Below are positions 1 through 64,000 of a stretch of 64,000 nt of DNA, one piece after another. Location of the stretch: positions 2,484,501 to 2,548,500 of the forward strand of contig NZ_CP095049.1 of NCBI RefSeq assembly GCF_022919135.1, written 5' to 3'. The notes beneath the pieces are model-generated. The model saw only the letters and a program-made list of their open reading frames with translations, had not been told where the DNA came from and ran no database searches. This stretch comes from Hymenobacter cellulosivorans (GTDB taxonomy: Bacteria > Bacteroidota > Bacteroidia > Cytophagales > Hymenobacteraceae). A program made the position numbers and the translations under genes. The stretch's first letter is position 1. Each line of letters starts with the position of its first letter.

Positions 1-669
1 GTGGCGGTGATAGGCACGGCTGCCGAGGCCATCCGGGACCCGAAGCTGGACATGCGCCGGGTGTTTGCCAACGCCGACTTTCTGAAGCTGGCCCGCGAAA
101 AGTTGGTGCTGCCCCGCGACCTGGAAGCCTGGCAGTCGTTGCAGCAAACCATAGATTACCTCGAAAACAAGCCCACAGCCCCGTTTCCCGTGGCTACCGC
201 CGCCACGCATCCTATTGATTGGGGCCTAGTGCAGGATATTCCCGTCGGGCAGCGGGCCCTGATTCAAACCAGCAAGGGGCCAGTGGTTTTCCAGCTGTTG
301 GTGAATGAGGCCCCGGGCTCAGTAGCCAGCTTTGTAGCCCTCATCCGGCAGGGCTTCTACAATGGCAAAAACTTTCACCGGGTGGTACCCAACTTCGTGG
401 CCCAGGGTGGCTGCCCCCGCGGCGACGGGTGGGGCAGTTCCGACTACAACCTGCGCTCCGAATTTGCCGACCGGCGCTACGGGGAAGGAGCCGTAGGGCT
501 GGCTTCGGCGGGCAAAGACACGGAGAGCTGCCAGTGGTTTATTACCCACGCGCCCACACCTCACCTCGACGGCCGCTACACCATCTTCGCCCAGGTCGTG
601 AGCGGCATGGACGTAGTTAGCCGGCTGGAAATCGGGGACCGAATCGAACGAGTAGAGCTGATGCGCTGA
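1..669 (+). CDS. Cyclophilin-type peptidyl-prolyl isomerase, 3' part
   Basis: Peptidyl-prolyl cis-trans isomerase of the cyclophilin family, which speeds proline isomerisation during protein folding. The last ~140 residues carry the fold, with the motifs FHRVVPNFVAQGG and SCQWFITHAPTPHLDGRYTIFAQV around the active site. About 80 residues of helical, unassigned sequence precede it. The frame is open to the window edge, and the first codon (GTG) is probably internal. Long Bacteroidota proteins of this kind have HEAT-like repeats before the isomerase domain, so this is most likely the C-terminal third of a bigger protein. It ends at TGA just before a strong bidirectional terminator. The domain is clear; the full length and location are not. 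Confidence 0.85.
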   Translation: MAVIGTAAEAIRDPKLDMRRVFANADFLKLAREKLVLPRDLEAWQSLQQTIDYLENKPTAPFPVATAATHPIDWGLVQDIPVGQRALIQTSKGPVVFQLLVNEAPGSVASFVALIRQGFYNGKNFHRVVPNFVAQGGCPRGDGWGSSDYNLRSEFADRRYGEGAVGLASAGKDTESCQWFITHAPTPHLDGRYTIFAQVVSGMDVVSRLEIGDRIERVELMR

Positions 670-694
670 GCCGGTAGCGGCACCGCTAAAAACG

Positions 695-729
695 ACAACG
701 GGCCGCCTCCAGTGGAGGCGGCCCGTTGT
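695..729. terminator. Bidirectional hairpin terminator
   Basis: A perfect 16-bp stem (695-710 with 714-729) with a 3-base loop lies between two convergent genes, the isomerase and the beta-helix protein. It is GC-rich in the middle with AT-richer ends, and probably serves both strands. Confidence 0.75.
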
Positions 730-755
730 GGTAAAGGCCAATTATACGAAGCTGC

Positions 756-3683
756 TTATTGCTTTATCAGGCGTAGGGCTTTGCTTGAAACACCTGTGCC
801 GTTGACCTGCACCAGATAAGTACCGGCGGGTAGCGTGGCGGGCAGGCGTAGCTGGGAGTTGGTGGGGTCAGTCAGCTTCTGTTCCAACACTAGGCGGCCC
901 GTCAGGTCGGTTACGGTGACCTGCAGCGGCCCAGTCGCCGGACTCGACAGGTGGACCGTGGTGTAATCCGAGGCGGGGTTAGGGGCCAGGGCTACGGTAA
1001 CGGCGCGGCCGTCTGCAGTGCCACGGGTGATGTTGGCAACCGGCGAGTAAGAAACTTTGCCGTCTACATCAACCTGGCGCAGGCGGTAATAGAGTTGCGT
1101 GGCGTTACTGGTTTCCCGGTCTGAATACGAGTAGCTGCTGCTCGTCGTCGTGGTACCGCGGCCGGCCACGAAGGCTAGTTGCTGCCAGGTCTGGGCATCC
1201 AGGCTGCGCTCCACGGCAAAGCCTTTGTTGTTCTTTTCCGAAGCCGTGCGCCAGTCGAGCACCACCGTGCCCGGCTGCCGTTCCTGGGCCGTGAAGCTGA
1301 GCAGCTCCACGGGCAGCGGCACCGGCTCGGCGGCACCGAAAGTAAACGGCCCCATAGCGGCCACGGGGGCAGCCGACGTTACCGAGCCAGCCGCCAAAGA
1401 GCCGCTCAAGCTGCCATTGCCCTCGGTTACCCAAGTAGCACCGTCGAAGCGGGCCACTTGCAGGTTGCTGGAAAATTCGTCGATGCCGCTCCGGCTGCCG
1501 TTTTCCCAGAATAGCTGCACACTGACGGCGTCCGTAGAGCCGGTCCGGTCCAGGTTCCAGTACTCTACGGCGCTTACTTTCTTCAGTGGCTCAGTAGGAG
1601 TCTGGTTAGGGTAAGGGGCGGCAAAGTATTCGGCGGTGAAGGCTGAGGTAGTACTAGCTGGGGCTGAAATGCCCATTCGGGCCCACACGCCGCCTTTGCC
1701 AACCGGGAATACAAAGCTGGTGTTGCCCAGCTTGCGTAGCGGCCCAGTTACGTACGAACCCGCATTGCCGGCCGTAGCACTGGCTTCGGCCGTCAGCGTC
1801 AGTAGGCCAGAGGAAGTGCTGAGCAGACCGTTGGTCAGCGTCAGCTGCCCCGACAAGTCGAAGGCCGCACCCAACGAGGCCGTTTTGCCGGGCGCATTCA
1901 GCACGAGGTTTTGTAAAGTAGTAGCTCCGTCGTTGGTCAGCAGCAAGCTCTTGCCAATCGTGGCCGTTTCGGCGTAGGTGGTAGCTACAGCTTCCACTGT
2001 GCCGCCCTCACTCACGGCGGTCAGACCTTCCTGCAAGCGACCTGCGGTACCAGTGCTGGGGCTAAATCCATCCACGTGCACGTAGCTCATGTCGCAGAGA
2101 AACCCGTTGGCGTCGGTGGCATCGGTGCGAGTGTGTACGAAGGGCGAATAATCCACACGGCCCGTACCGGCCAACGACGACACCTGGGCGAAGTTGGTGC
2201 TGGGGCCGCCCAGCGTGATGACCAAGCCGTTTTGCCCATTAGCCCCCCGTACCGTCGCAACCTGAGCCGAGCCCAACCAGTTGACGGAGGCATTCAGCAC
2301 ATTGGTCAGGTTTACGGCCCGCACGGCGGTTGCGCACGAGTCCAGTCGGTTGTTGCGGATGCTGTCGGCGCTGGAAATCAGCGAAGCATTGCGGTCAATA
2401 TCGAAAAAGGGCGTCGAGGTGGAGCCATTGGCCGGGCGGTCCTGCACCTGTACGCCGCGCTGGCACTGGGCTATTACGTTGCCGAAGACCTTATTATTAC
2501 CACCTTCCAGCACGATGCCAAAGCCATTGATATTCACAAACGTGCGGAAGGCATCGGCTAGGTAGCCCCGCACGATGTTGTTGTTGATGTAGGCGCCGCC
2601 GGTCCTCAAGTCACCGGTTACGCCGCCGCCAACGGCAATGATGTTCCGGTCCCGGTCGATGAAGGCGATGCCCGCATTATCCTCAGCCAGGTTGGTGGGC
2701 GCCCCGATGGTGCGGACCACATAGTTGCCGCGCACTACCAGACTGCCCGGCCCGCTGCTGCGGCCCGTACCCGTGCACGATTTCAGCTCCAATCCGTTGG
2801 AGGCGTTGTTGCGCACGAAATTATTCTCAATCAGGGCTGCGGGGGTGGTGAAGTTGCCGTTGGCGTCGCGCAGGCCCGCGGCACCCAGCACAGCAATAGC
2901 TGGGCCCAGGTTGAAGCCGAGGCGGCAGTTGCGGATAATAAGCCCACTGACGCTGCCATCGTTGATGTCAATACCGGCCCGGCGGTTTTGCTCAAACACG
3001 CCATCCTCAATCAGAATATTGCGTTTGCTGCCGTTCACCAAGAACAGGCCGCGCCCGGCGCCGTTGTTGCGCGTGTTGGGGTCCAGCGCCGTTTTGGTGG
3101 CCCGTACCCGCCGGAAGGTGATGTTCTCGGTGTAATTGGGGTAGCCGTTCCAATAAATTCCAAACTGCCGGTTTTCGGTGGTGGCTACGTCCTCAATGAG
3201 AAAGTTGATGTGGTTGCTCTGGTTGTCGCACTGAATACCGTAGTCGTAGGCCCGCACTTTGAGGTCGGCAATTGTCACAGGGTTGGCTGGGGTGCCGCCA
3301 GTAGCCGTAATGAAAATGCCGGTTTCACGGGTCTGCTCCTCACCGGGAACCAAGCCGCCGTCGAACACCGTGCGGGCCGTATCGACGCCCTGCAGATTGA
3401 TGTTCTTGTTGAGCACCACCCGTTCGGAGTACCTGCCGGCATCAATAAAAATAGTCGTTGTGGCGGCATTGGCGCTGGCCAGCGCCTTGGCCACGGTAGA
3501 AAAAGGAGCAGTGGTGCTGCCATTGCCGGTGGCGTCGTTGCCGGCGGAGGTGGTGTACACGTCACCGGTTTGGGCTCCGTCATTCACATAAAGAGCCTGG
3601 GCCTGAGCAGTTGTCAGGCCTGCGGTAAGCAAAATTAGAAGTAAGCCGAAAAAGGCATGGGGTAAGGAGTGTTTCATAGCCAT
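756..3683 (-). CDS. Secreted right-handed beta-helix protein with T9SS sorting domain
   Basis: A 975-residue surface or secreted protein. Residues 1-30 are a signal peptide ending in AQAQA. Residues ~30-470 are a pectate-lyase-like right-handed beta-helix: Asn-rich rungs (repeated INNNIV, RNNASNG-type strings) that begin with the DUF1565-like phrase NDATGNGSTTAPFSTVAKAL. A region of Ig-like or jelly-roll modules follows. The last ~80 residues form a Por secretion C-terminal sorting domain (ALAPNPASDYTTVHL, ending PAGTYLVQVNG...KALRLIKQ). Such proteins cross the outer membrane by type IX secretion and may be anchored to A-LPS. Whether this one binds or cuts polysaccharide cannot be told; no lyase catalytic set is obvious. 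A start at Met3 is also possible. Confidence 0.88.
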   Translation of the reverse strand: MAMKHSLPHAFFGLLLILLTAGLTTAQAQALYVNDGAQTGDVYTTSAGNDATGNGSTTAPFSTVAKALASANAATTTIFIDAGRYSERVVLNKNINLQGVDTARTVFDGGLVPGEEQTRETGIFITATGGTPANPVTIADLKVRAYDYGIQCDNQSNHINFLIEDVATTENRQFGIYWNGYPNYTENITFRRVRATKTALDPNTRNNGAGRGLFLVNGSKRNILIEDGVFEQNRRAGIDINDGSVSGLIIRNCRLGFNLGPAIAVLGAAGLRDANGNFTTPAALIENNFVRNNASNGLELKSCTGTGRSSGPGSLVVRGNYVVRTIGAPTNLAEDNAGIAFIDRDRNIIAVGGGVTGDLRTGGAYINNNIVRGYLADAFRTFVNINGFGIVLEGGNNKVFGNVIAQCQRGVQVQDRPANGSTSTPFFDIDRNASLISSADSIRNNRLDSCATAVRAVNLTNVLNASVNWLGSAQVATVRGANGQNGLVITLGGPSTNFAQVSSLAGTGRVDYSPFVHTRTDATDANGFLCDMSYVHVDGFSPSTGTAGRLQEGLTAVSEGGTVEAVATTYAETATIGKSLLLTNDGATTLQNLVLNAPGKTASLGAAFDLSGQLTLTNGLLSTSSGLLTLTAEASATAGNAGSYVTGPLRKLGNTSFVFPVGKGGVWARMGISAPASTTSAFTAEYFAAPYPNQTPTEPLKKVSAVEYWNLDRTGSTDAVSVQLFWENGSRSGIDEFSSNLQVARFDGATWVTEGNGSLSGSLAAGSVTSAAPVAAMGPFTFGAAEPVPLPVELLSFTAQERQPGTVVLDWRTASEKNNKGFAVERSLDAQTWQQLAFVAGRGTTTTSSSYSYSDRETSNATQLYYRLRQVDVDGKVSYSPVANITRGTADGRAVTVALAPNPASDYTTVHLSSPATGPLQVTVTDLTGRLVLEQKLTDPTNSQLRLPATLPAGTYLVQVNGTGVSSKALRLIKQ

Positions 3684-3988
3684 ATTGGGAAAGAGCGGTT
3701 GGGCCTTAAACGGGATTTTATCCGCTTAGGTTAGGAATAATTCTGTTTTTATTGCTGAGCTAGTCTACCGCAGTGGGCATTTTTGAATTTCATCGGCTTC
3801 GATAATTTTAATTTTTAAAATCAGAAAAATAATTGTATAAATGATTGTTGTATAATACTATATACATGTAGTGACATGAATAGTGAATCAGCCCCGCCGC
3901 AGCTAATAGCAGTGGCCAATCGTCAAAAATATTAGCCGTTTTGGGGGGGAAGAGAAAATTGTGAATGAGATTAGTGCAAATACTGATA
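3684..3988. other. AT-rich intergenic region upstream of the beta-helix gene
   Basis: About 300 bases without a convincing gene. Roughly 3720-3960 is far richer in A/T than its surroundings, with runs such as aattttaatttttaaaat near 3801-3820 that can fold back. It must hold the promoter of the leftward beta-helix gene, but no TAnnTTTG box is evident on that strand. The short open frames here look spurious. Confidence 0.5.
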
Positions 3989-4024
3989 CAAAAAAACGCC
4001 GGACCTCGAGGAAGTCCAGCGTTT
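3989..4024 (-). terminator. Rho-independent terminator of the cupin gene
   Basis: Read on the minus strand, a stem formed by aaacgctggac and gtccggcgttt surrounds a short loop and is followed by a run of T. It begins about 20 bases after the stop codon of the cupin gene. Confidence 0.75.
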
Positions 4025-4046
4025 CTCATATCGAGAAAGATGCTCT

Positions 4047-4388
4047 CTAAGCGTCTTCCCGCCCGTGTACCTGGGCCGGTGGCGTAGTGGCTTCCACGGC
4101 CGTAAAGGTTTCCAGGATTTTGTAGGCGTGCGACGATTCTTTGGGCACAACCCACGAGTTGCCAGCCTCCAGCAGCACCATCTGGCCCTCAATGTGGAGC
4201 TCAGCTTTGCCGCTGATAACGTAGCCTACTGTTTCATAAGGACGGGTTACGGCTTCTTTAGCGTCGCTGGGTTCTTCGTTTTCCCAGAGCCGCATGGCTA
4301 CGTGGATACCGGAAGCCAGGTATTTTTCGCCGTCTTTGCCCTTGGGCGAGAATCTTGAGTCGATTTTGGTGATGGAGGTATCAGCCAT
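4047..4388 (-). CDS. Small cupin-domain protein
   Basis: A 113-residue single-domain cupin. The beta-barrel signature is seen in YETVGYVISGKAELHIEGQ, then LEAGNSWVVPKESSHAYKI, with a conserved late His. The usual HxH metal pair at the start of motif 1 is weak (RPYETVGYV), so metal binding is uncertain. I chose the ATG at 4388 (MADTSITK) because the 42 upstream residues of the longer frame look like translated leader. It stands alone with its own terminator. The substrate is unknown; related small cupins are often annotated only as cupin-domain proteins. Confidence 0.8.
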   Translation of the reverse strand: MADTSITKIDSRFSPKGKDGEKYLASGIHVAMRLWENEEPSDAKEAVTRPYETVGYVISGKAELHIEGQMVLLEAGNSWVVPKESSHAYKILETFTAVEATTPPAQVHGREDA

Positions 4389-4573
4389 GATAGGGGAGGG
4401 GGTAAGGTGAATGGTTGGATAAGTGCAGGTCCCTAGCCTAACGCAAGGGGCGCGGGAGCGGTTGTGTTCTAAACCTTCGGGCCGGTGCCTGGTTGCAGCA
4501 TACGTTATGGCCACTATATTGCCATCTTAAGCCGCTCACTATGGTCTGAGCCGCCCCGCTTTTTGCCTTACCC

Positions 4574-5401
4574 ATGCACGCTGCTTTCATTCAGTCCCTG
4601 GCCGCTGCCCACCGGCAGGCTACTGCTCCTTTGCCCGGCCCGGCCTTGTGCCTGCTCGCCGACCAGCTGCTGCAGGTTTTGTTTCCCGAGCGGGCCGCCC
4701 GGCCCCTTGGCAGCACCGACGCCATTGAGGCCGTGCTCTATCAGCTTCAAACCGACCTGGCCGACCTGCTGCGGTCAGTACTAAGCGCTGCCGAGGCCGA
4801 GCAAATTGCCCAAACCTGCATGCAGGGCCTGCCCCAGCTGCGCGAACTGCTCCTGCGCGATGCCGCCGCTATTGTGGCCGCCGACCCGGCCGCTAAGGGT
4901 AGCGAAGAGGTTATCAGTACCTACCCGGGGTTTTATGCCATTGCCCTGCACCGCTTTGCTCATGCCTTGTACCAGTTGCAGGTACCCCGCGTGCCCCGGC
5001 TGCTGAGCGAATATGCCCACACCCGCACCGGCGTCGACATTCACCCCGGAGCCCGTATCGGTCCGTCGTTTTGTATCGACCATGGCACGGGCATCGTTAT
5101 CGGCGAAACGGCCGTCATAGGGGCGCATGTCAAGATTTTTCAGGGTGTAACCCTCGGGGCGCTGAGCGTGGCCAAGCACTTGGCCAACATCAAGCGCCAC
5201 CCGACTATCGAAGACCACACCGTGGTATATGCCGGAGCTACCATTCTGGGCGGCAGTACGGTAGTAGGCAGCCATAGTATCATCGGCGGCAACGTGTGGC
5301 TGACCGAGAGCGTGCCGTCCCACTCCCGGGTCTACCACCGGGCCCAGATTCACGTGACCCGCTCCGAAGACCCCTCGGCTGATATCACCTTCTCCATTTG
5401 A
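4574..5401 (+). CDS. cysE: Serine O-acetyltransferase
   Basis: Makes O-acetylserine from serine and acetyl-CoA, the first step of cysteine synthesis in the cytoplasm. 275 residues. The N-terminal ~140 residues form the helical SAT domain. The left-handed beta-helix follows, with hexapeptide repeats in HTRTGVDIHPGARIG, HGTGIVIGETAVIG and IFQGVTLGALSV, which carry the catalytic His/Asp region typical of the family. The C-terminal tail after the helix is short (ADITFSI) and ends in Ile, as expected for a tail that binds cysteine synthase. It sits 87 bases upstream of cysK in the same direction, so the two enzymes are probably co-transcribed and may form the cysteine synthase complex. Confidence 0.93.
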   Translation: MHAAFIQSLAAAHRQATAPLPGPALCLLADQLLQVLFPERAARPLGSTDAIEAVLYQLQTDLADLLRSVLSAAEAEQIAQTCMQGLPQLRELLLRDAAAIVAADPAAKGSEEVISTYPGFYAIALHRFAHALYQLQVPRVPRLLSEYAHTRTGVDIHPGARIGPSFCIDHGTGIVIGETAVIGAHVKIFQGVTLGALSVAKHLANIKRHPTIEDHTVVYAGATILGGSTVVGSHSIIGGNVWLTESVPSHSRVYHRAQIHVTRSEDPSADITFSI

Positions 5402-5488
5402 TTTACCTTGCCTCAGCCGGTACCCTGCTGGTTTTGGGCTCCGACTTCACCAAAAACCTACTTCCTACCTTTTACCATCTACTTTCCC

Positions 5489-6409
5489 ATGAAAGCCAAC
5501 ACCATCCTTGACACCATTGGCAATACCCCTTTGCTTCGCCTGAACCGCCTGTTTGCCGACCGTCCCGACGTGGAAGTGTGGGTAAAGTTGGAGCGGGCCA
5601 ACCCTGGAGGCAGCATCAAAGACCGAATTGCGTTGTCCATGATTGAGCAAGCCGAAAAAGATGGCCTGCTCACCCCCGACAGCCTGATTGTAGAACCCAC
5701 CTCCGGCAACACGGGCGTAGGCCTGGCTATGGTGGCGGCTGTGAAAGGCTATAAGCTGACGTTGGTAATGCCCGAGTCGATGTCGATTGAGCGGCGCCGG
5801 CTGATGGCTGCCTATGGAGCCAACCTAGAACTCACGCCTCGCGAGAAGGGCATGAAGGGCGCTATCGAGAAAGCCCACGAACTTGTGCGCGACACCCCCG
5901 GGGCCTGGATGCCAATGCAGTTTGAAAACCCAGCCAACATTAAGGTGCATGCCGAAACGACGGCCCAGGAGATTCTGCGCGACGCGCCCGAAGGCTTCGA
6001 CTACCACATCACCGGTGTGGGCACCGGCGGCCACATTACGGCTGTGACCGAAGTGCTCAAGCCCGAGTTTCCGAATATGAAGACTTTCGCCGTCGAGCCT
6101 GAATTGTCGCCGGTCATTAGCGGCGGCGCGCCGGGCCCGCACCCGATTCAGGGTATCGGCGCCGGCTTTATCCCCGCCAACCTACACACCGAAGTACTGG
6201 ACGGCACTATTCTGGTCAGCCAGCAGGAAGCATTTGATATGGCCCGCCGGGCTGCCCGTGAAGAAGGCATTTTCATTGGCGTATCGTCGGGGGCTTCCTT
6301 AGCGGCCGTGGCCAAGAAACTGCCCGAAATGCCCCAAGGCAGCCGCGTTCTGACGTTCTGCTACGACACGGGCGAGCGCTACCTGTCGGTTGACGGTCTG
6401 TTCGTGTAA
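5489..6409 (+). CDS. cysK: Cysteine synthase (O-acetylserine sulfhydrylase)
   Basis: A PLP enzyme that makes cysteine from O-acetylserine and sulfide. 306 residues from the ATG at 5489; an in-frame TTG further upstream gives a non-family N-terminus (FWAPTSPK) and was rejected. Seen: NPGGSIKDR with the PLP lysine at residue 44, the TSGNTG substrate loop, [10 protein letters not shown] phosphate binding, and [11 protein letters not shown], which is typical of the CysK rather than the CysM group. It follows cysE directly and ends before a long perfect hairpin terminator. Confidence in the family is very high; CysK against CysM is the remaining doubt. Confidence 0.93.
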
Positions 6410-6415
6410 GCCACG

Positions 6416-6469
6416 TTAACGAGCACAAAAAAAGCCCCGCACCAGCGGGGCTTTTTTTGTGCTCGTTAA
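6416..6469 (+). terminator. cysK terminator with a 25-bp perfect stem
   Basis: 6416-6440 is exactly complementary to 6445-6469, with a four-base loop. The GC core (gccccgc/gcggggc) is followed by seven T, so it works as an intrinsic terminator; the stem continues beyond the T run to 25 pairs, which is unusually long. Confidence 0.9.
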
Positions 6470-6493
6470 AAAGCAAACCAAACAATGGGTAAC

Positions 6494-6522
6494 AAAAAAG
6501 CCCAACCGTTGGGTTGGGCTTT

Positions 6523-6523
<1 letters not shown>
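6494..6523 (-). terminator. Terminator of tRNA-Ala
   Basis: A 12-bp perfect stem (6496-6507 with 6512-6523) with loop gttg is followed on the minus strand by a T run. It starts directly at the encoded CCA end of the tRNA, sharing one base with it. Confidence 0.85.
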
Positions 6524-6599
<76 letters not shown>

Positions 6600-6640
6600 G
6601 TGTGGTTTATTCCGCAGTCATCTACCGTGGAATTGTGATG

Positions 6641-6670
6641 CAAAGGTAGGCGCAGATTGACAATGTGCAA
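6641..6670 (-). promoter_or_regulatory. Bacteroidota-type promoter of tRNA-Ala
   Basis: On the minus strand there is a perfect TACCTTTG -7 box (6648 to 6641). A TTG lies 19 bases upstream (6670-6668), matching the Bacteroidota -33/-7 arrangement. The start point would fall about 35 bases before the tRNA. Confidence 0.7.
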
Positions 6671-6724
6671 GCGTTGGGAAATAAAAAAACTGATAAAATA
6701 TGCATCAGCTTGATAATTAGGCCG

Positions 6725-6759
6725 AAAAAAAGCGGGTGGAACATTGTTCCACCCGCTTT
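6725..6759 (-). terminator. Terminator of the TonB-receptor gene
   Basis: A 14-bp perfect stem (6729-6742 with 6746-6759) and 3-base loop, followed on the minus strand by seven T. It is 22 bases past the stop codon of the receptor. Confidence 0.88.
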
Positions 6760-6781
6760 CGGGGACTAGGCTAAAACCAGC

Positions 6782-9700
6782 TTAGTTGAAGATATAGCGC
6801 AGGCCCAGCTGCAGGTAGTAGGTTGAAGTTACACCCAGCGTGTTACGGAACGTTTCAACGGGCAGACCATTGCGGTCCAGGTTGAGGCGGAAGGTAGGAC
6901 GGGTAGTACCATTAGCTACCACGCTGTTTGCATTGGAAACTTGCAGAATAGAGCTAGTGTTGATGGTCTGGGTAGCACCCCAGTCCTTGTTCAACAGGTT
7001 ACCCAGGTTGAATACGTCAACACTCAGCTGCAGCGTGTTACGCTTGTCGCCAATGTTGGTGAAGATGTCTTGCAACAGTTTCACGTCAAACTGGCTGCGC
7101 CAGGGCAACAAAGCACCGTTGCGCTCAGCATACTCACCGCGGTGCTTGCTCAGGTACTTGTCTTGCTCGATGTACTTGAAGAAAGCTTCGCTCTGCTCAG
7201 CCGGAGTGAAGGTAGTGTTACCCACGGTATTGTTTACGAAGGTGATTTCAGAAGCATCCTTCGGAATGTAGATCAGATCGGCGAAAGCACCGTCACGGTT
7301 GACGTCAGTGCTGTAGGTATACGAGAAACGACCAGCCTGCGAGCCTTCATAGAACAGCGACAGGGTAGTACCCAGGTGGTTCAGGTATTCTTTACGGTAC
7401 GATACCGAAGCAATAACGCGGTCCGGAACTACATAGCTGGCGTAGCTCAGCTCAGGGAAGTTCGAGCCGTTTACGGTCGGGTTGTTCTGCCACGAACCGC
7501 GGGGCTGGTCACCACCACCGTCGAACAGGTTGCGAGCATCGCTGCGTACGTAAGCAACCGAAGCATACAGGCCGCTGGCGAACTGCTTCTCCAGCTTGGC
7601 CGTAGCCGACCAGTAGTAGCCTTTGCTGGCGTTGCCCAGTACAATGGCGTCGTAGGTACCAGCACCGGCAGTACCAGGTGCTACGGGCTGACCGCGCAGG
7701 ATCGGGTTGTAGTAACGGTCCTGTACGTTAACGGGGTACACCAAACGGTTGTCGGGGTAGCCGGGGATGTTCAGGGCCTGGGGCGTAATCAGGTTGGGGT
7801 TACGGAACAAAGCGCTGTTCAGGTCTTTGTTGTAAATACCTTCCAACGAACCCACGATGCCGAAGGGCAGTTTCACGTCAACAGCCAAGCTGCTCTTCCA
7901 GGTCTGGGGGAACTTGAAGTTCGGGTCCAGCGAGGTAGTCGTGGTGGGGATGGCAGTACCGCCAGCAGGGGGAGTAGCAGGACGGTAGAAGGCTGGGTCG
8001 GGGCTGAAACCGCGGTAACCGCCAGGAACCGTGTTAATGGCATTGCCTTCGTAGGAGTCGGTGATTTGCAGCAAACCAGCGTCGCCGGCCTGGCTAACAA
8101 TCCATACGTAGGGGATACGGCCGGTGAAGATACCCGAACCACCACGCAGCTGAACCGTACCGTTGCCTTCTACGTCCCAGTTGAAGCCCAGACGGGGCGA
8201 CCACAGGATTTTCGACTCGGGCAGACGCGAAACGTCGATTTTCTCACCACCAGCGAACACCAGGGGCTCGATCAGCTTGTGCTGCTGCAGGGGCTCGGGG
8301 AAGGTGATGTAGTCGAGACGCAGGCCACCGGTTACGCGGAAGCGGGGGTTAACCACATATTCGTCCTGCGCATAGAAGGAGTACTGGCCGAACTTGAAAG
8401 TAGGGAAAGCCTGCTCAAAGTTAGGCGACAGCGAGTACGTCAGCGAGAATGCCGTCGGCACGCCCGTTTTAGCAATAGCCGGATCAGGGTTCGACGCCTT
8501 CAGGAAGTCGTCGTACGAGTTGAAGCGGTAGTAGCTGGTGCCCTGACGCTGGAAACCGTTACGGGTAGTGCTCAGGTCAACCTGCGCACCGAAGGTCAGG
8601 TTGTGGTTGGCCAGAATCCAGGTGAAATCATCCCGGAAGGAGTAGATTTCTACGTCGCGCAGGTTGCCGTACGTGAAGGGCTCGTAACCAAAGTACGTGA
8701 AAGGAGTAGCCGCCGAGTTACCGCCGTCTGACTTCAGAATGTCAACGAAAGGGAAAATCTGGCTGTCGGAGCTACGTGGGTCGTTCTGCTTGGTGAAGGT
8801 ACCACGCAGCGTGTTCGACATCGTGCTGCCGAAAGTCGAGTTCAATTCAGCGGCGAACGAGTAGAAGTTGGCCTCCTGGTAGTAGTTGGAGTTCTGGAAG
8901 CCCAGCGCAGTGGTGTTGCCACGGCTGATGCCGGTGGGGAAAGAAGGAGCCGCCGAGTTACTGGTTGGGTTAACTTCTTTGCCTTCCGTCTGGCTGTAGC
9001 GCACGTTGAAGCGGTGGTTCTGGCTGATGTTCCAGTCGATGCGGGCCAGAATCTTGTTACGGGTCCGCTCAGTGTCGTAGCCCTGATATTCGCCAGTTTC
9101 GTAGCCATAGCGGTTACGCAGATACTCTCTGATGCCATTCAGCTCGCTAGCCAACGGACGGGTGATGTTGGGGTTGCTGCCATAGCGAGCCTCCGGCGTA
9201 GCAGCTACGCGCTGGGAGAAGGGAGTAGTGCTCTTTTCGATTTCAGCGTTAACAAAGAAGAAAACCTTGTCTTTGATAACCGGGCCACCCAGACGGAAAC
9301 CGTACTGGTTGAACTGAGATTTCTGAATGTCAAACGACTCGTTGCCTACCCGGGTACCAGTAAAGTCCTGGTTGCGGAAGTAGGTATACAGCGAGCCAGA
9401 GAAGTTGTTGGTACCGGAGCGGGTTACGGCGTTGATTGCACCACCCGTGAAGCCCGACTGACGCACGTCGTAAGGCGTTACACTTACGGTGAGCTGTTCA
9501 ACGGCGTCCAGAGAGATGGGAGAGCCGCCGGCGGGCAGGTTGCCACCGATACCGAAGTTGTTGTTGAAGTCGGAACCGTCGACGGTGAAGTTGTTCTGAC
9601 GGTTGTTACCACCACCTACAGCGGCACCGTTGGCCTGAGGCGTCAAACGCGTGAAGTCGTTCAGGCTCCGGCTGATCGAAGGCAAACGCTCAATCTGCTC

Positions 9701-10132
9701 GCGCTGCACCGACGTAACCGAACCGGTACGGTCAGCGTTGATGATGTTGTCACGCTGACCACGTACTACTACGTCGGCCAGTTCAGTTGTTGCCTCGCTC
9801 AGGTTGATATCCAGGCGCAGATTCTGGCCCAGGGTCAGGAAGATACCGTCACGAGCTGTCTCTTGGTAGCCGATGAAGGTTACGCGAACCGAGTAGGGGC
9901 CACCTACACGCATACCACCGATGTTGAAACGGCCTTCCGAGTTCGTGGGTGCTACGTACTGGGTATTCGTTGGGGTGTGCACGGCAATAACCGTCGCGCC
10001 TGGCAAACCAGCTCCGGACTTGTCGGTGATAACACCGTTCATAGCCGAAGTAGTTACCTGACTCCACGCCGCCGGAGCTGACAACAGCGTCAACACCAGC
10101 AAGAGTAAGAGGCGTAAACGTGAGTGTTTCAT
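6782..10132 (-). CDS. Oar-like TonB-dependent outer-membrane receptor
   Basis: 1116 residues. Signal peptide to about residue 25 (ends SAPAAWSQ). A carboxypeptidase-regulatory-like (CarbopepD_reg) domain spans ~27-115 (GVITDKSGAGLPGATVIAVHTP, EGRFNIGGMRVG). The TonB plug follows, with VVVRGQRDNI and the Oar-type phrase LPSISRSLNDFTRLTPQANG, and then a long beta-barrel ending in Y-x-Q-L-G-L-R-Y-I-F-N, with a terminal aromatic-rich strand. The protein imports or exports a large substrate across the outer membrane with TonB energy; the substrate is unknown. No SusD partner is adjacent, which argues against a classic polysaccharide-uptake locus. The upstream region has two candidate -7 boxes and a dyad. 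Confidence 0.92.
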   Translation of the reverse strand: MKHSRLRLLLLLVLTLLSAPAAWSQVTTSAMNGVITDKSGAGLPGATVIAVHTPTNTQYVAPTNSEGRFNIGGMRVGGPYSVRVTFIGYQETARDGIFLTLGQNLRLDINLSEATTELADVVVRGQRDNIINADRTGSVTSVQREQIERLPSISRSLNDFTRLTPQANGAAVGGGNNRQNNFTVDGSDFNNNFGIGGNLPAGGSPISLDAVEQLTVSVTPYDVRQSGFTGGAINAVTRSGTNNFSGSLYTYFRNQDFTGTRVGNESFDIQKSQFNQYGFRLGGPVIKDKVFFFVNAEIEKSTTPFSQRVAATPEARYGSNPNITRPLASELNGIREYLRNRYGYETGEYQGYDTERTRNKILARIDWNISQNHRFNVRYSQTEGKEVNPTSNSAAPSFPTGISRGNTTALGFQNSNYYQEANFYSFAAELNSTFGSTMSNTLRGTFTKQNDPRSSDSQIFPFVDILKSDGGNSAATPFTYFGYEPFTYGNLRDVEIYSFRDDFTWILANHNLTFGAQVDLSTTRNGFQRQGTSYYRFNSYDDFLKASNPDPAIAKTGVPTAFSLTYSLSPNFEQAFPTFKFGQYSFYAQDEYVVNPRFRVTGGLRLDYITFPEPLQQHKLIEPLVFAGGEKIDVSRLPESKILWSPRLGFNWDVEGNGTVQLRGGSGIFTGRIPYVWIVSQAGDAGLLQITDSYEGNAINTVPGGYRGFSPDPAFYRPATPPAGGTAIPTTTTSLDPNFKFPQTWKSSLAVDVKLPFGIVGSLEGIYNKDLNSALFRNPNLITPQALNIPGYPDNRLVYPVNVQDRYYNPILRGQPVAPGTAGAGTYDAIVLGNASKGYYWSATAKLEKQFASGLYASVAYVRSDARNLFDGGGDQPRGSWQNNPTVNGSNFPELSYASYVVPDRVIASVSYRKEYLNHLGTTLSLFYEGSQAGRFSYTYSTDVNRDGAFADLIYIPKDASEITFVNNTVGNTTFTPAEQSEAFFKYIEQDKYLSKHRGEYAERNGALLPWRSQFDVKLLQDIFTNIGDKRNTLQLSVDVFNLGNLLNKDWGATQTINTSSILQVSNANSVVANGTTRPTFRLNLDRNGLPVETFRNTLGVTSTYYLQLGLRYIFN

Positions 10133-10181
10133 AAATGGGTAAATGAGTGAAAAAAGAGGAGGCTTAATGGGAAAAGAAGTG

Positions 10182-10189
10182 CAAAAGTA
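10182..10189 (-). promoter_or_regulatory. Candidate -7 box, proximal, TonB receptor
   Basis: TACTTTTG on the minus strand matches TAnnTTTG, 50 bases upstream of the receptor ATG. I see no -33 TTTG at the normal distance. Confidence 0.5.
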
Positions 10190-10210
10190 AGGACGTTTTT
10201 CGCCGGGTTC

Positions 10211-10237
10211 GTTACCAAATCTTTGTCTTTGGTGAAC
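10211..10237. promoter_or_regulatory. Dyad symmetry, candidate operator
   Basis: GTTACCAAA (10211-10219) faces TTTGGTGAAC (10228-10237). The arms pair except for one extra base, separated by 8 bases. It lies between the two candidate promoters of the TonB receptor, where a regulator would act. The site type is inferred. Confidence 0.4.
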
Positions 10238-10264
10238 GAGGCCCGTACCAGGGGTTTTCTACTG

Positions 10265-10272
10265 CAAAGGTA
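10265..10272 (-). promoter_or_regulatory. Candidate -7 box, distal, TonB receptor
   Basis: A perfect TACCTTTG on the minus strand in the gap between the NlpC gene and the receptor. It would give a leader of about 125 bases containing the dyad at 10211-10237. Confidence 0.5.
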
Positions 10273-10282
10273 AGAGGGAAAT

Positions 10283-10981
10283 TCACAATCTGGGTCTTAC
10301 CGCCCGGATAAAGCGGCTCAGATAGTAGTCACTCTCCAGGCTGTTCTCGACTACCCCTAACGAGCTGGATGAGTGGATGAACTGAATGCTCTCCGGGCTG
10401 GCTTCCGTAACTAAGCCGACGTGCGTAATCGTGCTGCTGCCAGGTGAAGCTCCGAAAAATACTAAATCGCCGGCTCGTAAGTCCTGGGGTTTTACGGGGG
10501 TTCCCCACACGGCTTGCTCGTTGGAAGACCGGGGAATCTGCACGTCGATGGCGGCAAAGGCCGCGCACAGCAGCCCTGAGCAGTCCATACCCAAGCGGGT
10601 GGTGCCACCGTATTTGTAAGGAGTGCCTTCGTAGGAGCGGGCCGCTTCAATAACCGTAGCTAAATCCTTGGAAACGGTAGCCGGAATACTAGCCCGCTTC
10701 ACGACCGTTTTGGATTTGCCAGTTGGAGCCGAGGTTTTAGTTTTGGCTCGCGTCACGGGCCGGGCGCCACGGCGGCGGCGCTCTTCCGCTTTCAACCGGG
10801 CCATTTCGCGGGCCGAATAATAGCGGCCGTTGCGCTGGTTGAGCTTGCGGGAGCCTCCGCAGCTGGCCAGTAGGACTAAGATACTAATCAGTAGCACTGG
10901 CCACCAGCGTAGCTGTTGGAGTGAATACTGTACCTTCGTAAGGTGTTCCCGCATCGGGACAAAGATACGCGAATCGTTCAT
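10283..10981 (-). CDS. NlpC/P60 cell-wall peptidase lipoprotein
   Basis: A 232-residue lipoprotein: a hydrophobic segment ending in the lipobox LLAS-C (about residues 30-42), then a basic, Ala/Arg/Lys-rich linker, then an NlpC/P60 domain (~110-232). The catalytic Cys is in GMDCSGLLCAAF, the first His in THVGLV and the polar residue in QFIHSSSS. Family members cut peptide stems of peptidoglycan in the periplasm. The start could also be Met10 (10954), which puts the lipobox at a more usual distance. It is divergent from the GlcD-type gene, with only about 15 bases between starts, so their promoters must overlap the coding ends. Confidence 0.88.
   Translation of the reverse strand: MNDSRIFVPMREHLTKVQYSLQQLRWWPVLLISILVLLASCGGSRKLNQRNGRYYSAREMARLKAEERRRRGARPVTRAKTKTSAPTGKSKTVVKRASIPATVSKDLATVIEAARSYEGTPYKYGGTTRLGMDCSGLLCAAFAAIDVQIPRSSNEQAVWGTPVKPQDLRAGDLVFFGASPGSSTITHVGLVTEASPESIQFIHSSSSLGVVENSLESDYYLSRFIRAVRPRL
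10931..10938 (+). promoter_or_regulatory. Candidate -7 box of the GlcD-type gene
   Basis: TACCTTCG matches TAnnTTTG with one difference and lies 58 bases before the ATG at 10996, inside the 5' end of the divergent NlpC gene. Confidence 0.35.
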
Positions 10982-10995
10982 TCTGCCGTCTATAT

Positions 10996-12405
10996 ATGAA
11001 TTTCCAACCGCTGACTCCCGACCTCATAGCCGCCTTCGAGCAAATCGTGGGCGAAGCGTATGTGCTTACTGCCCAGCGTGCAGAGGCCGACGTGTACGCC
11101 GACTATGGCCGCGACCATACCGAAGATTTGCATTTTGCTCCGGACGTGGTACTTCGCCCCGGCAACGTCGATGAGATTAGTAAAATTGTCCGCCTCTGCC
11201 ACGAACACCACGTGCCCGTTACGGCGCGGGGCGCGGGAACCGGCCTGAGCGGCGGAGCCTTGCCCGTGCACCACGGCGTAGTACTGAGCACCGAGCGGCT
11301 CAACCGCATCATCCAGATCGACGAGCGCAACCTGCAGGCTACCGTGGAGCCGGGCGTGATAAACGAGGCCTTTCAGGTGGCGGTAAAAGAAGTTGGCCTG
11401 TTTTATCCGCCCGACCCGGCTAGTAAGGGCAGTTGCTCGCTCGGCGGCAACCTGGCGCACAGCAGCGGCGGCCCCAAAGCCGTGAAATACGGCACCACCC
11501 GCGACTACGTCCTGAACCTGGAAGTGGTGCTGCCCACCGGCGACGTTATCTGGACGGCGGCCAACACCCTGAAAAACTCGACCGGCTACAACCTCACCCA
11601 GTTGATGGTCGGCTCGGAGGGTACGCTGGGCATTATTACCAAGGTCGTGTTCCGACTGCTGCCTTACCCGCAGCACAATATCCTGATGCTGGTGCCTTTC
11701 CGCCGGGAAGAGCAGGCAGCCGAGGCCGTATCAGCGGTGTTCCGGGCTGGGGTGATTCCTTCGGGCATGGAATTCATGGAGCGTGAGGCCATTGCCTGGT
11801 CGTCGGACTACCTGAAAATTCCGCTCACCCTGCCCGAAGACATCAAGGCCCACCTGCTCATCGAGCTCGACGGCCAGGATATGGACCAGCTCTATAAGGA
11901 AGCCGAGCAGGTGTATGGCGTGCTGGAGCACTACGATGTAGGCGAAATCCTGCTGGCCGATAATGCCACGCAAAAAGACGAACTCTGGAAAATCCGGCGC
12001 AACATCGGCAATTCAGTGCGCTACAACTCAGTATATAAGGAAGAAGACACCGTCGTGCCCCGGGCTGAGCTGCCCACGCTGCTCAAAGGTGTAAAGGAAA
12101 TCGGAGCCCGCTATGGGTTCAAAAGTGTGTGCTACGGTCACGCCGGCGACGGTAATCTGCACGTCAACATTATCCGCGGAGAACTGACTGACGAGCAGTG
12201 GAACGTGGGCCTGCGCCAGCCAATTACCGAGATTTTTGAGCTCTGTGTAAAGCTGGGCGGCACCATCAGTGGGGAACACGGTATTGGGCTGGTGCAGAAA
12301 GGCTACATTGGCATTGCCTTGCAGGAAACCAACCTGGAACTCATGCGGGGCATCAAGAAAGTCTTCGACCCGCACGGTATTCTGAACCCCGGCAAGATTT
12401 TTTAG
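10996..12405 (+). CDS. FAD-linked oxidase, glycolate/D-lactate dehydrogenase type
   Basis: 469 residues of the GlcD/D-lactate dehydrogenase family, which oxidises 2-hydroxy acids (glycolate or D-lactate) with FAD. An FAD-binding-4 (PCMH) domain covers ~40-220, with VPVTARGAGTGLSGGALP, SLGGNLAHSSGGPKAVKYG and MVGSEGTLGIITKV. The FAD-oxidase C-terminal domain follows, with YGHAGDGNLHVNI and SGEHGIGLVQKGY, ending in GILNPGKIF. No GlcE or GlcF subunit is adjacent, so it may work as a single-subunit enzyme. The substrate cannot be fixed from sequence alone. It ends before a strong terminator. Confidence 0.9.
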   Translation: MNFQPLTPDLIAAFEQIVGEAYVLTAQRAEADVYADYGRDHTEDLHFAPDVVLRPGNVDEISKIVRLCHEHHVPVTARGAGTGLSGGALPVHHGVVLSTERLNRIIQIDERNLQATVEPGVINEAFQVAVKEVGLFYPPDPASKGSCSLGGNLAHSSGGPKAVKYGTTRDYVLNLEVVLPTGDVIWTAANTLKNSTGYNLTQLMVGSEGTLGIITKVVFRLLPYPQHNILMLVPFRREEQAAEAVSAVFRAGVIPSGMEFMEREAIAWSSDYLKIPLTLPEDIKAHLLIELDGQDMDQLYKEAEQVYGVLEHYDVGEILLADNATQKDELWKIRRNIGNSVRYNSVYKEEDTVVPRAELPTLLKGVKEIGARYGFKSVCYGHAGDGNLHVNIIRGELTDEQWNVGLRQPITEIFELCVKLGGTISGEHGIGLVQKGYIGIALQETNLELMRGIKKVFDPHGILNPGKIF

Positions 12406-12467
12406 TCCTGAATCCCGGATTCGACGGGTTTTCCGGATTGGTCAGATTATGCGGACGATTATCAAAA

Positions 12468-12501
12468 CCAAAAAGGCCACCCAAGCGGGTGGCCTTTTTG
12501 G
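12468..12501. terminator. Bidirectional terminator
   Basis: A 15-bp perfect stem (12468-12482 with 12487-12501), loop aagc, with A and T runs on the two sides. It lies between the convergent GlcD-type and acyl-CoA-binding genes. Confidence 0.88.
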
Positions 12502-12571
12502 GTGGCTTTGCATTTCTGATTTCGAATGAGCCTACTTGTGCAGACGGCAGCGCCGTCCACAGAATTCGTGG

Positions 12572-13102
12572 TTACGACTGGTCGCCTTTGAGCTTGTCTT
12601 CACCACCGTAGGGTGCCCCGGCGGTAATGTCACCGCGCAGGCCGCCCTGCGACACGCCGGGCTGAGTGCTGGGCTGTTGAGAAGTAGTAGAATTGTCGTC
12701 AGATTCCACTTCGGGGCCCGAAGCGGCGTCGGCACCCCCCACCATGGTGGCGGTGCTGGGCTGGCCGTTGCCGGTGATAATAGTGGCCTGCTCACCGACC
12801 GGGCCGGCCAACGCATTTACTTTCTCTACGTATTGGCGCTTGGCATCGTCCTCGCTCACGCCTTTAAACTTGCTCCACGAGTCCCATTGGGCTTGTGACA
12901 TGCCGGCGTAGCCACTTGGGTTGTCGGGTGAGTCGTCGCCGACCACTTCGCCTTTCGTGTCATGGTCACCTTCGGTGGCCTGCTTGTAGAGTCCGTAGAG
13001 CTCGGTCATGTGGGCGGCGGCTTTGTCGCCCGGCAGGTTGTCTACGCGCGCTACAGCGGCTTCAAATTGCTGTTGTAAATTCATTTGCTGCTGAAGGTCC
13101 AT
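12572..13102 (-). CDS. Acyl-CoA-binding protein with disordered C-terminal tail
   Basis: 176 residues. The first ~90 are an ACBP fold: QFEAAVARVDNLPG, then the signature LYGLYKQATEGDH, AQWDSWSKFKGVSEDDAKRQYV and VNALAG. These residues bind the CoA head group and acyl chain, so the protein carries or buffers acyl-CoA in the cytoplasm. The remaining ~85 residues are Gly/Ser/Thr/Asp/Gln-rich and low in hydrophobics, probably disordered. The ATG at 13102 is chosen; the frame is open further upstream but that part has no family match and runs into the divergent asnB promoter. Met7 (13084) is a possible alternative. Confidence 0.85.
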   Translation of the reverse strand: MDLQQQMNLQQQFEAAVARVDNLPGDKAAAHMTELYGLYKQATEGDHDTKGEVVGDDSPDNPSGYAGMSQAQWDSWSKFKGVSEDDAKRQYVEKVNALAGPVGEQATIITGNGQPSTATMVGGADAASGPEVESDDNSTTSQQPSTQPGVSQGGLRGDITAGAPYGGEDKLKGDQS

Positions 13103-13125
13103 ATGTCGGGAATAGCTAAAGAGTG

Positions 13126-13133
13126 GAAAAGTA
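13126..13133 (-). promoter_or_regulatory. Candidate -7 box of the acyl-CoA-binding gene
   Basis: TACTTTTC on the minus strand differs from TAnnTTTG in one base and lies 24 bases before the ATG. Confidence 0.35.
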
Positions 13134-13213
13134 CCTGAGTTTACTAGCATGGCACGGCTTTGGTTGCGGGGGCGCGCTGCTAAGTTTTTCAGAAAGTAAG
13201 TGCGCAGAGTTCG

Positions 13214-13221
13214 TACTTTTG
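13214..13221 (+). promoter_or_regulatory. -7 box of asnB
   Basis: TACTTTTG is a perfect TAnnTTTG only 10 bases before the asnB ATG at 13232. Transcription would start within a few bases of the start codon, so the mRNA would be almost leaderless. Confidence 0.55.
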
Positions 13222-13231
13222 CCCGCCAATT

Positions 13232-15136
13232 ATGTGTGGAATCACCGGAGTATTCGCTTTTACCGACGCAGGACGCCGCTCGCTGTCCGCGTTGCATGCC
13301 TCAACCGACGCTATTGTTAGCCGCGGACCTGATTCTCAGGGGCATTTTGTGTACGACCGTTGTGGTCTGGGCTTTCGCCGCCTGGCCATTCTCGATCTGA
13401 CGGCCGACGGCAACCAGCCGATGACCGACGAGTCGGGGCGCTACACGATTGTCTTCAACGGGGAGATCTTCAACTTCAAGGAGCTGCGTCAGAAGCTCGT
13501 CAAGAAGGGGCACAAGTTTCATTCTCAGACTGATACGGAGGTTATTCTGAACCTCTATATCTCGGAAGGACGGGGCTTTTTGAAAAAGCTTAACGGCTTT
13601 TTCGGCTTGGCCATCTACGACAAGGAAGAGGACTCACTGTTCATCGCCCGCGACCGAATGGGGGAGAAGCCCATCTTGGTGTACCGCGACGAGGACAAGA
13701 TGTTTTTTGCCTCGGAAATGAAGTCGTTGCTGGCTTTGGGTGTGCCGCGCAAGCTCGATTACGTGGCTCTGAGCCACTATTTGCAGCTCAATTACATTCC
13801 CGGTCCGGCTACCATCTTCAAGGGCGTCAAGAAATTGCTGCCCGGCCACTACCTCTTTATTAAAGGCGGTAAGGTGGTCAAGAAGCGGTACTACAAGATT
13901 CCTTACGACCCCAAGAAGGTCGCCAAAAACAAGCTCAGCTACGAAGAACAACAGAAAAAGCTGGTCACGCTGCTCGACGACGCCACGGCCCGCCGCCTGG
14001 TAGCCGACGTGCCGCTGGGCGCTTTCCTGAGCGGCGGCATCGACTCGTCAGTGATTGTGGCTTTGGCTTCGCGCCATACTCAGCACCTGAACACGTTCAG
14101 CATTGGCTACCGCGACGAGCCTTTCTTTGACGAAACTAAATACGCCAAACTGGTAGCCGAGCGCTACAAAACCAACCACACGGTTTTCTCGCTCACCAAC
14201 CAGGACCTCTACGACCACATCTTCGACGTGCTCGACTATATCGACGAGCCGTTTGCGGATTCCTCGGCCCTGGCCGTCTACATTCTCAGCAAGCGCACCC
14301 GCGAAAAAGTCACGGTGGCTTTGTCAGGCGACGGCGCCGACGAGATGTTTGCCGGCTACAACAAGCACATGGGCGAGTTTCAGGTGCGGCAGGGAGGCTT
14401 CAAGGCCGAAGCCGTAACGGGCCTGAATCTGCTCTGGGATATTCTGCCTAAGTCGCGCAATTCCTTCTTTGGCAACCGGGTCCGGCAGTTTCAGCGCTTT
14501 TCACGAGGCATGCTCAGCGGCCCCAAGGACCGCTATTTCGACTGGGCTTCGTTTGTCAATGAAAAAGATGCCCGTAACCTGCTCAGCGCCGATTCGCGCC
14601 GCAAAGTGGGCAAGAAGCTGGCCGAGAAGCGCCGCAAGGACATTCTGCAAAACCTACATGCCGATGGCGACCTGAACGAGGTGCTGCTCACCGACATGAA
14701 CTTGGTATTGCCCTACGACATGCTGGCCAAAGTAGACCTGATGAGCATGGCCAACTCCCTGGAGGTGCGCCCGCCGTTCCTAGACCCCAACGTAGTAAAC
14801 TTTGCCTTCTCCATTCCCGTCGAAAGCAAAATCGACGCGAAAATGAAGAAGAAGATTGTGCAGGATGCCTTCCGGCCCATGCTGCCCGAGGAGCTCTACA
14901 AGCGGCCCAAGCACGGCTTCGAAGTGCCGCTGCTCAAGTGGTTCCGCAATGAGCTGCGGCCCCTGATTGAGGATGATCTGCTTTCGGATGGCTTCATCGA
15001 GGCTCAGGGCATTTTCAGCGTAGACGGTATCCGGGCCCTGAAAACCCAACTGTTCTCGCGCAACCCCGGCGACGTGCATGCCCGCATCTGGGCACTTATC
15101 GTGTTTCAGCACTGGTGGAAGCGGCACATGATGTAG
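13232..15136 (+). CDS. asnB: Asparagine synthase (glutamine-hydrolysing) family
   Basis: 634 residues. The N-terminal class-II glutaminase starts MCGITGVFAF with the catalytic Cys2. The synthetase domain has the pyrophosphate-binding loop FLSGGIDSSV near residue 268, and LSGDGADEMFAGY and DEPFADSSA downstream. It makes asparagine from aspartate, ATP and glutamine. AsnB-family proteins at glycan loci may instead amidate uronic or amino-sugar acids, and this gene stands at the left end of such a locus, upstream of a GT2 gene. Length matches other AsnB proteins. The family is certain; the real acceptor (aspartate or a sugar acid) is not. Confidence 0.9.
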   Translation: MCGITGVFAFTDAGRRSLSALHASTDAIVSRGPDSQGHFVYDRCGLGFRRLAILDLTADGNQPMTDESGRYTIVFNGEIFNFKELRQKLVKKGHKFHSQTDTEVILNLYISEGRGFLKKLNGFFGLAIYDKEEDSLFIARDRMGEKPILVYRDEDKMFFASEMKSLLALGVPRKLDYVALSHYLQLNYIPGPATIFKGVKKLLPGHYLFIKGGKVVKKRYYKIPYDPKKVAKNKLSYEEQQKKLVTLLDDATARRLVADVPLGAFLSGGIDSSVIVALASRHTQHLNTFSIGYRDEPFFDETKYAKLVAERYKTNHTVFSLTNQDLYDHIFDVLDYIDEPFADSSALAVYILSKRTREKVTVALSGDGADEMFAGYNKHMGEFQVRQGGFKAEAVTGLNLLWDILPKSRNSFFGNRVRQFQRFSRGMLSGPKDRYFDWASFVNEKDARNLLSADSRRKVGKKLAEKRRKDILQNLHADGDLNEVLLTDMNLVLPYDMLAKVDLMSMANSLEVRPPFLDPNVVNFAFSIPVESKIDAKMKKKIVQDAFRPMLPEELYKRPKHGFEVPLLKWFRNELRPLIEDDLLSDGFIEAQGIFSVDGIRALKTQLFSRNPGDVHARIWALIVFQHWWKRHMM

Positions 15137-15186
15137 GCCAAATCTAGCCTAGCCGTTGCCGTTTTACTTTTCCCCTTGCCTTTTTG

Positions 15187-15942
15187 ATGTCGCCAGTGTT
15201 GACCCCTTCCGTTTCCGGTATTCAGTTTCGTACGCTCTCCATCGTCATCCCGGTTTACAACGAAGCTCGCACGATTCACCAGATTCTGGACTTGCTGCGG
15301 GAGCTGACGCTGGTCAACAATATCCGCAAGGAAATCATTTTGGTCAATGACTGCTCCTCGGACAACTCCTCGGAGGTCATCACCGCCTACGCCGCGCGCT
15401 ACCCCGACCTGGGCCTGCGCCTGCTGCAGCACGCCGTCAACCAGGGCAAGGGCGCAGCCCTGCACACGGGCATCCGCGAGGCCACCGGCGACTACGTCAT
15501 CATTCAGGACGCGGACCTGGAGTACGACCCGGAGGAGTACAACCTCTTGATCAAGCCCATCCTCAAGGGCTTTGCCGACGTGGTCTTCGGCTCGCGCTTC
15601 ATGGGCGGCAACCCGCACCGCATCCTGTTCTTCTGGCACAGCCTGGGCAACCAGATGCTCACCTTCCTGAGCAACATGTGCACTGACTTGAACCTGACCG
15701 ACATGGAGACCTGCTACAAGCTCTTCCGCCGCGACATCATCCAGGGCCTGCAGCTGCAGGAAAACCGCTTTGGCTTCGAGCCCGAGGTCACGGCCAAGGT
15801 CTCACGCGTCAAGGATGTGCGCATCTACGAGGTGGGCATCAGCTACTACGGCCGCACCTACGCCGAGGGCAAGAAAATCGGTTGGCGCGACGGATTCCGC
15901 GCTATTTACTGCATTCTCAAGTACGGACTACTCGGCCGCTGA
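15187..15942 (+). CDS. GT2 glycosyltransferase, DPM1-like
   Basis: A 251-residue family 2 glycosyltransferase without membrane segments. It starts with [19 protein letters not shown], has the nucleotide-binding [11 protein letters not shown] and the catalytic DxD in [13 protein letters not shown] (about residue 106). Its short form resembles dolichol-phosphate mannose synthase-like enzymes, which load a sugar onto a polyprenyl phosphate on the inner side of the membrane. The next gene is a polytopic GT-C-like protein, the usual user of such lipid-linked sugars. ATG 15187 is preferred to the TTG one codon earlier. By eye its third codon positions are much richer in C/G than its neighbours. Confidence 0.9.
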
Positions 15943-15992
15943 TTCTCGGCTGCCGCTCACCTTTTGCGCGTATTCGTTGGCTTCACTTCTAC

Positions 15993-17792
15993 ATGAAAAT
16001 TTTTAAGTACCTAATCGGCATTCTGTTTCTCGTGGCTTTGGCTGCGGGCATCGGCTTTATGCTCATGTCCCGGGCCACGCTACTTGATCTGCTGATTCAT
16101 CGGGGCGGGTTGGCCACGTATGCCGACAAGCTTAACGGCCTGCTGACCGAGAGCCTGGTACTCAAAGCCAAGCTGGGCGTGGGGGTACTGCTGCTGGGCC
16201 TGAGCCTGCTCGTAGCAGCTATGTGGCGCTTCTGGCCCCTTATCGAAACCTACCTGCGCACTGTGGGTCAGCAGGTAAGGCTGCTTGGTACTTACCTGAC
16301 CACTGTGCTGCGCCCCTGGACTTTCGGGCAGCGGTTGGTGCTGTTTGGCTTGTTCTTCGCCCTCACATTTTTGCTGTTTTACTGCGCTTACTCCATTCCG
16401 TTCATTTACGACGAACTGTACACCTATATAGCGTTCAGCTCCCGAGGTCCGGCTATTTCGCTGGTTTTCTACCCGTTTCCTAACAACCACGTGCTGGTTT
16501 CGGTGCTGGCCGGGGCGCTACTCAAGGTCGTAGGGTCGGTGGTATTCGGGATGCGCGCCACAACAATCCTGGCCAGCATGCTGCTGTACTGGGTGCTATT
16601 TGTGGGGCTGCAGCGCTGGGTCCGGCCCGCCGTAGTACTAACGGCGCTGATTTTCTTCTTCGGCCTCGATATGGTACTGCTTTACAGCTTTATGGCGCGG
16701 GGCTACACTATAATTCTGCTGTGTACGGCCGTCAGCTTCTGCGTGGTGCCGGAGCTGCTCAAGTCCCAAAGCCGCTACCGGCAGCTGAGCTGGCTACTGC
16801 TGGGCTTTGCCTCCATCGTAGGCATGGCTGCCATTCCAACCTACGTGTATGGTTTTGCCAGCATTATGATTACGCTGGGCATTTATTCCTTGCTGACCCG
16901 CCAGCCCAAGATGATCCAGTTAATTGTGCTGGGCTCATTGGTAGTGGTTGGTGTGGTGCTCTTCTATGCCCCGCTGATTACCGTTTCGGGCTTGGCGGCG
17001 CTTATCAAAAACAAGTACGTGGTGCCGATTTCCCGGCCCGAGGTGCTGCGGAAGATGCTGCCGGCCATGGGCGACCTGGCCTACGCGTTTTTCACTTTTA
17101 AGGCTCTGGGCTGGCTCTGGCTGCTGACCCTGATCCTGGGCGGCGTGGCTTTCTGGCGTCGCCGCCGGGTGTCGCGGGCGCTACCCCAGCCGCTGGTGAT
17201 CCTGAGCCTGCTCATGCTGGTGCTGCCCATGTTCTTTATGATGGCCCAATCGGTAGTGCCCTACGAGCGGTGCTGGCAGTACCTAGGCGTGCCGCTGGCA
17301 TATCTGCTGGCTACGGCTCTGGAATCGGTGCTGGCCAGCTTCAGCTCCGAACACTCAGCCTTTGGGCGGCTGACCGGACCCGTGTTGGTGCTCCTGATGT
17401 TTACGCTGACGGTGCGCAGTGCCTGGAACTTCTACCATAAGCTGTACATCAACGAATACCACTCGTTTTCCTACCGCCGGATTGGCACCTTGCTGACCGA
17501 GCAGGGCTTTCGTCTCAACCTGACTCAGCCTCCGGTATACATGGTCGACAGTTTCCTGGCCGACGGTAATGTAGAGTTCGACTTCACTACGATGCACCGG
17601 CCTTCCACCCGCTTGCGTCTCGACGTAACTCCCACGTTGCTGGATTCTTTGACGGCCCCGGCCGTGATAGTACACGACAAGCACTTTGGCACGGATCCGG
17701 CCGGGTATCTGAAAGGCCGGCCGGCGGAAATTCTCTACGACGACGTTCACGCTACGGTATTTTTAGTAAACTCGGCGGCAGTAAAGCCCTAA
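15993..17792 (+). CDS. Polytopic GT-C-like membrane protein
   Basis: 599 residues with about a dozen hydrophobic segments, the first at residues ~5-24. The loop IPFIYDELYTYIAF (~135-148) has the Asp-Glu pair expected in the first outer loop of GT-C glycosyltransferases, which move sugars from polyprenyl phosphate on the outer face of the membrane. A soluble C-terminal ~100 residues follows the last helix. The ATG at 15993 (MKIFKYLIG) is chosen because the longer frame overlaps the end of the GT2 gene and adds a non-family N-terminus. With the upstream DPM1-like gene it forms a plausible donor-maker and donor-user pair. The specific family was not identified. Confidence 0.75.
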   Translation: MKIFKYLIGILFLVALAAGIGFMLMSRATLLDLLIHRGGLATYADKLNGLLTESLVLKAKLGVGVLLLGLSLLVAAMWRFWPLIETYLRTVGQQVRLLGTYLTTVLRPWTFGQRLVLFGLFFALTFLLFYCAYSIPFIYDELYTYIAFSSRGPAISLVFYPFPNNHVLVSVLAGALLKVVGSVVFGMRATTILASMLLYWVLFVGLQRWVRPAVVLTALIFFFGLDMVLLYSFMARGYTIILLCTAVSFCVVPELLKSQSRYRQLSWLLLGFASIVGMAAIPTYVYGFASIMITLGIYSLLTRQPKMIQLIVLGSLVVVGVVLFYAPLITVSGLAALIKNKYVVPISRPEVLRKMLPAMGDLAYAFFTFKALGWLWLLTLILGGVAFWRRRRVSRALPQPLVILSLLMLVLPMFFMMAQSVVPYERCWQYLGVPLAYLLATALESVLASFSSEHSAFGRLTGPVLVLLMFTLTVRSAWNFYHKLYINEYHSFSYRRIGTLLTEQGFRLNLTQPPVYMVDSFLADGNVEFDFTTMHRPSTRLRLDVTPTLLDSLTAPAVIVHDKHFGTDPAGYLKGRPAEILYDDVHATVFLVNSAAVKP

Positions 17793-17868
17793 TGCTGAGC
17801 TAGCTCATGACCAGTGCGTCTTTCCCAAGTTCTCTCTCCAAATTGAATATAGTTCAAACTCTTCCCGT

Positions 17869-19209
17869 ATGAAAATCGCAGTAGTAGGTACCGGCTATGT
17901 AGGGCTGGTTACCGGCACGTGCTTCGCCGAGGTCGGAATTGATGTCACCTGCATCGATATCGACCAGAAGAAAATTGATAACCTGCACAAGGGTATCCTG
18001 CCCATCTATGAGCCCGGACTGGAGGAAATGGTGAGCCGCAACGTCGAAAAAGGCCGTCTGCACTTCTCCACTAGCCTAGCTGAGGGTATCAAAGACGCCG
18101 ACGTGGCTTTTATTGCCGTGGGCACGCCTCCCGGTGAAGACGGCTCGGCTGATTTGAAATACGTGCTGGCCGTGGCCCGCGGCATCGGCGAAAACATGAA
18201 CAGCTACGGCGTTATCGTGACCAAGAGCACGGTGCCGGTGGGCACGGCAGCCAAGGTGCGTGCTGAAATCGAGCAGGCCCTGGCTAAGCGCGGTGCCGCC
18301 ATTGAGTTCGACGTGGCCTCCAACCCCGAGTTCCTCAAAGAGGGCGCTGCCATCGACGACTTCCTCAAGCCCGACCGTATCGTGGTAGGGGTATCTTCGG
18401 AACGTGCCGAGGAAGTAATGAGCAAGCTCTACAAGCCTTTCCTGCTCAACGGCCACCCGATTATCTTCATGGATATCCCGTCGGCGGAAATGACGAAATA
18501 CGCAGCCAACTCCATGCTGGCGACCAAGATTTCGTTTATGAACGACATTGCTAACCTCTGCGAAATCATGGGTGCTGACGTGAACATGGTGCGCAAAGGT
18601 ATCGGCTCCGACGCCCGTATCGGTACTAAGTTCATCTATCCCGGTATCGGATACGGTGGTTCCTGCTTTCCCAAAGATGTAAAAGCCCTCATCAAGACGG
18701 CCGCCGAAAACGGCTACCAGATGCAGGTGCTCCAGGCCGTGGAAAGCGTGAACGAAGCTCAGAAGGAAGTCCTGTTCGAGAAAGTGTCCAAGCACTTTGG
18801 TGGCGACCTGAAAGGCAAGAAAATGGCCGTATGGGGCCTCTCGTTCAAACCCAAAACCGACGACATGCGTGAAGCGCCTTCGCTGGTTATCATTGAGAAG
18901 CTGCTCGATGCTGGTTGCACCGTATCGGCTTACGACCCGGTAGCTATGGAAGAAGCCAAGCACTCGCTTGGCGACCGTATCACCTACGCCAAGGATGAAT
19001 TCGCAGCCCTAATTGATGCCGACGCCCTGTTGGTCGTAACCGAGTGGCCCGATTTCCGCTCGCCCAACTTCGACGTGGTAGCTCGCCTGATGAAGCAGAA
19101 GACTATCTTCGACGGCCGGAATATCTATGACGCCAAGGAATTGCACGAAGCTGGCTTCACCTACCACTGCATCGGTATCAAAACCGACCACAAAGAGCCA
19201 GTAGCTTAG
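17869..19209 (+). CDS. ugd: UDP-glucose 6-dehydrogenase
   Basis: Oxidises UDP-glucose to UDP-glucuronate with two NAD+. 446 residues, typical length. N-terminal Rossmann motif VVGTGYVGLVTGTCFAEVG, then FIAVGTPPGEDG, TVPVGTA, the central PEFLKEGAAIDDF, and the catalytic Cys266 in GIGYGGSCFPKDV. The C-terminal domain has VWGLSFKPKTDDMREAPS. It is followed by UDP-glucuronate decarboxylase, so the pair would give UDP-xylose. Confidence 0.95.
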   Translation: MKIAVVGTGYVGLVTGTCFAEVGIDVTCIDIDQKKIDNLHKGILPIYEPGLEEMVSRNVEKGRLHFSTSLAEGIKDADVAFIAVGTPPGEDGSADLKYVLAVARGIGENMNSYGVIVTKSTVPVGTAAKVRAEIEQALAKRGAAIEFDVASNPEFLKEGAAIDDFLKPDRIVVGVSSERAEEVMSKLYKPFLLNGHPIIFMDIPSAEMTKYAANSMLATKISFMNDIANLCEIMGADVNMVRKGIGSDARIGTKFIYPGIGYGGSCFPKDVKALIKTAAENGYQMQVLQAVESVNEAQKEVLFEKVSKHFGGDLKGKKMAVWGLSFKPKTDDMREAPSLVIIEKLLDAGCTVSAYDPVAMEEAKHSLGDRITYAKDEFAALIDADALLVVTEWPDFRSPNFDVVARLMKQKTIFDGRNIYDAKELHEAGFTYHCIGIKTDHKEPVA

Positions 19210-19220
19210 TTGTCAGTTAT

Positions 19221-19273
19221 TCATTGTCAGTTGTTAGTTCGCGCTGATGCCTGCTGCTAACAACCGACAATGA
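19221..19273. repeat. Imperfect inverted repeat between ugd and uxs
   Basis: 19221-19237 pairs with 19257-19273 at 16 of 17 positions, with a 19-base loop. It fills the only gap between two genes of one pathway. There is no T run, so it is not a simple terminator; it may be an intergenic repeat or tune the two genes. Confidence 0.6.
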
Positions 19274-19312
19274 GCAACCACCACCTAAACCAATGACTAA
19301 GAACAACATCGC

Positions 19313-20299
19313 ATGTCTGATAAAAAACGCATTCTGATTACTGGTGGCGCCGGCTTTCTAGGTTCCCACCTCTGCGACCGGTTCCTGAAGGAAGGGTACC
19401 ATGTCATTGCCATGGACAACCTGATTACCGGCGACCTGGCTAATATCGAGCACCTGTTTGGCCGCGAGGACTTCGAATTCCACCACGCCGACGTGTCGAA
19501 GTTTGTATTCGTGCCCGGTAAGCTGGATTACATCCTGCACTTCGCCTCGCCCGCCTCGCCCATCGACTACCTCAAAATTCCGATTCAGACCCTGAAGGTG
19601 GGCTCGCTCGGCACGCACAACTTGCTGGGTCTGGCCCGCGTGAAAGGCGCCCGGATGCTGATTGCCAGCACCTCGGAAGTGTACGGCGACCCGGAAATTC
19701 ATCCTCAGGTCGAGGAGTACTTTGGCAACGTAAACCCGGTGGGCCCACGCGGCTGCTACGACGAGGCCAAACGCTTCCAGGAAGCCATTACCATGGCTTA
19801 CCATAACCACCACGGGCTGGAGACGCGCATCGTGCGCATCTTCAACACCTACGGCCCGCGTATGCGCTTGAACGACGGCCGCGTGTTGCCAGCATTCCTG
19901 TCGCAGGCCTTGCGTGGCGAGAACCTGACCGTGTTCGGTGATGGTTCACAGACGCGCTCCTTCTGCTATGTAGATGACCTGATTGAAGGCATCTACCGTC
20001 TGCTGCTGAGCGACTACGCGCTGCCCGTGAACATTGGCAACCCCGATGAAATCACCATTAAAGAGTTCGGCGAAGAAATTGCCCGCCTGATGGGTGTAGA
20101 GTTCAAGCCTACCTACCAGGAGTTGCCCCAAAATGACCCGATGAAGCGCAAGCCCGACATCACCAAGGCCAAGGAAATCCTGGGCTGGGAGCCGCAGGTT
20201 GACCGTGCTGAAGGACTTCGTCGCACCCTGGAGTATTTCAAAGAACACGTACAGGTAACCGCTGCTGGTCAGGTCGATAACACGCCGCGTACGTTCTAA
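19313..20299 (+). CDS. uxs: UDP-glucuronate decarboxylase (UDP-xylose synthase)
   Basis: An extended short-chain dehydrogenase of 328 residues. Glycine motif [15 protein letters not shown], then [30 protein letters not shown], the catalytic YxxxK (Tyr149, Lys153 in CYDEAKR) and [10 protein letters not shown]. The phrases ASPASPIDY and [14 protein letters not shown] are characteristic of UDP-glucuronate decarboxylase. It converts UDP-glucuronate to UDP-xylose. Its place right after ugd supports this over an epimerase role. Confidence 0.9.
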
Positions 20300-20317
20300 A
20301 GTCATTTTCCGCCGCAC

Positions 20318-20725
20318 ATGCAAAAGCCGCATTTAATCGAGTTTCCCAAGCTGGGCGCTTCCGACATTGGATATATTTCCGTGGGGGAAGCCAATGGTCT
20401 GATTCCATTCACGGTAGAACGCACGTTCTGGACGTATTTCACGCCCGAGAGCATCGTGCGCGGACGCCACGCCCACCACGCTACCGAGCAGGTACTGATT
20501 GCTGTGGCTGGCCGCATCATCGTGACGACGGAAATGCCCGACGGGGAAGTACAAACCTTCGTGCTCGAGTCGCCGCACGTGGGGGTGTACGTACCCCCGA
20601 ATGCCTGGCATACCATGCAGTACTCGCACACGGCCGTACAGCTGGTGTTTGCCTCGACGCGGTACAATGAGCAGGACTACATCCGGAAATACGAAAACTT
20701 CCGCGAGGTATGGGGTTCCAAGTAA
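20318..20725 (+). CDS. fdtA: dTDP-4-keto-6-deoxyhexose 3,4-ketoisomerase (FdtA/QdtA family)
   Basis: A 135-residue cupin of the WxcM-like/FdtA family. Signature: ERTFWTYFTPESIVRGRHAHHATEQVLIAVAG with the catalytic His pair, then VYVPPNAWHTMQYS. It moves the keto group from C4 to C3 of dTDP-4-keto-6-deoxyglucose, preparing a 3-amino sugar. The next genes are an acetyltransferase-like frame (broken) and an aminotransferase, the usual set for Fuc3NAc or Qui3NAc. FdtA and QdtA differ in product stereochemistry, which I cannot tell from the sequence. Its last 16 bases overlap the next reading frame. Confidence 0.87.
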   Translation: MQKPHLIEFPKLGASDIGYISVGEANGLIPFTVERTFWTYFTPESIVRGRHAHHATEQVLIAVAGRIIVTTEMPDGEVQTFVLESPHVGVYVPPNAWHTMQYSHTAVQLVFASTRYNEQDYIRKYENFREVWGSK

Positions 20726-21662
20726 GTTCTGCCCTGGTAGCCGACCGGGCCGATAAACTGTTCTTTTATTCGCCCTATAACTTCCTGCGCAAGCTCGACG
20801 TGGCTACGCAGCAGCGTTTATTCGGAACCGGAGCTGCTGCCGATTACGCCACAGACCCCAATCACCGGGTGTTTGAATTTGTGCAGGACGGTGCTACCGT
20901 TCAGTTCTTGTACGCTTACCTGCCCTGGGATACTAATTTCTTTCAGGCATCGGTGTACAAGGTGTTCACCATCCTATTTGCCAACGGTACGCCGGCGGCG
21001 GTGCTGGCTGCGGCCAGCACCGCTTTCCGGCGGCAGCTGGGGCAGGAGGGAGCCGCCTACTGCTTTGCCGAACTGCCTGCCGAAGACACCCGCGTGGCGC
21101 AGGCTCTGGGGATGCCGGCTGGCGTTTGGTTGAAACCCGTTTGACATACTTCCACGATGCCGTGCAGGGCTTTGACCAGCCCCGGTTTGCGGTGCGCTCG
21201 GCCCAGAAGCAGGAAGCTGCGGCCATTGGGGCTATTTCGGCGGCCGCCCGCAATGAGTACGACCGGTTTCACGCCGACCAATGGTTCAGTGGCGACACCG
21301 GAGACCAGTTTCTGGCGCGCTACGCCTCGGCCGCCGTGGAAGGCTACTGCGACGACGTGTTGGTACCGGCCGAGCCGGATCTGCCCGTCGATTCCTTCCT
21401 GGCCATCAGCGACCTGCAGGCACACGCGGCAAGCTTTGGCACTGGCTTTTCGCGGGTAGTACTTACGGCAGTAGGGCCGGCCAACCGCGGCTGGCACCTG
21501 AAGCTGGTGTCGGAGACGGTGCAGCGGGCCCGGCAAAATGGCGCTGAGTACGTGCTGATGACCACTCAGGCTACCAACCGGGCCGTATTTCGGACCTGCG
21601 AAAAATTGAATTTTAAAGTCGGCGGTTGCAGCCACGTGCTGGCTTGCTCCCATTTCAACTAA
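20710..21662 (+). pseudogene. WecD-like GNAT N-acetyltransferase, frameshifted
   Basis: Two adjoining frames, 20710-21144 and one running to 21662, together read as one ~317-residue acetyltransferase of the WecD-like GNAT type. The first part has LPWDTNFFQASVYKV, the WecD N-terminal phrase that recurs as LPWDTDFLGFPVAQL in the gene at 39405. The second holds the GNAT acetyl-CoA region and ends NRAVFRTCEKLNFKVGG. The break is at the four-G run 21108-21111: one more G would give ALGDAGWRLVETRLTYFHD and restore the frame. It lies between fdtA and fdtB, so it probably acetylated the 3-amino sugar. It could be a true lesion, a phase-variable gene or a sequencing error. Confidence 0.75.
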
Positions 21663-21668
21663 TTCGTT

Positions 21669-22775
21669 ATGAAAGTTCCTTTTCTCTCCTTTACTCCCCA
21701 AAATCAGGCCGTCCGCACCCAAGTTCTGGACGCTATGAGCCAGGTATTCGATTCGCAGTGGTACGTGCTGGGCGAGGCCGTGAAGCAGTTCGAGGCCGAG
21801 TACGCCCGCTTCTCCACTACCACCGAGTGCATCGGGGTGGCCAATGGTCTGGATGCCTTGCATCTGGCTCTGAAAGCCCTCGACGTGAAGGAGGGTGACG
21901 AGGTAATCGTACCGTCCAACACCTACATTGCGACTTGGCTGGCTATTTCCTTCGTGGGTGCGACGCCCATTCCGGTAGAGCCTAACCCGACCACCTACAA
22001 CCTCGATCCAGCCCGTCTGGAAGCGGCTATTACGCCTCGCACCCGCGCCATAATGCCGGTGCACCTCTACGGTCAGGCCTGCGAAATGGACGAAATCATG
22101 GCCATTGCCAAGCGCCACAATCTGTACGTGGTGGAGGACAATGCCCAGTCGCAGGGAGCTACCTACAACGGCGGCATTACCGGCAGCTTCGGCGACGTGA
22201 ATGCCACGAGCTTTTACCCTGGCAAAAACCTGGGTGCTCTCGGCGACGCCGGGGCCGTGACAACCAACGATGCTGAACTGGCCAAGAAAGTGCGTACTCT
22301 GCGCAACTACGGCTCCCAGCAGAAGTACTACAACGAGGTTATCGGCCACAACTCCCGCCTCGATGAACTGCAGGCTGCTGTGCTCAGCGCCAAGCTACCT
22401 ATGCTTATGGAATGGACCGGGCAACGCCAGGAAGTAGCCGCGCTCTACGACCAGCACCTGGCCGGCATTGCCGATCTGCACCTGCCGGCAGTGGCTGCGG
22501 GCGCTACGCACGTGTATCACCTGTACGTGGTGCGCACCACTCAGCGCGATGAGCTCCAGAAATACCTGACGGAGCAGGGCATCGGTACGTTGATTCACTA
22601 CCCGATTCCGCCCCACTTGCAGGAAGCCTACCGTTTCATGAACTTCCAGGCCGGCGCTTTCCCTATTGCCGAGGAACTGGCCAAAACCTGTCTGAGCCTG
22701 CCTATGTGGCCCGGTATGACGCAGGAGCACGTGGAGTTGGTGAGCAACCACATTCGCACTTTCCTGACCCGCTAG
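21669..22775 (+). CDS. fdtB: Sugar aminotransferase, DegT/DnrJ/EryC1 family (FdtB-like)
   Basis: A 368-residue PLP aminotransferase. [21 protein letters not shown] cofactor region, [36 protein letters not shown], and the PLP lysine at residue 186 in [14 protein letters not shown]. The C-terminal part has [13 protein letters not shown], typical of enzymes that aminate C3 keto sugars (FdtB/QdtB/DesV group). It would turn the product of FdtA into a dTDP-3-amino-3,6-dideoxyhexose. It starts 6 bases after the broken acetyltransferase frame, clearly in one operon. Confidence 0.88.
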
Positions 22776-22805
22776 TTCTTCGTTTTCAGGTCTTTTTCCT
22801 TTTTT

Positions 22806-24296
22806 ATGCAAGTTTCTGACAGTGCAGTCAGTACGAGTGCGCCCGCAACAACTGAGTCGCGGGTGCGTGGTGGCTGGCTCCTGGCTCTGGCCGCGGCGGT
22901 GTTGCCGTTTTTGCTGCTGGCTTATTACAACTACCCCAGCATCCACGACGACTACTCCAACTCCAACCGCATCATTCGGATGGGGCGGCTGCCGTTTATC
23001 CGTGAACTGTATGCCACCTGGACCGGCCGCTATACGGAGCTTGCTCTAAAAGCGTATCTGGACCCGTTGTCGTACCAACAGACCACGCTGCTGGCCCGGG
23101 TACAGCCTATTGCCGTTATTCTGCTCCTGGCCCTGGCGGCTTTCTGCTTTTTCCGCTTGTTGCTGCAGGGTGCCCGCACGTCAGTGGTGTTGGCCTGTGC
23201 CCTGCTGCTAACGGTTATGTACCTGAATGGCTTTGAAATGGCCGGCGCCGCCTTCTACTGGTTTGGCGGATACACTTCCTACACGGCCGGTGTAATTGCC
23301 AGCTTGTTTGCTTTTGCGGGCATGGTGGGAATTCACCGCTACCAGGGCCGGGTGGCTATACAGCTCCTGAGCCTGATTAGCGCGGCCAGCTTCAGCATTC
23401 TGGCCATCGGAGCCTACGATGTGTCGATGATGGCTATTTGCTGGGTATTGGGCAGTGCCGTAGCTATATCCTGGTTGTTCAAGCACTCGGCTAAGTGGTG
23501 GTACGTAGCTTTGTTTGCCTTGGCTATGATTGGGGCCTTTGTTGCCGTAACGGCACCCGGCAACCAGGTGCGCGCGGCTATGGCCGGTCGGGACCTGGGC
23601 CAGGTGCTAAAGAGCCCCCAGGCCATTGTTATCATTGTCAAGAGCATCTATTTCGCTCTTACCCAAAGCATTTCCTGGGCCAATAGCCTACTGCTGCTGC
23701 TCGGTAGCGTGCTGCTGGCCGGCCTGCTGACGCGTGTGCGGGAAACGGTGGTATTCAATCTAGGTCGGCTGCACCCGCTGATGCTGGGCCTGTGGCTGCT
23801 GGCTGGGTTAGGGGCTATGATTTTTCCCTCGATCCTGGTCTACCAAACGGTGTGGCCCCATAGCTGGCAGTGTGTTTACTTCTTTTTTCTGATGGGGTGG
23901 GTGTGGCTGCTAGCCACAGTGTTTGCCCGTTATAGTGCCCACTCAGAAGTGCTGCGCGCCCTGAGCAGTCCTAAAGGTTGGCGCCTGACGGCCTTGGCTT
24001 TCTTTGTCCTGTGCTTTTTTGGCAGCACTAGCAACACCCACATGGCTTACCTAGACGTAGCAGCCAAAGCACCTGAGCACTACGCCCGGGTACGGCAGCG
24101 TGAACAGCGGCTCAAGGATGAAGCGGCACGCGGCGTGCAAATCTCAGAGATGCGCCCTTTGTACAGCAACGAGGATGCCTACCGGGCTCCGAGTGTGCTG
24201 TACACCTACGATTTCAATAACGACGACGCGGCCCAGTACGCCATTTACTATGGGGTTGACAGCGTGGTTATCAAGCCTAACCCTTACCATCCGTAA
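22806..24296 (+). CDS. Polytopic membrane protein, DUF6056/GT-C-like
   Basis: 496 residues with a short hydrophilic N-terminus and about ten hydrophobic segments. The first outer loop contains YNYPSIHDDYSNS, an acidic pair placed like the catalytic loop of GT-C glycosyltransferases, followed by WTGRYTELALKAYL. The soluble C-terminal ~80 residues have YTYDFNNDDAAQYAIYYG. It resembles the DUF6056 group of bacterial membrane proteins, an assignment from memory and not certain. Its setting among glycosyltransferases, just before a GtrB-like GT2, suggests a sugar-transfer role at the outer face of the inner membrane. Confidence 0.65.
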   Translation: MQVSDSAVSTSAPATTESRVRGGWLLALAAAVLPFLLLAYYNYPSIHDDYSNSNRIIRMGRLPFIRELYATWTGRYTELALKAYLDPLSYQQTTLLARVQPIAVILLLALAAFCFFRLLLQGARTSVVLACALLLTVMYLNGFEMAGAAFYWFGGYTSYTAGVIASLFAFAGMVGIHRYQGRVAIQLLSLISAASFSILAIGAYDVSMMAICWVLGSAVAISWLFKHSAKWWYVALFALAMIGAFVAVTAPGNQVRAAMAGRDLGQVLKSPQAIVIIVKSIYFALTQSISWANSLLLLLGSVLLAGLLTRVRETVVFNLGRLHPLMLGLWLLAGLGAMIFPSILVYQTVWPHSWQCVYFFFLMGWVWLLATVFARYSAHSEVLRALSSPKGWRLTALAFFVLCFFGSTSNTHMAYLDVAAKAPEHYARVRQREQRLKDEAARGVQISEMRPLYSNEDAYRAPSVLYTYDFNNDDAAQYAIYYGVDSVVIKPNPYHP

Positions 24297-24363
24297 GCCT
24301 GGTTTTTAGCTGGTCGGGGGCGCAAGTATGCGTCTTGCTGGCTGCTTTAACCAAATGGAGCCC

Positions 24364-24371
24364 TACCTTTA
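24364..24371 (+). promoter_or_regulatory. Candidate -7 box before the GtrB-like gene
   Basis: TACCTTTA differs from TAnnTTTG in the last base and lies 39 bases before the ATG at 24411. Confidence 0.35.
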
Positions 24372-24410
24372 CCCCGCGAGCAGCCCATTGCTCCGTGTTT
24401 CACAGACCTT

Positions 24411-25358
24411 ATGCCCAAGCTCTCAGTTATTATTCCCTGTTACTTTAACGAAGGCAACATTCCGGTAACCGCTCAGGCTCTGATTGCCAACGAAGCGGGC
24501 TTTCCGGCCGGGGTAACCTTCGAATACGTAATGGTTGATGATGGCTCCGGCGACAACACCGTGCGGGAACTGCTGCGGTTTCGTGACCAGTACCCCGACC
24601 GGGTTCAAGTAGTTGAGCTGGTCAGCAACGTCGGCTCTTACAATGCTATTGTTGCCGGCATGGCCCACGCCACCGGCGACTGTATGGCCATCATCACGGC
24701 CGATATGCAGGACCCGCCGGAGCTGATGGTGCAGATGTACGACTACTGGCTGAAGGGCTTTAAACTCGTTATCGGCAACCGCCAGGACCGCGAAGAAACC
24801 GGCCTGCAAAAGTGGTTTGCCAACCTGTTTCACAAGACGATGAAGAAAGTGGCCCTGTCTAACATTCCAGACGGTGGCTTCGACTTCGTGTTCTTCGACC
24901 GGCAGGTGTGCGACGAAGTAGTACGCCTGCAGGAGCGCAACAGCAACATTTTCTACCTGATGGTGTGGCTGGGCTTCACCTATGTGAATATCCCCTACGT
25001 ACGCCGCAAGCGTGAAATCGGGAAGTCGCGCTGGACGCTGCAGAAGAAAATCAAGCTCTTTATCGACTCGATTCTGTCGTTCTCCTTTTTCCCTATCCGC
25101 CTGATTTCCATTTTGGGCATGATGCTGGGCGGGGTAGCAATGCTGTATGGGCTCTACATTTTGGCTATGAAGGTACTAGGCAATATCAGCGCCGCTGGCT
25201 GGACTACCTTGATGGTAGTCGTGCTGTTTGTATCCGCCTTTCAGATGATAGCTCTAGGCATTATTGGTGAATACGTATGGCGTGGCTTAGATGCTGCCCG
25301 CCAGCGGCCCTTGTACGTAGTCAAAAATGTGTACCGTGACACGACGGGCCATGCCTAA
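24411..25358 (+). CDS. GT2 glycosyltransferase, GtrB/ArnC-like, membrane-anchored
   Basis: 315 residues. Cytoplasmic GT2 domain: LSVIIPCYFNEGNIPVT, VDDGSGDNTV, the DxD-type TADMQDPPELM and GGFDFVFFDR. The signature KREIGKSRWTLQKKIKLFIDS precedes two C-terminal transmembrane helices (~230-250 and ~265-290). This layout matches GtrB/ArnC/YfdH enzymes, which attach a sugar to undecaprenyl phosphate. It follows a GT-C-like gene that could use the product. The sugar is unknown. Confidence 0.9.
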   Translation: MPKLSVIIPCYFNEGNIPVTAQALIANEAGFPAGVTFEYVMVDDGSGDNTVRELLRFRDQYPDRVQVVELVSNVGSYNAIVAGMAHATGDCMAIITADMQDPPELMVQMYDYWLKGFKLVIGNRQDREETGLQKWFANLFHKTMKKVALSNIPDGGFDFVFFDRQVCDEVVRLQERNSNIFYLMVWLGFTYVNIPYVRRKREIGKSRWTLQKKIKLFIDSILSFSFFPIRLISILGMMLGGVAMLYGLYILAMKVLGNISAAGWTTLMVVVLFVSAFQMIALGIIGEYVWRGLDAARQRPLYVVKNVYRDTTGHA

Positions 25359-25458
25359 ATAAGCAAAGTACAGTATCTGCATAGATATCTACGCAACAGC
25401 GGTTTAACGGTGAATCACTTGATAAGCCAGGCCCTATACAGCCTTCTGAATATTTCAG

Positions 25459-26757
25459 ATGGTATATATTGTGGGCCACCGCTCTGCTATGCAAATACAA
25501 ACTGCCTCTTCCGCGCCGCCTGCCGTCAATAGGTTTAGTCCCAACCTGGAAGCAGTTCGCGGTTTTGCTGCTCTGCTGGTTGTGTGGAGCCACGCCGTCA
25601 GCTTTCCCCTGACGCTCGACCCAGGCTACACAGTTACGGGCTTCTTTTCTTATCTGGCTCCCTCGCATTTCAGCGTGCTGGTGTTTTTTGTGCTGTCGGG
25701 CTACGTCATTGGGCTAACGAATCGGCGGGCCCTAACCGCGGCAACTATCAAGGACTATCTGCGGAAGCGAGGTACTCGTCTCTATCCGATTTATTTCGTG
25801 TGCATGTTGCTGGCCGTACTGGTGGGTGGCACGGCAGCTTATTCCGGGCGCACGATACTCGGCAATTTTACCTTTCTACAGATTCTGCTTACCCCGGTTA
25901 TTGCCGAAAACGCCCCCGCCTGGTCGTTGCATTTCGAGGTAATCTATTACTTGTTGTTTATCCCGATTTCCTATTTAGGGCTCCACCCACTCTTGATGAT
26001 GGGTGGCGCGTTTGCGGTAGGCATGCTAAACCTGTGGCTGTTTCCAACCAACCCGCTACTGTCGTCCTACAGTTTCGGGTTTTCCTTTTGGTTGGCGGGG
26101 CTCACGCTGGCCTTCTACGCCGATAAGTTCTCGTACCGCCAACCCTCGTACCAACAGCTGTTGGCGGTCTTGCTGTTGTTTGTCAGCTTGCGCGGTTTCG
26201 ACGCGCCCGAAACGTTACTGCGCAAAATCGTGGATGCCACAGTTGGCTCGCACCTACACTACATCGGTGGCGACAACTTTACGAGTATCATTTCATTTTA
26301 TGATTATGCCTGGCTGCCCTACGCAGTGGCAAGTATTGTTCTGTTTGCGCACAAGTCCTTCCGGTACCAACGGATCTTCATGACCGGGTTGTTTGTACTG
26401 CCTGGACTTACGTGGTTGCATATCTACGAAACACGAGCCGCGCTGAATGTGAGTTTGTACGGCCTCTCTAGCCTTTTTTACGTGCTGGCTTTGCTGACGT
26501 ATTTCATCGAGAGTAAATGGGTAGAACCGGTGGCTCAAGCCTTCATTGGGGTGTTCATCCGGGTGGGCAGCATTTCCTATGGTCTATATATTGTCCATTT
26601 CCCCTTGCTGATGCTTATGGCCCGCCTCGACTTCTTTACGGGTTCAGCTCTGACCTTCTGGGTAAGATTTGCCGGCTTGCTAGGGGTATCTTTCCTAGGG
26701 GCGTATTGGCTAGAAAGGAAGTTTCAGCCTTGGGTTAAAGCGCACTTTACTGGCTAA
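25459..26757 (+). CDS. Acyltransferase-3 family membrane protein
   Basis: 432 residues, or 422 if it starts at the ATG 25489 (MQIQTASS), which I think more likely. About ten transmembrane segments. The first carries the family motif LEAVRGFAALLVVWSH with the proton-abstracting His, and FVLSGYVIG and LRKRGTRLYPIYFV follow. Members transfer acetyl or other acyl groups onto surface sugars. Together with the second acyltransferase at 47790 it implies O-acylation of the glycan. A C-terminal Lys/Trp-rich tail faces the cytoplasm. Confidence 0.85.
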   Translation: MVYIVGHRSAMQIQTASSAPPAVNRFSPNLEAVRGFAALLVVWSHAVSFPLTLDPGYTVTGFFSYLAPSHFSVLVFFVLSGYVIGLTNRRALTAATIKDYLRKRGTRLYPIYFVCMLLAVLVGGTAAYSGRTILGNFTFLQILLTPVIAENAPAWSLHFEVIYYLLFIPISYLGLHPLLMMGGAFAVGMLNLWLFPTNPLLSSYSFGFSFWLAGLTLAFYADKFSYRQPSYQQLLAVLLLFVSLRGFDAPETLLRKIVDATVGSHLHYIGGDNFTSIISFYDYAWLPYAVASIVLFAHKSFRYQRIFMTGLFVLPGLTWLHIYETRAALNVSLYGLSSLFYVLALLTYFIESKWVEPVAQAFIGVFIRVGSISYGLYIVHFPLLMLMARLDFFTGSALTFWVRFAGLLGVSFLGAYWLERKFQPWVKAHFTG

Positions 26758-26890
26758 GCATGAGGCGCTTCAGGGCCGGCATTCAAGGGCGTTCTGCCCT
26801 AGGATTTGGTCTGTCAAATGAAAGCCCAGTAGCCGTGAAGAAGTACTGTAGTAGCGAAATTGGTTCTAGCAGCCGGCTGGTCTGCGCGCG

Positions 26891-26929
26891 TATGCCAGAA
26901 ACGGCATAAGCTATTATTGTGTACCTTTG
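26891..26929 (+). promoter_or_regulatory. Promoter of the ABC exporter gene with upstream dyad
   Basis: A perfect TACCTTTG -7 box lies at 26922-26929, 75 bases before the ATG. The dyad TATGCC-6-GGCATA (26891-26908) sits at about the place of the -33 element, so it could be an operator. Confidence 0.5.
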
Positions 26930-27003
26930 TGGCTTCGTTGCGTTTCAGGCGATGCCAAGCTGTCTAACCCTAGAACAGTAGTTGCCGATGACAATTGACC
27001 TGC

Positions 27004-28773
27004 ATGAATACTGGAATAATTAAATATAGTGTGTCGAGCATCCTATACTACCTCACTGCGGCGGAGCGGCGGAAGGTAGTGTGGATGTTTTTCCTGCTCA
27101 TATTAGCTTCCCTGCTGGACGTTGTGGGCCTCGCGGCTCTGGTGCCGGTTATGATGGTAGCAGCGGAGCCCGGTGGTATTCATAAGAACAAGTATTTCGA
27201 CTGGCTATTTCAGGCCCTGAATTTTGAGTCGGAACGGTCCTTTTTGCTAGTTCTGATCGTCGCTATTCTGGTATTCTTTCTGCTAAAGAATGCCTTTTCA
27301 GTATGGATCAACCACTTGCAAACCAAGTTTACGGCAGAAGTGGGCCTGGCCATCGTGCGAACTCAGTTGGATAAGTACCTGAACTTTCCGTTTTGGCACT
27401 TCAACGACCTTGGTTCTGCGAGCCTGATCAATAGTTCTCTGCAGGTGCCGAGTACTTACGTGAACATGATTATCCGGCCATTGTTCATCTTCTTTGCCGA
27501 ATTGACAGTAGTGCTGGTTATTGTAGTGGGTATCCTGGTGTATCAGCCGCTGCTGCTGGTTATTCTGGTGTTTGTGCTGCTGCCGACTACCTTCCTGACT
27601 TACCGCTCCATGCGGGCCCGCTCACAGATAATCGGTAACCGGATCAATGAACTCAACCCTATTTCCATCTCCACAATTACCGACCTGTTTACCGGCTTTG
27701 TGGAACTGCGCCTAGCTGATAAGCAAACCCGCTTCCGGAACAAGCTGCTCGATAGCCAGAAGGAGATTCGTAAGCTCGACGCCGAGGCGTATCTGTACAC
27801 ATTGTTGCCCCTGCGTATTATCGAGATGGTCGCCATATTCGGGGTGCTGACCATCTTTATGTATGCCCTCTTCGTGGCTGATGAGTCTACCAGTCTGATT
27901 ACGTTGGTGGGCTTGTTTGCTGCCGCGGCTTACCGCCTGATGCCATCCGTCAACCGTATGCTCATGTCGATGGTGCAGCTTAAGCAGAGCCAGTACACAA
28001 TAGAAAACCTGGAAAGCTTCCGCGAAGAGGAGTATGATCAGAAGCTGAGTCCTAACCAGCAACCCCTGGAATTCCACGAATCCATTGCCTTTCAGAACGT
28101 TTCTTTCACTTTTCCCAACGGTGAGGCCCCGGTACTGCGCGGAATTTCGCTGAAAGTTAAGAAAGGGGAGAAGATCGGCTTTATCGGTAGTTCAGGTTCG
28201 GGTAAGACCACGCTGATGAACATCTTGCTGCGTTTCTACACCGAACAGCAAGGCCACATTCTCGTCGATGGCCGCCCGCTCACTCCCCAGCACCTGAAGG
28301 CCTGGCACAGCATCATCGGCTACGTAAAGCAGGATACGTTCCTGATGCAGGCCTCTATCCGGGACAATATCACGCTGGGCGACCCACAGGTAGACGAAGA
28401 CCGCCTGCACTACGCCATTGAGCAGGCCTCGCTGCAAGGCTTCGTTCAGAACCTGCCCGACGGCCTAGATACCTTTATCGGGGAGCGGGGTTCCAAGCTT
28501 TCCGGGGGGCAGCGCCAGCGGATCGGGATTGCCCGGGCCTTGTATAAGCGCACTGAAATCTTGGTGCTGGATGAGGCAACCAGCGCCCTCGACAACGAAA
28601 CAGAGCGGGAAGTAAACGAGGCTATCAACAAGCTGTCGAAAACCGAAATCACCATTCTCATTATTGCCCACCGCATTACTACACTACGGGAATGCGACCG
28701 GATCTACGAACTGGGTCAGGGAGAGATTGTGGCGCAACATCAGTACGCCGAACTGGCGCAAAGCATCGTATAA
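27004..28773 (+). CDS. ABC exporter, lipid-linked oligosaccharide flippase type
   Basis: A 589-residue half-transporter: six transmembrane helices (~20-330), then an ATPase domain. Walker A GSSGSGKTT near residue 395, Q-loop VKQDTFLM, signature LSGGQRQR, Walker B EILVLDEATS and H-loop IIAHR are all intact, so it should work as a homodimer. In a glycan locus it is most like PglK-type flippases that turn undecaprenyl-linked oligosaccharide across the inner membrane; a lipid A exporter role is the alternative. The ATG at 27004 is used; a TTG three codons earlier is less likely. Confidence 0.88.
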   Translation: MNTGIIKYSVSSILYYLTAAERRKVVWMFFLLILASLLDVVGLAALVPVMMVAAEPGGIHKNKYFDWLFQALNFESERSFLLVLIVAILVFFLLKNAFSVWINHLQTKFTAEVGLAIVRTQLDKYLNFPFWHFNDLGSASLINSSLQVPSTYVNMIIRPLFIFFAELTVVLVIVVGILVYQPLLLVILVFVLLPTTFLTYRSMRARSQIIGNRINELNPISISTITDLFTGFVELRLADKQTRFRNKLLDSQKEIRKLDAEAYLYTLLPLRIIEMVAIFGVLTIFMYALFVADESTSLITLVGLFAAAAYRLMPSVNRMLMSMVQLKQSQYTIENLESFREEEYDQKLSPNQQPLEFHESIAFQNVSFTFPNGEAPVLRGISLKVKKGEKIGFIGSSGSGKTTLMNILLRFYTEQQGHILVDGRPLTPQHLKAWHSIIGYVKQDTFLMQASIRDNITLGDPQVDEDRLHYAIEQASLQGFVQNLPDGLDTFIGERGSKLSGGQRQRIGIARALYKRTEILVLDEATSALDNETEREVNEAINKLSKTEITILIIAHRITTLRECDRIYELGQGEIVAQHQYAELAQSIV

Positions 28774-28817
28774 GCTCCCCACCAAGGAGGAGCTACCCGT
28801 TTTCTAACCTGATTTAC

Positions 28818-29909
28818 ATGAATATCAACGTCACAAAGTCCTTTTTGCCGCCGCTGGAAGACTATGTTGAATATCTCACCGGCATTTGGGACCGAGTACA
28901 TCTGACCAACGCTGGCCCGCTGGTCGTGGAATTGGAAAAGCAGCTGCGAGAATACCTGGGGGTAAAGCACTTGTTTTTTGTCAATAATGGGACGATTGCG
29001 CTGCAGATTGCCATTAAGGCCCTGGAGCTCAAAGGCGAAGTACTGACGACTCCCTTTTCCTACGTCGCGACGACCTCTAGTCTGGTGTGGGAAGGATGCA
29101 CGCCTGTTTTTGTGGATATTGACCCCGAAACGCTCTGCATTGATCCTACCTTGCTCGAAGCGGCCATTACGCCCCGCACTGTTGCTATCATGGCTACTCA
29201 CGTGTATGGCAACCCCTGCGACGTAGAAGCCATCGAGGCCATCGCCAAGCGGCATAACCTTCGGGTAATTTACGACGCGGCTCATGCCTTCGGCGTGACG
29301 TACAAGGACAACTCAGTGTTGAACTACGGCGATATTTCGACGCTGAGCTTCCACGCTACCAAGCTGTTCCATACGGTAGAAGGCGGCGCTATCGTGACGG
29401 ATAATGACGAGCTGGCGCACAAGATCAGCTACATGCGCAACTTCGGCCACAACGGACCCGAGGCCTTCTGGGGGGTAGGTGTGAATGGCAAAAGCTCCGA
29501 ATTTCATGCTGCCATGGGCCTGTGCGTGCTGCCTCGCGTGGATGAGCTGATTCGGCGGCGTAAGGAAATTAGTGAGCGGTACGACCGGCTGCTGGCCGAT
29601 ACGCCCCTGGCGCGGCCGCGCATTCATGAGCACACGCGCTATAATTACTCATACTACCCCACCCTGCTGCCATCGGAAGAAGTGCTGCTCCAGGTGCGTG
29701 ACGCCCTCAATGCCCGCGATATCACGCCCCGGCGTTATTTCTACCCCTCACTGAATACGCTGGACTACACCAACAAGCAGCCGGCGCCGGTATCGGAAAG
29801 TGCTTCGGTACGGGCCCTGTGTCTGCCGCTCTATTACGACCTGACCGATGAGCAGGTTGACCGGGTGTGCGCCGTTATCCACGAGTCATTAGCGCAGCTG
29901 CACCAGTAA
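28818..29909 (+). CDS. Sugar 4-aminotransferase, DegT family (VioA-like)
   Basis: A 363-residue PLP aminotransferase starting MNINVTKSFLPPLEDYV. VNNGTIALQIAIKAL, TTPFSYVATTSSLVWEGC, VDIDPETLCIDP, and the PLP Lys182 in SFHATKLFHTVEGG. The wording is close to VioA-like enzymes that make dTDP-4-amino-4,6-dideoxyglucose (Qui4N); this is family recognition and the sugar was not proven. The next gene is a PglD/VioB-like acetyltransferase, which supports a Qui4NAc route. The longer frame starting inside the ABC gene was rejected. Confidence 0.85.
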   Translation: MNINVTKSFLPPLEDYVEYLTGIWDRVHLTNAGPLVVELEKQLREYLGVKHLFFVNNGTIALQIAIKALELKGEVLTTPFSYVATTSSLVWEGCTPVFVDIDPETLCIDPTLLEAAITPRTVAIMATHVYGNPCDVEAIEAIAKRHNLRVIYDAAHAFGVTYKDNSVLNYGDISTLSFHATKLFHTVEGGAIVTDNDELAHKISYMRNFGHNGPEAFWGVGVNGKSSEFHAAMGLCVLPRVDELIRRRKEISERYDRLLADTPLARPRIHEHTRYNYSYYPTLLPSEEVLLQVRDALNARDITPRRYFYPSLNTLDYTNKQPAPVSESASVRALCLPLYYDLTDEQVDRVCAVIHESLAQLHQ

Positions 29910-29979
29910 AAATTGGGGCTAACGCTAGTCGTACTTGCGTTTTAAGGCCGCTACGTTTTTCACTTCAGCCGGGGTACGT

Positions 29980-30612
29980 ATGCTAATAATAGGAGCGCGG
30001 GGGCACGCCATAGAACTCCTGCACGCCTTCGAAAACGTGTGGCAGCCGGATACGGTAGCTTTCTACGACGATGTGACGCCCAACATGCCGGATAAGGTAT
30101 TTGACTCTTATCCGCTGCTGAAAAGCCCCCGAGAGGCCGCCGACTGGCTGGCCATGGACTGCCGCTTTGTGCTCGGTGTGGGGGGCGTCAAGGTCCGGCA
30201 GATGCTGGCTCGTAAGTTTGAGGCCCTGGGTGGGGAACTGACTTCGGCCCTAGCGGCTACGGCAATGATTAGCCGGTATGCTTCCTCCTTAGGGCCGGGG
30301 CTGAATGTAATGCAGCAGGCGCTGATTTCGCCCAATGCCCAAGTAGGGGAGGGTACGCTGCTCAACACAGCGTGCAGTATTCACCACGATGTGGTCGTTG
30401 GGGCCTTCTGTGAAATTGCGCCCGGTGCCCGCCTGCTTGGTAACGTCCAGGTGGGCGACCTGTGCTTTGTAGGAGCCAACGCAACGGTGCTGCCGCGCGT
30501 ACGGCTCGGCAACCACGTGGTGGTCGGGGCCGGAGCAGTCGTCAACCAGGATGTGCCCGACCATACCACGGTCGTAGGTGTACCGGCCCGGCCACTTGCT
30601 TCTAAGCGCTGA
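29980..30612 (+). CDS. Left-handed beta-helix sugar acetyltransferase, NeuD/PglD family
   Basis: 210 residues. Rossmann-like N-terminal part (MLIIGARGHAIELLHAFENV, then FVLGVGGVKVRQ) followed by a hexapeptide beta-helix (~95-205): ISPNAQVGEGTLLNTACSIHHDVVVGAFCEIAPGA-type rungs with the catalytic His region ACSIHHD, ending DHTTVVGVPARPL. NeuD/PglD/PerB/VioB enzymes acetylate the amino group of nucleotide amino sugars. Directly downstream of the DegT aminotransferase, it most likely acetylates that product. The ATG 29980 fits the family start. Confidence 0.88.
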   Translation: MLIIGARGHAIELLHAFENVWQPDTVAFYDDVTPNMPDKVFDSYPLLKSPREAADWLAMDCRFVLGVGGVKVRQMLARKFEALGGELTSALAATAMISRYASSLGPGLNVMQQALISPNAQVGEGTLLNTACSIHHDVVVGAFCEIAPGARLLGNVQVGDLCFVGANATVLPRVRLGNHVVVGAGAVVNQDVPDHTTVVGVPARPLASKR

Positions 30613-30662
30613 TCTTTCAACTACACCGGTATATAACCGGTTGATTTCTAACTTCTTCTGGC

Positions 30663-31568
30663 ATGCCTAAAGTAAGCGTCTGCTGTATTACCTACAACCA
30701 CGAGCATTTTCTGCGCCAGGCTCTCGATTCGGTGCTGATGCAGAAAACCGACTTCGAAGTGGAGTTAGTTATCGGTGAGGATTGCTCGACGGACGGTACC
30801 CGCGCCATTGTGGAAGAATATCAGCGACGTTACCCCAAGCAGGTAAAGGCCCTACTGCCAGCTAAGAACCTAGGCATCATGCCCAATCTGCTGGCGACAT
30901 TTCAGGCCTGCACCGGAGAATACGTGGCCATCCTGGAAGGCGACGACTACTGGACTGATCCGCAGAAGCTGGCCCTGCAGGTAGAGCTGCTGGACAGTCG
31001 CCCGGATATTGCGCTCTGCATTCACGATGCCGAGTCGTTCTCGGATGATAGCCCCAAAACCCAGCTCTACAGCGAGGAGTTTCCCGACGTGCTGTCGGCC
31101 GAGCGGCCGGTAATGACGCAGAAAGACATTGTGCAAAAAGGCTGGGGCATTCCTACGGCTTCCATGCTGTTTCGGCGGGCGGCCCTGCAGCCCCCGGCTT
31201 GGTTTACCGGCGTGTACAGCGGCGACTATACTATGCACCTGCTCATCACCCAACACGGCGACGTGTACTACATTCCGCGGGTAATGTCTCGCTACCGCAC
31301 CCACGCGGGCAGCATTTCCCAGATTTCCAACCGCACTAAGAGCGTCGGCTTTATCAGCAAGCGTATTTTTGAATTGCAGCAATACCAGCAGATGCTGCCC
31401 CAGTACAAGGACCACTACAACGGCTACCTCCAGTACTGGTACTTTGAGCGAAGCCTGGCGTTGCGGCAAGGAAAGGAAGCAGTGAAAGGCTGGTTGGATT
31501 ACGTGCGGGCTATTACGCTAAGTCCGGAGCTTTTTCGGAAGTGGCTGTTCCGTACGCCAGCCAAGTAA
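30663..31568 (+). CDS. GT2 glycosyltransferase
   Basis: A 301-residue soluble GT2 enzyme. Start VSVCCITYNHEHFLRQALDSVL, then VIGEDCSTDGTRAIVEEYQ, and the catalytic DxD in AILEGDDYWTDPQKLALQ. The second half has WGIPTASMLFRRAALQPPAWF and YRTHAGSISQISN, a form common in capsule and O-antigen clusters. The donor is unknown. It is closely similar to the broken gene that follows, so the two probably arose by tandem duplication. Confidence 0.9.
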   Translation: MPKVSVCCITYNHEHFLRQALDSVLMQKTDFEVELVIGEDCSTDGTRAIVEEYQRRYPKQVKALLPAKNLGIMPNLLATFQACTGEYVAILEGDDYWTDPQKLALQVELLDSRPDIALCIHDAESFSDDSPKTQLYSEEFPDVLSAERPVMTQKDIVQKGWGIPTASMLFRRAALQPPAWFTGVYSGDYTMHLLITQHGDVYYIPRVMSRYRTHAGSISQISNRTKSVGFISKRIFELQQYQQMLPQYKDHYNGYLQYWYFERSLALRQGKEAVKGWLDYVRAITLSPELFRKWLFRTPAK

Positions 31569-31759
31569 TACCCGTTCGGGGTTTGAGCCGATACCCTATG
31601 CCTAAACTGCCTGTGACCCGGCTTGTGTATACTCTCTGCTATGCAAACCGTACTTGGCGGAACCTGCCGTGTGCTCGACAGGCCCCAGCCTAGTAAGGGA
31701 AGTGCATTGATGCGTAGTCGGCAGGTAAAACAGTCTTCCCGCCTCTCAGTTCAACGTGC

Positions 31760-32695
31760 ATGGCTGCTACTCCTTTCGTCAGTGTCATGGTTGTAATCTA
31801 TAACCATGACCAGTATGTAGAGCAGGCATTGGATAGGATTCTGGCGCAACGTGTCAATTCTCCCTGGGAAGTGGTGGTAGCCGATGATTGTTCGATAGAT
31901 GGTACAGCCGCAATTTTGGCTCGTTATCAACAACGCTACCCCGACATCGTACGGGTGCTGCCTGTCGAACTGGGGGTATCCCGCAACTTTGAGCGGGCTA
32001 TGCAAGCTTGCCTGGGTAAGTTTGTGGCCATAGTGGAAGGCGACGATTATTGGACCAGCCCGGACAAGCTTCAACTGCAGGCAGAGTTTATGCAGAGTCA
32101 TCCTGATTTCAGTATGTGCTTTCACAATGCTGAGGTAATAGGTAATGTATGAGGATGATCCTACCCGCGCCAGTCACGTGATGAACGGCCAAGAAAAGCT
32201 GGAGTACACCCTGGACGATATTACTGCCGGCTGGTTTATTGCCACGGCTTCGGTCATGTATCGGAACGGGGTGCTACCCGAGCTGCCGGCCTGGATACAC
32301 GAATCAGTAATAGTGGACCTGCCGTTTTTTCTATGCTGACTACCAAAGGCCGTGTCGGCTATCCGCCGCAAACGATGAGTGTCTATCGGGTACATAGCCA
32401 CGGGGTGACCCGCTCCAGCAAACAGGAACTGTTTCTGCTACAACTGGGAAAAATGTGTCAGTATCTCGACCAGGAACTACAGTATAAGTATCACCGTAAC
32501 CTAACTCTCAAGCAAGGTGAGACTTACAGTGTGTTGGCCGGAGTGATGGCCAACAATCATCATTATAACAAAGCCCGGCAGTATTTTCTGCTGTCCCTGC
32601 GTTGTAAGCTCACGGTTGGAAGGCTGCCTTCCGTGCAGGATATAAAGACACTAATAACTTTGATTTTGCCGGTCCTACGGCGCCGAGTGGCTTAA
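31760..32695 (+). pseudogene. GT2 glycosyltransferase with two frameshifts
   Basis: Three frames join into one ~311-residue GT2 protein parallel to the gene at 30663. The first (31760-32152) has VSVMVVIYNHDQYVEQALD, VVADDCSIDGTAAI and IVEGDDYWTSPDKLQLQ. A second frame, offset by +1, carries ITAGWFIATASVMYRN to VDLPFFL. The third (32333-32695) is back in the first phase with VGYPPQTMSVYRVHSHG. So there is a +1 shift at 32141-32149 and a -1 shift at about 32325-32333 beside a six-T run. All expected parts are present in order, so decay is recent or the indels are sequencing errors. Confidence 0.75.
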
Positions 32696-32734
32696 TTCGC
32701 GACTTGCAAACCACCTCCCGTTATTCACTGCTTC

Positions 32735-33790
32735 ATGTCTTCATCCCAACCTGCCCCGTCAGGGGTTACGCTACTGATCTGTACGCACAACGGGGCTGCC
32801 CGAGTGGGCGAAGTACTACGATATGTAGCCGCGCAGCAGGTAGCAGCCGGTGTGGCCTGGGAGGTGCTGCTAATCAGCAATGCCTCCAAAGATGATACCT
32901 TGGAAGTAGCCACCCGCCTAGGGAAACAGCTGCTGCCCGCCGGTGTGCCTTACCGGGTGCTGGATGAGCCGCGGCCGGGAAAGGAACATGCATTGGTGCG
33001 GGGCTTTACCGAAGCTCGGTACGAAGCAGTGGCCATTGTGGATGACGACAACCTGCTGGCTCCTGACTATACGCAGGTTGCTTTCGACGTAATGAGTGCT
33101 CATCCCGAAATCGGGGTGCTGGGCGCTCACGCTACAGGCGGCTTCGAAGTGGAGCCGCCGGCCTGGTTTAAGCAGGTGCAGGCCGTATACGCCATTGGCC
33201 CACAGAATGGGGGCGTGAGCGGACCGTATCCCGACAAGGAAGGCTTTGTGTACGGCGCGGGCTCAGTGGTGCGCCGCTCGGGCTGGCTGAAGCTGCAAGA
33301 GCATGGCTTCCACTTCCTGACCCAGGTGCAGCGCGGTAAAGTGCTGGCCGGCGGCGAAGATATTGAGCTAGGTGAAGCTCTGCGCCTGGCTGGCTACAAG
33401 CTGTGGTACGACGAGCGGCTGCGGTTTCAGCACTTCATGTACCGCAGCCGCCTAACCTGGGACTATCTGCTGCGTATCGGTCCGGGTGCGCCGTCGGCCC
33501 TGCTCATCAGTACGGTGTATTACTTTGTGGCCCGTCACCCCAATCTAACCGAATCAGCCTTCAGCCGGCTCTACGCCAAGCGCCTGGTATGGCTGATGAC
33601 CGAACTGGCCAAGCGGGCCGGGGCGGTGGCCTCGGTGTGGCGCCGCCCGCCCGGGGAAGGTGAAATGGCTAACTTTGAGGCCCTGCGCTTACTACACAAC
33701 TTTCAGGTTTCGCTCACTAACAGGGGAGAGGCCCGGCGGCTTTTCTGCGAAGTCCGGGCCCTGCAGCAGCGCCTGGCCGAATCCAAGTAA
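32735..33790 (+). CDS. GT2 glycosyltransferase
   Basis: 351 residues. GT2 domain from VTLLICTHNGAARVGEVL, with LISNASKDDTLEVA, LDEPRPGKEHAL, and the DxD in AIVDDDNLLAPDY. Then AGGEDIELGEALRLAGYKLWYDE, where the ED pair is typical of the acceptor side. The C-terminal ~110 residues are helical, with a weak hydrophobic stretch (ALLISTVYYFVA) that may touch the membrane. The role in this glycan is unknown; the sequence is intact. Confidence 0.88.
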   Translation: MSSSQPAPSGVTLLICTHNGAARVGEVLRYVAAQQVAAGVAWEVLLISNASKDDTLEVATRLGKQLLPAGVPYRVLDEPRPGKEHALVRGFTEARYEAVAIVDDDNLLAPDYTQVAFDVMSAHPEIGVLGAHATGGFEVEPPAWFKQVQAVYAIGPQNGGVSGPYPDKEGFVYGAGSVVRRSGWLKLQEHGFHFLTQVQRGKVLAGGEDIELGEALRLAGYKLWYDERLRFQHFMYRSRLTWDYLLRIGPGAPSALLISTVYYFVARHPNLTESAFSRLYAKRLVWLMTELAKRAGAVASVWRRPPGEGEMANFEALRLLHNFQVSLTNRGEARRLFCEVRALQQRLAESK

Positions 33791-33814
33791 CCACTCCGCT
33801 GTTCTGTTTGTCCT

Positions 33815-34456
33815 ATGTCCATTCTTGGCCGCGTCCGCAATAAGATTAATGAAGAGCTGTACCAGCGCCGCCGCCGCCGGGAGCAGCAGCAGTTGCACAA
33901 CCGCGACTTTACCGTCATTTCCAATGACTGCTGGGGCGCCGAGGTTTATAAGCACTTCGACCTGCCCTTCAATACGCCCTTCATCGGCCTGATGCTGATG
34001 GCCCCCGACTTTATTGAGTTGCTGCGCAACCCGCGCTACTACTTGAGCCAGCCGCTGGTGTTTCAGGAAAAGTCGCGCTACGACATGATTAACGAGCTGC
34101 AAAAAACGCACAAGCATCCGTTTCCGGTGGCCACACTCGGCGACAAAGTCGAGCTTCAGTTTCTGCACTACCACTCCCAGGAAGAAGCCGCAGCGAAGTG
34201 GCCGCGCCGGGTGGAGCGCATCAACTGGGACAACCTGCGGGTGAAATTCGACGGCAGCAAAGACTTCGCCACGCCCGAGCTGGTGCGCGAATTCACCAAG
34301 CTGCCCTACCAAAAGCTACTGCTGCTGGAAAAGCCCGTGGCCGGCGTGCCCGAAGGCGTACTAGTGCCCGACTACACCACCAACGGGATGGAGCTGTTTC
34401 GCCGTTCTTTGTCTCACTTTGATCTGCTGAACTGGCTTCAGCCTAAGTCGGCCTAA
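33815..34456 (+). CDS. DUF1919 exopolysaccharide protein
   Basis: A 213-residue protein of the DUF1919 family: RDFTVISNDCWGAEVYKHFDLPFNTPFIGLML is its clear signature, with MAPDFIELLRNPRYYL next. There is no signal peptide or membrane helix. Such proteins recur in polysaccharide loci and are thought to be transferases or modifiers; the reaction is unknown. The N-terminus is strongly basic (QRRRRREQQQ). It sits between glycosyltransferases with gaps of 24 and 36 bases, so it is part of the same operon. Confidence 0.85.
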   Translation: MSILGRVRNKINEELYQRRRRREQQQLHNRDFTVISNDCWGAEVYKHFDLPFNTPFIGLMLMAPDFIELLRNPRYYLSQPLVFQEKSRYDMINELQKTHKHPFPVATLGDKVELQFLHYHSQEEAAAKWPRRVERINWDNLRVKFDGSKDFATPELVREFTKLPYQKLLLLEKPVAGVPEGVLVPDYTTNGMELFRRSLSHFDLLNWLQPKSA

Positions 34457-34492
34457 GGCCACGCCCTGTCTTTCACCTGATTTATCGAGCTT

Positions 34493-35512
34493 ATGTCGCC
34501 CCGCGTTTCGATCCTGGTGCCGGTATATAATGTTGAAGCCTACATTCAGGAAACTCTGCGCAGTCTGCTCAACCAGACCTACCAGGACTTCGAAATTGTG
34601 GTGGTCAATGACCGGTCGACGGACCGCACGGCCGAGCGGATTGCTGAGCTAAGTGACCCGCGTATTCGGCTGTATACCAATGAGGTAAACCTGGGCCGCG
34701 CCGGCACCGACAACTACGGCATGACCCTGGTGCAGGGCGAGCTGGTGGCCAAGATGGACGGCGACGACCTGTGCCACCCCGAGCGCCTGGCCCGGCAGGT
34801 AGCTTTCCTGGATGCGCATCCCGAAGTCGACATCGTCGGCAGCTGGGTGCAGTGCTTCGGGGCGGGCCAAATGCTGTTCGAGTACCCGGCCCAGCCCGCC
34901 GATACCCGGGCCATGATGGTCTTCAACATGACCATCGGCAACCCCTCGGTGATGCTGCGCACGAGCCTGTGGCGCGAAAAAGGCCTGCGCTACGACGACC
35001 AGCTGCGCCAGACCGAGGACTATGACTTCTTCGGCCGCTATCTGCCCCAGCTCACCATCGCCAACCTGCCCGAGGCCCTGGTGCAGTACCGGGTGCTGGC
35101 CCATAGCGTGCGGCCGGCCGTGTACGAGGAGCGGTTGAAGGTAGCCAACCAGATCCGGGAGCGGCTGCTGGGCACGTTTGGTGTGCCGTATTCCGCGCGG
35201 GAGCTGCACTTGCACAACACCATTTCCCACCACCCGTTTCACCTCGGCGACATCACGCTGGCTGAAGTACACGACTGGCTCTGGAAAATCTATGTCAGCA
35301 ACGAACAGAGCCACTTTGCCGACTCGGCAGCCATGCTGCGGGCCGTGGCGGAGCGGTGGTTTCTGACCTGCTACCTCAACCCCGACCGGAGCCACAATTC
35401 CTGGCGCGAGTACTACCGCCAGCCCCTGGCCAAACACTACAAGCCCGCCCCCCGCTTATTTGCTAAATTTGCGGTCAAAAATTTCGTGCTGCGCCACCTC
35501 AAGCGCCGCTAG
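34493..35512 (+). CDS. GT2 glycosyltransferase
   Basis: 339 residues. VSILVPVYNVEAYIQETLRSLL, VVVNDRSTDRTAE, AKMDGDDLCHPERLA with the DxD, and the acceptor-side TEDYDFFGRYLPQLT. The family is certain and its substrate unknown. The C-terminal ~100 residues are helical and basic (KPAPRLFAKFAVKNFVLRHLKRR), which suggests association with the inner face of the membrane. Confidence 0.9.
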   Translation: MSPRVSILVPVYNVEAYIQETLRSLLNQTYQDFEIVVVNDRSTDRTAERIAELSDPRIRLYTNEVNLGRAGTDNYGMTLVQGELVAKMDGDDLCHPERLARQVAFLDAHPEVDIVGSWVQCFGAGQMLFEYPAQPADTRAMMVFNMTIGNPSVMLRTSLWREKGLRYDDQLRQTEDYDFFGRYLPQLTIANLPEALVQYRVLAHSVRPAVYEERLKVANQIRERLLGTFGVPYSARELHLHNTISHHPFHLGDITLAEVHDWLWKIYVSNEQSHFADSAAMLRAVAERWFLTCYLNPDRSHNSWREYYRQPLAKHYKPAPRLFAKFAVKNFVLRHLKRR

Positions 35513-35530
35513 TTTCGTCTGTTCCCCGGC

Positions 35531-36781
35531 ATGAGTCCTTCGTCTGCGCGCAAAAACATCCTGTTGCTTATTCCCCAGCTCACCTACGGCGGTGCCGAGC
35601 GGGTTTTCCACGACCACGGGCAGGAGCTAGCCCGGCAGCATCGGGTAATCGAGTGCGTGTTCGACAGCGGTACAGAAGTCGCCTTTCCTACCCAAAACCA
35701 GCTGGTTGCGCTGGATGTGCCTGCCGGTGCCGGCATTGTAGGCAAGCTAAGCACATTTATCAAGCGCGTGCAGCGGGTGAAAGCCCTGAAGCGGGAGCAT
35801 AATATCGATGTCTGCATCAGCCATCTGGAGGGCGCCGATTACCTGAATCTGCTCAGCAAAGGCCCCGAGCAGGTGCTCTTGTGCATTCATAATTCCAAGC
35901 GCCACGACCCCAACATTCGGGGGGCTCTGGGCTGGCTCCGCCGCCGGGTGCTGATGCCCTTGCTCTACCGCTCCGCCGACCGGATTGTGCCCGTGAGCCG
36001 GGACCTGCGCCAGGAGCTGATTGATATGTTTGCCCTGCCGCCCCAGAAGGTGGTTACCATCAACAACTTCTTCGACGTGGAAGGCATCCGGCGCCGTAGT
36101 CAGGAGCCGTTGCCGGCCGCTACGCAGGCGCTGTTTGCCAACCATCCCATCCTGATTACGGCCGGCCGCCTGGCCCGGGAAAAGAATCAGAAAGCCCTGA
36201 TTGACGTGCTGCACGCCCTGCGCGCCCAGGGTCAGACTGCACCCAAGCTGGCTTTGCTCGGCGACGGTCCGCTGCGGGCCGACGTTATTGGGCGCTGCCA
36301 GGAGCTCGGCTTGCGCAGCTGGCAGGTGTGGGACGAGCAGCCCCTGACGCAAGACTTCGACGTGTACTTCTTCGGCTTTCAGGCCAACCCTTTCCAGTAC
36401 ATTGCCCGCGCCAGCGTGTCGCTCTTGTGCTCGGCTACCGAAGGCTTCCCCATGGCCTTGTGCGAGGCCATGGCCTGCGGCGTACCGGTAGTTTCCACTG
36501 ATTGTCCCACCGGCCCCCGCGAAATTCTGGCTCCCCAAACGCCGGCCACTCAGTATGCTGCTGCGCCCGAAACGGCCGAGTTTGGCGTGCTAATGCCCCT
36601 GCTGGCCGAAGGTACACTGAGCACGGTAGCGCCCGTATGGGCAGCTACTCTGAGCACTATGTTGGCCGATTCTGCGCAACGCACGTACTATGCCGCGCAA
36701 GCGTATGCCCGGGTCCAGGATTTTGCTCCCCATAAAATCATGCAGCAATGGGAATCCTTGCTTAACGAATCACCCCAGTAA
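35531..36781 (+). CDS. GT4 glycosyltransferase
   Basis: A 416-residue GT-B enzyme. The N-terminal half starts NILLLIPQLTYGGAERVF, with the glycine-rich loop for the acceptor. The C-terminal half has TAGRLAREKNQKALIDVLHAL, LLGDGPLRADV and the donor-binding SATEGFPMALCEAMACGVPVV (E-x7-E type). It retains the stereochemistry of the donor sugar. It overlaps the next gene by one base (TAATG), so the two are probably translationally coupled. Confidence 0.9.
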   Translation: MSPSSARKNILLLIPQLTYGGAERVFHDHGQELARQHRVIECVFDSGTEVAFPTQNQLVALDVPAGAGIVGKLSTFIKRVQRVKALKREHNIDVCISHLEGADYLNLLSKGPEQVLLCIHNSKRHDPNIRGALGWLRRRVLMPLLYRSADRIVPVSRDLRQELIDMFALPPQKVVTINNFFDVEGIRRRSQEPLPAATQALFANHPILITAGRLAREKNQKALIDVLHALRAQGQTAPKLALLGDGPLRADVIGRCQELGLRSWQVWDEQPLTQDFDVYFFGFQANPFQYIARASVSLLCSATEGFPMALCEAMACGVPVVSTDCPTGPREILAPQTPATQYAAAPETAEFGVLMPLLAEGTLSTVAPVWAATLSTMLADSAQRTYYAAQAYARVQDFAPHKIMQQWESLLNESPQ

Positions 36782-38004
36782 TGAAGCTCCGCCACGTCAT
36801 AGCCTACGTTTACAACAGCTGTAATGACCCCCTTTTCAAAGCCAACATGCTGCCCTTCATGCAGCACGCAGGCCGCCAGCAGCCCGATATCCGGCTGCAT
36901 CTGATTACCTACGAGCAGGAAGAATACGCTCTAAACGAAGAGCAGGCCGCGCAGATGCGCGCTTATCTGGCCGCCGATAACATCGAGTGGCACCCGTTGC
37001 AGTGGCATTCGGGCCGCTTCAAGCTGCTCAAAAAGGCATATGATTTGCTCAGCGGCTTCTTTCTGGTACTCAAGCTGCGTATCAGTCCCGGAGCCCGCAG
37101 CATTGGGGCCCTGGGCACTATTGCCGGTGCCTTTGCCTTCGTGATGGCCAAGCTGCTGGGGCTGCGGTATTATGGCTTCCAGTACGAGCCCCACAGCGAG
37201 TTTATGCGCGACTGCCACGTGTGGCCCGAAACCAGCCTGGCTTATCGTGGCCTCCACTACATGGAGCGCGTATCGGGTATGCAGGCCGATATTCTTTCCA
37301 CGGGCACCGTGCACATGGTGAACCGGATGAAAGAATGGGGCACCAAGGCCGAAGTATACAAGCTGCCCAGCTGCGTCGACGAAACCAAGATTTTCTTCCG
37401 CCCTGAAGGCCGGACGCGGGTGCGGGCTAAATACAATATTCCCGCCGACAAGCAGGTGATTCTGTACCTGGGCAAATTCGGCGGCATTTACTACGACCGA
37501 GAAATTGCAGTGCTGTTCCGCGTATTCCACCAGCAGAACCCGGACCTGTATTTTCTCATCGTCTCGCCCGATGCCCCAGCCCACATTGCCGGACTGATGC
37601 AGGCCGAAGGGCTGCCCGAAACGTGCTACACCATCACCCGCAGTCCCTACGAGCAGGTACAGGACTACATTTCTGCCGCCGACTTTGGCGTGGTAGCCGT
37701 GCCTTCCCTACCGTCGCAAAAATTCCGCTCTCCTATTAAAGTGGGGGAGTACCTCTGCTGCGGATTGCCGTACCTGGTGTGCGCCGGTGTGTCGGAAGAC
37801 GACTTGGTGGCCGAGAAGTACGACGTGGGCGTTGTCGTCAATGGCTTCACCGAAGCTGAGGCCATGCGGGTATACCCCCGGGTTCAGCAACTGCTTACTA
37901 TGGAAAAAACGGCGTTGCGCGCCAAGTGCCGGGCGGCGGGCATTGCCTACCGCGGCCTGAGCCAGTATCTGTCTACGGCCGACCATATCTTTGCGCAGCT
38001 CTAG
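36781..38004 (+). CDS. GT4-like glycosyltransferase
   Basis: 407 residues, GT-B fold. An N-terminal domain (ANMLPFMQHAGRQ, GTIAGAFAFVMAKLLGLRYYGFQYEPHSEFM) is followed by a C-terminal domain with VILYLGKFGGIYYDREIAVLF, DYISAADFGVVAVP and SPIKVGEYLCCGLPYLVC, where the Glu and Gly of the donor site sit. The family is secure but divergent. Its start overlaps the stop of the previous GT4 gene. Confidence 0.85.
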   Translation: MKLRHVIAYVYNSCNDPLFKANMLPFMQHAGRQQPDIRLHLITYEQEEYALNEEQAAQMRAYLAADNIEWHPLQWHSGRFKLLKKAYDLLSGFFLVLKLRISPGARSIGALGTIAGAFAFVMAKLLGLRYYGFQYEPHSEFMRDCHVWPETSLAYRGLHYMERVSGMQADILSTGTVHMVNRMKEWGTKAEVYKLPSCVDETKIFFRPEGRTRVRAKYNIPADKQVILYLGKFGGIYYDREIAVLFRVFHQQNPDLYFLIVSPDAPAHIAGLMQAEGLPETCYTITRSPYEQVQDYISAADFGVVAVPSLPSQKFRSPIKVGEYLCCGLPYLVCAGVSEDDLVAEKYDVGVVVNGFTEAEAMRVYPRVQQLLTMEKTALRAKCRAAGIAYRGLSQYLSTADHIFAQL

Positions 38005-38169
38005 AAGGCGCTGGCGCTTCGGTAGGCCGCGGCTTTTGCCCAACTTTTGGGTACGTATTGCGTCCTATGTATTCGGGTATTGTCGTACTTTGGGCAACGA
38101 TTTTCGACTGGTTTACCGTACCGTCATCTCTCTGCATTCTGAAAAATAACATACTAAATTCTTCTTCTG

Positions 38170-38952
38170 ATGAGCCAGGAACTAATCGATTTTGAGAAGC
38201 TGCAAGCCCACGTTAACGAGCTGAAGCAGCAATGGAACGACCCCAAAAAACCGTTTCACTACCTCGTGTACGACGGCTTTTTCCGGCCTGAAGCTGCCGA
38301 GCAAATTCTGGCTGCTTACCCCGATGTGACGACCGGCAACTGGGACGGCACCACCTACATCAATCAGAAAAATAAGTTTGCCCTCACCAAATTCGGCGCC
38401 GACTATCCCCTGCTGCAGCAGGTGTTCGACGAGTTCAACGGGGAGAAATTCCTGCACGTGGTAGAAGACATCACCGGCATTCCCGAGCTGATGGGCGATG
38501 ATGAGCTGTTCGGTGGCGGCCTGCACCAGTCCGTAACGGGCGCTTTCCTGGACGTACACGTTGACTTCAACTACCACCAGACTACCAAGTACCACCGGCG
38601 CATGAACGCCATTGTGTACATGAACAAGGACTGGAAGGACGAGTACAACGGCCATCTGGAACTGTGGGACATGAAAAAGAAAAAGCAGCTGGAAAACGTA
38701 GCTCCCGTTTTCAACCGTTGCGTGATTTTCGAAACCAACGAGGTTTCCTTCCACGGTCATCCCAAGCCTCTGGCGGCTCCCGGGGGTATTACCCGTAAGT
38801 CGCTGGCGGTGTACTACTACACCAAAACTCGCCCGGCCAACGAAATTGCCGGTGAGCACAACACGGTGTATGTAAACACGGAAGGAACCGGCGGTTTGTT
38901 TAAGAACCTGAAGTCGGGTCTTAAGGCCGCTGTTGAACGAGTAAAGAAATAA
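38170..38952 (+). CDS. 2-oxoglutarate/Fe(II)-dependent oxygenase
   Basis: 260 residues. The double-stranded beta-helix has the iron triad in AFLDVHVDFN (HxD) and the distal His in SFHGHPKP. The 2-oxoglutarate Arg is in ITRKSLAVYYY, and GHLELWDM belongs to the same core. It hydroxylates something with 2-oxoglutarate and oxygen. Position at the end of a glycosyltransferase series suggests a role on a glycan or glycolipid, but prolyl-hydroxylase-like relatives act on proteins too. It has its own 165-base upstream gap and a terminator behind, so it may be separately transcribed. Confidence 0.85.
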   Translation: MSQELIDFEKLQAHVNELKQQWNDPKKPFHYLVYDGFFRPEAAEQILAAYPDVTTGNWDGTTYINQKNKFALTKFGADYPLLQQVFDEFNGEKFLHVVEDITGIPELMGDDELFGGGLHQSVTGAFLDVHVDFNYHQTTKYHRRMNAIVYMNKDWKDEYNGHLELWDMKKKKQLENVAPVFNRCVIFETNEVSFHGHPKPLAAPGGITRKSLAVYYYTKTRPANEIAGEHNTVYVNTEGTGGLFKNLKSGLKAAVERVKK

Positions 38953-39010
38953 GCGCACCTTAAAGCCTACCTTGCAGCAGCAGTTGGCAGCTTGGTATAC
39001 GAATAGTTTT

Positions 39011-39042
39011 CACCCGCTCGGCTACCGCTGAGCGGGTGTTTT
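39011..39042 (+). terminator. Terminator after the oxygenase gene
   Basis: A 9-bp stem (39011-39019 with 39030-39038) followed by a T run. It closes the transcription unit and marks a break before the WecD/WecE pair. Confidence 0.8.
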
Positions 39043-39404
39043 TTCATCTGGGTACCTCAAGCGCACCGATTGTGAATAGGTTGAAAGGTACCGGACTCCT
39101 GGCGGGTAGAGCCGCTACAATTTCCGCTACTGGCTAAACCTGGTCCTGGGTAGGAGAGCATCTTCCGCTGCGAGGCTCCGGCTCACAGGCAACGTTGGCG
39201 GTTCAGGCTGCTAGTTGCTTTCCTGTGGCTAACAATTCAGGTGTTGAGCTTTGCCAGCCGGATAGGTTTCCTCTGATTTTACTCCGGACTTATCATTTTT
39301 CATCCGGGCATCGTTGGGTAAACCAGGTAAAATAGTTGAAGTGTCCAAGCCCGGCCTGTCTACATGGTAGCGGAGTATATTGGAACAGAAAAACAGGTGC
39401 ATGC
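39043..39404. other. Non-coding gap between two glycan sub-loci
   Basis: About 360 bases with no credible gene in any frame and no recognised RNA. It separates the terminator of the left block from the WecD-like gene and should hold the promoter of the latter; no clear TAnnTTTG is seen. It could be a remnant of a lost gene. Confidence 0.45.
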
Positions 39405-40142
39405 ATGAACACTACCGTAACAATGAACCCCGCTCTGGAAATCTTGCCCTGGGATACCGATTTCCTGGGCTTTCCCGTGGCTCAGCTTTGTCCGGTGGCT
39501 TCGTCGCTCGGCAGCATAACAGAGGCACTTGAGCAGGCCCGTCGCCAGAATATCCGGCTGCTGTACTGGTTTGTAGATCCTTCCGATGCCGAGGCGGTTG
39601 TGACGGCTCAGGGGCTGGGGGCCCGGCTCGTCGACCGCAAAGTGACGTACTCCATGCCCGTGGCAACCGGGGCCGAACCCTGGGCCGAAGGTATAGAGCC
39701 GATTAGCGAAGTTACCCCGCAGCTCCGCTCATTGGCTTTGCAAAGTGGTTATTACTCCCGCTTTCGCACCGACCCAGGGTTTGCCCCCAAGGTATACAAA
39801 CAGCTCTACACACGCTGGATTGAAAGCTCCGTAGCCGGTAGTATGGCCCGGGAAGTGCTGGTGTACCGCCCTGCGCCCGCCACCCGTGAAGTGGGCCTGC
39901 TCACCCTGGGGGTACACAACGGTTGCGCTAGGATCGGACTGCTGTCGGTTGAGGAAATGGCGCGCGGTCAGGCAATCGGTACGAAGTTGATTATGGCCGC
40001 CCAGCACCGCGCCGCTGAGTGGGGCCTGTCAACAATTCAAGTGGTTACCCAGCAGGAAAACACGAAAGCCTGCCGCTTTTATGAGCGGTGTGGATTTCGG
40101 CCGGAGCAGGTTCAACATATTTACCATATATGGATGGAGTGA
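39405..40142 (+). CDS. wecD: WecD-like dTDP-fucosamine N-acetyltransferase
   Basis: A 245-residue GNAT protein from the ATG at 39405. N-terminal LPWDTDFLGFPVAQL and LLYWFVDPSDAEA are WecD-like. The GNAT core has ARIGLLSVEEMARGQAIGTKLIMAAQ with the acetyl-CoA loop and KACRFYERCGF. It should acetylate the 4-amino group of dTDP-4-amino-4,6-dideoxygalactose. The next gene is the matching aminotransferase. An upstream extension of the frame was rejected because it has no family match. Confidence 0.82.
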   Translation: MNTTVTMNPALEILPWDTDFLGFPVAQLCPVASSLGSITEALEQARRQNIRLLYWFVDPSDAEAVVTAQGLGARLVDRKVTYSMPVATGAEPWAEGIEPISEVTPQLRSLALQSGYYSRFRTDPGFAPKVYKQLYTRWIESSVAGSMAREVLVYRPAPATREVGLLTLGVHNGCARIGLLSVEEMARGQAIGTKLIMAAQHRAAEWGLSTIQVVTQQENTKACRFYERCGFRPEQVQHIYHIWME

Positions 40143-40206
40143 ATATATAATAGGAGTTTATTCAGTAAGCTCAACTTATCTTGCTGCTATTTCCCTAAAG
40201 CCTTGT

Positions 40207-41343
40207 ATGAACCCCGCCTATATTCCATTCAATAAGCCCTACCTATCCGGTAACGAATTGCGCTACATAGAGGAGGCAGTTCGTTCAGGTAAGATATCCG
40301 GTGATGGAATATTCACAAAGCGTTGTCACAACTTCTTCGAGCAGGAGCTGGGCTTTAAAAAAGTGCTGCTGACTACCTCCTGCACGGACGCGCTGGAGAT
40401 GGCCGCCCTGCTGATTGATATTCAGCCCGGGGACGAGGTAATCGTGCCCGCTTACACGTTTGTTTCAACGGCCAACGCCTTCGTGTTGCGGGGCGCTACC
40501 ATTGTCTTTGCGGATAGTTCCGCCCTAAGTCCTAATCTGGACCCTGACCAGCTGGAGGCGCTGATTACCCCACGTACCAAAGCCATTGTGCCGGTGCACT
40601 ATGCCGGGGTTGCCTGCAACATGGACCCGATCATGGCCCTTGCGCGCCGCCATAACCTGTTTGTGGTGGAAGATGCCGCCCAAGCCATCGACAGCTACTA
40701 CAAAGGGCGGAAACTGGGCTCCATTGGTCATTTGGCGGCTTTTTCTTTCCACGAAACCAAGAATATTATTTCCGGGGAAGGAGGAATGCTGGCTGTCAAT
40801 GACCTGCAGTTTGCCGAGCGGGCCGAAATTTTGTGGGAGAAAGGCACCAACCGGTCGTCTTTCTTCCGCGGCGAAGTGGATAAGTACAGCTGGGTTGATT
40901 ATGGTTCATCCTTCTTGCCTTCCGACATGATTGCGGCCTTTCTCTGGGCCCAGCTCGAAAACATCGGTGATATTCAGCAGCGGCGCAAGCATATCTGGCA
41001 CCGGTATTACGAGGCCTTAAGTCCTCTGCAGGCAATGGGCGTGCAGCTGCCCGTAATTCCTGACTACGCCACCAACAACGGGCACATGTTTCATCTTGTG
41101 TGCCGGAGCCTAGCCGAGCGCACTGCGCTGATTGAGCGGTTGAAGGCGGAAAACGTACATCCCGTGTTTCACTACTTATCTTTGCACGCCAGCCCTTTTT
41201 ACGCGGCTAAGCATGATGGCCGCGTCTTGCCCCACGCCGACCACTACAGTGACTGCCTAGTTCGCCTGCCGTTCTATTACGAGCTTACGGATGCCAATCA
41301 GGAATTCATCAACCAGCTTATCCTGGACTTCTACCAGGGCTAG
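40207..41343 (+). CDS. wecE: WecE-like dTDP-4-amino-4,6-dideoxygalactose transaminase
   Basis: A 378-residue PLP enzyme. The start IPFNKPYLSGNELRYIEEAV and SGKISGDGIFTKRC are WecE/RffA-specific. Then TTSCTDALEMAALLI, VPAYTFVSTANAFVLRGA, FVVEDAAQAIDS and PLP Lys185 in FHETKNIISGEGG. It transaminates dTDP-4-keto-6-deoxyglucose to the Fuc4N nucleotide with glutamate. Paired with WecD 64 bases upstream, it gives dTDP-Fuc4NAc, known from enterobacterial common antigen; here it must serve another surface glycan. Confidence 0.9.
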   Translation: MNPAYIPFNKPYLSGNELRYIEEAVRSGKISGDGIFTKRCHNFFEQELGFKKVLLTTSCTDALEMAALLIDIQPGDEVIVPAYTFVSTANAFVLRGATIVFADSSALSPNLDPDQLEALITPRTKAIVPVHYAGVACNMDPIMALARRHNLFVVEDAAQAIDSYYKGRKLGSIGHLAAFSFHETKNIISGEGGMLAVNDLQFAERAEILWEKGTNRSSFFRGEVDKYSWVDYGSSFLPSDMIAAFLWAQLENIGDIQQRRKHIWHRYYEALSPLQAMGVQLPVIPDYATNNGHMFHLVCRSLAERTALIERLKAENVHPVFHYLSLHASPFYAAKHDGRVLPHADHYSDCLVRLPFYYELTDANQEFINQLILDFYQG

Positions 41344-41391
41344 GTTTTCCGTGGTCAATGGCTGTTTTGTTCATTCTTTTGGCAGTGTCCA

Positions 41392-42824
41392 GTGAGTAAA
41401 CCTGCTCCGTCACGGGTCGGCGTTCCTTCCTTTCGGTTTGCTGCTTCCGTTGTGCCGCTGCTCGTGTTGGGAGGGCTCGTCCTGCGGCTGTTGTTTTTGT
41501 GGGTTGGCGCCGATATCTATTACCAGGGTCGAAGCCCGTACGTTAACAACGACTCGTATTCGTTTACCCAGAGCTTCTACAATTTAGTGGAGCACGGGAT
41601 TTACACCTTCAACCCCAAGAACCCGGAAGCTGCGTTTGGCCGCTTACCGGGCTACCCCTTTTTCTGGGGTGCGCATTGGCTGTTATTTGATGAGCAGTAC
41701 GTCAATCAGGCAGTGGCCTACACCCAGGCTCTGCTCGATACGGCCGCCATTTACCTGGTGTATGCCACGGCCCGGGCCTTCACGCGCGACATTCGGGCGG
41801 CGTGGATGGCGGGCCTGCTCTACGCCGGCTATCCGTTTATTATCGTGTGGCTGACCATGACGGGGTCGGAGGCTCTGGGTACATTTCTAACCATCGTACT
41901 CTTCTGGTGGCTGGCTACGCGGCCCGTCACTAAGGCTACTGCGGTAGGAGCGGGTCTGCTTATTGGGGTAGCTTTTATGGTCCGCGAATACCTGGGGATT
42001 CTGCTGCTGGGCACTGTTTTCTGGGTATACCTAGCCAAGGGGGAAGCTGGCAGTTTGTTCGGTTGAGCGTCCTGGTTGGGGTTGGGTTTCTGGTTCTGTA
42101 TATCGGCTGGCCGGTGCGCAACTACCTGGGACAGCACCGTGTGGTCCTAGTCAAGACCAGCACCGCCGGCTACGACCGGTACGCGGCCGACGTATTTACT
42201 GCCCGGCAGTGGATATACGGCTGGACGCCCGAGGCTGACCCGTATCTGGACGGTATTGCGGGCCTCAAGCCCTTGCCGGCTTTTCCGCCCGGGGTGCTGG
42301 CTAGCCCGGCCGAAGTGCGGCAGGCCCAGGCCCTGATTGAGCGGGGGCGGCAGTGTGGTACGGGCTTCTACGCCTGGCGTCACGCCGCTCCGTTTCCCGA
42401 GCCCACAAACTGCAACGAGGAATTAGCCGCCGGCTTTACGGCTTTAAACGAGTCGTACAAGCAGCGTTTTCCTTGGCGGTACTGGACCCAGGTTCCGCTG
42501 GCAAACCTGCAGCGGGCCTTCTTCAAAATGCAGCTGCGTCAGGCTTCTGGGACGGGCAAGCTCAGCTTCGTCTTGTTTGAGTATCGGAGCCTGCTGCTGC
42601 TGCTGAGCCTGGGCGGCGCCTGGCTGTTGCGGCACAACCGGGCAGTGTGGCCCATCGTGGGCTTTTTCGGGTTTATGTACCTGTTTATATGCTTTGGCAT
42701 CCGGCACCTGGAAATTCGCTACCTGCTCCAGGCCGATAGCGCCATGCTGTGCTTGGCCGGGGTACCGCTCGTCCGGCTTTTCGACTGGTTTACCCGGCGT
42801 ACAGCCGGGCCCACCTCCGCCTAA
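41392..42824 (+). pseudogene. GT-C-like membrane glycosyltransferase, frameshifted
   Basis: Two frames (41392-42066 and 42063-42824) read as one ~477-residue polytopic protein. The first part has a TM helix, then YVNNDSYSFTQSFYNLVEHG and FGRLPGYPFFWG, like the outer catalytic loop of ArnT/PMT-type GT-C enzymes, then further TM helices. The second continues with FLVLYIGWPVRNYL, a soluble loop and C-terminal helices ending IRHLEIRYLLQADSAML. The break is a -1 shift near 42039-42050; one more base at the five-G run 42039-42043 restores KGGSWQFVRLSVLVG. The cause (decay, phase variation or sequencing error) is open. GTG 41392 is the first start. Confidence 0.75.
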
Positions 42825-42873
42825 CCCACGAGCAAGTCAGCACCAAAGCGCGCCGCGTTAGAATTGCATCTAG

Positions 42874-42881
42874 TACCTTTG
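42874..42881 (+). promoter_or_regulatory. -7 box before the right-hand GT4 gene
   Basis: A perfect TACCTTTG, 44 bases before the ATG at 42925. No -33 element is evident at the proper distance. Confidence 0.5.
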
Positions 42882-42924
42882 CCTGGTAAAACGCAGTGGT
42901 CGTATCCTGCGTTAGTGTCGGCGT

Positions 42925-43989
42925 ATGCACATTTTATTTCTTGTTCCTTACCCTCCGGGTAAGGCTCCTTCCCAACGGTTTCGGTTTGAGCAGTACCTGC
43001 ATTTTCTGACCGAAGCGGGCCATACTTACCAGCTGGAATCATTCATCTCGGAGCAGACCTGGGCTATTCTCTACAAGCCCGGCCACACGCTGACCAAGGC
43101 ATTGGGCATTCTTGGAGGCTTTTTGCGTCGCTTTCTGCTGCTCTTCTCAGTACCCAAGGCCGATTTTGTCTTTATCCACCGGGAAGCTTCACCCATCGGG
43201 CCGCCCATCTTCGAGTGGATTATTGCCAAGTTGCTCGGCAAGCGTATCATTTACGACTTTGACGATGCCATCTGGATTCCGAATACTTCGGCGGCCAATA
43301 GCATTGTGGCCGGTGTGAAGTGGCACCACAAGGTGGGCAGCATCTGCCGCTGGGCCTATAAGGTAAGCTGCGGCAACAGCTACCTGCGCGACTATGCCCG
43401 GCAGTTCAACCCCAATGCCATTGTCAACCCCACTACCATCGACACGGTAAACCTGCACAATGAGGTAAAAGACCAGCGCACCGATCAGCTCGTCATTGGC
43501 TGGACCGGAACGCACTCCACGATGAAATACCTGGAGCAGGTGGTACCGGTACTAGCCCGATTGGAGCAGCACTACAATTTCGAGTTCCGCGTTATTTCCA
43601 ACCAGGAGCCCCAGCTGCCGCTACGGTCTTTGGGCTTCCGGCCCTGGCGCAAAGACACCGAAATTGCCGACCTGCTGACATTCAACGTGGGCCTGATGCC
43701 TCTGGAAGACGACCCCTGGGCGAAGGGCAAGTGCGCCTTTAAAGCCTTGCAATACATGGCCCTGGGCGTACCTGCGCTGGTATCGCCAGTCGGGATGAAC
43801 AGTGAAGTCGTAACCGAAGGCATCGATGGCTATATCTGCGCGACGCCGGAGCAGTGGTATAATGGCCTGGAAAAGCTTCTGCGCGACCATGAGTTGCGCA
43901 CCCACTTTGGTCAGGCAGCCCGGGCCACCATTGAGGCCCGCTTTTCGGTTCTGGCAAACCGGGACAATTTCTTGGCGTTGTTTGCCTGA
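42925..43989 (+). CDS. GT4 glycosyltransferase
   Basis: A 354-residue GT-B enzyme. MHILFLVPYPPGKAPSQRFR start, IYDFDDAIWIPNTS in the N-terminal domain, then VIGWTGTHSTMKYL and the donor-site region KGKCAFKALQYMALGVPALVSP. This form is common in capsule clusters. Its last 79 bases overlap the end of the oppositely directed membrane protein gene. Both C-termini look natural for their families, so I keep both. Confidence 0.9.
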   Translation: MHILFLVPYPPGKAPSQRFRFEQYLHFLTEAGHTYQLESFISEQTWAILYKPGHTLTKALGILGGFLRRFLLLFSVPKADFVFIHREASPIGPPIFEWIIAKLLGKRIIYDFDDAIWIPNTSAANSIVAGVKWHHKVGSICRWAYKVSCGNSYLRDYARQFNPNAIVNPTTIDTVNLHNEVKDQRTDQLVIGWTGTHSTMKYLEQVVPVLARLEQHYNFEFRVISNQEPQLPLRSLGFRPWRKDTEIADLLTFNVGLMPLEDDPWAKGKCAFKALQYMALGVPALVSPVGMNSEVVTEGIDGYICATPEQWYNGLEKLLRDHELRTHFGQAARATIEARFSVLANRDNFLALFA

Positions 43990-45272
43990 AACTGCATTAT
44001 GTAGAGCGCCGACAGGTAGAAGGGCATCAGCGGAATCTTGTAGCGCACCAGCGTGCCGAAGTTACCGCTGTTGGTACCCACCCCGATGGCAAAGACGACG
44101 GCAAACAAAAAGCAGAACGTCACCATCGGGGTACTGGCTATCTGCTTGAAACTCTTAAAAAAGCCGGTTCGGTAAAACATCATTACCGTCAGGTAGATAA
44201 ACATGGTGGCCTCCAGGGCCGAGAGCAGCATGACGGGGTTGCGGGCTTCGAACAGGAAAGGCCGGAACAGGCTGACAATCACGGCCTGGGGCGCCACGGT
44301 GACCAGGCTATTCAAGCTGCCATCAATGACGCCGATGTTATAAGCCGAGCCCTGGTCTTTGGTCAGCGTGTATAGATATTCCTGGTTGATTTTGGTTCGT
44401 TCCCCAATCTTGTCGACGGCAAAACGGTCGTCTTCGGCCGTGAGATTGGTAGCGCCCAGAAAACCGGCTCCCACCCCCAGGATTAGGAAAATGGGCTTGA
44501 GCACCATGCGCAGGGCCGCGCTTTTAATCCGGCTGTTATTCTCGATGAATATCCAGAGCAGTGCCGGGGGCAGGAAGGAAAGCAGTATGTACACCTTCAC
44601 CGTTATCAGCACGTAGGCGCCGATTGCGGCTACAATGCTAGAGAACAGAATGTTGCGCTTGAGTACGGTGGCGTGATAAAAGCCGTAGAATACCCAGCCC
44701 AGGGCCCCAATACAGAGGGAGTCCTTCATCACCCCCGAGCCCCAGAAAAACACGGATGGCAGGAAAAATACGGCTATAGCAAATCGTTTGTACAGCAGCG
44801 GATAGGCCCGGACGAACGTGAGGTACATAGCCCACATGCCGCTAAAACTCAGGCCGGCAAACATCAGCGCCATCACGGAATACGTGTTAAAGGAAAGCAG
44901 CGACAAAATGGCCGCCACCTCCACAATAAAGAATTCCGTGCGCGACTTGTACCAGTACATGTTCACGGTGTACGGGGCCGTGACGGGGTCAAACTCGCCG
45001 TTGGAAAAGATAAGCTTGATGGCCGCTACCGGTGATTCGCCGAAGGCCCGGTAGATGATGTCGACGTGCTTGGTGTAGTTGAACGTGTCGCCGCCGCCGT
45101 AATAAAACTGATATATCAGGCCCAGGGCAATAGCACCCAGAAACTTGACCGAGAGAGCCGGAATGAAGTAACGCTTGGTGAAGGCATTGGTAACTTTACC
45201 GCGTACCCCATAGGCAATGCCGTAGAAGATGGCCAGGTAAATAGGCGTCAGCAGCAGGTCTTGTAATTTCAT
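43911..45272 (-). CDS. Polymerase-like polytopic membrane protein
   Basis: 453 residues with about ten transmembrane segments. The loop YQFYYGGGDTFNYTKH, a long periplasmic loop with ALFRPFLFEARNP-type sequence (SLFRPFLFEARNPVML), and GTLVRYKIPLMPFY near the end recall O-antigen polymerase or EpsG-like proteins. That is a family-level guess from topology and context; no catalytic motif is decisive. The start MKLQDLLLTPIYLAIFYG is a normal membrane N-terminus. It overlaps the convergent GT4 gene by 79 bases and follows the TPR gene by 22 bases, probably as one operon. Confidence 0.65.
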   Translation of the reverse strand: MKLQDLLLTPIYLAIFYGIAYGVRGKVTNAFTKRYFIPALSVKFLGAIALGLIYQFYYGGGDTFNYTKHVDIIYRAFGESPVAAIKLIFSNGEFDPVTAPYTVNMYWYKSRTEFFIVEVAAILSLLSFNTYSVMALMFAGLSFSGMWAMYLTFVRAYPLLYKRFAIAVFFLPSVFFWGSGVMKDSLCIGALGWVFYGFYHATVLKRNILFSSIVAAIGAYVLITVKVYILLSFLPPALLWIFIENNSRIKSAALRMVLKPIFLILGVGAGFLGATNLTAEDDRFAVDKIGERTKINQEYLYTLTKDQGSAYNIGVIDGSLNSLVTVAPQAVIVSLFRPFLFEARNPVMLLSALEATMFIYLTVMMFYRTGFFKSFKQIASTPMVTFCFLFAVVFAIGVGTNSGNFGTLVRYKIPLMPFYLSALYIMQFQANNAKKLSRFARTEKRASMVARAA

Positions 45273-45294
45273 CCGGCGCGCAAGTGAGTATCCG

Positions 45295-46542
45295 CTATTT
45301 CTTGTTCTTCTTCACGTAAGCCTTGGCTTCCTTGTACTCCGCCGACTTGTGGTCGGCCTTGTCTGCTACGACCTTATAGTAGCGCAGGGCTGCAGTCGTA
45401 TCCTTCTCCTTGTCGGCAATCTGGGCCAGTTTCTGGTTGGCGTAGAGGTAGAACCCTCCGCTGGTGTCGCCAGTACTTTCCGCAAATACGATGCTGCGCT
45501 GGTAGTAGTCCTTGGCCTTGGTGCGGTCCTTATACTTGTTCTGCATCAGCCAGCCCAGAAAGTAGGTGGCATAGCGCCCGCTAATGCCTTCGTAGCCGGG
45601 CATTCCCTGGTTGAGCTTTTCCAGAATCTCGCGGCTTACCCGCTCACACTCCGGGAAGTTGCCTTCGTTGAAGCAGAGCAGGGCATAAAAACGCTGGAAG
45701 TAGGCGTTATCGGGGTAATTGTTGGCCAAGTAGCGCGCCACGGGCATCGAAGCCGTCGTGTTATTCTCTTCATTGTTGAGAATGCGCATCAGGAAAGTCT
45801 TGGCCTCCAGACCAGTATAAAACCCGTTGTCGGCTACGTTCTTGAGTTGCTGCAGGCCCAGGGCGCGGTTACCTTTCGGGAAAAAGAGCAGCACGGGCCG
45901 CAGCAGCGGGTAGTTTTCCGAAATCCAGACAGCGTAGTAGTTGAACAGGGCCTGGCCAAATAAAAACTCCGGGCTCAGGCCGTTGGCTTCCTTGCTTTTC
46001 TCCAGGTAGTCGAGGGCCCGCTTGCTGCTAACCGTAGCTTTGCGCCAGTCCTTGCGCTCGGCGTGCAGACGGGCATCGAAGCCATAAGCGGCCGAGAGGA
46101 AAAAGCAGGCTTCATAATTCTTGTTGTCCGCCTCGTAGAGCCGCTCCCCATAGGTCACAGCCGTATCCATGTAAGCAAAAAACGACTTGTCGTAAAGCTT
46201 GGTCTGGACGTTGGTCGGTACAATTTTCCACCACTGGCTTAAACCCAGCAGGAAGTACGGCATTGGATGCTGCGGATAGCGGCGGCGCAGGGAGCGGAAT
46301 TGCTTCTCGGCCTTGTCGTATTTGAAGTTGTAGAGGTTCTGCACGGCGCCCTCCAACTCGGTCTGAATGTCCTTGTCCAGCAGGAGCCAGCCTTTGGTGT
46401 CAACGGCTCCCGGGGCTATATCCACGTTTTCGAGCTCTATTTTGCGGATAGGCTTTGAGGCGCGGGTTGTATCGGGCTGCTGGGCCTGCGCCACGAAGGG
46501 CAGGCAGAAAAGCAACAGGATAAAACGGAGTTTTTGGATCAT
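45295..46542 (-). CDS. Periplasmic tetratricopeptide-type protein
   Basis: 415 residues. Signal peptide MIQKLRFILLLFCLPFVAQA, then a solenoid of TPR-like helical hairpins: FKYDKAEKQFRSLRRRYPQHPMPYFLLG, and later YLANNYPDNAYFQRFYALLCFNEGNFPEC and DYYQRSIVFAESTG. The C-terminus is very Lys-rich. The start is the ATG at 46542 since upstream residues (PLYAP) precede the signal. It is the first gene of a leftward pair with the polymerase-like protein, so it may help assemble or regulate the glycan machinery; the exact job is unknown. Confidence 0.8.
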   Translation of the reverse strand: MIQKLRFILLLFCLPFVAQAQQPDTTRASKPIRKIELENVDIAPGAVDTKGWLLLDKDIQTELEGAVQNLYNFKYDKAEKQFRSLRRRYPQHPMPYFLLGLSQWWKIVPTNVQTKLYDKSFFAYMDTAVTYGERLYEADNKNYEACFFLSAAYGFDARLHAERKDWRKATVSSKRALDYLEKSKEANGLSPEFLFGQALFNYYAVWISENYPLLRPVLLFFPKGNRALGLQQLKNVADNGFYTGLEAKTFLMRILNNEENNTTASMPVARYLANNYPDNAYFQRFYALLCFNEGNFPECERVSREILEKLNQGMPGYEGISGRYATYFLGWLMQNKYKDRTKAKDYYQRSIVFAESTGDTSGGFYLYANQKLAQIADKEKDTTAALRYYKVVADKADHKSAEYKEAKAYVKKNKK

Positions 46543-46652
46543 GGGAGCGTATAGCGGCGGACAGATGGGCAGCTGACACTGCTGGAAAGCCACGCAACGG
46601 AAAAGCTAAAGTATGACTTTTATCCTAGATTTGGACGAATAAACGTACTGCT

Positions 46653-47567
46653 ATGGACCTTCTGCGAACCTTATGCCACTTGGCTGCGACCTCTGGCAAT
46701 GAGGCCCCAATGACTGAATTCCTTTTAAACTACATTGCGCAGCAGCAAAGTTCGTGGCGTGTGCAGCCGCGGGTGCTAGCGGGGGAGGAATTTCAGGATT
46801 GTATTATTCTGGTATTCGGCCAACCCCGAACGGCATTATTTGCGCATATAGACAGCATTGGCTTTACGGTTCGGTATGGTCAAGAGTTGGTTCGTATTGG
46901 CGGCCCGCGGGCGGAAACGGGCTACCGATTGGTCGGACAAGATGCACAGGGCGCCATTGACTGCACGCTCACCGTCGATGCTAAAACCGGGGAGTTGGGT
47001 TATGAGTTCACCCGCCCCATTGAGCGGGGTACCGAGCTGACTTTCTACTGCGACTTTCGCGAAACCGATACCACCGTCCAATCCTGCTACCTCGACAACC
47101 GCCTGGGCGTCTGGAATGCCCTGCGGCTGGCCGAAACCCTGGAAAATGGCATCATTGCCTTTAGCTGCTGGGAAGAGCACGGCGGCGGCTCGGTAGCCTA
47201 CCTAGCCAAGCATATCTACGAGAACTACGGGGTGCGTCAGGCCCTGATTTCGGATATTACCTGGGTTACCGAAGGCGTGCATCCAGGCGAAGGCGTTGTC
47301 ATTTCCCTCCGCGACTCCCTGATTCCGCGCCGTGCCTACGTCGACAAGATCCGGCGCATCGCCCACGAATCCGGTATTCCGTACCAGTTGGAAGTGGAGG
47401 GCAGCGGCGGCTCCGATGCCAAGGAGCTGCAGCACGGGGCCCAGCCCTGGGACTGGTGCTTTATCGGTGCCCCCGAGGACCATGTGCATTCCCCTGACGA
47501 GCTCGTGGATAAGCAGGATATTGCCAGTATGTTGGCCCTGTACCGGGTGCTGATGGAAAAGCTGTAG
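46653..47567 (+). CDS. M42-family metallo-aminopeptidase
   Basis: 304 residues. The two-metal ligands are all visible: HxD in TALFAHIDSIGF, D in SCYLDNRLG, the EE pair in CWEEHGGGS, D in ISDITWVTEG, and the terminal H in EDHVHSPDEL. It therefore belongs to the M42 glutamyl-aminopeptidase/endoglucanase clan that trims peptides in the cytoplasm. It is a little shorter than usual (about 340-360) but has all ligands. It is divergent from the TPR gene and not obviously linked to glycan synthesis. Confidence 0.88.
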   Translation: MDLLRTLCHLAATSGNEAPMTEFLLNYIAQQQSSWRVQPRVLAGEEFQDCIILVFGQPRTALFAHIDSIGFTVRYGQELVRIGGPRAETGYRLVGQDAQGAIDCTLTVDAKTGELGYEFTRPIERGTELTFYCDFRETDTTVQSCYLDNRLGVWNALRLAETLENGIIAFSCWEEHGGGSVAYLAKHIYENYGVRQALISDITWVTEGVHPGEGVVISLRDSLIPRRAYVDKIRRIAHESGIPYQLEVEGSGGSDAKELQHGAQPWDWCFIGAPEDHVHSPDELVDKQDIASMLALYRVLMEKL

Positions 47568-47605
47568 AGCCTAGTCGAATAGCTTCGGGCTCTCACAGAT
47601 AGTCG

Positions 47606-47613
47606 TACTTTCG
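47606..47613 (+). promoter_or_regulatory. Weak -7 box upstream of the second acyltransferase
   Basis: TACTTTCG differs from TAnnTTTG in one base; it would give a leader of about 170 bases before 47790. The rest of the gap 47568-47789 shows nothing else. Confidence 0.25.
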
Positions 47614-47789
47614 TATCACAAATAGCTTTCCTTCTGCTGACAAAGGATAGTGAGCATTTGTGTGCCGTATTCTAGAGTAAGAGAAAGGCAAAGTGGCTTT
47701 TCTAGCCGAGTGGGAAACTATGCTTTGCAAGACCCTACGACTCTGATTAAAAATTTCCCGGCTTACAGCGTCTTTTCACTAGTTTATAT

Positions 47790-48974
47790 ATGAGGCTTGA
47801 TACTAAACAGATAGCTACCCCAGCGGCTGTAAAAAGTTTGTCTTACCAGGAATTAGATATTCTGCACTCTTTGCGCGGATTCTGCGCTTTTTATGTAGTT
47901 ATCTATCATGCGAAATACATTTTGTGGTCAGGCGGGCGCCAGTATTTGTCGGCTTTCCCGCGCACTGCTTGGAATCCATTGGATTATATGACATTCCTGC
48001 TCGATATGCTTAGCTCTGCGGGCTACGAAATGGTTGTTTTTTTCTTTGTGCTATCCGGTTTTTTTATTCGCTACGCTCAGCGAAAAAAGCACCGGCAACC
48101 AATAGCTTTTTACATTAACCGTATTGTGCGGATATATCCACCCTATCTCGTTTCGATACTTCTGGGTGCGACTATTCTATTGCTGATTGGCCACTATGTG
48201 CCAACTGCGCTGGACGCTACTATCGGGCGCGAGTTAAATACGGATTTAGCTACTGCCTGGACCGAGCTACACGCGTTTAATGTGGGTAGTCTGGGCCGTC
48301 TGCTCAGCTTTATGCCGCTTGGCACTCTGTTTATAGGACACAACGTCGTGCATTGGTCTCTCTTACCCGAGGCTCTGTTCTACCTGATTATCCCACTGGC
48401 TTTCTGGCGTATCCGAGTTTATTACTTTGTTTCGGTAGGGGCTTTTTTGCTCGGTGTTTTCCTCACCAGAAGCGGCCACATATTCAACCCTGTTACTACG
48501 TACTTCTGCATTTATAATTTCTATTTCGCCGTTGGGGTAGCACTGTATGATTCCGTGGTAGATACAAATTGGTTGGCTTCGTTCCGGCGTGCAAACGGGT
48601 GGCTGATGAGCCTGGTAATCATCGGGCTGTTTCTGGCTTTGATACCACTGGCAATCCTCAAACTCAAGCTGGTATCAGGTTTGGTAGCTACGGTTCTGGC
48701 GGTTTTGGCCGTATCTACGCTCTTAGCTGGGCGGGTGGCACGCCAGAATGTGGTAGTGCGCTTTATGCACTCCATCGGCATATTCAGCTTTTCCCTGTAT
48801 CTGTTTCATTACCCGATGTTATTGCTTTGCTATGGAGTTCTGGTGTACAGCACTGGTCAGCAGTTTACCTACGTGCGCTATTACTGGCTGGCAGTGCCCA
48901 TCGTAACGCTGCTCAGCTACGCGTTGTATTGGGTCACGGAGCGGGTTTCGGTCAATTACTTTCGTAAAGTATAA
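47790..48974 (+). CDS. Acyltransferase-3 family membrane protein
   Basis: 394 residues, ten or so membrane helices. The family motif with the catalytic His is LRGFCAFYVVIYHAKYI, followed by FFFVLSGFFIRYAQRK and INRIVRIYPPYLVS. It is O-acyltransferase-like and would modify a surface sugar. It differs from the acyltransferase at 25459, so two different acylations are possible. By eye it has more A/T-ending codons than the neighbouring housekeeping genes. It is the last gene of the glycan region before hppA. Confidence 0.85.
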   Translation: MRLDTKQIATPAAVKSLSYQELDILHSLRGFCAFYVVIYHAKYILWSGGRQYLSAFPRTAWNPLDYMTFLLDMLSSAGYEMVVFFFVLSGFFIRYAQRKKHRQPIAFYINRIVRIYPPYLVSILLGATILLLIGHYVPTALDATIGRELNTDLATAWTELHAFNVGSLGRLLSFMPLGTLFIGHNVVHWSLLPEALFYLIIPLAFWRIRVYYFVSVGAFLLGVFLTRSGHIFNPVTTYFCIYNFYFAVGVALYDSVVDTNWLASFRRANGWLMSLVIIGLFLALIPLAILKLKLVSGLVATVLAVLAVSTLLAGRVARQNVVVRFMHSIGIFSFSLYLFHYPMLLLCYGVLVYSTGQQFTYVRYYWLAVPIVTLLSYALYWVTERVSVNYFRKV

Positions 48975-49086
48975 AAGCGGTAACTGGATAAGGGTCTGTG
49001 AGTTGGAATTGGCAGTAAAACATCTATTTTACAAGCCTAATATTCTTCTCTTTCCACCACAACCCTAAAATCCCACCACCGCCTTT

Positions 49087-51327
49087 ATGATGAACATTCT
49101 TTACGTAGCGCCCGTGCTGGGCGTGCTGGCCCTGTTCTACACTTGGCTCCGGTCAGGCTGGGTCACGAGGCAGGATACCGGTGATGAGCGGATGCGCACC
49201 ATCGCCGGGTATATTGCCGATGGAGCCATTGCCTTTTTGCGGGCCGAATACAAGGTGCTGGCGCTGTTTGCTCTGATTGCCTGCGCCTTTCTGGGCTACC
49301 TGGGCAGCACTGGCGAAAAATCCAGCCCTGTCATTGTGGTTGCCTTCCTGATTGGGGCTGTTTTCTCGGCGTTGGCGGGCTATATCGGGATGAAAATAGC
49401 CACCAAGGCCAACGTGCGCACCGCCCAGGCGGCCCGTACCAGCTTGGCCCAGGCTCTGAAGGTGTCGTTTACGGGCGGCTCGGTAATGGGCATGGGCGTT
49501 GCCGGTTTGGCCGTGCTCGGGCTAGGCTCTTTGTTTGTGGTATTCTACAACATGTTTGTCGTCAGCCGTGGGGGAGGGGCCAATGGGGTGGAGATGGAAA
49601 CGGCCCTGGAGGTACTGACCGGCTTTTCACTCGGGGCCGAAAGCATTGCCCTGTTTGCCCGGGTGGGCGGCGGCATCTACACCAAGGCTGCCGACGTGGG
49701 CGCCGACCTTGTGGGTAAAGTAGAGGCCAACATTCCGGAAGACGACCCCCGCAACCCCGCCACCATTGCCGACAACGTGGGCGACAACGTGGGCGATGTA
49801 GCCGGCATGGGCGCCGACCTGTTCGGATCCTATGTAGCTACCATTCTGGCCACCATGGTGCTGGGCCGCGAAGTAGTAGCCGCCGGCGACCAGTTCAACG
49901 GCCTGTCCCCGATTCTGCTGCCAATGGTAATTGCGGGTATGGGCATTCTGGCCTCACTGGTCGGGATTCTGCTGGTGCGCGTCAAGGAAGGCGGCAACGT
50001 GCAGGCCGCCCTCAACTTCGGCAACTACGCCTCGGTGGCCGTGTCGGCGGTGGCTTCGTTCTTTATCATCCGCTGGATGCTGCCGCCCGGCGAGCTGGTC
50101 ATTGGCCGGGCCGGCTCGGTACCCTTTACCTCGATGGACGTTTTCTATGCCGTTGTAGTAGGTCTCGTGGTCGGCACGTTGATGAGCATTATTACCGAGT
50201 ACTACACGGCTATGGGCAAGCGCCCGGTAAACAGCATCGTGCAGCAAAGCAGTACCGGCCATGCTACCACTGTCATCGGCGGTTTGGCCGTCGGTATGGA
50301 GTCTACGGTATTGCCCATTATCGTGCTGGCGGCGGGCATTGTGCTGTCGTTTGAGTTTGCGGGCCTCTACGGCGTGGCCATTGCCGCCGCCGGTATGATG
50401 GCCACCACCGCTATGCAGCTGGCCATCGACGCCTTCGGGCCTATTGCCGACAACGCCGGCGGCATTGCCGAAATGAGCGAACTGCCCAAGGAAGTGCGGG
50501 AGCGGACCGACATTCTCGATGCCGTAGGAAACACTACCGCTGCCACCGGGAAGGGCTTTGCCATTGCCTCGGCGGCCCTTACCTCGTTGGCTCTTTTCGC
50601 GGCCTTTATGGGTACGGCCAATATTTCCAGCATCGACATCAGCAATGCCCGGGTGCTGGCCGGCCTCTTCGTGGGTGCCATGATTCCCTTTATTTTCTCG
50701 GCCTTGGCAATTTCAGCCGTGGGCCGGGCTGCTATGGCTATGGTGCAGGAAGTGCGCCGGCAATTCCGCGAGATTCCCGGCATCATGGATTACACCGGCC
50801 GGCCCGAATATGAGAAGTGCGTGGCCATTTCTACCCAGGCCGCCATCCGGGAAATGATGCTGCCCGGCGCCATTGCCCTGATTGTGCCCATCATCATCGG
50901 CTTTGCCTTTGGGCCCGAAGTATTGGGCGGTACCTTGGCCGGCGTTACGGTGTCCGGGGTGCTGATGGCCATGTTCCAGAGCAACGCCGGTGGGGCCTGG
51001 GACAATGCCAAGAAGTCGTTCGAAAAAGGCGTGCTGGTGAATGGCAAGATGGAATACAAAGGCTCCGACGCCCATAAGGCTTCCGTCACCGGCGACACCG
51101 TCGGGGACCCGTTCAAGGACACGTCCGGGCCTTCTATGAACATCCTGATCAAGCTCATGTCCATCGTGTCTTTGGTCATTGCACCTCACATTGCTGCTCC
51201 CGAGCGTGGGATGGCGCCTCGCCCGTTGCCCCGGCCTTCGCTGCAGCTCGAGCCCAAGGTGCGCTATGCCGAAATAGCGCCCCAGGCCACCAAGGCCTTG
51301 TTTGTGCTGCTGCGCGAAACCCGCTAA
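49087..51327 (+). CDS. hppA: K+-dependent membrane pyrophosphatase
   Basis: A 746-residue polytopic enzyme that splits pyrophosphate and pumps Na+ or H+. Seen: the substrate motif [42 protein letters not shown], and [11 protein letters not shown]. The segment [18 protein letters not shown] (about residue 481) has Ala in the place where K+-independent enzymes carry Lys, so the pump is K+-dependent. Na+-pumping enzymes belong to that group, but the ion is not proven. Length and about 16 helices fit the family. Followed by a terminator. Confidence 0.93.
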
Positions 51328-51358
51328 CGGATTAAATCATCTTTAACCGCAAGGTGCG

Positions 51359-51393
51359 AAGCTGCCCCATCCCGCCGGAGGGGCAGCTTTTTT
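51359..51393 (+). terminator. hppA terminator
   Basis: A 10-bp stem (51359-51368 with 51380-51389) followed by T, directly upstream of the -7 box of the next gene. Confidence 0.85.
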
Positions 51394-51397
51394 GTAC

Positions 51398-51405
51398 TAC
51401 CTTTG
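51398..51405 (+). promoter_or_regulatory. -7 box of hpt
   Basis: A perfect TACCTTTG, 36 bases before the hpt ATG and immediately after the hppA terminator. Confidence 0.55.
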
Positions 51406-51441
51406 ACCCATAGTTTTGCCCTGAGGACCAAACCCAGCCGG

Positions 51442-51981
51442 ATGCCATTGTCCACTATCACACTGCACGACAAGCAGTTTGCCCCGTACCTGACCGCCAG
51501 TCAAATCACTGCTGCCGTTCGGGAGCTGGCCGCCAAAATCAACCGCGACTATGCCGGCAAGCAGCCGCTGTTCGTGGCCGTGCTCAATGGCTCGTTCATG
51601 TTTGTCGCCGATTTGCTCAAGGAAATTCAGCTGCCCTGCGAAATAGCCTTTATCCGGGTGGCCTCTTACGAGGGCACAAGCAGCACCGGTACCGTGCGCG
51701 AAATCATGGGTCTGCAGGAAGAAGTAGCCGGCCGCGACCTGATTATCCTGGAGGACATCGTGGACACGGGTCACACCATGAAGGCCCTGCTAGAACTACT
51801 CCAAGCCCAGAACCCGGCTTCCCTGGAAGTCGCCACCCTGTTCTTGAAGCCCGAGTGCCTCCAGCACGAACTGGCTCTTCGCTACATCGGCCTGAGCATT
51901 CCCAACGATTTTATCGTGGGCTACGGGCTCGACTACGACGGCCTCGGCCGCAACTACCCCGACGTGTATACTGCCGTCTAA
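51442..51981 (+). CDS. hpt: Hypoxanthine phosphoribosyltransferase
   Basis: A 179-residue purine-salvage enzyme that joins hypoxanthine or guanine to PRPP. The PRPP motif is LIILEDIVDTGHTMKAL, preceded by VAVLNGSFMFVADL and followed by ATLFLKPE and NDFIVGYGLDYDGLGRN. ATG 51442 is chosen; the upstream TTG start lies inside the promoter. It is 111 bases before adk. Confidence 0.92.
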   Translation: MPLSTITLHDKQFAPYLTASQITAAVRELAAKINRDYAGKQPLFVAVLNGSFMFVADLLKEIQLPCEIAFIRVASYEGTSSTGTVREIMGLQEEVAGRDLIILEDIVDTGHTMKALLELLQAQNPASLEVATLFLKPECLQHELALRYIGLSIPNDFIVGYGLDYDGLGRNYPDVYTAV

Positions 51982-52040
51982 CTCCGCTGCATACCCAAAA
52001 CGTGTTGCATTCCGTAAGGAACGGTTTGTTTCCGATTTGT

Positions 52041-52048
52041 TATCTTTC
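52041..52048 (+). promoter_or_regulatory. Candidate -7 box of adk
   Basis: TATCTTTC differs from TAnnTTTG in the last base and lies 44 bases before the ATG of adk. Confidence 0.35.
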
Positions 52049-52092
52049 CCAACCCCTGCCGCTTTTCCTCTCCCGCGAAATACCCCGCTTTT

Positions 52093-52719
52093 ATGCTCAA
52101 TATCGTACTCTTCGGCCCGCCCGGCGCCGGCAAAGGAACGCAAAGCCAGAAGCTCATTGCCCGTTATAACCTGGTTCATCTGTCGACCGGAGACCTGCTT
52201 CGCTCTCAGATTGCGCAAGGCACCGAACTTGGTCTGCGGGCCAAAAAGCTCATGGACGAAGGTCTGCTCGTGCCCGACGAAGTAGTTATCGGCATGATTG
52301 AAAGCCAGTTGGCCAGTAATACCACGGCCGCCGGCTTCATCTTCGACGGCTTTCCCCGCACCGTACCCCAAGCCCAGAGCCTCGACGAGCTGACCCAGCG
52401 CTACGACACCGGCGTGAACTGCATGATTGCCCTGGAAGTAGCCGAGGAAGAGCTGGTAAAACGCCTGCTGGAGCGCGGCAAAACCAGCGGCCGCCCCGAC
52501 GACCAGGACGAAACCAAAATCCGCAAGCGCGTGACGGTGTACAACACCGAAACCGCCCAGGTAGCCAGCTACTACGCCCAGCAAAGCAAGTTTCACGGCC
52601 TCAACGGTATTGGCGCCATCGAAGATATCTTCGGCCAGATCTGCGAAATCGTGGATCAGCACCTGCCCGCTGCACCCGTGGCCGACGGCCAAGCTGCTGC
52701 TGACGAAGTAAAAGCGTAA
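52093..52719 (+). CDS. adk: Adenylate kinase
   Basis: A 208-residue enzyme that balances AMP, ADP and ATP. P-loop FGPPGAGKGTQSQKL, the NMP-binding part HLSTGDLLRSQI, the FDGFPRTVPQAQSL motif, and a short LID around GRPDDQDETKIRKRV without zinc cysteines. The C-terminal ~20 residues are Ala-rich (APVADGQAAADEVKA), an extension over the 190-residue short form. The stop codon coincides with a TAACTTTG promoter-like box for obg. Confidence 0.93.
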   Translation: MLNIVLFGPPGAGKGTQSQKLIARYNLVHLSTGDLLRSQIAQGTELGLRAKKLMDEGLLVPDEVVIGMIESQLASNTTAAGFIFDGFPRTVPQAQSLDELTQRYDTGVNCMIALEVAEEELVKRLLERGKTSGRPDDQDETKIRKRVTVYNTETAQVASYYAQQSKFHGLNGIGAIEDIFGQICEIVDQHLPAAPVADGQAAADEVKA

Positions 52720-52724
52720 CTTTG
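52717..52724 (+). promoter_or_regulatory. Candidate -7 box for obg
   Basis: TAACTTTG matches TAnnTTTG and overlaps the adk stop codon. If real, the long palindrome at 52759-52847 lies in the obg leader. Confidence 0.3.
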
Positions 52725-52758
52725 CGGCTGCTACCCCATAGGTAGTGGCAGAATACCT

Positions 52759-52847
52759 CTGTCATCCTGAGCAAAGCGAAGGACCTTATCACGCTAGAAC
52801 GACCTGTTCGGCTGTTATAAGGTCCTTCGCTTTGCTCAGGATGACAG
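52759..52847. repeat. Long palindromic intergenic repeat
   Basis: 52759-52789 and 52817-52847 are perfect 31-base inverted copies around a 27-base loop. The arm contains the phrase tcctgagcaaagcgaaggac. Such elements recur in intergenic DNA of Hymenobacter and relatives by my recollection, and act like REP/BIME units. There is no T run, so termination is not its evident job. Confidence 0.85.
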
Positions 52848-52922
52848 CTGTTTTATAGGAACATTGAATGGCGTTTCTTTTCAATCCACCATTCAAAACT
52901 CAACTCTCAACGTTTCCCCGCC

Positions 52923-53921
52923 GTGGCTTCCAATAACTTCATCGACTACGTCAAAATCAATTGCCGCTCCGGAAAAGGCGGGGCCGGCTCGGGCCACTTT
53001 TTCCGCGCCAAAGGCCTGCCCAACGGCGGCCCCGACGGTGGCGACGGGGGCCGCGGCGGCCACATCATCCTGGAAGGCAACTCCCAGCTCTGGACCCTGC
53101 TCCACCTGCAATACCAGAAGCACTTGATTGCCAAGCCCGGCGAAGGCGGTGGCGAAAACCTGCGCACCGGGGCCCAGGGCGACGACATCATCATCCAGGT
53201 GCCGCTCGGCACCATCGCCCGCGACGCCGAAACGGGGGAGAAAAAGCTCGAAATAACCGAGCACGGCCAGCGCCTGATCCTGACGCCCGGTGGCCGCGGC
53301 GGCCTGGGCAACGACCACTTCAAGTCGTCCACCAACCAAGCGCCCACCTACTTCCAGCCCGGCGAGCCCGGCATCGACGAGTGGGTGATTCTGGAGCTCA
53401 AGCTGCTGGCCGATGTGGGCCTGGTGGGCTTCCCCAACGCCGGCAAAAGCACCCTGCTGTCGGTGGTATCGGCAGCCCGCCCCAAGATTGCCGACTACGC
53501 CTTTACCACCCTGACGCCCAACTTGGGCGTAGTGGCCTACCGCGACTACAAGTCATTCGTAATGGCCGATATTCCCGGTATCATCGAGGGCGCGGCTGAG
53601 GGCAAAGGCCTGGGCACGCGCTTTCTGCGTCACATCGAGCGCAACTCAATTCTGCTCTTCATGATTTCCGTCGACAGCAAGGACATTGCCGAGGAGTACC
53701 AGATCCTGCTTAGCGAATTGGAGCAGTTCAACCCCGATTTGCTAACCAAAAAGCGCCTGCTAGCCATTACCAAGGCCGATTTGATTGACGATGAGCTAGA
53801 GGCTGAAATCCGCGAGACGCTGCCGACCGAGCTGCCGACCGTATTCATTTCCAGCCTGGCCAACAAGAACATCATGCAGCTCAAGGACATGATCTGGCAG
53901 GCGCTACACGCTAAGCAGTAG
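52923..53921 (+). CDS. obgE: GTPase Obg
   Basis: 332 residues. The glycine-rich Obg fold spans ~1-158 ([30 protein letters not shown]). The G domain follows with GFPNAGKST, the switch region [25 protein letters not shown] and AITKADL. It has no OCT domain, as in the short form. Obg works in 50S ribosome assembly and stress response. The start is GTG at 52923; no upstream ATG fits. It converges on the small membrane gene with only 4 bases between stops. Confidence 0.92.
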
Positions 53922-53925
53922 GGCG

Positions 53926-54315
53926 CTAATAATTTTCCGGACTCAGCAAATGGTTGACTAGGCTATGGAGCACTATAGTCAGGACAAAGATACCGTAGGC
54001 TAGCACTACCCACGTCCAGGAGCGGTGACGGATGGCTTGACCAAAAGCAGCGCAACTGGGAAGCAAAACGAGAAAGGCAACGAGCGTTTGTTGCGCGTAC
54101 GTTGGGGCATCCCGGTAATACCAGCCTCCTGCACTCATCGCTTCTTCGGAGCCGAAAGGGTAACTGGCAATAGTAGCAGGGTCTTGGATGATACCAACTG
54201 TTAGCCATTCATAAAAATAGGCAAACAGTAAAAAGCCCATAAGCAGAAGCCCCGGCAGAAGAGCCAGCCAGAAACGAAGTTTTGCCTGTGTAGTCAGAGC
54301 ACGTGAAGACTGCAT
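53926..54315 (-). CDS. Small membrane protein of unknown function
   Basis: 129 residues from ATG 54315. Three or four hydrophobic segments: FWLALLPGLLLMGFLLFAYF, TLVAFLVLLPSCAAFG, and WVVLAYGIFVLTIVLHSLVN. The segment between the first and second is acidic (PFGSEEAMSAGGWYYRDA). I do not recognise a family. It is convergent with obg and divergent from grpE, so it is probably transcribed alone. GTG two codons earlier is an alternative. Confidence 0.6.
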   Translation of the reverse strand: MQSSRALTTQAKLRFWLALLPGLLLMGFLLFAYFYEWLTVGIIQDPATIASYPFGSEEAMSAGGWYYRDAPTYAQQTLVAFLVLLPSCAAFGQAIRHRSWTWVVLAYGIFVLTIVLHSLVNHLLSPENY

Positions 54316-54516
54316 AAAGCACAAATAAGACTGTTTTGGAGTCTAAACCAAGTTGACTAGTGGAGTAGCAGTGCTTATAAGCTGAACTAACTGCCTGGCT
54401 CCCGAAGTTTCAGTGCCACAATGACAGCCAAAGCCGCTTTGGCAAACTCCTTGCGCCCCGTTTAGCGCTCAACGGCAACTACCGTGAAAAACCCTTTCCG
54501 ACGAATATTTACGAAA

Positions 54517-55092
54517 ATGGCTGAAGATACCAACCTGCCCCAGGACGACAATCTGTCTGTTGACCCCGACAACGCGGCGGGCGAATTGCAAGAGGAAGTA
54601 AACGCCCTCGACACCGACACTGCCGACGGTGGGGCTCCCAAGGCCGAAGCGTCCAAGACCGATGCGGAGCTGGCCGAGCTGAAAGATAAGTACCTGCGCC
54701 TGGCTGCCGAGTTTGATAACTACAAGCGCCGGACCGCTAAAGAGCGCCAGGACCTGTTTAAAACGGCCAGCCAGGAGCTCATGGTGGCTTTGCTGCCCGT
54801 ACTCGACGATTTTGACCGGGCCCGCCACCATACCAAGGACACCGAGGATGCCAACGCCGTGCGCGAAAGCATTGAGATTATATCCACCAAGCTTCAGAAA
54901 ACCCTGCAGCAGAAAGGCCTGACCCCGATGGAAACTAAGGGCGGTGCGTTCGATGCGGATCTGCACGAGGCCATTACCCAGATTCCGGCTCCCTCCGAGG
55001 ACCTGAAAGGCAAGGTAGTAGACGAGGTAGAAAAAGGGTATTACCTGGGCGACAAAGTAATCCGGCACGCCAAAGTGGTGCTGGGTAGCTAA
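54517..55092 (+). CDS. grpE: Nucleotide exchange factor GrpE
   Basis: 191 residues from ATG 54517 (MAEDTNLPQ); a GTG at 54484 would add 11 basic residues and is less likely. The acidic N-terminus is followed by a long coiled coil (TDAELAELKDKYLRLAAEFDNYKRRTAKERQ) and the C-terminal beta domain with GGAFDADLHEAI and VVDEVEKGYYLGDKVIRHAKVVLG. It releases ADP from DnaK and is coupled to dnaJ, 57 bases downstream. dnaK itself is not in the window. Confidence 0.93.
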   Translation: MAEDTNLPQDDNLSVDPDNAAGELQEEVNALDTDTADGGAPKAEASKTDAELAELKDKYLRLAAEFDNYKRRTAKERQDLFKTASQELMVALLPVLDDFDRARHHTKDTEDANAVRESIEIISTKLQKTLQQKGLTPMETKGGAFDADLHEAITQIPAPSEDLKGKVVDEVEKGYYLGDKVIRHAKVVLGS

Positions 55093-55149
55093 GACAAAGC
55101 GTTTGACTGACCGGTGGACAGCCGGGCGGTCAATTAGCAATACACAACA

Positions 55150-56289
55150 ATGGCAACGAAGCGAGACTATTACGAGGTGTTGGATGTCGCCAAGACCGCC
55201 TCGGGTGACGAGATAAAAAAGGCCTACCGCAAGGTGGCCATCAAGTTTCACCCTGATAAGAACCCCGACGACCCCACGGCTGAAGACAAGTTCAAGGAAG
55301 CCGCCGAGGCCTACGAGGTCTTGTCGGATGAGCAGAAGCGCGCCCGCTACGACCGGTACGGCCACCAGGGCATGGGTGGCGGGGGCGGCGGCGCCCAGAA
55401 CATGGAGGACATTTTCTCCCAGTTCGGCGACATCTTCGGCGGTGGCGGCTTCGAAGGCTTCTTCGGAGGCGGGCAGGGCCGCGGTGGTCGGCGCGTGAAG
55501 AAGGGCTCCAACCTGCGCATCAAGCTCAAGCTGGACCTGGAGGAAGTCGCTAACGGCGTCGAGAAAAAGATCAAGGTGAAGCGCTACGTGGCCTGCAACA
55601 CCTGCTCGGGCACCGGGGCTAAGAACGGCACCGACCTCAAGGACTGCGGCACCTGCCACGGCCAGGGTCAGGTGAAGCGCGTGGTCAACACGATGCTGGG
55701 CCAGATGGTGAGTTCCTCGACCTGCCCTACCTGTAACGGGGAAGGCAAGATCGTGAGCAGCAAGTGCGACGTGTGCCACGGCGAAGGCCGGCAGCTGCAC
55801 GAGGAAGTTATTCCCATCAACATCCCGGCCGGCGTGGCCGAGGGCATGCAGCTGAGCATGAACGGCAAGGGCAACTTCCCCGAGCGGGGCGGCGTACCCG
55901 GCGACCTGCTCATCCAGATCGAAGAAGAGCCCCACGAACTGCTCAAGCGCGACGGCAACAACATCATGTTCGAGCAGTACATTTCCTTCGTCGACGCGGC
56001 CCTGGGGGCCAACATCGAGGTGCCAACCATCGAAGGCAAGGTGAAAATCAAGGTGGAGCCTGGCACCCAGCCCGGCAAAATCCTGCGCTTGCGTGGCAAA
56101 GGTATCAAGGACCTGAACGGCTATGGTCGTGGCGACCAACTGATTCACCTCAGCGTCTGGACGCCCAAAAACGTGACTAGTGAGGAGCGGGAGTTGCTGG
56201 AAAAGCTGCGCGACGCCCGCAACTTCACGCCCAACCCCGGCAAAAACGAAAAAGGCTTCTTCGAGAAAGTAAAGGAGTACTTCCAGTAA
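55150..56289 (+). CDS. dnaJ: Chaperone DnaJ
   Basis: A 379-residue co-chaperone of DnaK. J domain with [21 protein letters not shown] and the HPD loop ([10 protein letters not shown]). A Gly/Phe-rich stretch (~75-115, [18 protein letters not shown]) follows. Next come four CxxCxGxG zinc motifs ([32 protein letters not shown]) and the C-terminal client-binding domain. All parts are present and of normal length. It is followed by a terminator. Confidence 0.95.
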
Positions 56290-56326
56290 GCCTGCACGAC
56301 GGATTTTTCGGATTTTGTAGATGAGT

Positions 56327-56364
56327 AAAAGCCCGCCTTCCTATTGTGGAGAGCGGGCTTTTTT
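56327..56364 (+). terminator. dnaJ terminator
   Basis: A 10-bp stem (56327-56336 with 56353-56362) ending in six T, about 40 bases after the dnaJ stop. Confidence 0.85.
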
Positions 56365-56377
56365 GTGTTGGCTTACT

Positions 56378-56467
56378 TGTGGAAAATCGTTACCCTTTTT
56401 CAGAATTTTCCACAAATAATTATCGGAGGGTGTGGAAAGTTTTAGCAAGACCGGAAGATTTTCCACA
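56378..56467. promoter_or_regulatory. Tandem inverted 9-mers resembling DnaA boxes
   Basis: Four TTTTCCACA-type 9-mers alternate in orientation: 56378-56386 (minus), 56406-56414 (plus), 56431-56439 (minus, one mismatch) and 56459-56467 (plus). Each minus/plus pair is an inverted repeat, and the pairs repeat with an exact 53-bp period. TTTTCCACA is one base from the E. coli DnaA box TTATCCACA and is the box used in some cyanobacteria. The cluster lies 115 bases before an ECF sigma gene, so an operator for that gene is the main alternative. Confidence 0.6.
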
Positions 56468-56580
56468 AGAATGCCAGCTAGACCCCTATATCCTGGTCCG
56501 GTAAAATTTTTGGCTCTCACTTGTAATGCGGGGATTAGCTTGCCGATATATAGGGTGTACTTCAGCCAGAACCTTCTGCT

Positions 56581-57084
56581 GTGAAATCTACCCCCGTTAG
56601 CTCCGATTTTCTGGCCGTAGTCAATGCCAACCAGGGCATTCTGCACCGCATGTGCCGGCTGTACTGCCAGGATACGGACGACCGGCAGGATTTGTACCAG
56701 GAAATCGTGCTGCAACTCTGGCGGGCGTTTCCGCGCTACGAGCCCACGGCCAAAATCAGCACTTGGCTGTACCGCATAGCCCTGAACGTGGCCATCAGCA
56801 ACCTGCGGCAGCGCACCCGCCGCCCCGCGCCCGAACGCTGGGGCGACGTGCCCCCGGAAGTGGCCCTGCCGCCTGATGCCGGCCCCGACGCCGACGACCT
56901 GGCCCAGCTTTACCGGGCCATCGAGCGGCTCTCCGACGTCGAAAAGGCCTTTATTCTGCTTTACCTTGAAGAGCGTACCTACGAGGAAATGGCCGACATT
57001 CTGGGTATCACCCAAAACAACGTTCGCGTGAAAATGCACCGCGTGCAAGACAAGCTTCGCCACCTCCTTACCCAGCCCGCCTAA
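56581..57084 (+). CDS. ECF-type RNA polymerase sigma factor
   Basis: 167 residues. Sigma-2 region with HRMCRLYCQDTDDRQDLYQEI and ISTWLYRIALNVAISNLR, and sigma-4 with LSDVEKAFILLYLEERTYEEMADILGITQNNVRVKMHR. It directs RNA polymerase to a small regulon. The start is GTG at 56581. The stop overlaps the ATG of the next gene (TAATG), so the two are translationally coupled. Its own promoter must lie in or near the tandem inverted repeats upstream. Confidence 0.9.
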   Translation: MKSTPVSSDFLAVVNANQGILHRMCRLYCQDTDDRQDLYQEIVLQLWRAFPRYEPTAKISTWLYRIALNVAISNLRQRTRRPAPERWGDVPPEVALPPDAGPDADDLAQLYRAIERLSDVEKAFILLYLEERTYEEMADILGITQNNVRVKMHRVQDKLRHLLTQPA

Positions 57085-57713
57085 TGGAACTCGATGACCT
57101 CCGCCGGCAGTGGCAACAACAGCCCGTCGGCCCTACGGACCCTACTTTAACCCAGCAAAAACTACAGACTATGCTTGCTAACCAACCTGCCTCTCCCGTC
57201 AGTGAAATGCTGCGCAATGCCCAGCGCGACCAGCGCCTGCTGCTGCTGGTTGTTATCCTGAACATCGGCAATATTACTAACCTGAGCCGCCATCACCTGG
57301 AGGGCCGCAGCATGGTGCTGGTAGACGTAGCCGTTGCCCTGATGATTCTTATCGGCTCGTGGTACGCGTACCGGCAGCGCAAGCTTATCAAGCAGTTGCA
57401 GTTGGGTACTGGAACCACCTACGGGCACATCCGCGAGTCCATCCGCCAAATCCGGGGGCTGATGCGTACTAAATTCTATACTGCTATAGCTTTTCTGGTC
57501 ACGGTAATACTGGCCATAGCCTACGGCAAGCACGTCGCCATTCTAGAAGCCCTGCGCACCGACCCCCACAGCTGGGGTGTCCTGGCGCTGGGAGTGGGGG
57601 CAGCGGTGGTCGTTATTGGTCTTCTGCTCTACGTGAGCAAGCGACGGCAGCAGCGGCGCTACGGTCGGCACCTCGACCGGCTCGAAGCCTCCTTGCGGGA
57701 GCTGGATGCTTAA
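57084..57713 (+). CDS. Membrane partner of the ECF sigma factor, unknown family
   Basis: 209 residues. A soluble ~50-residue N-terminus begins MELDDLRRQWQQQP, and about four hydrophobic segments follow ([71 protein letters not shown]). It ends in a basic tail. It overlaps the sigma gene and is therefore a candidate anti-sigma or sensor, but it lacks the zinc HxxxCxxC anti-sigma motif. The role is inferred from position only. Confidence 0.65.
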   Translation: MELDDLRRQWQQQPVGPTDPTLTQQKLQTMLANQPASPVSEMLRNAQRDQRLLLLVVILNIGNITNLSRHHLEGRSMVLVDVAVALMILIGSWYAYRQRKLIKQLQLGTGTTYGHIRESIRQIRGLMRTKFYTAIAFLVTVILAIAYGKHVAILEALRTDPHSWGVLALGVGAAVVVIGLLLYVSKRRQQRRYGRHLDRLEASLRELDA

Positions 57714-57857
57714 GAGTAAGCTCAGGCTCAAAACCATTGAGTTGCTGTTTTCTACCACTCATCCGCTCTAATTGCCGCTTGAGGAAGAAGAATGCAGCTT
57801 GTTTATATAGTTGCTGTAATATTACATCCTGACCACCTACCATTCTCTTCTTTCGCC

Positions 57858-58808
57858 GTGAGTACTATTCTACAAGCCATTGAGGTGCGCAAAGCCTACG
57901 CCGCGCACACGGCCCTTAGTGGGGTCAGCCTTGACATTCCTGAGGGCAGCATCTTCGGGCTGCTCGGGCCCAACGGGGCAGGCAAAACCTCCCTGATCCG
58001 CATCATCACCCAGATTACTGCCGCCGACTCGGGTGAAGTCCGCTTCCGGGGCGAAAAACTCAACCCCAGCCACATTGCCCAGATCGGCTACTTGCCCGAG
58101 GAGCGGGGGCTTTACAAGAAGATGAAGGTGGGCGAGCAGCTGCTCTACCTCTCGCGCCTCCGCGGGCTGAGCAAGGCCGATGCCACGGCCCGCATCAAGC
58201 AGTGGATTGAGCGGCTGGATTTGCGGCCCTGGGTCAATAAAAACGTGGAAGATCTGAGCAAGGGCATGCAGCAGAAAGTGCAGTTTATTGCCACCGTGCT
58301 CCACGAGCCTGCCCTGATTATCCTCGACGAGCCCTTTTCCGGCTTCGACCCGATTAATGCCAACCTGATTAAGGATGAAATATTAGCCTTGCGCGACCGG
58401 GGCGCCACCATCATCTTCTCGACCCACCGCATGGAATCGGTGGAAGAAATGTGCGACAACATAGCCCTGATCAACCGCTCCCGTAAGGTGCTCGACGGGC
58501 CGGTGCGCCAGATCAAGGACACGTTCAAAACCCAGACCTACGAGGTGGAAGGCAAGGGCCAGCTGATGGTGATGCACCCCGATTTTGAGGTACTGGAGCA
58601 TAAGGTGCGCGAAAACGGTTACTTCTACGACCGGATCAAACTGCACCACAACACGACGCCCAACGATTTGCTGCGCTACCTGATTGGCAACGTGGAGGTC
58701 CACGCCTTCCGGGAGCAAATTCCCAGCATCAACGAAATCTTTATCCGGCGCGTGCAGGAGACCATGCCCGAAACCCTAACGCAACAAGAGCTGGCCGTGA
58801 AAAGCTAG
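57858..58808 (+). CDS. ABC transporter ATP-binding protein, NatA-like
   Basis: 316 residues from GTG 57858. ATPase domain with Walker A GLLGPNGAGKTS (~37-45), the Q-loop IGYLPEERGLYKKMKV, signature LSKGMQQK, Walker B ALIILDEPFSGFDP and H-loop FSTHRMES. The signature is LSKG in place of the canonical LSGG, as in NatA-type proteins. A ~90-residue C-terminal domain follows. It should power the NatB-like permease downstream; the substrate (Na+ or another) is unknown. A longer frame to 57792 has no family match. Confidence 0.88.
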   Translation: MSTILQAIEVRKAYAAHTALSGVSLDIPEGSIFGLLGPNGAGKTSLIRIITQITAADSGEVRFRGEKLNPSHIAQIGYLPEERGLYKKMKVGEQLLYLSRLRGLSKADATARIKQWIERLDLRPWVNKNVEDLSKGMQQKVQFIATVLHEPALIILDEPFSGFDPINANLIKDEILALRDRGATIIFSTHRMESVEEMCDNIALINRSRKVLDGPVRQIKDTFKTQTYEVEGKGQLMVMHPDFEVLEHKVRENGYFYDRIKLHHNTTPNDLLRYLIGNVEVHAFREQIPSINEIFIRRVQETMPETLTQQELAVKS

Positions 58809-58904
58809 AGCTAGTGCTAGAACTAAAATCGTTCGACGATTAACCACCCCGCCCTTCGGGCACCCCTCCTTGAAAAGAAGGGGAACTAGTTCTAATTCTA
58901 GTTC
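58808..58904. repeat. Imperfect palindromic repeat between the ABC genes
   Basis: Outer arms 58808-58826 and 58886-58904 pair at 14 of 19 positions. Inside lie two small hairpins: gccc/gggc (58851-58861) and cccctcctt/aagaagggg (58863-58883). It sits in the gap between ATPase and permease genes, a common place for intergenic repeats of this group. Confidence 0.6.
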
Positions 58905-58942
58905 GGGGTTGCCACAACCACTACCTAAGTCATCAAGATAGT

Positions 58943-60313
58943 ATGGACAAAATCTGGCTTATCATTCAGCGCGAATACCTGAACCGGGTGCGCAAAAAAA
59001 GCTTTCTAGTAATGTCGCTGCTGGCCCCGCTGCTGCTGGCCGGCACCTCCCTGATTATTGCCAAGCTCAATGCCCCCGGCTCGGCCGACGAGGTGGCCGT
59101 GTACGACGAAAGCGGGCTGGGCTTGATGTCGCGCTTGGCTAGCACCGAGGAAATCCGCTTTGTGCCCGCTGCCGGAGCCTCACCGACGGCTGCTACTACG
59201 GCCTTTAAAGCGGCCAAGCCCAAACAGGCCGCTCTGCTGGTTTTCTCGAAAGGGTTTTCTCTCGACAACACCGGCGGCGTGCGGCTGCTGGCCAATGGCA
59301 ACATGAGCCTGAAGCGGCAGCTCAACATTCGCAAGGCCGTGAACAAGGCGGTAGGAGAGCTGAAGCTGACCCGCTCGGGCCTTAGCCAAACCACCATCGA
59401 CAACCTCAAGGCCGACGTGGACCTGCAGGCCGTAAACCTAGCTGACCAGAACGGCCGCAAAAACAACGCGGGCCTGACCACGGCCACAGCCTACGTCCTC
59501 TCGATTTTGGTCTACATGTTCATCTTCATCTACGGGGTGCAGGTAATGCGGGGCGTGGCCGAGGAAAAGTCGAACCGCATCATGGAAGTCATGGTGTCGT
59601 CGGTGAAGCCGTTTCAGCTCATGATGGGCAAGATTCTGGGTATCGGGGCCGTGGTGCTCACCCAGTTTGGCATCTGGCTGGCCTTGTCTTACGGCATTAC
59701 TACGCTGGCTGCGCCGCTGCTAATGAAGCCCGCCAAAGCCCCGGCCACCACAGCGGTATCGGCCACGAAAGCGCCGGCCGTAACTGCCGCTACTGCCGCC
59801 TCGGGCGGCTCCGACGCGGATGCTGAAATGGCGCCGCCGCAGCCGGGCACCACGCCCAACCTGTGGAGTATGCTGGAGGGCCTGCCCATTGGTAGCATTA
59901 TTGGCGGCTTCCTGTTCTTTTTCCTGGGCGGCTACCTGCTGTATTCGGCCCTGTTTGCCGCCATCGGCGCGGCCGTCGACGACCAGACTGATGCCCAGCA
60001 ATTCATGTTCCCGGTGACCATCCCGCTTATTCTGAGCTACATTGCCAGCATCACGGTGGTTATCAACGGGGACCCGAACGGTCCGCTGGCCTTCTGGCTG
60101 TCGATGATTCCCTTCACCTCGCCCATTGCCATGGTTATGCGCCTGCCCTTCGGCGTGCCGCTGTGGCAGCTGCTGCTCTCGGGCGCTATTCTGGTCGGCG
60201 GCTTTATCCTTACTACCTGGATAGCCGGCCGCATCTACCGCGTCGGCATCCTGATGTATGGCAAGAAAGTGACCTACGCGGAACTCTCGCGCTGGATGTT
60301 CTACAAAGGCTAA
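58943..60313 (+). CDS. ABC-2 family permease, NatB-like
   Basis: A 456-residue membrane protein. Basic start MDKIWLIIQREYLNRVRKK, first TM at ~22-45, then a large ~150-residue extracytoplasmic domain, then the cluster of helices beginning AYVLSILVYMFIFIYGVQVM and GVAEEKSNRIMEVMVSSVKP, which is the family signature. An Ala/Pro-rich loop (~255-300) is long and variable. It is the membrane half of the transporter, next to the NatA-like ATPase. Confidence 0.87.
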   Translation: MDKIWLIIQREYLNRVRKKSFLVMSLLAPLLLAGTSLIIAKLNAPGSADEVAVYDESGLGLMSRLASTEEIRFVPAAGASPTAATTAFKAAKPKQAALLVFSKGFSLDNTGGVRLLANGNMSLKRQLNIRKAVNKAVGELKLTRSGLSQTTIDNLKADVDLQAVNLADQNGRKNNAGLTTATAYVLSILVYMFIFIYGVQVMRGVAEEKSNRIMEVMVSSVKPFQLMMGKILGIGAVVLTQFGIWLALSYGITTLAAPLLMKPAKAPATTAVSATKAPAVTAATAASGGSDADAEMAPPQPGTTPNLWSMLEGLPIGSIIGGFLFFFLGGYLLYSALFAAIGAAVDDQTDAQQFMFPVTIPLILSYIASITVVINGDPNGPLAFWLSMIPFTSPIAMVMRLPFGVPLWQLLLSGAILVGGFILTTWIAGRIYRVGILMYGKKVTYAELSRWMFYKG

Positions 60314-60326
60314 GCAGGCAACGCCC

Positions 60327-60485
60327 GTCCTTGCGAGGCGTAGCCATCCGTCCTCTGTTAGTAACTGATGTTCTTTTACCAGAAAGCCCTTTCTCGTTGT
60401 TACGGGAAAGGGCTTTTCATTTGAGAAAGCACAGCACAGTTCAGAGGGCGGGACGGATTGCTTCGTTCTTCGTCCTCGCAAGGAC
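60327..60485. repeat. REP-like palindrome enclosing a terminator
   Basis: Left arm 60327-60357 and right arm 60442-60485 pair over gtccttgcgagg, atccgtcc and ctctg blocks; the right arm carries extra bases. Between them is a separate hairpin at 60383-60417. The arms resemble a second family of intergenic repeats, different from the one at 52759. Confidence 0.7.
60383..60417 (+). terminator. Terminator after the permease gene
   Basis: An 11-bp perfect stem (60383-60393 with 60406-60416) followed by T, nested inside the long palindrome. Confidence 0.8.
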
Positions 60486-60553
60486 AGGTTTTTTAACACT
60501 ACATCAGAACTTCGCCCTGCGGCCAGTAGTATTGCATGCTCTGCCTTACGCCC

Positions 60554-61429
60554 ATGCTCAAGAAACTCCTGCTTCTGCCGCTGCTGCTCACCCTGCTCAG
60601 CTTCCGCACTGCCGACAAGCCTGCTTACCGCCTCTTCACTGGTGGGGGCAAGCCGGCCGACTACGACAAAATGCTCAAGGAGCTGGCCGCCGCCGACGTG
60701 GTGTTCTTCGGAGAGCAGCACAACGACCCTATTGCCCACTGGCTGGAATTGCAGCTGGCCAAAGACCTGCTCCGCCTGCGGCAAGGGCAGCTGGTGCTGG
60801 GCCTGGAAATGTTTGAGCGCGACGTGCAGCCGCTGGTCGACGGCTACGCTACCGGGGAGCTGGACGACAAGGCTTTCGAAGAGCAAAGTCGGCCCTGGCC
60901 CAACTACGGTACCGACTACAAGCCCCTGCTACAGCTGGCCCGGCAGCAGAAGTTCCGGGTGGTAGGCACCAATGTGCCGCGACGTTACGCCTCCCAGGTC
61001 GCCAAGGGCAGCCTCTCGGCCCTCGAGGCGCTGCCAGCCGCCGAAAAAGCCTGGCTTGTGCCTTTGCCCCTGACAGTAGACTACACGCTGCCCGGCTACC
61101 AGAACATGGCCAAGATGTTTGGCGACGACGCCGCCCACGCCGCCGGGGTGCAGAACATTATCCAGGCCCAGGCTCTGAAGGACGCTACCATGGCCCACTT
61201 CCTCAACCAGGCCCGCCCCGAAGGCCATTTGCTGCTGCATATCAACGGCAGCTACCACTCCGACAACCACGACGGAATCCTGGCCTACCTGCGGCAGTAT
61301 AATCCCAAGCTCAAGGTCAAAACCATCAGCGCCGTAACCCAGGAGCGGCTCACCAAGCTGGAAAAGGAACATGAGCAGCAGGCCGATTTCGTGGTAGTAG
61401 TGCCCCAGGACATGACCAAAACCTACTAG
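60554..61429 (+). CDS. ChaN-family haem-binding protein
   Basis: 291 residues from ATG 60554; another ATG lies six codons upstream. Hydrophobic signal MLKKLLLLPLLLTLLSF without an evident lipobox Cys. ChaN domain: VVFFGEQHNDPIAHWLEL, VLGLEMFERDVQPLVD, FRVVGTNVPRRYASQVA, LHINGSYHSDNHDGI. Relatives bind haem and are thought to help iron uptake at the envelope (Tiki/EreA-like superfamily). Its stop overlaps the stop of the next, opposite gene by 4 bases. Confidence 0.85.
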   Translation: MLKKLLLLPLLLTLLSFRTADKPAYRLFTGGGKPADYDKMLKELAAADVVFFGEQHNDPIAHWLELQLAKDLLRLRQGQLVLGLEMFERDVQPLVDGYATGELDDKAFEEQSRPWPNYGTDYKPLLQLARQQKFRVVGTNVPRRYASQVAKGSLSALEALPAAEKAWLVPLPLTVDYTLPGYQNMAKMFGDDAAHAAGVQNIIQAQALKDATMAHFLNQARPEGHLLLHINGSYHSDNHDGILAYLRQYNPKLKVKTISAVTQERLTKLEKEHEQQADFVVVVPQDMTKTY

Positions 61430-62313
61430 GCCAGTTCTGAGCTTCCTACGCAGGCCGCGTCGTGCAGCTCGGCTACTTGCCGGGCCTCGGCCAGCACCTG
61501 CCCGCTGCCGTATTCGCCCACCCAGTGGCACACCGAAAACGGCTGGCTAAGTGTGGTGTACTGCGCTTCCCACGCCTGCTGGGTGGCTTGTTGCTCGGGT
61601 GTGTCGTAGGGAAAGGGGTGCGGGGGCCGCGGGCTACCGATGCGCCAGGGTTTGGGCGTGAGCCGGGCCCGGTAGCAGTCCTGAGCCTGGCAGAGGCGCA
61701 CGTAGGTTGTATCGACGCGCAGCGCAGCGAAAATTTCCTGAGCCTCCGGGCTGGCTGGAGCAATAAGCTGGTGCGTGACCAGCAGCCGAAAGCCCAGGCG
61801 GGTGCGGTACAGGCGAAAATTCCACTCGGGGTGCAGTTGCAGCCAGGCCGCCATTCGCAGCTGAATCTGCTCCTGCGGTACTAGGGGCGGCGGTGGGGGT
61901 GAAGCCGGACCAAATAACTTGCGGAAGAAACCAGCCAGGGAAAACGGCTCGGTAGTCGGGATGGGGCGGCGCAAATCGGCGTCGTCTACGTCCAGCAGCA
62001 TCACCTGGGCAGTGTTCAGCACTCGGCTGCCGTAGTGGTTGCGGGTTACAGCAGCCAGTAGCTCACCGCCGCTGCCGACGATGCGCTGCTCGACCTGCTC
62101 CCGCAAGGGAGCCGAGCCGGTGGGGTAGTCGCCGGCGCGTAGGGGCTGGGCAGCCTGCAAACGGGCGGCGCGGTGCTGCAGCACCTGCCGGCCCGCGGCT
62201 TGGGCGGCAGCCAGGCTTTCGTCGCTGCCGGTGTAGGCCGTGAGTAGAAAAGGCCCCTGCTGTTCGTCCCCGATATCGAGGGTGGTGCGGGCCCAGTAGG
62301 AGTAGATTTGCAT
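61426..62313 (-). CDS. Conserved protein of unknown function, possibly Prim-Pol-like
   Basis: 295 residues, soluble, from ATG 62313 (MQIYSYWARTTLDIG). Recognisable phrases are WNFRLYRTRLGFRLLVTHQLI, RVDTTYVRLCQAQDCYRARLTPKPWRIG, and an N-terminal half with SDESLAAAQAAGR. The pattern YRTRxGFRLLxTH and CYRARLTPKPWR recurs in uncharacterised bacterial proteins that I associate with a primase-polymerase-like fold, but I cannot confirm that. A Pro-rich loop (PASPPPPPLVPQ) splits the two parts. No function is claimed. Confidence 0.7.
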   Translation of the reverse strand: MQIYSYWARTTLDIGDEQQGPFLLTAYTGSDESLAAAQAAGRQVLQHRAARLQAAQPLRAGDYPTGSAPLREQVEQRIVGSGGELLAAVTRNHYGSRVLNTAQVMLLDVDDADLRRPIPTTEPFSLAGFFRKLFGPASPPPPPLVPQEQIQLRMAAWLQLHPEWNFRLYRTRLGFRLLVTHQLIAPASPEAQEIFAALRVDTTYVRLCQAQDCYRARLTPKPWRIGSPRPPHPFPYDTPEQQATQQAWEAQYTTLSQPFSVCHWVGEYGSGQVLAEARQVAELHDAACVGSSELA

Positions 62314-62397
62314 CGGCCAAAAGAAGGAATACCGGCGTAAGATAGAAGCCCGGTGGCCGTTTTTGCGTAAGAGCAAAACTCTCCTGACTCCGACGCT

Positions 62398-62405
62398 TAC
62401 CTTTA
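62398..62405 (+). promoter_or_regulatory. Candidate -7 box, near-leaderless gene
   Basis: TACCTTTA differs from TAnnTTTG in one base and lies just 4 bases before the ATG at 62410, so the transcript would start in or after the start codon unless it is coincidence. Confidence 0.25.
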
Positions 62406-62409
62406 CCCC

Positions 62410-63048
62410 ATGATTTCCACCCAGAACCTGACCGCCCTACCCGCTGAAATTGAGCTGCAGCGCATTTGCAAAGCCCTGGCGGTGCTCGACGCCATTATTT
62501 CGCCCGAGGAAGAATACCGCTACCATACCTACGACGCCAAGTGGGGCGAAGGGGAGGAGGTGTTTGAGATGAACGACGGGGAAGGGGACCAGATGCTGAT
62601 TTTGTTTTCCCCCGACGGAGCCGTCATCAGCGGCTATGCCGACGGTTTGGAGGAGGTCGACAAAACAGTGCTGCGCGAGGCCCTGCCCCCGGAGTTTCAT
62701 GAGTTCATCTTCGGAGAGCCGGTCAACTCCATCGGTACCACGTTCTGCCTCTGGACGCTGGATAACTCACCCTGGCAGCTGGCGCCCGGTACACCAGCTG
62801 AAGACGGCTCGGAAGACCTGCTGCCCATCCTCGACGGCCACCCGCGCACCTACATCGACTGGGCCCAGGAGTATTTCGAGGAGGAGCGGTTTCCCAAGGA
62901 TGGCCTGCTGCTGGGCACCGTTACCCAGCTCTACTACGGCGAAACCCTGACCAAGCCCATGGTGCAGGCCCTGGTGACCCACGTAGCCGACTGGGAAGCC
63001 CTGCGCCGCGACCTGGACGAAATCAACTACCCCTACGACTTCGACTAG
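62410..63048 (+). CDS. Acidic conserved protein of unknown function
   Basis: 212 residues, strongly acidic, soluble, no signal peptide. Recognisable parts: RICKALAVLDAIISPEEEYRYHTYDAKWGEGEEVFEMNDGEGD, which resembles immunity-like or SUKH-type proteins of Bacteroidota only in being acidic and compact; WTLDNSPWQL, YIDWAQEYFEEE and YGETLTKPMVQALV follow. I do not recognise the family. It is transcribed alone between two leftward genes. Confidence 0.65.
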   Translation: MISTQNLTALPAEIELQRICKALAVLDAIISPEEEYRYHTYDAKWGEGEEVFEMNDGEGDQMLILFSPDGAVISGYADGLEEVDKTVLREALPPEFHEFIFGEPVNSIGTTFCLWTLDNSPWQLAPGTPAEDGSEDLLPILDGHPRTYIDWAQEYFEEERFPKDGLLLGTVTQLYYGETLTKPMVQALVTHVADWEALRRDLDEINYPYDFD

Positions 63049-63069
63049 CCGCGCCGCTCAAACCAGCCG

Positions 63070-63798
63070 TTAGCCCAGCCAAAGGTAAAGGCCCGCGGCG
63101 GCCGCACCGCCCAGCAAGGGCCCTACCACCGGAATCCAGCCGTAGCTCCACTCGCTCGGGCCCTTGCCGCGCACCGGCAGCAGGGCGTGGGCCAGGCGGG
63201 GGGCAAAGTCGCGGCTAGGGTTGATGCCGTAGCCCGTGGTGCCGCCCAGCCCCAGCCCGATAACCCATACCAGCAGCGCTACCGGCAGGGCGCCCACCGA
63301 GCCCAACCCCACGGCCGTATGAGTCGGCGTGATTTCGGCCCCGCTGATGTAGAGAATGGTAAATACCAGCACCAGCGTGCCCACCAGTTCGTTGAATAGG
63401 TTGGACGCATGGTTGCGGATGGCCGGACCAGTGCAGAACACGGCCAGCTTCAGCCGTGGCTCCGGGGTTTGGTCGAAATGGTCCTTGTAGAGCAGCCAGA
63501 CCAGCGTGGCACCCAGGAAAGAGCCCAGAAACTGCGCCAGCACGTATTCGGGCACCAGGTTCCAGGCAAACTTCCCGGCCACGGCCAAGCCCAGCGTCAC
63601 GGCCGGGTTCAGGTGGGCCCCACTTACGGGTCCGGCCACTACCACGCCCACAAACACCGACAAGGCCCAGGCCGTGGTAATCACCAGCCAGCCGCTGCCA
63701 TGGCCCTTGGTGTCCTTGAGTACTACGTTGGCTACGACGCCGTTGCCGAGGGTAAGCAGAAGGGCGGAGCCGACTAGCTCGGCGGTAAATGGCGTCAT
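63070..63798 (-). CDS. glpF: Aquaglyceroporin (MIP family)
   Basis: 242 residues with six TM helices and two half-helices. The first NPA motif is intact (SGAHLNPAVTLG). The second is NPS rather than NPA (GYGINPSRDFAPRL); the Asp after the Arg is typical of glycerol facilitators. It lets glycerol through the inner membrane. Its ATG overlaps the end of the glycerol kinase frame (ATGA), so the two are coupled. Confidence 0.88.
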   Translation of the reverse strand: MTPFTAELVGSALLLTLGNGVVANVVLKDTKGHGSGWLVITTAWALSVFVGVVVAGPVSGAHLNPAVTLGLAVAGKFAWNLVPEYVLAQFLGSFLGATLVWLLYKDHFDQTPEPRLKLAVFCTGPAIRNHASNLFNELVGTLVLVFTILYISGAEITPTHTAVGLGSVGALPVALLVWVIGLGLGGTTGYGINPSRDFAPRLAHALLPVRGKGPSEWSYGWIPVVGPLLGGAAAAGLYLWLG

Positions 63799-64000
63799 AC
63801 CGTGGGTGGGTTTGAGGGTGAATAGTCAGTCGTTGGTGTCTGGGACCAAGCTTGCAGGGCCCGCACGGCGCGTTGCCACTGCGCAATACCTACGGCGATA
63901 CCGGCTTGGTCGGGTTGGGGGCTAAAGGTAGTATCGGCTTGCTCTAAGGCCTGAAGCTCGGCCACATCCTGCCAGTAGCCCACCGCCAGCCCGGCCAGGT
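63795..64000 (-). CDS. glpK: Glycerol kinase, C-terminal end only
   Basis: The frame is open to the window edge and reads ...LAGLAVGYWQDVAELQALEQADTTF then QWQRAVRALQAW, the usual C-terminus of FGGY glycerol kinase, which phosphorylates glycerol with ATP. Only about 68 residues lie in the window. The overlap with glpF and the matching substrate support the call. Confidence 0.82.
   Translation of the reverse strand, partial: LAGLAVGYWQDVAELQALEQADTTFSPQPDQAGIAVGIAQWQRAVRALQAWSQTPTTDYSPSNPPTV

Follow-up and report, generated by a model that had tools for sequence, protein, structure and literature searches.

The closest described counterparts of the locus reported here are the VioA/VioB pair of Escherichia coli O7, which leads to dTDP-Qui4NAc, the WecD/WecE pair of the E. 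coli ECA cluster, which leads to dTDP-Fuc4NAc, and the FdtABC and QdtABC sets of Aneurinibacillus and Thermoanaerobacterium, in which a ketoisomerase and a 3-aminotransferase are joined by a hexapeptide enzyme, FdtC or QdtC. E. coli O103 carries a ketoisomerase, a GNAT and an aminotransferase in this order, and the ArnC/ArnT and GtrABX systems serve decoration. According to a survey that covered 12,939 genomes, the use of more than one positional isomer is limited to few organisms, and Fuc4NAc occurs in Gammaproteobacteria only (PMC7725333).

We analyzed a 64,000-nucleotide window (C1:2484501-2548500) of the single-contig, 6.10 Mb genome of Hymenobacter cellulosivorans, in which an earlier note had placed three DegT-family aminotransferase modules that would branch from one dTDP precursor. 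The reading of open reading frames and the profile matches confirmed the three modules (Table 1), which lie in one co-directional gene run with at least seven GT2/GT4 genes; the locus also holds two acyltransferase-3 genes. The genome contains 12 DegT-family matches, six of them strong (285-398 bits) and the others at 36.6 bits or below. Their clustering is not due to chance because three of the six strong matches lie within 20 kb of one another in the window. Among the other three strong DegT genes, one scores 456 bits with the curated PseC model, over its cut-off of 423.5; a second comes closest to the LegC-type model, at 377 bits below a cut-off of 420; and the third exceeds none of the listed cut-offs. 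The PseC-type gene lies at C1:3543780-3544883 of this genome (G000), where a pseudaminic-acid-type route may also exist. The precursor enzymes are encoded outside the window, as the earlier note had stated: profile searches identified RmlA (C1:1333400, 479 bits vs. a cut-off of 361) and RmlB (C1:1331087, 477 bits vs. 365) a few kb apart at about 1.33 Mb on the same chromosome. The rmlB-like gene at 19313-20296 of the window was rejected as RmlB at 126 bits against the cut-off of 365.

Table 1. Features of the amino-sugar locus (positions in the window).
Feature	Position	Strand	Evidence
FdtA-type dTDP-sugar 3,4-ketoisomerase (cupin)	20318..20725	+	PF05523 117.5 bits, cut-off 23
WecD-fold GNAT, candidate C3-amino acyltransferase	20710..21662	+	two ORFs here, one frame in most relatives
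FdtB/QdtB-type dTDP-3-keto-6-deoxyhexose 3-aminotransferase	21669..22775	+	PDB QdtB best, 405 bits
DUF6056 membrane protein, GT-C-like predicted fold, candidate periplasmic transferase	22806..24296	+	PF19528 45 bits
ArnC/GtrB-type polyprenyl-phosphate glycosyltransferase	24411..25358	+	PDB 5ekp 180 bits, ArnC 131 bits
ABC transporter, PglK/MsbA-like, candidate flippase	27007..28773	+	PglK 297 bits, MsbA 295 bits
VioA, predicted dTDP-4-keto-6-deoxyglucose 4-aminotransferase (Qui4N)	28818..29909	+	43% identity to E. coli O7 VioA, 288 bits
PglD/NeuD-type hexapeptide acetyltransferase (VioB role)	29980..30612	+	TIGR03570 186 bits, cut-off 161
WecD/RffC-like GNAT	39405..40142	+	NF008212 100 bits, below cut-off 219; PDB WecD 54 bits
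WecE, predicted dTDP-4-keto-6-deoxyglucose 4-aminotransferase (Fuc4N)	40204..41343	+	NF008687 568 bits, cut-off 375
PMT_2-type membrane protein, GT-C type by family name	41392..42824	+	PF13231 31.6 bits on first piece

The aminotransferases were placed in a 22-row IQ-TREE that included one GDP- and one UDP-sugar reference. Annotated records supplied VioA/VioB of E. coli O7 IAI39, WecE/RffC of K-12, the ketoisomerase, GNAT and aminotransferase of O103, and ArnB, and solved structures supplied QdtB, DesV, WlaRG, DesI (2po3) and Per. The comparisons with solved structures given below also include PglE and PseC. The chains 2oga, 5u1z and 3bn1 are those of DesV, WlaRG and Per (PMC7725333). No two of the three aminotransferases fell into one orthologous group, and none grouped with the GDP- or UDP-sugar enzymes. 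Together with the AU test described below and with rmlA and rmlB at a distant site of the chromosome, the tree gives good support, at the level of sequence, to the predicted three distinct dTDP-sugar routes from one precursor.

The VioA-like protein joins E. coli VioA (support 100/99), and then DesI (100/98). By solved structures alone it would be ambiguous between DesI and Per (205 and 203 bits, followed by WbpE with 168, PseC with 137 and PglE with 85-88), and the VioA reference settles the predicted assignment. Forcing the four Hymenobacter VioA-like rows and GDP-perosamine synthase into one clade cost 94.6 log units and was rejected by the AU test (p = 5.6e-6), and with it the identification as a GDP-perosamine synthase; PglE and PseC were rejected on their scores. 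The predicted product is dTDP-Qui4N. The named top homologues of this protein are mostly from Hymenobacter, a genus of the order Cytophagales. Unlike the O7 system, the adjacent acetyltransferase is of the PglD/NeuD type and across 150 residues shares 24% identity with VioB of E. coli; among PDB entries it scores 87 bits with perosamine N-acetyltransferase, 84 with the pilin glycosylation protein 4m98 and 69 with VioB (7txp). An acetyltransferase of the E. coli VioB type is found instead in the relative G015, where two genes of the WbqC family (PF08889, 235 and 217 bits) and one whose product shares 45% identity with E. coli VioB come after a VioA homologue (59%; L085/L086), which further supports the VioA assignment. 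WbqC-like ORFs were also seen by eye near VioA in G014 (L089/L090), where uxs, fdtB and vioA are among the genes in pieces.

The WecE protein shares 56% identity and a joint clade (100/100) with E. coli WecE, which also leads among solved structures (443 bits vs. 117 for WbpE, 105 for PseC and 102 for PglE). The wecD-wecE order is that of the ECA cluster, whereas the neighboring genes differ, the host lies outside Gammaproteobacteria, and the WecD-like protein has only 29% identity to RffC, below its cut-off. A tyrosine aligned with Tyr208 of RffC, presumably the active-site residue, is kept in this protein and both aligned relatives (3/3). A WecD-like neighbor within 1.5 kb of WecE was found at five of ten genus loci, including the present one, and at none of the ten phylum loci searched. 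In the phylum, 58 of 395 sampled genomes (31 of 170 genera) carry a WecE-family gene that exceeds the curated threshold; among 14 control genomes, only E. coli does. Near the wecE of G117, where BLAST of the window proteins found no wecD homologue, a formyltransferase-family gene (PF00551, L094:6096-6782) adjoins a gene of the 24411-type glycosyltransferase and a WbqC gene.

The remaining module begins with an FdtA-type protein sharing 38% identity with the O103 ketoisomerase (PDB 2pa7, 81 bits). FdtA has Arg17 and His97 where QdtA has Tyr17 and Arg97. The protein in the window has His at position 97 but Ile before the conserved Gly. Among 28 rows from the best-scoring genus loci, 17 have Arg at position 97, as in QdtA. 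Many genus genomes carry a second FdtA-family gene (L023-L052), and in another genus of the order (g46), tandem FdtA-like stretches precede the GNAT at L122, L125 and L126 (about 34% and 39-41% identity to the window FdtA) and at L124, where the upstream copy (29%) is visible only with the O103 query. FdtB, which scores 263 bits with WbpE, 97 with PglE and 90 with PseC, belongs to a clade of eight rows (100/100) with QdtB, WlaRG, O103 FdtB, DesV and one other DegT protein of the genome, the inner order of which is not fully resolved. Its predicted product is a 3-amino-3,6-dideoxy sugar, so the earlier description of three 4,6-dideoxy amino sugars was wrong for this module.

Between FdtA and FdtB stands a GNAT whose intact G015 counterpart has the WecD fold by prediction; the acyltransferase of FdtABC and QdtABC is a hexapeptide enzyme. 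The tyrosine of RffC is absent from 13 of 13 FdtA-linked GNAT rows (14 aligned, L115 being gapped at the site). The gene order is that of O103; the GNAT of that strain was rejected as a close relative, having no BLAST match to the GNAT pieces of the window at E 1e-3. The earlier note called this GNAT broken, and it is split here: two frames that overlap, 20710-21144 and 21126-21662, correspond to positions 1-135 and 132-317, respectively, in the G015 protein. Such a break might mean that the route is impaired in this strain and that only two acylated sugars are made, as the single frame of the relatives would suggest. We regard this as rather unlikely, since identity remains at 86 and 92% in the two halves, the cell could still use a 3-amino sugar that is not acylated, and a like frame change in the PMT_2-type gene after wecE, a single ORF of about 500 residues in G015 and G020, also fits an assembly error.

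Two putative partners follow FdtB. The AlphaFold model of the DUF6056 protein (pLDDT 90) gave no significant Foldseek match, and its likeness to GT-C proteins comes from VIA comparison (rows 1-42). The ArnC/GtrB-type enzyme is closest to PDB 5ekp (sll0501, a GtrB), and in 82 of 93 genomes its gene is no more than 6 kb away from FdtB. This linkage, extended here to the GT-C-like predicted protein, points to delivery of the FdtB sugar outside the main assembly line. The arrangement resembles the ArnC/ArnT and GtrABX systems in that such enzymes adjoin the sugar genes; it differs in the predicted donor, an acylated 3-amino-3,6-dideoxyhexose. We tentatively suggest, as a possibility somewhat short of even, that in Hymenobacter and other genera of the order a Tyr-less WecD-fold GNAT has taken over from the hexapeptide FdtC/QdtC the acylation of dTDP-3-amino-3,6-dideoxyhexose, and that in Hymenobacter FdtA, GNAT and FdtB with the ArnC/GtrB-type enzyme and the GT-C protein form a self-contained cassette that would make the sugar, load it on undecaprenyl phosphate and add it in the periplasm, an Arn counterpart for a 3-amino sugar. 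Our literature search found no published description of an FdtA-GNAT-FdtB cassette. The scores of the ABC transporter lie below the cut-offs of both PglK (1000 bits) and MsbA (602 bits).

Other genes of the locus include a 2OG-Fe(II) oxygenase (38170-38952, 96% identical in G015 and G046) and a DUF1919 protein (33815-34456, 92% identity in G015). A short GT2 piece at 31760-32152 matches the profile in its N-terminal part (75.7 bits), and the next ORF (32333-32695) has no Pfam match. Neither G015 nor G020 shows a counterpart at the corresponding site, and the stretch looks like a GT2 remnant.

The trio is not a peculiarity of one genome. Among 120 genus genomes, the present one included, the FdtA family occurs in 119, FdtB in 116, WecE in 85 and VioA in 49, counts that depend on E-value limits of 1e-150 for WecE and 1e-110 for VioA and FdtB; G014 was left out of the VioA-positive genomes, its vioA and fdtB being in pieces. 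All three modules occur in at least 35 of the 120 genomes, and within 30 kb in at least 21, again including the present one; co-occurrence was counted in 112 of the 119 FdtA-bearing genomes. By BLAST of the window proteins against eight relatives, uxs, gt4_42925 and orf43911 are present in all eight, ugd in seven and asnB in four, the compared stretches ending near asnB, and the N-acyl genes vary.

The modules might serve two or more glycans, for instance a chain of the O-antigen kind in addition to a glycan carried by a lipid or a protein, and share the locus by chance. The two acyltransferase-3 genes, the two predicted GT-C-type proteins and the reshuffling of modules, with wecE opposite to its outer neighbors in G005, G020, G046 and G062, would fit such a reading. 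However, all eight relatives retain the same flanks, uxs to one side and gt4_42925 with orf43911 to the other, as if the stretch were inherited as a unit, and we consider the reading unlikely. The earlier note assumed a single polysaccharide; each of the sugars would then belong to the same repeat unit, put together in the cytoplasm. This reading, to which the co-directional run with its glycosyltransferases and the recurrence of the trio within 30 kb lend some support, appears improbable, as FdtB and WecE occur within 40 kb in at least 61 genomes and all three in at least 21, and FdtB is tied to the ArnC/GtrB-type enzyme and, here, to the GT-C-like predicted protein.

We favor, as the probable explanation, a genus-level surface-polysaccharide cluster of Hymenobacter that feeds three dTDP-sugar routes, at least one of whose sugars looks like a late decoration and not part of a single chain. 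From the observed sequence groups, linkage and rmlAB, and from the fold prediction, we infer the following scheme. RmlA and RmlB would make the common dTDP-4-keto-6-deoxyglucose. In the first route, FdtA would shift the keto group to C3, FdtB aminate C3 and the WecD-fold GNAT acylate the amine, the galacto configuration at C4 being more likely (Fuc3N). In the second, VioA would aminate C4 in the gluco form and the PglD-type enzyme acetylate it to Qui4NAc, and in the third, WecE and WecD would give the galacto form and Fuc4NAc. Most likely, the ArnC/GtrB-type enzyme would attach the first sugar to undecaprenyl phosphate, and the GT-C-like protein encoded next to it would carry out the transfer in the periplasm, so that this sugar would be a decoration. 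The third may go the same way via the PMT_2-type protein adjoining WecE, and the second, encoded between the PglK/MsbA-like transporter and GT2 genes, would be the likeliest of the three to form part of the chain.

We found no paper describing VioA, WecE and FdtB together, and Hymenobacter was not named among the literature matches listed in broader searches. The earlier note had called the combination unusual. This holds in part against the survey (PMC7725333), and does not hold within the genus, in view of the recurrence described above. The distribution of WecE in the phylum appears at odds with a restriction of Fuc4NAc to Gammaproteobacteria as given there (PMC7725333), a finding that concerns the aminotransferase. 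The locus provides orthologue sets for testing how three aminotransferases of one cell could draw on a common precursor pathway and yet differ in where, and in which configuration, they introduce nitrogen. Of the side results, the most interesting is the WecD-fold GNAT linked to FdtA, together with its ArnC/GtrB-type and GT-C-like partners; they are candidates for an acyltransferase and a decoration cassette, both new, that would serve 3-amino sugars.
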